Below the pieces are notes generated by a model. The model worked only from the letters and a program-made list of their open reading frames with translations, was not told where the DNA came from and searched no databases. Below, piece after piece: positions 1-24,628 of a stretch of DNA of 24,628 bases. A program made the position numbers and the translations under genes. Numbering within the stretch: the stretch's first letter is position 1; each line of letters starts with the position of its first letter. Location: the IMG/VR virus record IMGVR_UViG_3300025141_000710, positions 1 to 24,628 of that record, one strand, 5' to 3'. Source of the DNA: a virus.

Positions 1-50
1 TCGGGGCACTCCTTGGCCAAAATCATCAGTGCTCGGTCTAAGGGCTTCAT
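1..50 (-). CDS. Partial small gene, N-terminus only
   Basis: Sixteen residues are visible, beginning MKPLDRALMILAKECP, before the window ends. The ATG overlaps the stop of the upstream gene as ATGA, the coupling style used throughout this region. No function can be assigned from so short a piece; the helical, amphipathic start is typical of small phage proteins. Confidence 0.55.
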   Translation of the reverse strand, partial: MKPLDRALMILAKECP

Positions 51-178
51 AATAACCAATACCCCACAGCAACTCCGCATGCAAAAGCGCCCAATTTAGC
101 AAGAGTTAGCACAATATACAGTTCTTCACTAGCCTGGAAGGTGTAAAGTTCCTTCATTAATCTTTTGGTTTTACGCAT
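47..178 (-). CDS. Small membrane protein, 43 aa
   Basis: A short ORF with a strong ribosome site (GGAGGAG, 5 nt before ATG) and a TAATG junction with the preceding gene. It has a basic N-terminus (MRKTKRLMKEL) and a C-terminal hydrophobic stretch (LGAFACGVAVGYWLL) compatible with one membrane segment. Function unknown. Coupled start and stop on both sides support it as a real gene. Confidence 0.65.
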   Translation of the reverse strand: MRKTKRLMKELYTFQASEELYIVLTLAKLGAFACGVAVGYWLL

Positions 179-417
179 TAGTCTCCTCCAAATATTTCAT
201 AAAGCTCTTCATCGTCGGGTCCTTTCCTATTGGTTAGTTTTTGAAGATCTTCGATCTTTGCTGATACAACATTGGTGTATAAAAATGGAAATATGGAATG
301 GATGATACATTTAAGTTCGAGAGTTTTTAAAACATAAACGATCTTCCATGCTGCCAACATATGTTGAAAATAAGTTTCGTTTTGTTCTTGAGGGTGTTTG
401 GTAAACATGTTTGACAT
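178..417 (-). CDS. Hypothetical protein, 79 aa
   Basis: Its ATG shares a base with the upstream stop (TAATG) and its own stop shares a base with the next ATG. The middle (about residues 20-55) is moderately hydrophobic and rich in I, L and F; the C-terminus is acidic (PDDEELYEIFGGD). I do not recognise the family. The last codons (GGA GGA GAC) double as the ribosome site of the next gene. Confidence 0.75.
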   Translation of the reverse strand: MSNMFTKHPQEQNETYFQHMLAAWKIVYVLKTLELKCIIHSIFPFLYTNVVSAKIEDLQKLTNRKGPDDEELYEIFGGD

Positions 418-659
418 TAGTTTTCATAAGCCTCTTCTTTCTTTTCTCGGATCATTGAAGTTGCTTGTAGCATATCCTCTTTGCCCACTTCTTTAAGTAT
501 GAGATCGCCAGTTTTTGGCTCATAATACATACCTATTAAATCTCCTTTGGAGACTGCTTTCAACTCTTCTTCCGTAATTGTTATTTTTCCATTGTTCTTT
601 TTAACAAGGGCAGTTAAAATGCTAAAGAGGTACTCTGGGTCTTGTAGATATTTACTCAT
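417..659 (-). CDS. Hypothetical protein, 80 aa
   Basis: I start the gene at MSKYLQDPEYLF (ATG at 659) because this ATG forms an ATGA overlap with the stop of the 796-residue gene and follows an AGGA sequence. A longer reading from 683 would overlap that gene by 28 nt. The protein has a helical N-terminus, a short turn-rich centre (ITEEELKAVSKGDLIG) and a charged C-terminus. Function unknown. Confidence 0.75.
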   Translation of the reverse strand: MSKYLQDPEYLFSILTALVKKNNGKITITEEELKAVSKGDLIGMYYEPKTGDLILKEVGKEDMLQATSMIREKKEEAYEN

Positions 660-3046
660 ATTCTTCCTAAAAATCCTTTCCACGTTTTCACGAGGCGTTC
701 ATCTAAGTTTTGCTGTTGACTTGCCGGCAAACGAGCATTAAGCGTTTGCTTCATCGCCCAATTGAAAATGTTTCTCAATCTGTCCTCATCATCCATATCG
801 CCAGTAACCAGTTCTCTAAATAATTCAATTACTGCATCTGGGGTGTCTTGATTGACCACAAACTCCATATTATATTGAACAAGATATCCAACGTGCTCAC
901 TACCAGAAATATCGGCAGAAGTGCCGTTGAGATCAACATTGTAGCTTATTCCCAGTTCATCCTTCGCCGGTTTGAGTAATTCTTGTCGAATCATCACTCT
1001 CCAGTCAGTAGAATTCAATATGTCAGCCAAAACTTGCGGGTTTACTCCCAATTCTTCCGGATCGAAGTCATGTGAGACCGATGCAGTCGATTCATACGAC
1101 TCCGTGGGGTCTTCTCCGTCTGTGCGGACGTCCCACTCATAAGAACTGAGATCTCCGTCGTCAATCTCAATTGCTAGCTGCAGATATGCTGCGCCTTGAA
1201 GCCAACCTTCGCGTTTTAGGAATTCTGCGATGTATGCGGTAAATGCATCGTGCTTGTCATCTATATTAGCATCGAGAACGCTACAAAACTCATTAAACGA
1301 ATCAGGGTCATACATCAGCGCCGATTCTCCTATTTCTGGGTGTTCTAAATTAAGATCACAGCCAAAAATCAGATTATCTCCTTCATAATTAATAAAAGCG
1401 TTGTCGACGAGGAAAATATCACCAAAAATATCAGTTATATAATCAAAAGCGTGCATAGCAGTCGGATATGAGTTTGGAGTTTTAACAAAGTCATCCTTAG
1501 AGATGGGAATACGAGCAACTGCTCTAGCAGCGATATATAAACCGCCATCTCCATCGTCTTCGACGTCTCCTTCTACTCTCACAATAGCATAACGCTGGTT
1601 CCATTCGTCTTGGGCTGCTTCGACCTCTTGTTCCCATCTTCCGGCCAGACCAGAAAGAGCGTTTGCATCCAGCGTATTTTCGGTGTCGGCATTTTGTTTC
1701 ATAGAACCAACAAAGTCATCAAAGTGACTTATTCCCAATAATTTAGACATCAAAGCTCGTCTTCCGGCCGGATTGGGAGTATCTTCATATGATCCGCCAA
1801 AAATCATAAATCTACTCAAATCAACCTTGCCATCTTCTTTTGGCATGCTTTCTATGACTTCTTGTTGGTTTTCTCGCGCCCATGCGGTCACTCTGTCCAT
1901 AAAACCGGGTATATTTGCCCCGTAGACGCGTTTTTCGGGCATTGCTACCTCTGTACCTTCATCATAGCGCTTGGGGCTGTCAGTGTCGTAATAACGCACC
2001 TGACGGAGCCTGCCGCGGCTTACTGGCTCCAAAACACCCGAATCGTAGGCTCTTTCGCCGTCATAGAAGACTTCTCCCGTCTGTAAATCGTCTTCTGCCT
2101 CTTGTAAGTCCTTTGCACCGGTCGCTTCGAGTATTTCTTCGGTTTTAACGACATATGCGACGGCTCCATGGCCATGAGCTTCAGCTACAGCGCATTTATA
2201 GTAATTTCCTTGGGTAGATCCGCGACTTGGGGGGCTATGGCAAGAGGTAATCTCGTCAAAATCACTCATTCTCATCACATCAATCGGAGATCGGGTCAAA
2301 ATGATGGAATATGTGTCATCATCTAGCTTATTTATCTCTTTTTTGATATATCCGGCATTTGTTTGCCAATATTTCGCCATTTTAGTTACTAAATTAGTCA
2401 AAGCGTAGCCTGCAGGCCCAGCAACGCCCGGATTTGGGATATATAAGCTGATTTGAGTATTTATTCGGTTATAATCTTCGTGTTCTTTTTCATCAAGCGC
2501 CGCTTTGACCATTTTCCCGCTTACTTTCCATGGAACGTCTATTTTGCCGTGTGCACCGATATAATTCATCTTGTCCATGTGATCATACACTTTTTGATAC
2601 AAAATATCCCTTTTTGAACTCAATTCTGCCACTTTTGCGAAGAATTTGCCGACTTTCATCTGAATTTTCTTCATTTTGGGCTGACCTGCGGGACCACCCA
2701 TCAGCTGGTTCACCAGATCCTCAGCACTGGGACCGATTTCGCGCGCGGCTGAGACTAATCCTTTTTCCCAATCTACGTCAAAATCTTGCTTTTTGAAGAA
2801 TTCTCCGAACTTTCCAAGCTCCGTAGAGTTATTCATGGTCGGAAAATTAATAATAAGTCGCATTTTGCCGGCAAATAGCTTATTAAACGCCAATTCGTCG
2901 GGGCTTAGGTCTTCTAAGACGTCTTTTACTATCTCATACTCGCTTTCATCGAGTTCCCGAAGCAATTTTTCGGGTTTTTGTTCGGAAATATCGAAATTTT
3001 CCAATAATTGTGCTGTTTTTAACAGAATTTCTTCATCATTTAACAT
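656..3046 (-). CDS. Large protein of unknown function, 796 aa
   Basis: This is the largest gene in the window. No catalytic fold is identifiable by eye. The N-terminal 60 residues are acidic and helical. Around residues 250-310 is a compact conserved-looking segment (SPIDVMRMSDFDEITSCHS, then a Cys/His/Gly stretch and VAYVV), the kind of S-P-x-D-x-x-x-M-S...S-C motif I associate with uncharacterised large phage proteins. The second half is strongly acidic, with DxD-rich runs. It overlaps the Nudix gene by 11 nt. It could be a structural, injected or internal virion protein; I cannot decide. Confidence 0.9.
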   Translation of the reverse strand: MLNDEEILLKTAQLLENFDISEQKPEKLLRELDESEYEIVKDVLEDLSPDELAFNKLFAGKMRLIINFPTMNNSTELGKFGEFFKKQDFDVDWEKGLVSAAREIGPSAEDLVNQLMGGPAGQPKMKKIQMKVGKFFAKVAELSSKRDILYQKVYDHMDKMNYIGAHGKIDVPWKVSGKMVKAALDEKEHEDYNRINTQISLYIPNPGVAGPAGYALTNLVTKMAKYWQTNAGYIKKEINKLDDDTYSIILTRSPIDVMRMSDFDEITSCHSPPSRGSTQGNYYKCAVAEAHGHGAVAYVVKTEEILEATGAKDLQEAEDDLQTGEVFYDGERAYDSGVLEPVSRGRLRQVRYYDTDSPKRYDEGTEVAMPEKRVYGANIPGFMDRVTAWARENQQEVIESMPKEDGKVDLSRFMIFGGSYEDTPNPAGRRALMSKLLGISHFDDFVGSMKQNADTENTLDANALSGLAGRWEQEVEAAQDEWNQRYAIVRVEGDVEDDGDGGLYIAARAVARIPISKDDFVKTPNSYPTAMHAFDYITDIFGDIFLVDNAFINYEGDNLIFGCDLNLEHPEIGESALMYDPDSFNEFCSVLDANIDDKHDAFTAYIAEFLKREGWLQGAAYLQLAIEIDDGDLSSYEWDVRTDGEDPTESYESTASVSHDFDPEELGVNPQVLADILNSTDWRVMIRQELLKPAKDELGISYNVDLNGTSADISGSEHVGYLVQYNMEFVVNQDTPDAVIELFRELVTGDMDDEDRLRNIFNWAMKQTLNARLPASQQQNLDERLVKTWKGFLGRI

Positions 3047-3488
3047 TTTTTGACATCTCTAAAGCTTTCTCCAATAAATAGATCGGAATTTCACTATTCT
3101 CTATGTCTTTTATCTCTTTAATCGTCGCCCATTTATAGTCATCATGTTCAATTTCATCTGTTTCTGGGTTTGGTTTATCAACGTTAACACTGCCGCTCCA
3201 CTCGGTGGCCCAAAAATAGTATTTTTCAGTCTTTGGTTCTCCTAAAAAAGCCAAATCTTGTACATTACAACAAAGATCGGCTTCTTCCTCGAGTTCTCTC
3301 ACTGCTGCATGCTCAACTGACTCGTCTTTTTTATCAATATGACCGCCGGGTAATGTCCACTGACCTGCTCGATCGTCGATATCAGACCGCCGAAGGATCA
3401 AAAATAGATCTTCTTCTTTGATACACACAACAATGGCAGCTGCTTTTAACTCTTTCTCAGTGAGAAATATGTTCCACATGTGATTCAT
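3036..3488 (-). CDS. Nudix hydrolase, 150 aa
   Basis: Nudix enzymes hydrolyse nucleoside diphosphates linked to another moiety (NTPs, sugar nucleotides, NAD-like compounds, RNA caps). The Nudix box lies at about residues 47-71: LPGGHIDKKDES, then VEHAAVRELEEEADL, with the metal-binding RE..EE core intact. There is one extra residue between the box glycine and the first glutamate, and D replaces the usual late G. The substrate cannot be told. The ATG overlaps the protease stop as ATGA, so it is translationally coupled. Confidence 0.9.
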   Translation of the reverse strand: MNHMWNIFLTEKELKAAAIVVCIKEEDLFLILRRSDIDDRAGQWTLPGGHIDKKDESVEHAAVRELEEEADLCCNVQDLAFLGEPKTEKYYFWATEWSGSVNVDKPNPETDEIEHDDYKWATIKEIKDIENSEIPIYLLEKALEMSKNVK

Positions 3489-4216
3489 CGGCAGGCTTTG
3501 AGGGGTTTCCCTTGGTATCCTCTACAAAAGGCGCCCAACGCCTTATCTATTTTTAATTTATTAATTGGGACTACCCATATCATGTTTTCTTGTACCTGCA
3601 TATCGGGATAATATTCGACATCTACCCCATATAATACCCCAATTTGCTCACCTTTTAAAGTATAAATTACAGATCCTGAGCACCCAAACCATCCGTAAGT
3701 TTGCAAAATTATTTGTTTTCCTATCCCTGGACCGTCCGCATAGCCCGCAACACGCCCAGTGAAAGACATGAGTTTGTGTGTGGAAGGGTACCCCGAGTAA
3801 ACAACGTCGGTTCCTATCGAAGCGGTCTCTGAGAGGGGATTAAACTTCATTGGTTTAATCCTACTGAAAGGGTTACCAACATATAATACTGCAATATCAT
3901 TAGTGGGATCCGAATATATCAAAGTTGCCAAATGAGATTCTTCTTTATACGTGGCAAGATAAGTCATCCCTAATGGCCCCGAAGCTACATGCTGAGCCGT
4001 GATCACCAAATGTACATCTTTATATAATATGTAAGAACCTGATCCATGACCTCCACTAAAGGGAACAGTAACCCTCACTGCAGCGTCTCTAATTTTCTTT
4101 TCAATATTTGGCATTTCGGCGTGGATGCTGTCAACCGGCTTAGATATTGGTGGTGTGTTGGCGGCGGCCATGGCCGGCCAAAATACTAACAATAATAATT
4201 TAAAATACTTTTTCAT
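3485..4216 (-). CDS. Secreted trypsin-like serine protease, 243 aa
   Basis: An N-terminal signal peptide (MKKYFKLLLLVFWPAMAAA, cleavage near residue 19) indicates export. The chymotrypsin/trypsin fold is shown by the triad: H76 in ITAQHV, D107 in TNDIAVL and S180 in GCSGS, with G-Y-P after strand 140. It is shorter than DegP-type proteins and has no PDZ domain. SD (AAGGAG) and spacing to the upstream vWA lipoprotein are good, so both are probably made together in the envelope. A protease acting on host surface or periplasmic proteins is inference. Confidence 0.9.
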   Translation of the reverse strand: MKKYFKLLLLVFWPAMAAANTPPISKPVDSIHAEMPNIEKKIRDAAVRVTVPFSGGHGSGSYILYKDVHLVITAQHVASGPLGMTYLATYKEESHLATLIYSDPTNDIAVLYVGNPFSRIKPMKFNPLSETASIGTDVVYSGYPSTHKLMSFTGRVAGYADGPGIGKQIILQTYGWFGCSGSVIYTLKGEQIGVLYGVDVEYYPDMQVQENMIWVVPINKLKIDKALGAFCRGYQGKPLKACR

Positions 4217-4231
4217 TATGTTTTCTCCTTT

Positions 4232-5287
4232 CTATGCGCCGGTATCGGCTGTGTCGACTGTTTCATAATATCGGTATCCAATTTCCACCAAGGTGCTTCC
4301 GGGCGGTATTGTATGAAAGTAGACTGTATTATCTGTTGCCGAATATGTCCACGTAGTCATTCCGGAATCCTGTACTGTACCATTTAGGAAAACCCTAACC
4401 GAATCTTCAATGGCAGTATGACTTAAAACCCATGACTCATGAGGTTCGATTGAGGCCGCGGCATCAGCCACTCCAGCAGTCCAATCATCCGCGCAAATAT
4501 CAATGATATTGCCGCCAAATGCATTGGTTGCGTCCATATATCGTGTACCCACATCAATGGGGCTCACAGATGTACACAAAGACTCAGTTGTGTCATGATT
4601 AACTATGCTAGCCGCAAATACCGAACCTCCTCGAAGGCCCCCGTACCAACTTACAAAATCAGGAACGTCTATAAAGTGATCATCACTTTGTTCTTGCTCG
4701 TCTGAAACAAAAACAACTAAAAGGCCGGCATCGGGTCTCATCCATGTGGCAGCGTAAGAGTTATTAATAACATATTCATACACTGCGTCAAAGCCCTCTT
4801 CTCTTCCTCCGCGACCCATTGCACTATACATCATCTCGGCATCTAAAATGTCATCGCCTGGGACTAATGGAAATTGTGATTCAAGAACAGCACGGCTTGG
4901 ATCATTTGATATCATAGCTAAGCGCCAGCTTGTGGGAGGCAGTGCGCCCAGCATCACCTCGATCCCGGCCATTAATTGAGCATCGAAGCGGTGCATTGAA
5001 CCAGAAGTATCAATAACCCATAAAATATCGATGCCGTCGACAGTATTTGGTTGAGTAAAGGAGTCGACCCATATTAGACCCGGATCATCAAACCCAGTGT
5101 CGATATATACCGGCACCTCCACTTCAATATAAACAGGAATCTCCACTTCTTCGATAATGGTCTCGGTTTCAGTCACTGTTTCTGTAACCGTCTCAGTTAC
5201 ATATATTGTTTCGGTTTTTCCGGCGACGATTCCATACTCATAAGTGCAGGCCACCAAACAAGATAAAAATAATAGTATATATTTCAT
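4232..5287 (-). CDS. vWA-domain lipoprotein, 351 aa
   Basis: Residues 1-13 form a lipoprotein signal with lipobox LVAC (C14 would be lipidated). Residues 25-65 form a low-complexity stalk of TET/VTE and EVEIPVYI repeats. A von Willebrand A domain follows with MIDAS motif D93-x-S95-x-S97 (IDTSGSM) and an acidic motif at 195-203 (SDEQEQSDD). A small beta-rich C-terminal part ends DTADTGA. Such surface proteins bind ligands through a metal. SD is GAGGG. The architecture looks bacterial rather than typically viral, suggesting acquisition from a host. Confidence 0.88.
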   Translation of the reverse strand: MKYILLFLSCLVACTYEYGIVAGKTETIYVTETVTETVTETETIIEEVEIPVYIEVEVPVYIDTGFDDPGLIWVDSFTQPNTVDGIDILWVIDTSGSMHRFDAQLMAGIEVMLGALPPTSWRLAMISNDPSRAVLESQFPLVPGDDILDAEMMYSAMGRGGREEGFDAVYEYVINNSYAATWMRPDAGLLVVFVSDEQEQSDDHFIDVPDFVSWYGGLRGGSVFAASIVNHDTTESLCTSVSPIDVGTRYMDATNAFGGNIIDICADDWTAGVADAAASIEPHESWVLSHTAIEDSVRVFLNGTVQDSGMTTWTYSATDNTVYFHTIPPGSTLVEIGYRYYETVDTADTGA

Positions 5288-5334
5288 GCGGGACCCTCTT
5301 ATAGTAATTATGTTCAGATTTATATTTATGTCTT

Positions 5335-5505
5335 TTATTCTCGCAACAAAACAAAACTCAATAGCATCATATTGATTATTGCCAACAATTGCAATTCATT
5401 TACTCCACGCATGCTGGCAAACACCAACAAGCCTATATTAACAAACCAAGCAATATAACATGAAGCAAAATATATCCGCTTCAGTGATTCTAGTAATTGC
5501 TTCAC
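5335..5505 (-). CDS. Small membrane protein, 56 aa
   Basis: Two hydrophobic stretches (FASCYIAWFVNIGLLVFA, then LLAIINMMLLSFVLL) separated by a short MRGVNE turn predict a two-helix membrane hairpin. I use the GTG at 5505 because the junction CATAGTTACTATGTG aligns with the junction before the gene starting at 6294; a TTG at 5529 would give a longer form. Function unknown; a small phage membrane protein such as a holin-like or exclusion factor is possible. Confidence 0.65.
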   Translation of the reverse strand: MKQLLESLKRIYFASCYIAWFVNIGLLVFASMRGVNELQLLAIINMMLLSFVLLRE

Positions 5506-5512
5506 ATAGTAA

Positions 5513-5746
5513 CTATGCGCCAGCCACAATTAATTCTATATCATAACAATAGTATTTGCGGGTGCCGCGGGCCTTTGAATCATAAACCACCACTTGTGGG
5601 AAGATTCTTAACTGCTCTCGTGACGGGGTGCACCCCAGCACAATCCCAATCGATTCATGGGGGCGCCCATCCCATTGAGAGGATTTAATTCGCACAAGAT
5701 CGCCCGGGAGCCATTCGCGAGATGTTATTTTTATTGATTTATTCAA
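5513..5746 (-). CDS. SH3-like GDLV-family protein, 77 aa
   Basis: Leftmost member of the large paralogous family in this window. The head is WLPGDLVRIKSSQ, the second strand IGIVLG, the third VVVYD, and the end YDIELIVAGA. The alternation of short hydrophobic strands with G turns resembles an SH3/KOW-type small beta-barrel; that fold is inferred. A 15-residue extension precedes the GDLV motif. The start is uncertain (TTG at 5746, no obvious SD in the AT-rich leader). Confidence 0.75.
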   Translation of the reverse strand: MNKSIKITSREWLPGDLVRIKSSQWDGRPHESIGIVLGCTPSREQLRIFPQVVVYDSKARGTRKYYCYDIELIVAGA

Positions 5747-5784
5747 GTCGTAAATTTTTTATATTTTTTTCTAAAAATTTTCCC

Positions 5785-6054
5785 TTAAGAGACATGCAGA
5801 TTATAAAACCCAACAAGTATCGAAAGTTTAAGGCCTTCCTCTTCCATCCAAATTGGATTGATAACTTGAGTCACATCCACAGCAGGGCCATCAGACCATT
5901 TCACGTGCCAAAAATAAATATCGTCATCAGTCATGGATATGCGACGGTCGCATGCCACCAATAAGCCGATTTGACCAGAAACAGTGTCGACAATCATATC
6001 GCCGATACTCAATGTAACATCTTTTACGTAATTACGCAAACTCTTGGGGAACAT
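5785..6054 (-). CDS. SH3-like GDLV-family protein, 89 aa
   Basis: A 16-residue N-terminal extension leads into LSIGDMIVDTVSGQIGLLV, followed by a WHVKWSDGPAVDV strand, the W-x-D-G signature of the family. The C-terminal 25 residues go beyond the core. The ATG at 6054 lies three nt after the upstream stop within the junction ATAGTTAGTATATG, with no Shine-Dalgarno sequence. Confidence 0.8.
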   Translation of the reverse strand: MFPKSLRNYVKDVTLSIGDMIVDTVSGQIGLLVACDRRISMTDDDIYFWHVKWSDGPAVDVTQVINPIWMEEEGLKLSILVGFYNLHVS

Positions 6055-6057
6055 ATA

Positions 6058-6294
6058 CTAACTATTTGCATACAAGAGCAAATAACCATCTTCAATCATA
6101 TTAATGATCCCGCTTTCGGTGTATATCGTGGCCCCCTCATGGAGCCAAAAAATCTCCCATACCCACAATTCAAACAATGTCTCGTAAGCAGGGCCGGACA
6201 TGGTGCCATCTGTGCGCGCGAGCAATATACCAATATCCTTGCCACGAGGATCATATACAATATCGCCCACACACAAACTAACTTGATTGCCCAC
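6058..6294 (-). CDS. SH3-like GDLV-family protein, 78 aa
   Basis: The head is CVGDIVYDPRGKDIGILLA and a long W-rich middle follows (ELWVWEIFWLHEGATIY). The start is GTG at 6294 in the junction CATAGTTAATATGTG; an overlapping ATG two bases earlier is in another frame and leads to an unrelated reading. It ends INMIEDGYLLLYANS with no ESR-type tail, consistent with its lack of a 14-nt overlap. Confidence 0.78.
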   Translation of the reverse strand: MGNQVSLCVGDIVYDPRGKDIGILLARTDGTMSGPAYETLFELWVWEIFWLHEGATIYTESGIINMIEDGYLLLYANS

Positions 6295-6309
6295 ATATTA
6301 ACTATGAGC

Positions 6310-6564
6310 TTAAATTTTTAGCCAACCTACTCGTTGCTTTTTGCATTGCTTGAGTTGTTCGACTATTGGCGCCTTTTCATCTTCTGTCTTACACAGGGTA
6401 GGCTGCATGAACTTATCAGACTGCTGTAAAGATACATAAGGTGCTAGCACCTCCCCGTACAAAGCTGGGGAAGGGATGCTCGCGCGCGGATCAGATAGCT
6501 GCAGATATGGTTGTATGCTTAGCATAGCTATAGTTGTCCCGGTAATTACAGCATGTTTAATCAT
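6310..6564 (-). CDS. Hypothetical protein with N-terminal hydrophobic segment, 84 aa
   Basis: A good ribosome site (AGGAG, 6 nt before ATG) supports the start. The N-terminus MIKHAVITGTTIAMLSI could be a short signal or anchor; the rest is hydrophilic with two cysteines and a lysine-rich end (QCKKQRVGWLKI). I do not recognise a family. It separates the SH3-like genes to its left from a helical protein to its right. Confidence 0.7.
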   Translation of the reverse strand: MIKHAVITGTTIAMLSIQPYLQLSDPRASIPSPALYGEVLAPYVSLQQSDKFMQPTLCKTEDEKAPIVEQLKQCKKQRVGWLKI

Positions 6565-6576
6565 GATTAACTCCTA

Positions 6577-6849
6577 TTAAGCTTTAAGCTTATCGATAAT
6601 AAAGGAATGGTGCAGCGACATATCCCTATAAAGTTGCTTGAGGATTTTCTTCGTGATATCCCCTAAATCTTGTTTCACCTTATTTTTGCCAATTAGCTTA
6701 ACTAGTTCATCTTCAATTAACTTTTTCGTATTACGCGATTTAAGTTGCTTCTCTATTTCTTTCGCTATTAGTTTTTTAATTTCCGCTTTATCTGATCTTG
6801 TAATTTCTTCATTAATCAGCTGCCGCAATTTGGTGGGGGTTACGTTCAT
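6577..6849 (-). CDS. Helical lysine-rich phage protein, 90 aa
   Basis: Almost all of it is predicted helix: MNVTPTKLRQLINEEITRSD, then alternating K/E heptad-like repeats and a C-terminal segment LKQLYRDMSLHHSFIIDKL. Small proteins with a leading LRQLINEE-type helix and a terminal LYRD..W/H..F/I..L segment occur in many marine myoviruses, function unknown. GAG about 10 nt upstream is a weak ribosome site. Confidence 0.75.
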   Translation of the reverse strand: MNVTPTKLRQLINEEITRSDKAEIKKLIAKEIEKQLKSRNTKKLIEDELVKLIGKNKVKQDLGDITKKILKQLYRDMSLHHSFIIDKLKA

Positions 6850-6863
6850 TATTTTATCTCACA

Positions 6864-7130
6864 CTAATAATTAGTTCTTTTATTTCCTTCTACCATCGAT
6901 ATATGTGATGAAACTGTCTCTGTTGTTTTATGCGTCTTAAACCAATACACACGATAAAGCCACGATCCCCTTAATCCAACCGTTGGCAATTCCTCAATGA
7001 TTATTCCAAGGGATCCCTCACGGTCATCGATATGATAGTAATCCGGACTATAATGGTAGCCCATGAACCTTACCAAATCACCGACTCTATATCTTGTTGG
7101 CACAACATCATAAGGAATATCAAACGGCAT
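6864..7130 (-). CDS. SH3-like GDLV-family protein, 88 aa
   Basis: A 15-residue extension precedes RVGDLVRFMGYHY; the following strands are SLGIIIEELP and LYRVYWFKTHK, ending SHISMVEGNKRTNY. The insert between strands 1 and 2 (YSPDYYHIDDREG) is longer than in the compact right-hand copies. The start follows the junction ATAGTTATAACAGAATG without a clear Shine-Dalgarno sequence. Confidence 0.8.
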   Translation of the reverse strand: MPFDIPYDVVPTRYRVGDLVRFMGYHYSPDYYHIDDREGSLGIIIEELPTVGLRGSWLYRVYWFKTHKTTETVSSHISMVEGNKRTNY

Positions 7131-7140
7131 TCTGTTATAA

Positions 7141-7392
7141 CTATTCTGGCCAATGTTCTCCGTACTTGTTTAATCGGCCGATTGTGTGCATCCATGATCT
7201 CTCTTGCTTCGTATACGCCGGGCTAATCCACCATATTTTTGCCATGTTCATTTTTATTTCCTCTCCGGTATCGTATAGCTCAACCACGATGGCCACGCCT
7301 CCATGGCACGTGCATGTGACTAAGTCGCCCACCTTGAGGTCGTGTGTAGGCGGTTGCTCGAAGAAGTCCTTCATTCTCTCCCAATAGCTCAC
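7141..7392 (-). CDS. SH3-like GDLV-family protein, 83 aa
   Basis: The head LKVGDLVTCTCHGG is followed by VAIVVELYD and AKIWWISPA. An 18-residue N-terminal extension with MSYWERMKDFFEQPP precedes it. I list the GTG at 7392; an ATG at 7374 just after GGGAG is an alternative with close SD spacing. It is the first gene after a 316-base intergenic region and so probably opens the leftward unit of region B. Confidence 0.75.
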   Translation of the reverse strand: MSYWERMKDFFEQPPTHDLKVGDLVTCTCHGGVAIVVELYDTGEEIKMNMAKIWWISPAYTKQERSWMHTIGRLNKYGEHWPE

Positions 7393-7503
7393 TCTATAAT
7401 TAGTTTGCTATTGGATTGCTATATCTCAAATTTTTAGGCGCAGATCGTGAACGACCTTAACCCACGTCAGAGAGCATGCACAATGCGCCGCGACATACAT
7501 CCC

Positions 7504-7521
7504 GGGTAGGGGGGAGGGGGG
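7504..7521 (+). other. G-rich tract
   Basis: Three guanine runs of 3, 6 and 6, separated by TA and A, lie on the plus strand. They could form a bulged or short-loop quadruplex, or act as a C-rich pause in leftward RNA. Its position next to the hexamer array is notable. Confidence 0.4.
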
Positions 7522-7529
7522 TGCCACCA

Positions 7530-7594
7530 CGTCAAATAAATGTCAAGCAACATGTCAAAAGAATGTCAAACAATACTGTCAACTCTTTGTCATA
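7530..7594 (-). repeat. Array of six TTGACA-like hexamers
   Basis: TTGACA-like hexamers (minus sense) start at plus positions 7530, 7541, 7553, 7564, 7577 and 7589, a spacing of 11, 12, 11, 13 and 12 bp. No TATATT-type -10 lies at 16-18 bp from any of them, unlike the promoter modules elsewhere. Confidence 0.7.
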
Positions 7595-7708
7595 TCCTTA
7601 CTGTAACATTTAATACCTTTATATAACACATAACTGTATACGTAAACAATCACTGGCGCATAGTACCCTATGATAAGCAGCTTAGAACCTACCTTATTTA
7701 ATAGTCTC

Positions 7709-8059
7709 TTAGCTCTCGGCAATCTCTGTGTCATCGTACAAGTCTGTGTCATTCATTAGTTTAATACTGTTTATTGTTTCAGTATTCTCGCGCATCCAAC
7801 GCGCTGCAATCGGAGGCACACTAACACGTCGACCGGTAACGTCGCACTTAGGCGCATTATCAAGCAGGCCATGAAGGATGAGCATGTCAACCGCTGCGTG
7901 TGCATCTGTCGTAAACAGTCTGCATTTGTGTGATAGTTCGTCTACGCTCCAGTCTGTCAACGTCGGCAGCCAACTGTCAATAAAATGTATTATATCAATC
8001 TCGGCCTTGTTTAGCTTGGCGGTCAGGTCGGGCGTTGCGATGGTGTGGATGGTTTCCAT
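7709..8059 (-). CDS. Winged-helix-like protein, 116 aa
   Basis: Residues 15-75 read as three helices plus a possible wing (KAEIDIIHFIDSWL, SVDELSHKCRL, DAHAAVDMLILHGLLD), typical of a winged helix-turn-helix; the fold is inferred by eye. The C-terminus is acidic. I choose the ATG at 8059; AAGGAG lies 11 nt upstream, and a GTG at 8086 is possible. It has its own consensus promoter and a long leader with palindromes, so it may be a self-regulating transcription factor for the repeated promoters. Confidence 0.72.
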   Translation of the reverse strand: METIHTIATPDLTAKLNKAEIDIIHFIDSWLPTLTDWSVDELSHKCRLFTTDAHAAVDMLILHGLLDNAPKCDVTGRRVSVPPIAARWMRENTETINSIKLMNDTDLYDDTEIAES

Positions 8060-8147
8060 ATATAGTGTGTCTCCTTTTAGATACACGGGGATTCGCTAAT
8101 GATTTGGGAAGGCAGACACTACGGGTAGTGTGCCGCATATAGTGTGT
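8057..8147 (-). repeat. Direct repeat CACACTATAT in a leader
   Basis: The sequence ACACACTATAT occurs twice on the minus strand, at 8060-8070 directly before the ATG and at 8137-8147 near the 5' end of the leader. This could be a protein-binding or RNA-pairing element of the winged-helix gene. Confidence 0.45.
8116..8131. promoter_or_regulatory. Perfect palindrome ACACTAC-GG-GTAGTGT
   Basis: A 7-bp perfect inverted repeat with a 2-bp centre lies in the transcribed leader of the winged-helix gene, about 36-50 nt after its predicted start. It could be an operator, or in RNA a 6-bp stem with a CCCG loop. Confidence 0.55.
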
Positions 8148-8173
8148 TGGGCCTCTTTTCACTCTATGCATAC

Positions 8174-8227
8174 ATTATACCACCGCATGCGGTCAATGTC
8201 AAGCGCACGATGTCAAGCGTTTGTCAG
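8174..8227 (-). promoter_or_regulatory. Consensus sigma70-type promoter with palindromic spacer
   Basis: The -10 TATAAT is at 8174-8179 and the -35 TTGACA at 8197-8202, a 17 bp spacing and a full consensus match. Further hexamers lie at 8211 and 8222 (14 and 11 bp steps), with another 11-bp pair at 8238 and 8249. The spacer contains the 12-bp palindrome ACCGCATGCGGT (8182-8193). Confidence 0.85.
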
Positions 8228-8428
8228 CATATGCAGATGTCAATTGATTGTCAAAAAGAAACTTGCAAGCCGGACACATTCTGACTTGACACGAATAAAA
8301 GGTTGACGATAGGGTGTGTGTGCATATACTAAACACCAAACACATTTAATACTAATACAAACACACCACTATCAAACAAGAACAAATACAATCACATAAG
8401 CGAGTACCCAACCACTACCTAAACACAC
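8206..8428. other. Intergenic region, no gene seen
   Basis: No gene on either strand. It carries hexamer repeats upstream of the winged-helix promoter, a possible plus-strand promoter (8286-8330), and an A/C-rich plus strand to 8428. An imperfect inverted repeat at about 8419-8449 (CTAaACACA facing TGTGTaTAG) sits at the stop of the gene ending at 8429 and could act in termination. Confidence 0.5.
8286..8330 (+). promoter_or_regulatory. Possible plus-strand promoter
   Basis: TTGACA (8286) and TTGACG (8303-8308) precede TATACT (8325-8330) with a 16 bp spacer, the only good rightward promoter noticed. No ORF follows on the plus strand, so it would make a noncoding or antisense RNA against the genes right of 8429. 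Confidence 0.35.
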
Positions 8429-8605
8429 TTATGAATGTTTTGTGTATAGATTGTTTATTACTACACATGCAACTGTCTGTAAAGTCTTTTTAGAGTTATT
8501 GTAAAGAGTGTAGTTGTCCTCGGACTTATCCACAACAATACACAACGCTCTTGATCGACCGTCTGATATTGTTTTTCTCTTTACTAACTCTCCAACCTCA
8601 AACAT
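8429..8605 (-). CDS. SH3-like GDLV-family protein, 58 aa
   Basis: A short gene that starts at the ATG of a TAATG junction. The head is MFEVGELVKRKTISDG, followed by RALCIVVDK and DNYTLYN, ending VVINNLYTKHS. It is the last gene of its unit and has no ESR tail, as expected for a copy without a downstream partner. The third strand lacks the usual tryptophan. Confidence 0.72.
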   Translation of the reverse strand: MFEVGELVKRKTISDGRSRALCIVVDKSEDNYTLYNNSKKTLQTVACVVINNLYTKHS

Positions 8606-8781
8606 TAGAGTTCTACGCCTTTCCTTTTATAAGCGTTCTCGGACTTAACCGGGATACGCTCAAGTTGATATTGAGCCTCAAACACTGAGCGGATACCGCG
8701 CATTTCTTTAGCGATCTCGGCCAATGCCATGACTATGAACATAGCAGCCAGACCAGCCACTATAACAACAAAAAAATCCAT
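8605..8781 (-). CDS. Single-pass membrane protein, 58 aa
   Basis: I start at the ATG at 8781, which has an ideal ribosome site (GGAGGT, 7 nt) encoded in the end of the previous gene. The first 20 residues (MDFFVVIVAGLAAMFIVMAL) form a membrane helix; the rest is charged and cytoplasmic-like, ending NAYKRKGVEL. Function unknown. Confidence 0.75.
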   Translation of the reverse strand: MDFFVVIVAGLAAMFIVMALAEIAKEMRGIRSVFEAQYQLERIPVKSENAYKRKGVEL

Positions 8782-8782
8782 C

Positions 8783-9073
8783 TTACTCACCTCCTACGGT
8801 TTCGAGTTCTTGGGCTTGCTCCGTCATCTGAGCAATATCAGCAACGGTCAAGGGGTTTTCTTTTCGTCTCTTGTTCTGCTCTCGCATCAGCTTCTTGAAA
8901 CGCTTGGCTACGTGTTTGCAGACATGTACATTCTGAGTACCCAAAGCACGGAACCGGCGAGCGCCTTCATGCGCTGCTTTCTTCTCGCTGGGCTTCGTCA
9001 GGATCGTCTCGGTGCCGGTCAGCTTGCCGTCCACGATCTTTAGGTCTGTTCTGGTGACGTAGTATTTTGCCAT
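8783..9073 (-). CDS. Basic hypothetical protein, 96 aa
   Basis: The N-terminal 35 residues look like a beta hairpin (MAKYYVTRTDLKIVDGKLTG), followed by a strongly basic helical part (ARRFRALG, then KRFKKLMREQNKRRKE) suited to nucleic-acid contact, and an acidic end that also encodes the next gene's ribosome site. There is no clear Shine-Dalgarno sequence before its own ATG, where a CTCTCCCCC run lies. Confidence 0.75.
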   Translation of the reverse strand: MAKYYVTRTDLKIVDGKLTGTETILTKPSEKKAAHEGARRFRALGTQNVHVCKHVAKRFKKLMREQNKRRKENPLTVADIAQMTEQAQELETVGGE

Positions 9074-9096
9074 AATAAAGGGGGAGAGCCTTGTTT

Positions 9097-9331
9097 TTAT
9101 CCGCGCTCTCTGACGGTTCTATTATTTTGCAGCTTGATTGCTGCGTTGGTTATGAGGGTGGCTAAACCTCTTATAGCCATTGGCCGGGGGTTTTCATTAT
9201 CTTCTACCTCTCGCGCTTGGCGCTGCTCGGATTCTTGGAGTTGCTTACAGGCTCATCATCAGGAAGATCATCGCCATCCACATCGTTGCGCCAAGGAAAT
9301 CGTAAATCTTTTGTTCGGTCGAGTATTCCAT
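9097..9331 (-). pseudogene. Small membrane protein with apparent +1 frameshift
   Basis: From the ATG at 9331 (GAGGG, 7 nt upstream) 28 codons run to a TAA at 9245-9247, giving a short protein with a membrane helix (ATMWMAMIFLMMSL). Directly at that stop the +1 frame opens and stays open to 9097, reading KQLQESEQRQAREVEDNE and on to NNRTVRERG, a hydrophilic helix with no start codon of its own before an internal ATG. The combined product of about 77 residues would be a plausible anchor plus coiled coil. A programmed +1 shift at CTG-TAA, a mutation or a sequencing error are all possible; the 28-residue peptide alone may be real. Confidence 0.45.
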
Positions 9332-9712
9332 TTAGATGCCCTCGCCAGCAGCAAGCGCAGCAAGATCGGCCTTTTCTTCGTCGCTCAAATGCTCCTTGGC
9401 TTTGTTGCGGAGGCTTGCCGCGCTCATCTTGGTGGGGTTCTTATGCTCGCCGTTGCAGCCATCAGCAAAACCTTGTGCGCCTTCCTGCGTCGGGTAGTCG
9501 ATGATCGCCTGCTTGCCCTGCGTTGTGGAGTTGCGGAACACGCGCCACATCTTCGGACCCACTTGCTCGACGGTCCACCCGGTGAGTTGCTTCCGCGTTG
9601 GCGGTGCTGGTTGTGGCCGATAGACCTTCTTGCGATTTGATACGATCTCAATGTTATTGATCATCGGGTCAGGCTTGAAGGTCAGAGTTTCGTCGAGTTG
9701 GGTCTGAGGCAT
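9332..9712 (-). CDS. Hypothetical protein, 126 aa
   Basis: First gene of its unit: GGAG lies 8 nt before the ATG, and the promoter -10 ends 29 nt upstream. The centre (GWTVEQVGPKMWRVFRN, then KQAIIDYPTQEGAQGFADG) looks like a small alpha/beta domain with a W-R-V strand. The C-terminal third is charged helix. Function unknown. Confidence 0.8.
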   Translation of the reverse strand: MPQTQLDETLTFKPDPMINNIEIVSNRKKVYRPQPAPPTRKQLTGWTVEQVGPKMWRVFRNSTTQGKQAIIDYPTQEGAQGFADGCNGEHKNPTKMSAASLRNKAKEHLSDEEKADLAALAAGEGI

Positions 9713-9740
9713 GTATATATCTCCTTACTTGATATACTAT

Positions 9741-9795
9741 ATTATACACGAAAAATGGGGGAAAGTCAACAACTAAGTTGTCAAGAGAATGTCAG
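9741..9795 (-). promoter_or_regulatory. Repeated promoter module (unit at 9712)
   Basis: -10 TATAAT 9741-9746, 17 bp, -35 TTGACT 9764-9769, then TTGACA at 9779 and CTGACA at 9790. The distal hexamer contains the TGA stop of the preceding unit's last gene. Confidence 0.85.
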
Positions 9796-10016
9796 TCGTT
9801 GCAGCAATCGGGGTGTTCCCAGTTGCTCACTTGCCAGTCGCTGATCTGCTCGTCGTAGTGCAGGCCATCAACGAAGTTGCTCCATGCCTCGGAGCGTGCG
9901 GGGATGTCAACGTGACCAAGGCGCTGCTCGCTCTCTTGGATCATCGGAAGGATGCAGTCAGTAAACTGCTCGGTTGCTTGGTCAAAGGTCAGAACGGTGT
10001 CGAGTTGTGAAGCCAT
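9792..10016 (-). CDS. Hypothetical acidic protein, 74 aa
   Basis: A single-gene unit. It is acidic and helical, with aromatic residues (HYDEQISDWQVSNWEHPD) and a CCND end. The ribosome site AAGGAG is 10 nt before the ATG. Its TGA lies inside the distal hexamer of the next promoter. Function unknown. Confidence 0.75.
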   Translation of the reverse strand: MASQLDTVLTFDQATEQFTDCILPMIQESEQRLGHVDIPARSEAWSNFVDGLHYDEQISDWQVSNWEHPDCCND

Positions 10017-10043
10017 GTAGTGTTTTCTCCTTTCTACACCTAT

Positions 10044-10098
10044 AATATAGGCACGAAACAGGGTGGTGACAAGGGTTAAGTTGTCAAGGAAATGTCAG
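10044..10098 (-). promoter_or_regulatory. Repeated promoter module (unit at 10016)
   Basis: -10 TATATT 10044-10049, 17 bp, -35 TTGTCA 10067-10072 (off-consensus), then TTGACA at 10082 and CTGACA at 10093; a TGA stop of the upstream unit lies in the distal hexamer. Confidence 0.82.
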
Positions 10099-10241
10099 TA
10101 GCACAAACTTTCAAGCAGTACCATCGTTGTGAAACTCCAGACGTTGAATCTCCACATGAGCGCACACCAAGGGTTAGCATCCATGACTTCGCTCCAGCTT
10201 CCGAGTCGAGTACCGCCGATCATGATGTTCTCGATCTTCAC
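10095..10241 (-). CDS. Hypothetical protein, 48 aa
   Basis: The GTG start overlaps the previous stop as GTGA, and AAGGTGG encoded in the previous gene provides a ribosome site. The sequence is rich in W, M and L (NPWCALMWRFNVWSF), suggesting a membrane-associated or small hydrophobic domain. Its TGA is part of the CTGACA hexamer of the next promoter, the same arrangement as in unit-final genes elsewhere. Confidence 0.6.
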   Translation of the reverse strand: MKIENIMIGGTRLGSWSEVMDANPWCALMWRFNVWSFTTMVLLESLCY

Positions 10242-10414
10242 GCTACCACCTTCAAGTCCACAACAGAGCAAAAGCCGCTTGTTTGAGTTGAAGCCCAGAA
10301 CACGCGGGCGATCTTGCCGTCTGCTAACATGCTGATAACAAGCCCGTGGTTTGAGTTGCTGCGGCCTTGGATGAATCCCACGTTAGTCACGATGCTACCG
10401 ATCTCGATGGTCAT
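10238..10414 (-). CDS. SH3-like GDLV-family protein, 58 aa
   Basis: A divergent copy: the head is MTIEIGSIVTNVGF, then HGLVISML and ARVFWASTQ, ending DLKVVA. It is the first gene after its promoter, with GGAGAAAACT before the ATG. The family proline/aspartate positions are partly lost but strand order and length are kept. Confidence 0.72.
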   Translation of the reverse strand: MTIEIGSIVTNVGFIQGRSNSNHGLVISMLADGKIARVFWASTQTSGFCSVVDLKVVA

Positions 10415-10433
10415 AGTTTTCTCCTTTCTACAC

Positions 10434-10574
10434 CTATAATATAATCCCCTCGGAGGTCTTCGTCAAGGTCTGAGTTGTCAAGGGAATGTCAACAACGAGG
10501 TTAATCGTCGTCGGGTCGAACACGGTGCCAGATCCCGGCTTTGACATGATGGCTAAAAAAGCTAATAGTTTCAT
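10434..10574 (-). CDS. Possible small protein reading through a promoter, 46 aa
   Basis: An ORF with a hydrophobic start (MKLLAFLAIMS) follows the 147-residue gene by 4 nt. Its second half is the translation of the next promoter module (VVDIPLTTQ, then TLTKTSEGIIL), ending in the -10. No clear ribosome site. It may be real and simply overlap the promoter, or be a chance ORF. Confidence 0.35.
   Translation of the reverse strand: MKLLAFLAIMSKPGSGTVFDPTTINLVVDIPLTTQTLTKTSEGIIL
10438..10492 (-). promoter_or_regulatory. Repeated promoter module (unit at 10414)
   Basis: -10 TATATT 10438-10443, 17 bp, -35 TTGACG 10461-10466, then TTGACA at 10476 and TTGACA at 10487. Leader carries GAAAGGAG. Confidence 0.85.
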
Positions 10575-10578
10575 ATAC

Positions 10579-11022
10579 TTACCAGTTCTTCGGGTCGTTG
10601 GCGTCCCACACATCAACGTCCTGCATTTCGGATCGGTCTGTGGGTTGTGGCGCGGGTCTGTCACCCTTCGCCCCCAGCGGTCCCGGCGGCACAAACTTTA
10701 ACGCACGCCGATCGGCGGCTCGGCTTGTCGCCGTTTCCGCGTTAATCTCCGCATCGCAGATCACAATCGAGATCGGATCGGTGTCATGCTTGGCAGCAAA
10801 ATCAACCGGGTCCATGAACAGATCAGGATCTTCGGGGTCGCCCCATCCGTCACCTTTGCGATGCAAAGCCTCACGCATGTCAGTCTCCAGTTCAAAAAGT
10901 TCTTCGATCAGTTCGGCAACCATCGGATCGGTAGGATCGTGCCTGCGCTTGATGGTTTCGATATTGGTGCCAATGCACCCCATCAGCAACTCAATCTCTC
11001 GGTCTGTCAGGTTAAAGTTCAT
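10579..11022 (-). CDS. Hypothetical acidic protein, 147 aa
   Basis: The first 30 residues (MNFNLTDREIELLMGCIGTN) match the N-terminus of the small protein encoded just upstream, so the two are tandem paralogs sharing a helical module. The rest is acidic (GDGWGDPEDPDLFMDP) with a proline-rich C-terminus. The ATG overlaps the previous stop as ATGA. Function unknown. Confidence 0.8.
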   Translation of the reverse strand: MNFNLTDREIELLMGCIGTNIETIKRRHDPTDPMVAELIEELFELETDMREALHRKGDGWGDPEDPDLFMDPVDFAAKHDTDPISIVICDAEINAETATSRAADRRALKFVPPGPLGAKGDRPAPQPTDRSEMQDVDVWDANDPKNW

Positions 11023-11195
11023 TGTGTGGCCTCCAGCGCATCGCCCAGCTTGTTCGTGAGTTCTTGCAAGTTTTCAATCTCGCCTTCGATCTCGGCAGCA
11101 TCGCCAAACATCGCGCAATCTTGCAGATCGTCGATCCGATTGCCAACGCAATCCATCAACTCGATCAGTTCGTCCCGTGTCAAATCAATGTTCAT
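11019..11195 (-). CDS. Small helical paralog of the next gene, 58 aa
   Basis: The start MNIDLTRDELIELMDCVGN is chosen because GGAG sits 6 nt before this ATG and the reading aligns with the downstream 147-residue protein (x-N-x-x-L-T-x-x-E-x-x-x-L-M-x-C-x-G). The whole protein is predicted helix (EIEGEIENLQELTNKLGDALEA). A duplication followed by extension is likely. Confidence 0.78.
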   Translation of the reverse strand: MNIDLTRDELIELMDCVGNRIDDLQDCAMFGDAAEIEGEIENLQELTNKLGDALEATQ

Positions 11196-11196
11196 T

Positions 11197-11310
11197 TTAC
11201 GCTCCACACGTACAAGTGATCCACTTGAATCCAAGAAAAATAAGCGATCCCCAGCAAACTGCATCCACAACAGCAGCACAAAGCAGCACACGATTTTGTA
11301 AAATAGTCAT
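11197..11310 (-). CDS. Small membrane protein, 37 aa
   Basis: A short ORF between two coupled genes, ending one base before the next ATG. Its hydrophobic core (VLLCAAVVDAVCWGSLIFLGF) could cross the membrane once, and its end ITCTCGA supplies GGAG for the next gene. Ribosome site GGTAAG is weak. Function unknown. Confidence 0.55.
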   Translation of the reverse strand: MTILQNRVLLCAAVVDAVCWGSLIFLGFKWITCTCGA

Positions 11311-11317
11311 AGCTGTC

Positions 11318-11455
11318 TTACCCATCCATCACCTCGCTGCGCCATTGGCGATCCATTTGATCGCGGGTTCGCGCAACACCGATCCCGATCCCGGTCACAA
11401 AACCGGTAACCCAGCAAGCTGCCATCCACATCAGCGGTTCAAAAAGTTCAAGCAT
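11318..11455 (-). CDS. Small membrane protein, 45 aa
   Basis: First gene of its unit, with AGGAG shortly before the ATG. A hydrophobic, glycine-rich helix (MAACWVTGFVTGIGIGVA) is followed by a charged tail (RTRDQMDRQWRSEVMDG), a single-pass membrane topology. Function unknown. Confidence 0.68.
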   Translation of the reverse strand: MLELFEPLMWMAACWVTGFVTGIGIGVARTRDQMDRQWRSEVMDG

Positions 11456-11476
11456 TTTTCTCCTTTCTATACATAT

Positions 11477-11531
11477 AATATAACGCCGAAAGCGGTGATC
11501 GTCAAGGTTTAAGTTGTCAAGGACATGTCAA
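11477..11531 (-). promoter_or_regulatory. Repeated promoter module (unit at 11455)
   Basis: -10 TATATT 11477-11482, 17 bp, -35 TTGACG 11500-11505, then TTGACA at 11515 and TTGACA at 11526. The TAA of the upstream unit lies just after the middle hexamer. Confidence 0.85.
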
Positions 11532-11721
11532 CAAGTCTAAGGTGATCACTTTTCTGTGTGATCGCGTAGGGTGCTGCGGCACCCGGACCCATCCACAAAA
11601 CTTTAACGTCGGCGTTGCCTGTGTACTTGCCTGTTTCAACAACCAGACCCACATCGACCGATTGACCTTTTCGCCATCGTGCAGCTTGGAAGGCATATGT
11701 CACCAGATCACCGACTTTCAT
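11509..11721 (-). CDS. SH3-like GDLV-family protein, 70 aa
   Basis: Starts at ATG 11721 inside the last 14 nt of the SWIM-finger gene. The head is MKVGDLVTYAFQAARW, then VGLVVETG and VKVLWMGPG, ending HLRLVDMSLTT; the last residues are encoded by the promoter hexamers of the next unit. A longer upstream reading is excluded by the coupling. Confidence 0.82.
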   Translation of the reverse strand: MKVGDLVTYAFQAARWRKGQSVDVGLVVETGKYTGNADVKVLWMGPGAAAPYAITQKSDHLRLVDMSLTT

Positions 11722-12025
11722 TCTTCTGAGCCTCCACGTGCTTGCACTTTCGTCGCCAGCCAAAGCCGGGACACGTACAGGTCCACGTTCCGCCGTTGTC
11801 GGTCACAGTGTAGGTATTCCCCTTGCTGCCTTGAACCTCACAGGAGCGAACGTCACGCGATACAGCGGGTGTTTCACGCTGCTCCACGATCATATACTTG
11901 CCAACCTCGTCCAGCGTCAGCGTGTCAGGCACTTCCACCCAATGCTGACCGGACACCGCCCACTTTTGACCGGATCGATCAGTGTAGAGCATCGGCGGCC
12001 ATGTGACAACGATGGGTAGATCCAC
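11708..12025 (-). CDS. SWIM zinc-finger protein, 105 aa
   Basis: The C-terminal segment contains C83-T-C85, then C94-K-H96 (C-x-C-x8-C-x-H), the SWIM motif that binds zinc and mediates DNA or protein contacts. Before it is a short beta pair (NTYTVTDNGGTWTCTCPG), also typical. The N-terminus resembles a small beta domain. Start is GTG at 12025 with GGAGG 6 nt upstream. It ends KNESR through the same 14-nt overlap used by the SH3-like genes, although unrelated in sequence. Confidence 0.85.
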   Translation of the reverse strand: MDLPIVVTWPPMLYTDRSGQKWAVSGQHWVEVPDTLTLDEVGKYMIVEQRETPAVSRDVRSCEVQGSKGNTYTVTDNGGTWTCTCPGFGWRRKCKHVEAQKNESR

Positions 12026-12026
12026 T

Positions 12027-12215
12027 CTATGCCTCCGCTGGGAAAATCACTGCGGCCAGCAGCAGGGTATAAACTTCGCGCTCGGCAGAATCCACCAGAT
12101 CGTTGAGGGTTCCGGCTGCCATCAGTGCCGTGATCAGAGTCTCGCAGTTAAGTGCAGACTGCTCCATCGGAGTAAGGTCGGGGCTGTCAGTACGAATCAG
12201 CGGAAGGGCAAGCAT
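12027..12215 (-). CDS. Hypothetical helical protein, 62 aa
   Basis: Start MLALPLIRTDSPDL follows the AGAAAGGAG leader; an apparent 15-residue upstream extension is only translated promoter. The protein is mostly helix (CETLITALMAAGTLNDLVDSA) with a hydrophobic end (LLLAAVIFPAEA). Function unknown; coupled to the SWIM protein, whose GTG begins 2 nt after this gene's stop. Confidence 0.7.
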   Translation of the reverse strand: MLALPLIRTDSPDLTPMEQSALNCETLITALMAAGTLNDLVDSAEREVYTLLLAAVIFPAEA

Positions 12216-12239
12216 GTATTTTCTCCTTTCTACACCTAT

Positions 12240-12294
12240 AATATAGTCACTCAGGGCCATATCGTCAAGGCTTAAAATGTCAAGAGGATGTAAA
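12240..12294 (-). promoter_or_regulatory. Repeated promoter module (unit at 12215)
   Basis: -10 TATATT 12240-12245, 17 bp, -35 TTGACG 12263-12268, then TTGACA at 12278 (holding the upstream TGA stop) and TTTACA at 12289. Confidence 0.85.
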
Positions 12295-12483
12295 GTGTTC
12301 CAAGAACATTTCGTGAAACTTTAAGTGTATATCGGTGCCGAGAAAGACGACCGTGTAAGCCTCGGTGTAGTTTCCAGAAGCCTCGCCGCGCTCGATGACC
12401 ATGCCGACCCGATGATCGGGGATCTCAGCCGCATGGGTTCCATCGCGGATCTTGACCAGATCACCGGGCTTAAACTTTCTCAT
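12280..12483 (-). CDS. SH3-like GDLV-family protein, 67 aa
   Basis: The head is MRKFKPGDLVKIRDG, then VGMVIERG and YTVVFLG, ending EHFTSS at a TGA inside the middle hexamer of the next promoter. The ATG lies 1 nt beyond the previous stop (TGAGATG). It closes the unit of the metallopeptidase/vWA protein. Confidence 0.8.
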   Translation of the reverse strand: MRKFKPGDLVKIRDGTHAAEIPDHRVGMVIERGEASGNYTEAYTVVFLGTDIHLKFHEMFLEHFTSS

Positions 12484-12484
12484 C

Positions 12485-12811
12485 TCAAAAGGGCTTGCTC
12501 TCGCTAAGGGGCGAACACTCCCACACCAGCGGGTTCATGATCACCGGGTTGCCAGTCTGGTACTTGGCAAGGTTCACATGACAAGATGTTGTCATAGATC
12601 GAAAGCCCTTGGCTGGCGCTGTAAAGTCAGCGATGACGTAAACTCCTGCCGGGGTTCGCTCTCCGATCTTTAAGTCATAGCTGAACAACTCCGCGCTGCC
12701 ATTCGGGTACGATACGCTACTCAAAGAATACCTGTGATTACGCGCACTTAGGCCATTCTGCCATGCTTTGATAACACCATCGTTGTTAAGTCTCGGTCCT
12801 GTGATTGACAT
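12485..12811 (-). CDS. Hypothetical protein, 108 aa
   Basis: I start at MSITGPRLNNDG (GGAG, 6 nt upstream) rather than an ATG four codons earlier. The sequence suggests a beta-rich domain (HRYSLSSVSYPNGSAELFS, later GVYVIADF) with a C/W-containing end (PLVWECSPLSESKPF). Family unknown. It sits between the metallopeptidase/vWA gene and an SH3-like gene. Confidence 0.75.
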   Translation of the reverse strand: MSITGPRLNNDGVIKAWQNGLSARNHRYSLSSVSYPNGSAELFSYDLKIGERTPAGVYVIADFTAPAKGFRSMTTSCHVNLAKYQTGNPVIMNPLVWECSPLSESKPF

Positions 12812-12847
12812 TTTATACTCCATGTCCTGGGAAAGTTTAACGTACCC

Positions 12848-14098
12848 TTAGCTGTCGATGGCTATGATACGTTCGTTAGTTGAAAAGTAGGGACGGGCCG
12901 CGTATGCCTTGGTAGTCATCCACATGCGTTGGCATGCAGACGGCACAGGCTTCGGCGCGCAAAGGTCAGTCAAAACGATGTGACCATCAAAACCGCGCTC
13001 ATTGACGTACTTGGTAGGCGCATCGAAGCATGTGCCACCAGTTAGAACGCGCTCGGTTTTCTTGCTCTGTCCTTTCTTCCAAGTATAAACCTTGTCCTCG
13101 GCAACGCGAGTATCAAAGGGGATCACGGTAAACTCCGCAATCTCGGCCAGCTTGTTCAACTCAGAGAAGAACGCGGCGAGCATGGCATCATCCACAGATC
13201 CAGATTGATCGATGCTGATCGCGATCTTGGCTTGGCGACGGACGCGCTTGCCGGGATGGACGCGAGGATAACGCTTGTTCAGTCGGCGCGGTGTACTCCG
13301 CTTGTCTGCGCGTTGGCTTGTCTTGACAAAATAGCGCAGCACCTTGCGCCAGTCGATTTTAGTCTGGATGCGGTCAAGAATGTCTTGACGCATGGATGAG
13401 GATACCGTTCCCCAGTTTCTCGCCTTCTCAGCTTCCTCGGCAGCTTTCTTGATCGTGTCCTTCATTCGCTCCTTGGCAATATCCTCAGTGGTGCCATCGG
13501 CCTCACCGAAGCCCTCATGGTCATCCAGAGAATCCATACCACCGAAAGGATCGCCATCGCCCGGTTCACCGGGCTGGCCCTTGCCGCCTTCGCCCTCTTG
13601 TTGCTCTTGTTCATCTTGCATCTTCTTGAGTGCTTCAAGATACCACTCATAAGACTTGAACGATGGCAGATCCTTGAACATGCCTTCGCCGGGGATGCAC
13701 GCCTTCATAGGCTCCTTGCCGATAGTGGGGCCGGGGTTCGCATCGCTCGGCAACTCATTGGAGATATGGCAGTTGATAGCCAGATCCATAGCTATGTTAT
13801 CGATCCGCTTGAGTCCATCGGCGGGCTTGCGGTTTGTCACATGCTCAAAAATCAAGTGGTAAAACTCATGCTTGAGAATACCCAGCTTGTGATCATCACT
13901 CAGTTGTGCGAAAAACTCAGGGTTATACAGCAACTCAAACTGAGCAGAATCGGGATTCACGCGCACACCAGCGGTAGGGATCGCGGTCGATGCAATCTTG
14001 TCAATCCGGCGCGAGAGCGCAGCGAAGAACGGCTCGCGCATAAGCAGGCGAGCGGTGTGCATGTTCAGGTTGAAGGGCTTGTTTTCGTTGTCGGCCAT
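12848..14098 (-). CDS. Metallopeptidase/vWA-like protein (DUF2201-type), 416 aa
   Basis: The N-terminal domain has a zinc-protease motif H77-E-F-Y-H81 within LGILKHEFYHLIFEH. Residues 160-205 form a G/E/D-rich linker. The C-terminal vWA-like domain has D297-Q-S299-G-S301, GGTCFDAP near 354-361 and LTDL near 376-379. This two-domain layout is that of the DUF2201 family, which is commonly linked to MoxR ATPases; the MoxR gene lies in the next unit upstream. Role: probably an ATPase-driven remodelling or maturation factor; substrate unknown. Confidence 0.88.
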   Translation of the reverse strand: MADNENKPFNLNMHTARLLMREPFFAALSRRIDKIASTAIPTAGVRVNPDSAQFELLYNPEFFAQLSDDHKLGILKHEFYHLIFEHVTNRKPADGLKRIDNIAMDLAINCHISNELPSDANPGPTIGKEPMKACIPGEGMFKDLPSFKSYEWYLEALKKMQDEQEQQEGEGGKGQPGEPGDGDPFGGMDSLDDHEGFGEADGTTEDIAKERMKDTIKKAAEEAEKARNWGTVSSSMRQDILDRIQTKIDWRKVLRYFVKTSQRADKRSTPRRLNKRYPRVHPGKRVRRQAKIAISIDQSGSVDDAMLAAFFSELNKLAEIAEFTVIPFDTRVAEDKVYTWKKGQSKKTERVLTGGTCFDAPTKYVNERGFDGHIVLTDLCAPKPVPSACQRMWMTTKAYAARPYFSTNERIIAIDS

Positions 14099-14119
14099 GT
14101 TCTTTCTCCTTACCCTTAT

Positions 14120-14174
14120 AATATAGTCACTTAAAGGCTATCAGTCAAGGTTTTTTGTGTTAAGGAAATGTAAA
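14120..14174 (-). promoter_or_regulatory. Repeated promoter module (unit at 14098)
   Basis: -10 TATATT 14120-14125, 17 bp, -35 TTGACT 14143-14148, then TTAACA at 14158 and TTTACA at 14169. The upstream hexamers are the least consensus of the set. Confidence 0.8.
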
Positions 14175-14371
14175 GGAAGTTTATACTGCATCCTTAATCG
14201 AACCTCGTCCAGCCACCCCTGATCTCCTTCAATGTGCAACTTAAACCTGAGTCTTTTGTTTGCCACATCCCCGTATCTGGAGCGCGCTGTTTCTTCTTTG
14301 TCAAGAACGATAGCAGGCTTCCCATCGAGGTCATAAAGCAGATCACCCACCTTCAACTTGTCGGTCCACAT
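14141..14371 (-). CDS. SH3-like GDLV-family protein, 76 aa
   Basis: The head DKLKVGDLLYDLDGK is followed by PAIVLDKEE and LRFKLHIEGDQGWLDEVRL. The end (LPLHFLNTKNLD) is encoded by the next promoter's hexamers. The start is uncertain: ATG at 14371, or a TTG six codons later directly before KVGDLL, as in the compact copies; both lie inside the previous gene's end. Confidence 0.75.
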   Translation of the reverse strand: MWTDKLKVGDLLYDLDGKPAIVLDKEETARSRYGDVANKRLRFKLHIEGDQGWLDEVRLRMQYKLPLHFLNTKNLD

Positions 14372-14597
14372 CCGAGACAATGATCAAATCCTCCTCATGG
14401 AAGCGCATGCGCTCCTCACTTTTTAACCACTTGACTTCGTACAACTTTCTGGCGTGTTCAGGCTTGTGGATTTGGGTCACGATACCAACACCGTGAACCC
14501 TTGCGTACTGTCGGCCCATCCCGCCGGGACCGGAGAGTTTAACGATGTCTCCGATCATCGGCGGTCTAAGCGGCGGTCGCCTGACGCTACTATGCAT
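14343..14597 (-). CDS. SH3-like GDLV-family protein, 84 aa
   Basis: ATG at 14597 overlaps the MoxR stop by 8 nt (ATGCATAG) after a GGTGGGGG run. A proline-rich lead (RRPPLRPP) precedes MIGDIVKLSGPGG; then VGIVTQIH and YEVKWLKSE, ending LIIVSDVDRQVEGG. Coupling to the ATPase suggests co-production, not necessarily a shared function. Confidence 0.78.
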   Translation of the reverse strand: MHSSVRRPPLRPPMIGDIVKLSGPGGMGRQYARVHGVGIVTQIHKPEHARKLYEVKWLKSEERMRFHEEDLIIVSDVDRQVEGG

Positions 14598-15675
14598 CGC
14601 CCCCACCAAGAATCTCGACAAGGTGATCACTCACTCGCGTACCCTCGGAAGTCTCTGCCTTGTGGAGAGCCACGACGTTGTTGATGTTGTCGGTGTCACC
14701 GAGAACCGTCCACAGCTTCATGGCTACCTCGGAAGGCAGGGACACAAAATACTGGGCGAGGTTGCCGATCTGTTCTTCGGTCAGATCCTCTTTGAATACC
14801 TCGGATGCCTCAAACTTCTCGATCATGGCAGCGTGGTCATTGATACCCCACTTCTCACACTTGGAGAGGTCACCGGCATCAAGAATGTCCTCGATGGTTA
14901 CCTGCCATTCGTACTTTTCAACGAAGTCGCGGAGCGATACGGCAGCTTCAAAGCCAAGGAACGCGGTCGCGAGGTTGAAAAGCATGTCACGATCACCATC
15001 CTCATCGAACACACCAACCGAGTCGGCGGTGTCACAGTATCGCTTCCAAGAGCGGCGGGACGGGTAAACCTTGTTAGGCTCAAAATCGCCCTCATGCTCC
15101 AAGTGCTTGCGGTTATGGTTCACAAAGTCCCACACGACGGAAGGGATCTTGCCATTCGCCCACTTCAACCAGTCCTCTGTGGAAGGCTCAACGTCGAACA
15201 CGGTCCAGCGGTCAAGTTCTGCCGGGTCCATTTCACCGACTTGATACTGAGCGCCATTTTCGCCACCGTTGACGGCAGCGACAACCAGAGTCTCAGGGTG
15301 CAGGTGCCAGCCATTGATCTTGCGGCTGTCAGTCAACTCAAACAGACCTTGACGGACTTCTTGAGTCGCACGGTCAACCTCATCCAAGAATAGCAACACA
15401 GGCTGCTCACAGGCTGTTACCAGCCAGTCAGGGGCGTTCCACGTAGTCGCCTTGCGACCATTGATAGACGTGTCAGCCGTGTCAGGCAGACCAAGCAAGT
15501 CGCCCTCTGTCATCTGTGAAGCACGGCGCTCCACCACTGGCAACTCGCGCTGCTCCGCGATCATATAGACCACCTCAGACTTGCCGACACCGTGGCGTCC
15601 ACGGATAAGCACCGGAAGGCGCGAGTTAAGGACGTGTGGGGCGACGGTCAGGAATGTTGCGAAGTCGATAGCCAT
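14590..15675 (-). CDS. MoxR-type AAA+ ATPase, 361 aa
   Basis: Walker A is GRHGVGKS (26-33), Walker B LLFLDEVD (94-101), sensor 1 VVAAVNG (131-137) and an arginine-finger region near ELDRW (153-158). These place it in the MoxR/APE-type AAA+ ATPases, chaperone-like machines that act with vWA proteins. The C-terminal half is acidic and helical. First gene of its unit, behind two tandem promoter modules. The likely partner is the metallopeptidase/vWA protein encoded two genes downstream in a separate unit. Confidence 0.92.
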   Translation of the reverse strand: MAIDFATFLTVAPHVLNSRLPVLIRGRHGVGKSEVVYMIAEQRELPVVERRASQMTEGDLLGLPDTADTSINGRKATTWNAPDWLVTACEQPVLLFLDEVDRATQEVRQGLFELTDSRKINGWHLHPETLVVAAVNGGENGAQYQVGEMDPAELDRWTVFDVEPSTEDWLKWANGKIPSVVWDFVNHNRKHLEHEGDFEPNKVYPSRRSWKRYCDTADSVGVFDEDGDRDMLFNLATAFLGFEAAVSLRDFVEKYEWQVTIEDILDAGDLSKCEKWGINDHAAMIEKFEASEVFKEDLTEEQIGNLAQYFVSLPSEVAMKLWTVLGDTDNINNVVALHKAETSEGTRVSDHLVEILGGGDA

Positions 15676-15722
15676 GATGTGATTCTCCGTGAGAGTGTTT
15701 GAGTTCTTTGCCTTACACTATA

Positions 15723-15777
15723 AATATAGCACCGAATGGGCTTTTAGTCAAGGTTTTTGTTGTCAGGTAAATGTCAG
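15723..15777 (-). promoter_or_regulatory. Repeated promoter module (MoxR unit, proximal)
   Basis: -10 TATATT 15723-15728, 17 bp, -35 TTGACT 15746-15751, then CTGACA at 15761 and CTGACA at 15772. Leader to the ATG is about 40 nt, longer than usual. Confidence 0.83.
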
Positions 15778-15825
15778 AGGTTTTTGTTATCGGCTGACAA
15801 CTTTTATTCTCTTTCTTACCCTTAT

Positions 15826-15880
15826 AATATAATCGCTTAACCCTCGCCCGTCAAGGCGAGAGTTGTCAGGTGAATGTCAG
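15826..15880 (-). promoter_or_regulatory. Repeated promoter module without its own gene
   Basis: -10 TATATT 15826-15831, 17 bp, -35 TTGACG 15849-15854, then CTGACA at 15864 and CTGACA at 15875. Only about 50 bp separate its -10 from the next module, with no ATG between them. Confidence 0.82.
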
Positions 15881-15882
15881 GT

Positions 15883-16761
15883 CTACAAACGACCCTTCCA
15901 GTGTTCTTCAAGTCCGAGATCCCGGATCACTTGCGCGGTTTCGCCAGAAGGCCACGCATAGGTGTGCTGACGTTGCTTCTCATACTTGCCGCCCTTGGTA
16001 GGGAAATGACCGGCAACGTCGATGGTGGAAGGATCGCAGTCCAGCCAGCCAGCAGGCGGGTCAAGGGTCGGGATGAGCGAAGCGGCGGGTGCCTTTTGTC
16101 CCTCGGCGGCTGCATAGCCGCGAGCATCCTCAAAGTTTTCCAGCATCTTCGCAACCTTATCGCGAGAAGTCCAGCGGCTCTGATTAGCCGATGCCAGCTT
16201 GCCTGCCTCGACGTGATATATCCACATGGTAGGGCGCTGCGCTGTGACTGCGCTCCAGTCCACACTTTTAACGTAACGGAGTGATGTGTATGTCGACCAC
16301 TCGTTATCTGGCCCATGATAGCCAGTGGTGCGGATAGGGATCATCGAACCCACGCCGATACCCATGTTGACTGCACCCTCAAACGCAGCAGCGCGAGCGC
16401 GCCGAGATTCCTCGACAAATACCAGCTTGTCGCGCTTCACTGTCTCGCACACGCGGCGGGTGTGTCCTGTCTCGCAACAATAGCCACATGTCACGTTCTT
16501 CATGCGCTCGGCTTTCGCTGTCTTGTTTGTGACCTTCTCGCCTGTCGCGGGATCGATCTTGGTACGCTTCATGTATTGCTTGCGAAACCGATCAGCCTCG
16601 CGCATGTACCGATCTGCTGTGTCCTGATCTTCTGTGTCGCGAGCGATCCGCACGTAACGCGCATACTTGTCAAGATAATCCTGTGTGAGTTTGGGACACT
16701 TACGCTTGTTGTGTCCTTGGCGGTAGCAGTGTGAGCAGGTAACGGTTCCAGACCAAGACAT
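15883..16761 (-). CDS. Double CCHC zinc-knuckle protein, 292 aa
   Basis: Two zinc knuckles of the C-x2-C-x4-H-x4-C type: C9-C12-H17-C22 (CSHCYRQGHNKRKC) and C92-C95-H100-C105 (CGYCCETGHTRRVC), separated by a basic helical stretch. Such knuckles bind single-stranded RNA or DNA. The C-terminal 180 residues are a separate, unrecognised domain, with VYHVEAG-like strands and a basic end. Single-gene unit, SD AAGGAG. An apparent N-terminal extension upstream is translated promoter. A nucleic-acid chaperone or RNA regulator is plausible. Confidence 0.88.
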   Translation of the reverse strand: MSWSGTVTCSHCYRQGHNKRKCPKLTQDYLDKYARYVRIARDTEDQDTADRYMREADRFRKQYMKRTKIDPATGEKVTNKTAKAERMKNVTCGYCCETGHTRRVCETVKRDKLVFVEESRRARAAAFEGAVNMGIGVGSMIPIRTTGYHGPDNEWSTYTSLRYVKSVDWSAVTAQRPTMWIYHVEAGKLASANQSRWTSRDKVAKMLENFEDARGYAAAEGQKAPAASLIPTLDPPAGWLDCDPSTIDVAGHFPTKGGKYEKQRQHTYAWPSGETAQVIRDLGLEEHWKGRL

Positions 16762-16786
16762 AATGATTTCTCCTTTCTATACCTAT

Positions 16787-16841
16787 AATATAGCACCGGA
16801 TGGGGCGCTTGTCAAGGTTTGAGTTGTCAAGCAGTTGTCAA
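16787..16841 (-). promoter_or_regulatory. Repeated promoter module (zinc-knuckle unit)
   Basis: -10 TATATT 16787-16792, 17 bp, -35 TTGACA 16810-16815, then TTGACA at 16825 (holding the upstream TGA) and TTGACA at 16836: all three hexamers are perfect. Confidence 0.87.
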
Positions 16842-17015
16842 GTGATCTAAGCCACTTTCACCGCACCACTCTTTAGATCCGGGACCGAACAAGGAATGTC
16901 CTTGCGTAGTCCATAGCACACGATAACTAACGCCATCACAGCGAGAAGCCTTCTTGTCAATAATCATGCCGATCTGATCGGTCAGAAAATGTTTAACCAA
17001 ATCACCGACTTGCAC
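16827..17015 (-). CDS. SH3-like GDLV-family protein, 62 aa
   Basis: GTG start at 17015 in a 14-nt overlap. The head is MQVGDLVKHFLTD, then IGMIIDKKA and YRVLWTTQG, ending LDHLTTA, which is hexamer-encoded. The extra cysteines (RCDG, EWCGE) are unusual for the family. Confidence 0.82.
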   Translation of the reverse strand: MQVGDLVKHFLTDQIGMIIDKKASRCDGVSYRVLWTTQGHSLFGPGSKEWCGESGLDHLTTA

Positions 17016-17172
17016 TAAGCACCTCCAACAATAGACCAGACTCGATCTTGGGCTTGCGTTCATCTGTCCACATCACCCACACATCGGCAGGCTTTGCCCA
17101 TCGCTTTTTGCAAGCGCCCAAAACAAGACCAACCGATCCTCTCCACGTTACTAATGTTCCTGTTTTAAGCAT
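17002..17172 (-). CDS. SH3-like GDLV-family protein, 56 aa
   Basis: First gene of its unit (GGGAGAGAT before ATG). A divergent head MLKTGTLVTWRG, then VGLVLGACK and VWVMWTDERK, ending LEVLSASR through the overlap. G-T-L replaces G-D-L; the rest fits the family. Confidence 0.8.
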   Translation of the reverse strand: MLKTGTLVTWRGSVGLVLGACKKRWAKPADVWVMWTDERKPKIESGLLLEVLSASR

Positions 17173-17191
17173 ATCTCTCCCTTACCCTTAT

Positions 17192-17245
17192 AATATAACA
17201 CCCATACAGGCAAAGTCAATCAAAGTTGTGTCAGGAGAATGTCAA
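17192..17245 (-). promoter_or_regulatory. Repeated promoter module (unit at 17172)
   Basis: -10 TATATT 17192-17197, 16 bp, -35 TTGACT 17214-17219, then CTGACA at 17229 and TTGACA at 17240, the last containing the upstream TGA stop. Confidence 0.82.
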
Positions 17246-17418
17246 GAAGTATTTATAATCGACAACCATTTGATAGGCTCCCACGATGACTCAGCATCCT
17301 CGATCCAATATACTTGCACGCGATCCGTCTGTAAATGTCCTCTTGGCTTTGTTCGCAAAACAATACCCGTAGTTGGTTCAATAGAACCGGGCATGTGTAC
17401 CAGATCACCGACTTGCAT
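17242..17418 (-). CDS. SH3-like GDLV-family protein, 58 aa
   Basis: The head is MQVGDLVHMPGS, then TGIVLRTKP and VQVYWIEDAESSWEPI, ending LSIINTS at a TGA within a promoter hexamer. It starts inside the previous gene's end (14 nt) and, as last gene, lacks the ASR/ESR tail. Confidence 0.82.
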   Translation of the reverse strand: MQVGDLVHMPGSIEPTTGIVLRTKPRGHLQTDRVQVYWIEDAESSWEPIKWLSIINTS

Positions 17419-17590
17419 TGATCACCATTAAGTTTCGATCACTAATGATCTCGGATTTACCATCGGACCATTGAACCAGCCACCAAGCGACAGGAACACT
17501 ATCCATTCCAGTGTTCTTGACAACGATACCGACAAGGGCCGAAAGGTTAAACATATTGCGCCTGTACTTTACCAGATCACCGACTTGCAT
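17405..17590 (-). CDS. SH3-like GDLV-family protein, 61 aa
   Basis: The head is MQVGDLVKYRRNM, then VGIVVKNTG and WWLVQWSDGKSEII, ending LMVINASR. W-S-D-G is the family's commonest third-strand motif. Overlaps of 14 nt occur at both ends. The head MQV (GCAAGTCGG) is shared with its two nearest downstream neighbours, so recent local duplication is likely. Confidence 0.85.
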   Translation of the reverse strand: MQVGDLVKYRRNMFNLSALVGIVVKNTGMDSVPVAWWLVQWSDGKSEIISDRNLMVINASR

Positions 17591-17744
17591 TTAATACCTC
17601 CAAGTGTTGCCGTTGAAAGCAACACATACGATTGTTGTGTGTCAGTATGACACCCCACAAACCGGACACCTTGAAGAACTCAACAATGATGCCCGTAGCA
17701 CCATCGCTCACCGTCCGACATTTAACTAAATCACCAACTTTCAT
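17577..17744 (-). CDS. SH3-like GDLV-family protein, 55 aa, leaderless
   Basis: The head is MKVGDLVKCRTVSDG, then TGIIVEFFK and WGVILTHNN, ending HLEVLNASR. The ATG lies 6 nt after the -10 hexamer, so the predicted transcript starts at or next to the A of ATG and has no ribosome site. Its end encodes the SD (GGAGGT) and start of the next gene. Confidence 0.8.
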   Translation of the reverse strand: MKVGDLVKCRTVSDGATGIIVEFFKVSGLWGVILTHNNRMCCFQRQHLEVLNASR

Positions 17745-17750
17745 ATATAT

Positions 17751-17805
17751 AATATAACACAGGGGAATGGGGTTTGCAAGGGTGATCGTGTCAGGAGAAT
17801 GTCAA
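17751..17805 (-). promoter_or_regulatory. Repeated promoter module, leaderless type
   Basis: -10 TATATT 17751-17756, 17 bp, -35 TTGCAA 17774-17779 (poor), then CTGACA at 17789 and TTGACA at 17800. ATG at 17744. Confidence 0.82.
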
Positions 17806-17954
17806 GAAGCATTTACTAACTGCATGTATTCGATGGCTACTTTGTTGCCATTGTGAAGTTTAACGAACCTGCCGGTTTCCTTTCTGCCCCACACCTCCAC
17901 GATGATGCTGTGATTTCTATGGTATCTGTCATATACCAGATCACCGACTTTCAT
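17802..17954 (-). CDS. SH3-like GDLV-family protein, 50 aa
   Basis: The smallest copy. The head is MKVGDLVYDRYHR, then SIIVEVWGR and GRFVKLHNGNK, ending MQLVNAS, with TGA in a promoter hexamer. ATGA overlap with the preceding gene. N-G replaces D-G in the third-strand turn. Confidence 0.78.
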   Translation of the reverse strand: MKVGDLVYDRYHRNHSIIVEVWGRKETGRFVKLHNGNKVAIEYMQLVNAS

Positions 17955-18145
17955 GCTTCCACCTTCATTAGATCATATTCCCACATTCGTTCGCTAATGC
18001 CGCCACAAGTCCACCGCACCCTGAATACATCGTTGTCGGCAGTGCTTGTCTTGCCGCTGACCTCTGCCAAGATAATACCAAGCAAGGGATTTTCCGGCTC
18101 CACCTCACGCAAATACACAGCTTTCACCAAATCACCGACTTTCAT
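17951..18145 (-). CDS. SH3-like GDLV-family protein, 64 aa
   Basis: The head is MKVGDLVKAVYLRE, then LGIILAEVSG and FRVRWTCGGISE, ending YDLMKVEA. Joined to both neighbours by 4-nt ATGA overlaps instead of 14-nt ones, so it ends without an ESR tail although it is not last in its unit. Confidence 0.83.
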   Translation of the reverse strand: MKVGDLVKAVYLREVEPENPLLGIILAEVSGKTSTADNDVFRVRWTCGGISERMWEYDLMKVEA

Positions 18146-18306
18146 ACGCTCACCAAAACTTTAACGTCACTTTCAGCCGCTAAGATATTGCGTGGATGGT
18201 TCTGCGGTTTGACATGAACCCCGTCCTTATCAACATCAACAACGACACCCAGCTTTTCGCCGTAGTGCTTTGTTCGCACTCTTACTAAATCTCCAACTTT
18301 AGGCAT
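18142..18306 (-). CDS. SH3-like GDLV-family protein, 54 aa
   Basis: First gene of its unit, with GGAGAAAAT before ATG. The head is MPKVGDLVRVRTKHYG, then LGVVVDVDK and VHVKPQNHP, ending VKVLVSV. The extra proline after M may reflect a start not constrained by an upstream overlapping gene. Confidence 0.8.
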   Translation of the reverse strand: MPKVGDLVRVRTKHYGEKLGVVVDVDKDGVHVKPQNHPRNILAAESDVKVLVSV

Positions 18307-18325
18307 ATTTTCTCCTTACTCTATA

Positions 18326-18380
18326 AATATAAGACCGCGAAGCGGTTACGGCAAGTTTTTTCTTGTCAAGAAGGTGTCAA
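18326..18380 (-). promoter_or_regulatory. Repeated promoter module (unit at 18306)
   Basis: -10 TATATT 18326-18331, 17 bp, -35 TTGCCG 18349-18354 (poor), then TTGACA at 18364 (holding the upstream TGA) and TTGACA at 18375. Confidence 0.82.
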
Positions 18381-18578
18381 GGGATCTAACATCTTTAAGA
18401 ATGAGCGATCCGTGATTCGCCTTTCACCTCCCAATATAAACGCATGGTTTACGATGGTCACGCCATCGGATCGATTGATAATATCTTCACCCAAGTATAA
18501 CGCAGGTTTGCCCTTCCACTCGCTAAACGTGTGATGTGTGCCTCGCTTGCTCAAAATGTATAACTCACCCACTTTCAC
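18366..18578 (-). CDS. SH3-like GDLV-family protein, 70 aa
   Basis: GTG start at 18578 in a 14-nt overlap. A divergent head MKVGELYILSKRG; a central KGKPALYLGED replaces the G-I-V strand, and the end is RSFLKMLDPLTPS. The longer middle (TIVNHAFILGGERR) suggests a diverged loop. Confidence 0.78.
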   Translation of the reverse strand: MKVGELYILSKRGTHHTFSEWKGKPALYLGEDIINRSDGVTIVNHAFILGGERRITDRSFLKMLDPLTPS

Positions 18579-18732
18579 TGACTGTCTCCAAGTGTTTGTG
18601 GTGGACGTACTTTGTTTGACCGTCAGGCCACAGAACGCCGATAAGCGCCTTCGCTGTGTTGTGGGTTGCCACCACAAGCCTCGGATCGTGCCACAGCCCA
18701 CGCGCAGATACCACCAAATCACCGACCTTCAC
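18565..18732 (-). CDS. SH3-like GDLV-family protein, 55 aa
   Basis: GTG start in a 14-nt overlap. The head is MKVGDLVVSARG, then PRLVVATHN and IGVLWPDGQTKYV, ending LETVSESG. The usual last R is G because the next gene reads GTGAAAGTGGGTGA, which directly illustrates that the tail is dictated by the next start. Confidence 0.82.
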   Translation of the reverse strand: MKVGDLVVSARGLWHDPRLVVATHNTAKALIGVLWPDGQTKYVHHKHLETVSESG

Positions 18733-18910
18733 TAACCACCTCTAACCAACTCTCGGGTTCCCACTCGACTTTACCGGGCTTCGGAAGCCACATAATGCCG
18801 ATCTGAACGGACTTGTGCAACTCGCTCGGATGAACATTGACCACAAGACCAACAAGCCCTGTGTCATAGTGCTTCATTCTCACCAGATCGCCGGTTCTAA
18901 CCCTGCTCAC
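18719..18910 (-). CDS. SH3-like GDLV-family protein, 63 aa
   Basis: GTG start. The head is MSRVRTGDLVRMKHYD, two residues longer than usual before G-D-L; then VGLVVNVHP and IGIMWLPKPGK, ending WLEVVSEGR. Overlaps of 14 nt at both ends. Confidence 0.82.
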   Translation of the reverse strand: MSRVRTGDLVRMKHYDTGLVGLVVNVHPSELHKSVQIGIMWLPKPGKVEWEPESWLEVVSEGR

Positions 18911-19097
18911 TGACTACCTCCAAAGTACACGTTGAATGGTTTGAATAGTCGGTCCATCGGGTCGTCCACAGTACCTCTACTTCTTCGGGATCTCCGATTT
19001 CTTCTGGATCGATACATGTAACGAGTCCCAATGGGCGATCACCGAACTGACCGGCTGAACCCCAAGCTGCGATTGTTACCAGAGCGCCGACTTTCAT
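18897..19097 (-). CDS. SH3-like GDLV-family protein, 66 aa
   Basis: The head is MKVGALVTIAAWG (D replaced by A), then LGLVTCIDP and VEVLWTTRWTDY, ending LEVVSEQG. It starts by an ATGA overlap with the non-family gene upstream and ends in a 14-nt overlap. Confidence 0.8.
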   Translation of the reverse strand: MKVGALVTIAAWGSAGQFGDRPLGLVTCIDPEEIGDPEEVEVLWTTRWTDYSNHSTCTLEVVSEQG

Positions 19098-19372
19098 CGC
19101 TCACCTCTAAAGATACGGTCAGCGAATCGCTTGGCGTTGCGAAGGTTGCCCATGTCAGCCATGTCTTTGACCTGATTAGATTCCTCATCGTTCAGATGAT
19201 TAACAGACTCCTTCATAAACTTGCGAAGCATCTTGATAAACTCAATCTTGCCAAACGATTCTTTGTGGCTTGTGCCGTTGGTCACGTACTTATCGTGCAT
19301 CAGCCTTGTCATGGTTAGTGCAGCTTGGATGCCCTTCGTGTCCTCGGAGTCTATAACGATTGTCATTTTCAT
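19094..19372 (-). CDS. Hypothetical helical protein, 92 aa, leaderless
   Basis: First gene of its unit; the ATG is 6 nt from the -10, so the transcript is predicted leaderless. A beta start (MKMTIVIDSEDTKG) leads to helices (IQAALTMTRLMHDKY, then FGKIEFIKMLRKFMKE, then NAKRFADRIFRGER). Small phage proteins with a MKITIELD-like start and FADRIF end look similar; function unknown. Confidence 0.8.
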   Translation of the reverse strand: MKMTIVIDSEDTKGIQAALTMTRLMHDKYVTNGTSHKESFGKIEFIKMLRKFMKESVNHLNDEESNQVKDMADMGNLRNAKRFADRIFRGER

Positions 19373-19378
19373 ACTTAT

Positions 19379-19432
19379 AATATAACCACTTCGGGGGCAT
19401 TGTCAATGTTGCGCTTGTCAAGCGGTTGTCAA
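19379..19432 (-). promoter_or_regulatory. Repeated promoter module, leaderless type
   Basis: -10 TATATT 19379-19384, 16 bp, -35 TTGACA 19401-19406, then TTGACA at 19416 and TTGACA at 19427. ATG at 19372. Confidence 0.84.
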
Positions 19433-19446
19433 AAAGGAAAATTTTA

Positions 19447-19460
19447 GCGGAAAAATCCGC
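19447..19460 (-). terminator. Possible intrinsic terminator after the tRNAs
   Basis: On the minus strand GCGGA-TTTT-TCCGC forms a 5-bp stem with a 4-nt loop, followed by TAAAATTTTCCTTTTT. It lies just after the last tRNA and before the next promoter. Short stem, so moderate support; it is the only such hairpin I noticed between units. Confidence 0.5.
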
Positions 19461-19468
19461 GATCAAAA

Positions 19469-19545
19469 TGGTGGGCTTTGTGGGACTTGAACCCACGACC
19501 GACCGGTTATGAGCCGGATGCTCTGACCAACTGAGCTAAAAGCCC
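19469..19545 (-). tRNA. tRNA with CAT anticodon (Met or Ile2)
   Basis: A 77-nt cloverleaf: acceptor GGGCTTT/AAAGCCC, D stem GCTC/GAGC, anticodon loop CTCATAA (anticodon 19509-19511), T stem GTGGG/CCCAC, and an encoded CCA. The paired G1-C72 end argues against an initiator. Elongator tRNA-Met or the lysidine-modified tRNA-Ile cannot be separated by eye. The anticodon stem has an outer T-T mismatch. Confidence 0.93.
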
Positions 19546-19557
19546 TCAAAATGTAAA

Positions 19558-19633
19558 TGGTGGGACCACTGGGACTTGAACCCAGAACCTGCGGGTTAAA
19601 AGCCCGATGCTCTACCAGTTGAGCTATGGACCC
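19558..19633 (-). tRNA. tRNA-Lys (TTT anticodon)
   Basis: A 76-nt cloverleaf: acceptor GGGTCCA/TGGTCCC with a T-T mismatch at pair 4-69, D stem GCTC/GAGC, anticodon loop CTTTTAA (anticodon 19598-19600), T stem CTGGG/CCCAG, encoded CCA. Its first base is also the last base of the preceding gene's TAG stop, so mRNA and tRNA come from one transcript and need processing. Confidence 0.93.
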
Positions 19634-20034
19634 TAAAACCTGATGCTTCTCTCAATACAAATATCGCCCCACATCGCATCGCCGCGCTGTTCGTTGTCAT
19701 CCATTTCTTCGCCAATGCGAATAAACTTGTAAAAGTCGGCTGCGTATGTGGTGATTTCCTTTCCTTCGGCATCTTTTTTGCCCGTGGGAAGATCCTCGGA
19801 GTCGCACCAGTTCATAAAGTCTTCAATGGCGCTCACGCACTCAAATGAATCATACCACTTGAGCCAGCCCCACTTGAAAAGAAACGATCCCTTTTCTCCA
19901 TTATAGTCTTTGACTGTGTGATCGGTATCGGCAAAGCACAACTCTCTGGCCTGTGGCGACTTGGCCATTGTGACCATAAACTGTGGCATCACTTCTGGAC
20001 CCACATACAAAACGACTTCGGAACGATAACCCAT
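19633..20034 (-). CDS. MGYRSEV-type phage protein, 133 aa
   Basis: Start MGYRSEVVLYVGPE follows AAGGAG; a longer upstream reading is translated promoter. The opening M-G-Y-R-S-[ED]-V, the central W-x-K-W-Y-D and late F-I-R-I-G-E-E-x-D-D are, from memory, typical of a widespread phage family of unknown function. It is the protein-coding head of a unit that ends in two tRNAs. Confidence 0.85.
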   Translation of the reverse strand: MGYRSEVVLYVGPEVMPQFMVTMAKSPQARELCFADTDHTVKDYNGEKGSFLFKWGWLKWYDSFECVSAIEDFMNWCDSEDLPTGKKDAEGKEITTYAADFYKFIRIGEEMDDNEQRGDAMWGDICIERSIRF

Positions 20035-20057
20035 TTCTTTCTCCTTTCTATACCTAT

Positions 20058-20112
20058 AATATAACACCGAATGGGTCCAATGGCAACCCTTATCCTGTCA
20101 ACTAAATGTCAA
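20058..20112 (-). promoter_or_regulatory. Repeated promoter module (tRNA-containing unit)
   Basis: -10 TATATT 20058-20063, 17 bp, -35 TTGCCA 20081-20086, then TTGACA at 20096 and TTGACA at 20107. Confidence 0.83.
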
Positions 20113-20587
20113 GAGGTTTTTGATAGTGGAGAGTTCCCAACGAACCATACTTATCAACAAACTTCTTCACCTTGAGTGGTGACTTTGATTGACGACCGGG
20201 GTACATTTGTTTTTTCTTATACTCATCAGCAAGATTGTCTGCTGTCCAGCCATCCTTGGTGTATTCATCATCACTCAACAAGGTATCAATCATATCACCA
20301 AGAGCGATTGACCACACGTACTCAACTGCACCTTTTTTGTGAACTAAAAATGTCATAAGGATCTGCCGATCATCTTCGGATAGATCGTGATACTTCCACA
20401 CATCAAACCATTGTTGATTTGCTTGCTTTTTAAGTTCAATCTTTCGTCTTGTAGAGCGATTAACAAAGTCATACAACGATGCGCTAACCCGCTCCCAACC
20501 TTCACTCAAAACAGTTAAGAACAGCTTTTCGGAGCCGCCTTTGCCTCCGACATTGATCTTTCCAAGAAGTTTCTTATCCAGCCGCAC
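20102..20587 (-). CDS. Hypothetical basic protein, 161 aa
   Basis: GTG start at 20587 inside a 14-nt overlap with an SH3-like gene, with GAGGTGATC upstream. The N-terminus is basic (MRLDKKLLGKINVGGKGG); the middle has helices with W residues (NQQWFDVWKYHDLSEDDR), the end is lysine-rich. No family recognised. Its stop lies in the next promoter's distal hexamer region. Confidence 0.8.
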   Translation of the reverse strand: MRLDKKLLGKINVGGKGGSEKLFLTVLSEGWERVSASLYDFVNRSTRRKIELKKQANQQWFDVWKYHDLSEDDRQILMTFLVHKKGAVEYVWSIALGDMIDTLLSDDEYTKDGWTADNLADEYKKKQMYPGRQSKSPLKVKKFVDKYGSLGTLHYQKPLDI

Positions 20588-20747
20588 TGATCACCTCACA
20601 TTCATCATCGTATCCGTCAACAATCTGACCTTCTTGTGTACGCACAAACACTTTTTCGGGATAGGTGCGGGAATCCTTTTCAACAAGGATTCCGATCACA
20701 TACCACTCTGCGTTTACCCAAAGTTTTACCAAATCACCAATCTGCAT
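20574..20747 (-). CDS. SH3-like GDLV-family protein, 57 aa
   Basis: First gene of its unit (AGGAGAAATC before ATG). The head is MQIGDLVKLWVNAEW, then IGILVEKDS and KVFVRTQEGQIV, ending CEVISAAG. The end encodes the GTG start of a non-family gene, showing that the overlap cassette can carry other proteins. Confidence 0.8.
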   Translation of the reverse strand: MQIGDLVKLWVNAEWYVIGILVEKDSRTYPEKVFVRTQEGQIVDGYDDECEVISAAG

Positions 20748-20766
20748 GATTTCTCCTTACACTTAT

Positions 20767-20821
20767 AATATAGCACCCGAGAGTACAACTGTCAACCTCT
20801 AAGTTGTCAACTAATCGTCAA
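20767..20821 (-). promoter_or_regulatory. Repeated promoter module (unit at 20747)
   Basis: -10 TATATT 20767-20772, 17 bp, -35 TTGACA 20790-20795, then TTGACA at 20805 and TTGACG at 20816. Confidence 0.85.
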
Positions 20822-21155
20822 CGGTATACTTTGCTGGTATGGGTGCCACGCCTCTCGGGATCTCGCCGTTCACAATGCCGCCATGCTTGGCAATCACATT
20901 CGTCACCGTTTGCACCGGCACGTATCCGTACACTGTCTGCGTTGGAACATCGGGTTCTTCTGCATATTTCATGATCAGATCCTCTCGCTGGCTCGGAAAA
21001 CCAACCTCGACATGCGTATACTTCGGTGCATTGTCGATGCGCGGAGTACAATACGCGCCATCGTGAGCCTGCACACTCATGGTAAAACCATCAGCACACA
21101 CAACCTGTCGGTTTCTATTTGAACCGACTGTGTTAAAAAACTCGTTTGTTAACAT
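20811..21155 (-). CDS. Hypothetical protein, 114 aa
   Basis: Start MLTNEFFNTVGSNRNRQVV is chosen for AGGA 7 nt upstream; a longer ORF from 21245 would overlap the previous gene. It looks beta-rich (VVCADGFTMSVQAHDG, YTHVEVGFPS) with a repeated V-x-T-V pattern (TQTVYGYVPVQTVTNV). Last gene of its unit. Function unknown. Confidence 0.8.
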   Translation of the reverse strand: MLTNEFFNTVGSNRNRQVVCADGFTMSVQAHDGAYCTPRIDNAPKYTHVEVGFPSQREDLIMKYAEEPDVPTQTVYGYVPVQTVTNVIAKHGGIVNGEIPRGVAPIPAKYTVDD

Positions 21156-21172
21156 TCTTGCTTCCTTTTGTT

Positions 21173-21457
21173 TCACTTCACAAACTTCAAATCGTTGCGG
21201 AGAAAATAGCCTTGATTCCTTGCTCGGTATCCGGCACTTCCCCATCGGCTTGCTGGTCCGTAGTCCTGCATCCAGTTGATGTAATAAAACTGCTTTTCAT
21301 TCTTGGATGTCCAGCTATGCCCGTAGGGGTTTTCCTCTACTCGCACCACCAACCCCAACAAAGGTTTTTTGTGCTTCCATACTAAATCTCTGACTTTCCA
21401 CATCGGTTCAGACTGCATGGCATACGCCGACAATGTTACCAAATCACCTGCTTTCAT
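21173..21457 (-). CDS. SH3-like GDLV-family protein, 94 aa
   Basis: The longest copy. The head is MKAGDLVTLSAYAM; a second V-R-D-L-V near residue 22 is followed by LLGLVVRVEE and FYYINWMQDYGP, ending LRNDLKFVK. The insert between head and second strand makes it possible that the real core begins at the internal VRDLV. 14-nt overlap with the preceding gene. Confidence 0.8.
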   Translation of the reverse strand: MKAGDLVTLSAYAMQSEPMWKVRDLVWKHKKPLLGLVVRVEENPYGHSWTSKNEKQFYYINWMQDYGPASRWGSAGYRARNQGYFLRNDLKFVK

Positions 21458-21611
21458 TTATAACCTCCACGCTCTCTCTCATTTCATCATCAAGATAGCA
21501 CAACTTTTGTGTGGCAAAAAAGAAAATGGTTGCGCCACACCAGCGAATGTCAACATCCGTAACAATCCCATTTCCATAATAATCATCATAAACCAAATCA
21601 CCGACTTTCAT
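21444..21611 (-). CDS. SH3-like GDLV-family protein, 55 aa
   Basis: The head is MKVGDLVYDDYYGNG, then VDIRWCGATIFFF, ending SVEVINESR. The G-I-V strand is shortened (GNGIVTDVD). Overlaps of 14 nt on both sides; the GGAGGTTAT before the next start is encoded in its V-E-V-I. Confidence 0.82.
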   Translation of the reverse strand: MKVGDLVYDDYYGNGIVTDVDIRWCGATIFFFATQKLCYLDDEMRESVEVINESR

Positions 21612-21768
21612 TGATGGCCTCCAAGTTTTCTGCCCTGAATGACACAGGCTGGTTGAGCAAGTGATACCAAGCCCCCGGACGATTTTCGCCTGTTTGACAG
21701 ACCTCAACCTCTACAACGAGCGTCACGACGCCATTATATTTAATCTTTACCAGATCACCGACTCTCAT
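21598..21768 (-). CDS. SH3-like GDLV-family protein, 56 aa
   Basis: The head is MRVGDLVKIKYNG, then VVTLVVEVEV and AWYHLLNQP, ending NLEAINESR. ATG overlaps the stop of the basic 45-residue gene (ATGA). A longer upstream reading in the same frame is excluded by that gene. Confidence 0.8.
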   Translation of the reverse strand: MRVGDLVKIKYNGVVTLVVEVEVCQTGENRPGAWYHLLNQPVSFRAENLEAINESR

Positions 21769-21902
21769 ACACGCACCCTTCCTCGGCATGCCTTCTTGTT
21801 CGCTGCCTTCTTGCGATCCTTCATCGCTCCAGCGCGACGAAAGTGCGCGGAGACTGCAATCCAGTTGCGGCGCTTCGGGGTCATGGCTTTTTTCTTCTTC
21901 AT
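21765..21902 (-). CDS. Small basic phage protein, 45 aa, leaderless
   Basis: The start MKKKKAMTPKRRNW lies 6 nt from the -10, so the mRNA is predicted leaderless. About 40 percent of residues are K or R, with a motif NWIAVSAHF, KDRKKAANKKACRGRV near the C-terminus. It resembles in style the short RNPVAKH...DRKKA..RG proteins found in many phages; relationship unproved. Nucleic-acid or ribosome binding is likely from charge alone. Confidence 0.72.
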   Translation of the reverse strand: MKKKKAMTPKRRNWIAVSAHFRRAGAMKDRKKAANKKACRGRVRV

Positions 21903-21908
21903 ACATAT

Positions 21909-21963
21909 AATATAGCACCGAAAGCGCCGATGGTCAAGGGTTATGATGTAAAGAGCTTGTCAA
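21909..21963 (-). promoter_or_regulatory. Repeated promoter module, leaderless type
   Basis: -10 TATATT 21909-21914, 17 bp, -35 TTGACC 21932-21937 (holding the upstream TGA), then TTTACA at 21947 and TTGACA at 21958. ATG at 21902. Confidence 0.83.
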
Positions 21964-22155
21964 GTACATCACATCATCGTTTCTTTCGTTGACCATATAC
22001 CTGCCCCCGTCACACCAAACAATCCAGATCATATCTCGCCAGCCGCCGCCTTGTCGGTCGTCGTTTATGAAGCCACCGATCACGATGCTCGGATTAGACC
22101 AGTCATCATCACCGAACGATTTTGGCTTGAACGATATGAGATCACCGATTCTCAC
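21934..22155 (-). CDS. SH3-like GDLV-family protein, 73 aa
   Basis: GTG start. The head is MRIGDLISFKPKSFG, then PSIVIGGF and WIVWCDGGRYMV, ending YLTSSLHHNP, where the last 12 residues are encoded by promoter hexamers and the stop is TGA of the -35. It closes the nine-gene array. Confidence 0.8.
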   Translation of the reverse strand: MRIGDLISFKPKSFGDDDWSNPSIVIGGFINDDRQGGGWRDMIWIVWCDGGRYMVNERNDDVMYLTSSLHHNP

Positions 22156-22315
22156 TTAGCACCTTCAAGTTCGCGATCATCGGGTTAGAAATCTCGCCTG
22201 TATCCAGGTAGACTATTTTAACGACGTTTAGGTATTCTGGCACTTCGACCACAATAGCTTTCCTAAACTTATTCTTGCACCACTTTTCAATCTCGACCAG
22301 ATCACCGACTTTCAC
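22142..22315 (-). CDS. SH3-like GDLV-family protein, 57 aa
   Basis: GTG start at 22315. The head is MKVGDLVEIEKWCKN, then KAIVVEVPE and VVKIVYLDTGEI, ending LKVLSENR. The tail reads SENR because the next head codes for MRIGD. Overlaps of 14 nt at both ends. Confidence 0.8.
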   Translation of the reverse strand: MKVGDLVEIEKWCKNKFRKAIVVEVPEYLNVVKIVYLDTGEISNPMIANLKVLSENR

Positions 22316-22511
22316 TTAGCACCTCCACTATCTCGCGCAAGTGTCCAACACGAAACAACGCTGGATTTTGTGTGTTGCCTCGGGTTGCATGCCAGTTGTG
22401 AATGTGTACCCACACCGAAGATGATGTACCGTTCCAATGATCGTGACCCTTTGCTATAATAGTACCTATACATCCTTTCTTCTTGAACCTTACAAGATCA
22501 CCGACCTTCAT
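22302..22511 (-). CDS. SH3-like GDLV-family protein, 69 aa
   Basis: The head is MKVGDLVRFKKKG, then IGTIIAKGHD and SVWVHIHNW, ending VEVLSESR. A His-rich middle (GHDHWNG, HIHNWH) is unusual and might bind metal. Overlaps of 14 nt at both ends. Confidence 0.83.
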   Translation of the reverse strand: MKVGDLVRFKKKGCIGTIIAKGHDHWNGTSSSVWVHIHNWHATRGNTQNPALFRVGHLREIVEVLSESR

Positions 22512-22662
22512 TGAGAACCCTTATAAAATCACCGTGCATCAATATCTTTTTCCCGTCAAGCATAATGTGATAGAACGCCTGACTCTCCACGGAAACAATG
22601 ATTGCAGCACCCTTGAATGAGGATGGCTGGTGGTCAACCCACACCAAGTCACCGACTTTCAC
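22498..22662 (-). CDS. SH3-like GDLV-family protein, 54 aa
   Basis: GTG start at 22662. The head is MKVGDLVWVDHQPS, then AAIIVSVES and YHIMLDGKKI, ending IRVLNEGR. Compact copy with the D-G turn kept and no tryptophan in strand three. Confidence 0.8.
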   Translation of the reverse strand: MKVGDLVWVDHQPSSFKGAAIIVSVESQAFYHIMLDGKKILMHGDFIRVLNEGR

Positions 22663-22843
22663 TGATCACCTCAATGTAGCCAATAGGATACCATTGTTCT
22701 TGTCCCATCTCCACAACTTTAACTAACCCCAAGCCGTTTGGGTGATTCTCGCTCCTGTTGACATGCAACACAATGCTGATAAACCCTTCGCCGGGTAGCG
22801 GGCGCACGTTGTATGATACTCTGACCAGATCACCGACCTTCAT
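22649..22843 (-). CDS. SH3-like GDLV-family protein, 64 aa
   Basis: The head is MKVGDLVRVSYNVRP, then ISIVLHVNR and LVKVVEMGQEQWYPI, ending YIEVISESR. Overlaps of 14 nt at both ends. Confidence 0.83.
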   Translation of the reverse strand: MKVGDLVRVSYNVRPLPGEGFISIVLHVNRSENHPNGLGLVKVVEMGQEQWYPIGYIEVISESR

Positions 22844-23021
22844 TGACTAACTCCAGATTGTATACATCTTCCCATGTGTACCACGGACCACGCCACATTA
22901 TCTTATAGTAACAGTCCTCCCATCCTTTAGATTCGCCCTGATGCTGCACGATCAGCCCAACACCTTGAGTATTTTCATCGCCTGTGTCGTGCTTGAGTCT
23001 TACAAGTTCACCGACTTTCAC
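22830..23021 (-). CDS. SH3-like GDLV-family protein, 63 aa
   Basis: GTG start. The head is MKVGELVRLKHDTGD, then VGLIVQHQG and YKIMWRGPWYTWEDV, ending LELVNEGR. Particularly W/Y-rich third strand. Overlaps of 14 nt at both ends. Confidence 0.83.
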   Translation of the reverse strand: MKVGELVRLKHDTGDENTQGVGLIVQHQGESKGWEDCYYKIMWRGPWYTWEDVYNLELVNEGR

Positions 23022-23190
23022 TTAGGACCACCAACACTTTCAAAAACTCAAGCGAAACGTCGCCATCAAACCACTGCACTCTGCACACGTTGTCACCGTG
23101 ATCGATGCGCGTTTCTATGGGTGCAGTTTCTATGATGATGCCGTGGTAGCCATCATCGTGAACATTCCTAACCAAGTCACCTACTTTCAT
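23008..23190 (-). CDS. SH3-like GDLV-family protein, 60 aa
   Basis: The head is MKVGDLVRNVHDDG, then HGIIIETAP and CRVQWFDGDVSLEF, ending LVVLSESR. Canonical length and motif order. Overlaps of 14 nt at both ends. Confidence 0.85.
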   Translation of the reverse strand: MKVGDLVRNVHDDGYHGIIIETAPIETRIDHGDNVCRVQWFDGDVSLEFLKVLVVLSESR

Positions 23191-23371
23191 TTATCACCAC
23201 CAATCTTTGAGTGCCGACCCACCAAGTCTCGCCATCGCTAAACAGCACTTGTGCTGACTCTGTGTTGTGTCCTGTCTTGGACATTTTAACCACCAAACCA
23301 AGTTCTGAGCTATACCGATCCATGTCGTCGGTCAGTGCGCTTTCAAACTTTACCAGATCACCGACTTTCAT
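23177..23371 (-). CDS. SH3-like GDLV-family protein, 64 aa
   Basis: The head is MKVGDLVKFESALTD, then LGLVVKMSK and AQVLFSDGETWWV, ending RLVVINESR. Canonical copy. Overlaps of 14 nt at both ends. Confidence 0.85.
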   Translation of the reverse strand: MKVGDLVKFESALTDDMDRYSSELGLVVKMSKTGHNTESAQVLFSDGETWWVGTQRLVVINESR

Positions 23372-23513
23372 TTTTCAGCCTCACACTTTGCTCCATCATT
23401 GGTGCAGCCTCATCATGCCACATAACCATCACATCGTATCCGACACCAAAGGTGCCAACATCAATGACAATACCCCGTGAGCCACGAAAAGATACTAAAT
23501 CTCCAATCTTCAT
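23358..23513 (-). CDS. SH3-like GDLV-family protein, 51 aa, leaderless
   Basis: The head is MKIGDLVSFRGSR, then GIVIDVGT and DVMVMWHDEA, ending SVRLKNESR. ATG at 23513 is 6 nt from the -10; a longer reading upstream is translated promoter. It opens an array of nine consecutive family members. Confidence 0.82.
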   Translation of the reverse strand: MKIGDLVSFRGSRGIVIDVGTFGVGYDVMVMWHDEAAPMMEQSVRLKNESR

Positions 23514-23519
23514 ATATAT

Positions 23520-23574
23520 AATATAGCACCCAAACAGGTGCAAGTCAACTTCTAAGTTGTCAAGTGGTTGTTAA
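23520..23574 (-). promoter_or_regulatory. Repeated promoter module, leaderless type
   Basis: -10 TATATT 23520-23525, 17 bp, -35 TTGACT 23543-23548, then TTGACA at 23558 and TTAACA at 23569. ATG at 23513. Confidence 0.84.
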
Positions 23575-23579
23575 GTGCG

Positions 23580-23786
23580 TTAAACTTTTCCAGGCTGCCC
23601 GCTTGGGCTAACAACTTTTAGACTTGTGCGCGGCCACCATCCGATAGGGTTGTTCTCTGATGACCACAGGATTCTACATTCGATCCCTTTAGTCTCGGTC
23701 ACCAATCCAACGCAAGAAATGTCGCGTTCCTCATCGTAGAGCGCGACAACCAGATCACCGATGCTTGGCGCTCCGCTATCCTTCAT
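23580..23786 (-). CDS. SH3-like GDLV-family protein, 68 aa
   Basis: ATG at 23786 overlaps the previous stop by 11 nt. A lead MKDSGAPSIGDLVVALYD, then VGLVTETKG and CRILWSSENN, ending LKVVSPSGQPGKV. As last gene before a promoter it lacks the ESR tail. Confidence 0.8.
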   Translation of the reverse strand: MKDSGAPSIGDLVVALYDEERDISCVGLVTETKGIECRILWSSENNPIGWWPRTSLKVVSPSGQPGKV

Positions 23787-23997
23787 CAATAGGCACCAAG
23801 TCTGTGAGTGGAAACGCAATCTTGTTGCCGTTGATCAGCACAACCGCATGCGGCTCGGGATCAACCTTCCCCCAATCGATCTTATTGCCCAATACATCTG
23901 TGCGCCAGCACTTCTTTTCAATCAGATCAACAATAAGCCCAGCGCGGAATGATGCTCCGTGCGAGGACGAAAGTTTAACTAAGTCACCTACTTTCAT
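23776..23997 (-). CDS. SH3-like GDLV-family protein, 73 aa
   Basis: The head is MKVGDLVKLSSSHG, then AGLIVDLIE and HAVVLINGNKIAF, ending LVPIDEG. It starts in a 14-nt overlap with a non-family gene; the long upstream reading in the same frame overlaps that gene and is not used. Confidence 0.82.
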   Translation of the reverse strand: MKVGDLVKLSSSHGASFRAGLIVDLIEKKCWRTDVLGNKIDWGKVDPEPHAVVLINGNKIAFPLTDLVPIDEG

Positions 23998-24220
23998 CTG
24001 GCTCCTTGTGGCAAACAACAACGGAGTCTTGCAGCTCGGAAAGTTTAACGACATAAAACGTATTGCCCTCCTTGACTTCGCACGGAAATGCAGATACCGG
24101 CATGACTGCCATCGCAGGCCCACCGTTAGTTGCTGGATTAAGGTGCAGTTCGACTGTTGCAAACTGACCATCGTGAGAATCTATTGTTCCCACTAAAACA
24201 AATGTAGTTAAAACTTTCAT
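23984..24220 (-). CDS. Hypothetical beta-rich protein, 78 aa
   Basis: Not an obvious family member, though it begins MKVLTTFVLVGTIDSHDGQ. Predicted strands (FATVELHLNP, AMAVMPVSAF, NTFYVVKLSE) suggest another small beta-barrel. ATGA overlap with the previous gene and a tail PDESR made by the 14-nt overlap with the next SH3-like gene. Confidence 0.78.
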   Translation of the reverse strand: MKVLTTFVLVGTIDSHDGQFATVELHLNPATNGGPAMAVMPVSAFPCEVKEGNTFYVVKLSELQDSVVVCHKEPDESR

Positions 24221-24522
24221 CCTTCCACCTGTGTCTGATGTATCTGATATTGTGCATGCTCATTCATATCAAATGAATACTCCCACCAGTCGTTGATAAT
24301 ACCTCGCAGTTGTTTGCTGTCGTACTGCATCAAATCTTCTTCGTAGTTATGAGGCATGTCGGGGCGCATATCTTCAAGTTCATCCTCGTCGAAGGCATCA
24401 GTTAAATCCTCTCGCACCGCTCGGATGGCTGTGATCAACGCACCCTTTTCTGTCATGTGTGTGCTTACATAGGTGTCGTGATCATATAAACAAGTCTGTC
24501 GTACTACCCAAATGTTCATCAT
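24217..24522 (-). CDS. Hypothetical acidic protein, 101 aa
   Basis: Start MMNIWVVRQTCLYDHDTYV overlaps the upstream stop as ATGA, with GGAG 8 nt before. A beta/alpha start is followed by an acidic helical centre (REDLTDAFDEDELEDMRPD) and a W/Y-rich end (NDWWEYSFDMNEH). Function unknown. Confidence 0.78.
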   Translation of the reverse strand: MMNIWVVRQTCLYDHDTYVSTHMTEKGALITAIRAVREDLTDAFDEDELEDMRPDMPHNYEEDLMQYDSKQLRGIINDWWEYSFDMNEHAQYQIHQTQVEG

Positions 24523-24628
24523 GCTTGAATCTCCACGGGATTTGCGTCAAGGTTATAGCTACGGTCTGCCATTCGATCCCAACTGATTTCGGACCACTCA
24601 TTAAAAATCTTCCAAAGCTGCTCGCTCG
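24519..24628 (-). CDS. Partial gene, C-terminus only
   Basis: Thirty-five codons are open from the window edge to TGA at 24519-24521, ending NLDANPVEIQA. The frame is supported by the ATGA overlap with the next gene and by GGAG (in V-E-I) serving as that gene's ribosome site. W-rich middle (LWKIFNEWSEISWD). No function assigned. Confidence 0.65.
   Translation of the reverse strand, partial: SEQLWKIFNEWSEISWDRMADRSYNLDANPVEIQA

Follow-up and report, generated by a model that had tools for sequence, protein, structure and literature searches.

A tandem array of small genes with a predicted SH3-like fold, linked by a 14-nt coding joint, in a putative large marine phage

A six-frame scan of the window, the 24,628-nt viral fragment analysed here (IMG/VR record IMGVR_UViG_3300025141_000710), located 38 genes with a common head motif, all on the minus strand, between positions 5513 and 23997 (Table 1). 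Five of them lie at 5513-7392 (region B) and 33 to the right of position 8400, numbers identical to those of the original prediction, and they encode proteins of 50-94 aa. Using leave-one-out (LOO) profiles, 33 of the 38 copies exceeded 15 bits when compared with a profile from which they had been left out, and g19, g29, g32, g33, and g37 were weak on sequence alone (LOO 2.8-13.3 bits). When the head was deleted, the remaining bodies outscored 95% of their own shuffles in 37 of the 38 cases, g01 being the single exception, and all 200 shuffles in 22. The family profile retrieved 1382 relatives in other viral contigs at E<=1e-3 (134 loci), with no reversed decoy at that level. Divergence is strong: 1346 family members fall into 797 clusters at 50% identity, and conservation across copies is limited to the head, the strand core, a single G, a single W, and the tail encoded in the overlap. 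The proposal that the 38 genes represent one divergent protein family was thus confirmed.

Table 1. Family genes, example joint, and promoter blocks of the window (LOO, leave-one-out profile score in bits)
Feature	Position	Strand	Evidence or remark
g01 SH3-like cassette, 73 aa	23776..23997	-	LOO 21.0; start inside preceding ORF 23984-24220 (14-nt overlap)
g02 cassette	23580..23786	-	LOO 24.6; 11-nt overlap with g01
g03 cassette, first of operon	23358..23513	-	LOO 25.2
g04 cassette	23177..23371	-	LOO 34.6; AlphaFold2 model, predicted SH3-like barrel
g05 cassette	23008..23190	-	LOO 32.8
g06 cassette	22830..23021	-	LOO 34.5
g07 cassette	22649..22843	-	LOO 22.4
g08 cassette	22498..22662	-	LOO 23.6
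g09 cassette	22302..22511	-	LOO 26.8
g10 cassette	22142..22315	-	LOO 22.8
g11 cassette, last of operon	21934..22155	-	LOO 17.5
g12 cassette	21598..21768	-	LOO 26.5
g13 cassette	21444..21611	-	LOO 26.3
g14 cassette, 94 aa	21173..21457	-	LOO 17.0
g15 cassette	20574..20747	-	LOO 18.1
g16 cassette	18897..19097	-	LOO 19.4
g17 cassette	18719..18910	-	LOO 40.7
g18 cassette	18565..18732	-	LOO 30.4
g19 cassette, weakest on sequence	18366..18578	-	LOO 2.8; 3/200 shuffles equally good; 14-nt joint present
g20 cassette	18142..18306	-	LOO 22.4
g21 cassette, 4-nt overlap	17951..18145	-	LOO 25.8
g22 cassette, 4-nt overlap	17802..17954	-	LOO 22.8
g23 cassette	17577..17744	-	LOO 28.9
g24 cassette	17405..17590	-	LOO 29.0
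g25 cassette	17242..17418	-	LOO 31.9
g26 cassette	17002..17172	-	LOO 21.5
g27 cassette	16827..17015	-	LOO 24.4
g28 copy, start codon uncertain	14343..14558	-	LOO 25.6
g29 copy, start codon uncertain	14141..14380	-	LOO 9.5
g30 solitary copy	12280..12483	-	LOO 16.2
g31 solitary copy	11509..11721	-	LOO 30.5; 14-nt overlap with non-family ORF 11708-12025
g32 solitary copy	10238..10414	-	LOO 6.8
g33 solitary copy	8429..8605	-	LOO 13.3
g34 region-B copy, N-terminal extension	7141..7392	-	LOO 23.8
g35 region-B copy	6864..7130	-	LOO 25.2
g36 region-B copy	6058..6294	-	LOO 16.7
g37 region-B copy	5785..6054	-	LOO 10.2; model with SH3-like strand order
g38 region-B copy, no joint	5513..5746	-	LOO 17.2
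Joint g03/g04 (example): final codons of g03, g04 start codon, MKVGD head containing TGA stop of g03	23352..23384	-	sequence and junction logo
Promoter block (TTGAC-N17-TATATT) before g03	23520..23548	-	spacer with GC stem-loop
Promoter block before g12 operon	21909..21937	-	block search
Promoter block before g15	20767..20795	-	block search
Promoter block before g20	18326..18354	-	block search
Promoter block before g23	17751..17779	-	block search
Promoter block before g26	17192..17219	-	block search
Promoter block before g32	10438..10466	-	block search

Structure predictions point to a common fold. The AlphaFold2 model of g04 (pLDDT 87) has strands at residues 6-9, 24-33, 37-44, 49-53, and 57-61, and that of g37, a divergent region-B copy, shows the same five-strand order (core pLDDT 84-89). 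In the predicted structures, a short helical turn precedes the final strand of a five-stranded barrel, the arrangement that defines the SH3-like superfamily, in agreement with the small SH3/KOW-like barrel suggested originally. Foldseek searches against the PDB returned PetP, eS4, HspQ, HERC2, and YorP (probability 1.00, E 0.0027 and above), and the top matches of the family profile were SH3-like as well (DNMT3B PWWP, 1e-3; NusG KOW, 4e-3; designed SH3), with further matches to uL24 and chromo/Tudor-like sequences. When 100 members were compared with Pfam, single members matched different SH3-like models, the best being CarD_TRCF_RID (E-value 1.1e-5). To judge from models, Foldseek, and weak profile matches, the cassettes share the five-strand barrel with the KOW, Tudor, PWWP, PetP, HspQ, and YorP families, but unlike these they have no known ligand surface, and none of the 10 window copies scanned matched Pfam KOW (PF00467) or any other named family above the gathering score.

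The profile matches to NusG KOW, uL24, PWWP, and chromo/Tudor-like sequences would suit KOW/Tudor-type binders of nucleic acid or RNA polymerase that share one job, such as remodelling the host nucleoid or transcription in the manner of T4 MotB or NusG KOW, with the many copies providing dose or sequence range. T4 MotB, an early accessory protein of the same phage group, binds DNA and has a predicted N-terminal KOW-like, and hence SH3-like, domain (PMC7827196), although it is a single two-domain gene conserved among T-even phages and does not form a cassette array. However, the net charge of family members has a median of 0 and ranges from -8 to +6 (5-95%), with 19% at -5 or lower, and the copies are devoid of the conserved basic or aromatic surface needed for a shared nucleic-acid role; we consider this explanation unlikely. 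DNA mimicry was rejected, since the net charge is not uniformly negative. The structural neighbours of both the g04 and g37 models include HspQ (5ycq), and the copies might act on a host AAA+ protease as adaptors or inhibitors, in the manner of HspQ with Lon, redirecting host-protein degradation. This appears highly improbable to us: the HspQ match is fold-only (14-20% identity), and the common docking surface expected under such a role is not conserved across copies. Acb4-type sponges were discarded as well, as Acb4 is dsRBM-like and not SH3 (PMC11722364).

Adjacent genes are tied together by a coding joint, a feature absent from the original prediction. Sixteen family-family junctions in the window overlap by exactly 14 nt (GTGAAAGTCGGTGAT), a stretch that holds the start codon and MKVGD of the next gene together with the ESR-stop of the previous one, and the ribosome-binding site of the next gene sits within the last codons of its predecessor. 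Within about 36 nt, one gene ends, the ribosome-binding site is provided, and the next gene begins with codons for the first strand of the predicted barrel. In other viral contigs (134 loci), 630 of about 840 tandem junctions carry the 14-nt joint. The joint is not an ascertainment artefact of the head-pattern search, as in 26 loci retrieved by means of an unrelated VWA gene, independently of the head motif, 71 of 99 tandem junctions (72%) are still at -14. GGAG or GAGG lies upstream of 83% of joint starts, compared with 41% where at least 20 nt separate the start from the preceding gene; such gaps occur in 399 of 1239 neighbouring pairs.

Of the genes followed in tandem by another, 62% have an ESR-type tail, versus 10% of the others; the tail also occurs on two non-family ORFs preceding a cassette and therefore derives from the joint. 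The common head and ESR tail are thus partly a DNA feature, and not a matter of protein conservation alone. This dictation by the 14-nt overlap, together with the 16 bodies that fail to beat all shuffles, might suggest that the head is a mere DNA junction fused to unrelated small proteins with no real family behind it. Such a reading is scarcely credible and already largely refuted by the scores of the bodies alone, by the confident barrel predicted for g04, and by genes without the joint that have the same head and predicted fold. The solitary copies and the five region-B copies carry the family signature but not the joint.

Operons of cassettes are headed by a repeated promoter block of sigma-70 type. 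Near-identical TTGAC-N17-TATATTAT blocks occur 16 times in the window; in 32 loci, 93 were counted, compared with one in shuffled DNA. Three blocks (at ~23541, 21932, and 18346) have a stem-loop in the spacer, but not every block does. We infer that the array is probably expressed early in infection.

The claim that these genes are phage-encoded held, as Gp23, the major capsid protein of T4-like phages, was present in 23 of 28 carrier records; the carriers appear to be uncultured, large marine phages, mostly T4-like. No capsid gene was seen in the window itself, a 24.6-kb fragment. Searches with tblastn, using the consensus and three natural copies, gave none or chance matches and no true relatives among 50,697 records of named phages, and the whole record of Microcystis phage Mel-JY01, the nearest named Gp23 relative, had no profile match at E<1. 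Likewise, a literature search turned up neither a mention of MKVGDLV nor an account that fits this array. The family is unusually dense and, within the searchable literature and databases, apparently undescribed, as had been anticipated, and the coding joint and the one-fold array appear new. WOR-3 was rejected as a host: the array in its 'chromosome' (L122/L141) has a T4-like terminase close by and runs of N on either side, and therefore looks like a scaffolded-in phage contig. An array-bearing contig of a Deltaproteobacteria MAG (L121) may also be phage.

Where two phages share a cassette at about 80% identity, the genes next to it are almost always unrelated. The joint marks the exact point at which identity goes from 80% down to 26% (142 pairs, 49 lineages), and at 85-90% cassette identity the next neighbours were unrelated in 34 of 37 cases; a conserved joint would by itself stretch apparent homology up to the joint, which does not explain the unrelated neighbours beyond it. 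We also found nine clean whole-cassette indels of 1-4 cassettes each, and the cassette order of the window differs from that of five other loci (L069, L009, L016, L092, and L095). These genome comparisons show that phages have acquired, lost, and rearranged whole cassettes, with the joint as the site of the breakpoints, which suggests that recombination takes place there. In contrast to the 'rapidly duplicating' set first envisaged, only 4 recent within-locus copy pairs were detected among 1346 members, the copies within one genome being anciently diverged; tandem duplication is rare and was rejected as the main driver, and turnover reflects inter-phage exchange of whole cassettes.

The genes are maintained under purifying selection. 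Body dN/dS between orthologues was 0.18 and exceeded 1 in 1 of 72 pairs, with no sign of an ongoing within-lineage arms race; positive selection was tested for and not seen. For family cassettes, gene-order turnover is much faster than substitution, as it would be if the array were a by-product of recombination, that is, a selfish gene bank whose cassettes spread via their homologous ends with little benefit to the phage. Against this stand the strong purifying selection on the bodies, the retention of start sites, ribosome-binding sites, and promoters, and the 10-32 copies per carrier in all 40 records searched, and we regard a selfish gene bank as very unlikely.

On balance, we lean slightly towards reading the window as part of the accessory region of a large, T4-like marine phage, in which cassettes for small SH3-like barrel proteins are arrayed; together they would constitute a recombination-shuffled, probably early-expressed repertoire of one-fold binders for variable host targets. 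The barrel would act as a fixed scaffold for surface loops that vary, and every cassette might have its own target in the host or in a rival element, for example a component of defence, transcription, or proteolysis. The host-interaction role proposed originally is thus plausible. Ribosomes would terminate at the TGA, which lies 11 nt beyond the start codon of the next gene, and then re-initiate, coupling protein amounts across the operon. The joint may be a short homology used by the phage's own recombination machinery, allowing any cassette to be added or removed in frame with its neighbours unharmed, and each phage would hold a sample, matched to its hosts, of a common gene pool. More tentatively, and with somewhat less than an even chance, this would be an integrase-free cassette system with overlapping reading frames as the exchange site, in which homologous recombination at the coding joint assembles individual sets of 10-40 single-fold binders from a very large shared pool, a combinatorial counter-host arsenal. 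If true, this would add a novel way of shuffling genes: since gene end, next start, ribosome-binding site, and recombination border lie in one ~36-nt sequence, any insertion or loss would automatically be in frame and expressed. With the joint as a defined search signature, hundreds of protein lineages could be found in uncultured marine phages, and these might yield compact natural binders and anti-defence candidates.

Several known systems resemble this arrangement in part. The cyanophage S-PM2 ORFanage is also a row of small genes of unknown function in a T4-like marine phage, with rarely conserved synteny (PMC4503421), but a profile search found no member of the cassette family in it at E<1. 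Integron arrays likewise line up small cassettes that are interchangeable, have constant ends, and are mostly uncharacterized, whereas here the joint is coding, every cassette has the same predicted fold, and recombination is presumably homologous; by inspection, the junction logo has no attC-like GTTRRRY core, and a scan of ten larger proteins of the window revealed no integrase. PeSL (promoter early stem-loop) modular shuffling has been described in T4-type phages (Arbiol 2010; Comeau 2014; both as cited in PMC4503421) and is the precedent for the cassette shuffling seen here. PeSL also involves T4-like phages and short repeated motifs tied to shuffled accessory genes. The window similarly combines shuffled genes with a repeated promoter of putatively early type. 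In PeSL, the border is reportedly an intergenic regulatory cassette and the shuffled genes are unrelated. Here, in contrast, the main borders of the shuffled cassettes lie not in intergenic DNA but within the overlapping coding sequence, and all cassettes appear to share one fold.

A six-frame search for the N-terminal MKVGD-type head motif in the window, a complete IMG/VR record of 24,628 bases, recovered 38 genes of 50-94 aa, with five below position 7400 and 33 above 8400, reproducing the count in the original prediction. When each copy was scored against a profile made from the other 37, 33 of 38 exceeded 15 bits. Moreover, once the head was deleted, 37 of the 38 bodies outscored 95% of their own shuffles (200 each) and 22 outscored all of them. 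The family is therefore more than a common head, and the proposal of a single family is borne out.

With 99 relatives, AlphaFold2 modelled g04 (genes are numbered leftward from 23997) as five strands in SH3-like order (pLDDT 87). Foldseek matched this model in the PDB to PetP, the ribosomal eS4 KOW-like domain, HspQ, HERC2, YorP and PWWP, a predicted likeness at fold level only (best E 0.0027). For g37, a copy left of 7400 and among the weakest by sequence, the same strand order was predicted, with a confident core (pLDDT 84-89), a C-terminal part of poor confidence, and EF-P domain I, HspQ, Tudor and PWWP domains as neighbours (E 0.12 and above). Predictions for both copies thus agree with the SH3-type barrel suggested earlier. 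By sequence only, the family profile reached DNMT3B PWWP at 1e-3 and NusG KOW at 4e-3. The closest BFVD models were small phage proteins, mostly unnamed, several with neighbouring accession numbers.

The original prediction did not include the gene connections, and the joint described here is an observation added by the present analysis. At 16 window junctions, the final 14 nt of the upstream gene also form the beginning of the downstream one. The sequence (A/G)TGAAAGTCGGTGAT reads start-K-V-G-D in one frame and E-S-R-stop in another. Across 567 distinct junctions, the logo extends from TTGGAGGT, a ribosome-binding site that also codes for L-E-V of the upstream protein, via the start codon to AAAGTCGGTGATCTGGT. 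The exact overlap was found at 630 of about 840 tandem junctions in 134 loci. As most of these had been retrieved by matching the head at DNA level, we recounted in 26 loci retrieved via the unrelated VWA gene: 25 contained family copies, all on one strand, and 71 of 99 junctions had the exact overlap. The ESR tail was present in 62% of genes followed by a tandem copy versus 10% of the others, and also on two non-family window ORFs preceding a family gene (Table), indicating that the tail belongs to the downstream start.

Gene order varies between loci. The window has g01-g02, promoter, g03-g04, versus g04-g01-g02 in four other loci (L009, L011, L092, L095); in another (L069), g20 precedes g17 and g26 precedes g22. 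We compared locus pairs having one cassette (family gene) in common but a different next one. Up to the joint, identity was 0.80-0.81; it stood at 0.92 across the 14-nt overlap and at 0.26-0.30 beyond (142 pairs, 49 lineages), with a mirror-image drop upstream (116 pairs). No protein match between the differing neighbours was detectable in 138 of 145 cases. Next neighbours were unrelated in 34/37 comparisons at 85-90% cassette identity and in 25/116 at 95-100%. In nine distinct cases, one to four whole cassettes were inserted between conserved flanking neighbours; recent within-locus copies were rare (four). Body dN/dS was 0.18 (74 orthologous pairs), so the genes are maintained.

The window contains 16 promoter blocks of almost identical sequence, TTGAC-N17-TATATTATA, in the orientation of the cassette genes; in 32 loci, 93 promoters of this kind were counted, versus one in shuffled DNA. 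These are putative early promoters of the host-sigma-70 type. Further TTGACA-like motifs lie upstream, clustered before every block, some overlapping the preceding gene's stop codon.

Cassettes with a common predicted fold, constant coding ends and variable middles are exchanged at those ends and maintained. Phage homologous recombination would use the joint, the operon would be translated by termination and re-initiation, and, early in infection, the variable surfaces would bind differing host targets. No surface position is conserved except in the head, core and tail, and the median net charge is neutral, which argues against a single common ligand. The array anatomy is close to certain and its purpose less so; for anatomy and proposed working combined, we lean slightly towards acceptance. 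Accessory-gene shuffling at promoter stem-loops is already known in T4-type phages, according to work cited in PMC4503421. The literature searched, to which subscription journals and most preprints did not belong, contained no one-fold array with an exchange border within overlapping reading frames, and within it such an array is undescribed.

By Gp23, 23 of 28 carrier records are T4-like, and all 40 of 40 records hold 10-32 copies. None of four queries had a true relative in 50,697 named phage records, and no family member was found in the nearest named capsid relative, Microcystis phage Mel-JY01 (37% identity). MopE-type Cys-rich repeats (PF11617) occur in 15 of 29 carrier records searched, 14 viral and one MAG (G002, G003, G007, G009, G010, G013, G014, G018, G021, G023-G027, G029). 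Such repeats are common in myxococcal/deltaproteobacterial proteins, and give a weak hint at hosts. The published bacterial 'chromosome' of the WOR-3 MAG CP070664 (L141) includes a stretch of T4-like phage sequence, with terminase and cassette array, that is flanked by runs of N and was probably placed there by a scaffolding error.

Table. Positions of features in the window
Feature	Position	Remark
Family genes	5513-23997	minus strand
Region with phage-encoded, secreted-looking products	3485-5287	
VWA lipoprotein-like ORF	4232-5287	DTSGSM motif; then trypsin-like peptidase (Trypsin_2, 2.3e-12)
TTGACA-like repeat clusters	7550-7640, 8200-8290	spacing about 11-15 nt; possible regulator sites
Non-family ORFs with ESR tail	23984-24220, 11708-12025	
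MoxR-type AAA ATPase and DUF2201/VWA-like protein	12848-15675	g28 and g29 in between
tRNA-Met and tRNA-Lys genes	19469-19633	between two array segments
Lower-GC part	1-9000	GC 39-45%
Higher-GC part	9000-24628	GC 44-54%

Stretches like that with the MoxR-type ATPase were found again in related loci. For the VWA family phrog_1314, the PHROGs label 'HNH endonuclease' conflicts with Pfam. Finally, the five copies left of 7400 lie in the lower-GC part and have no joint; given the GC step, the two parts of the window may therefore differ in origin.
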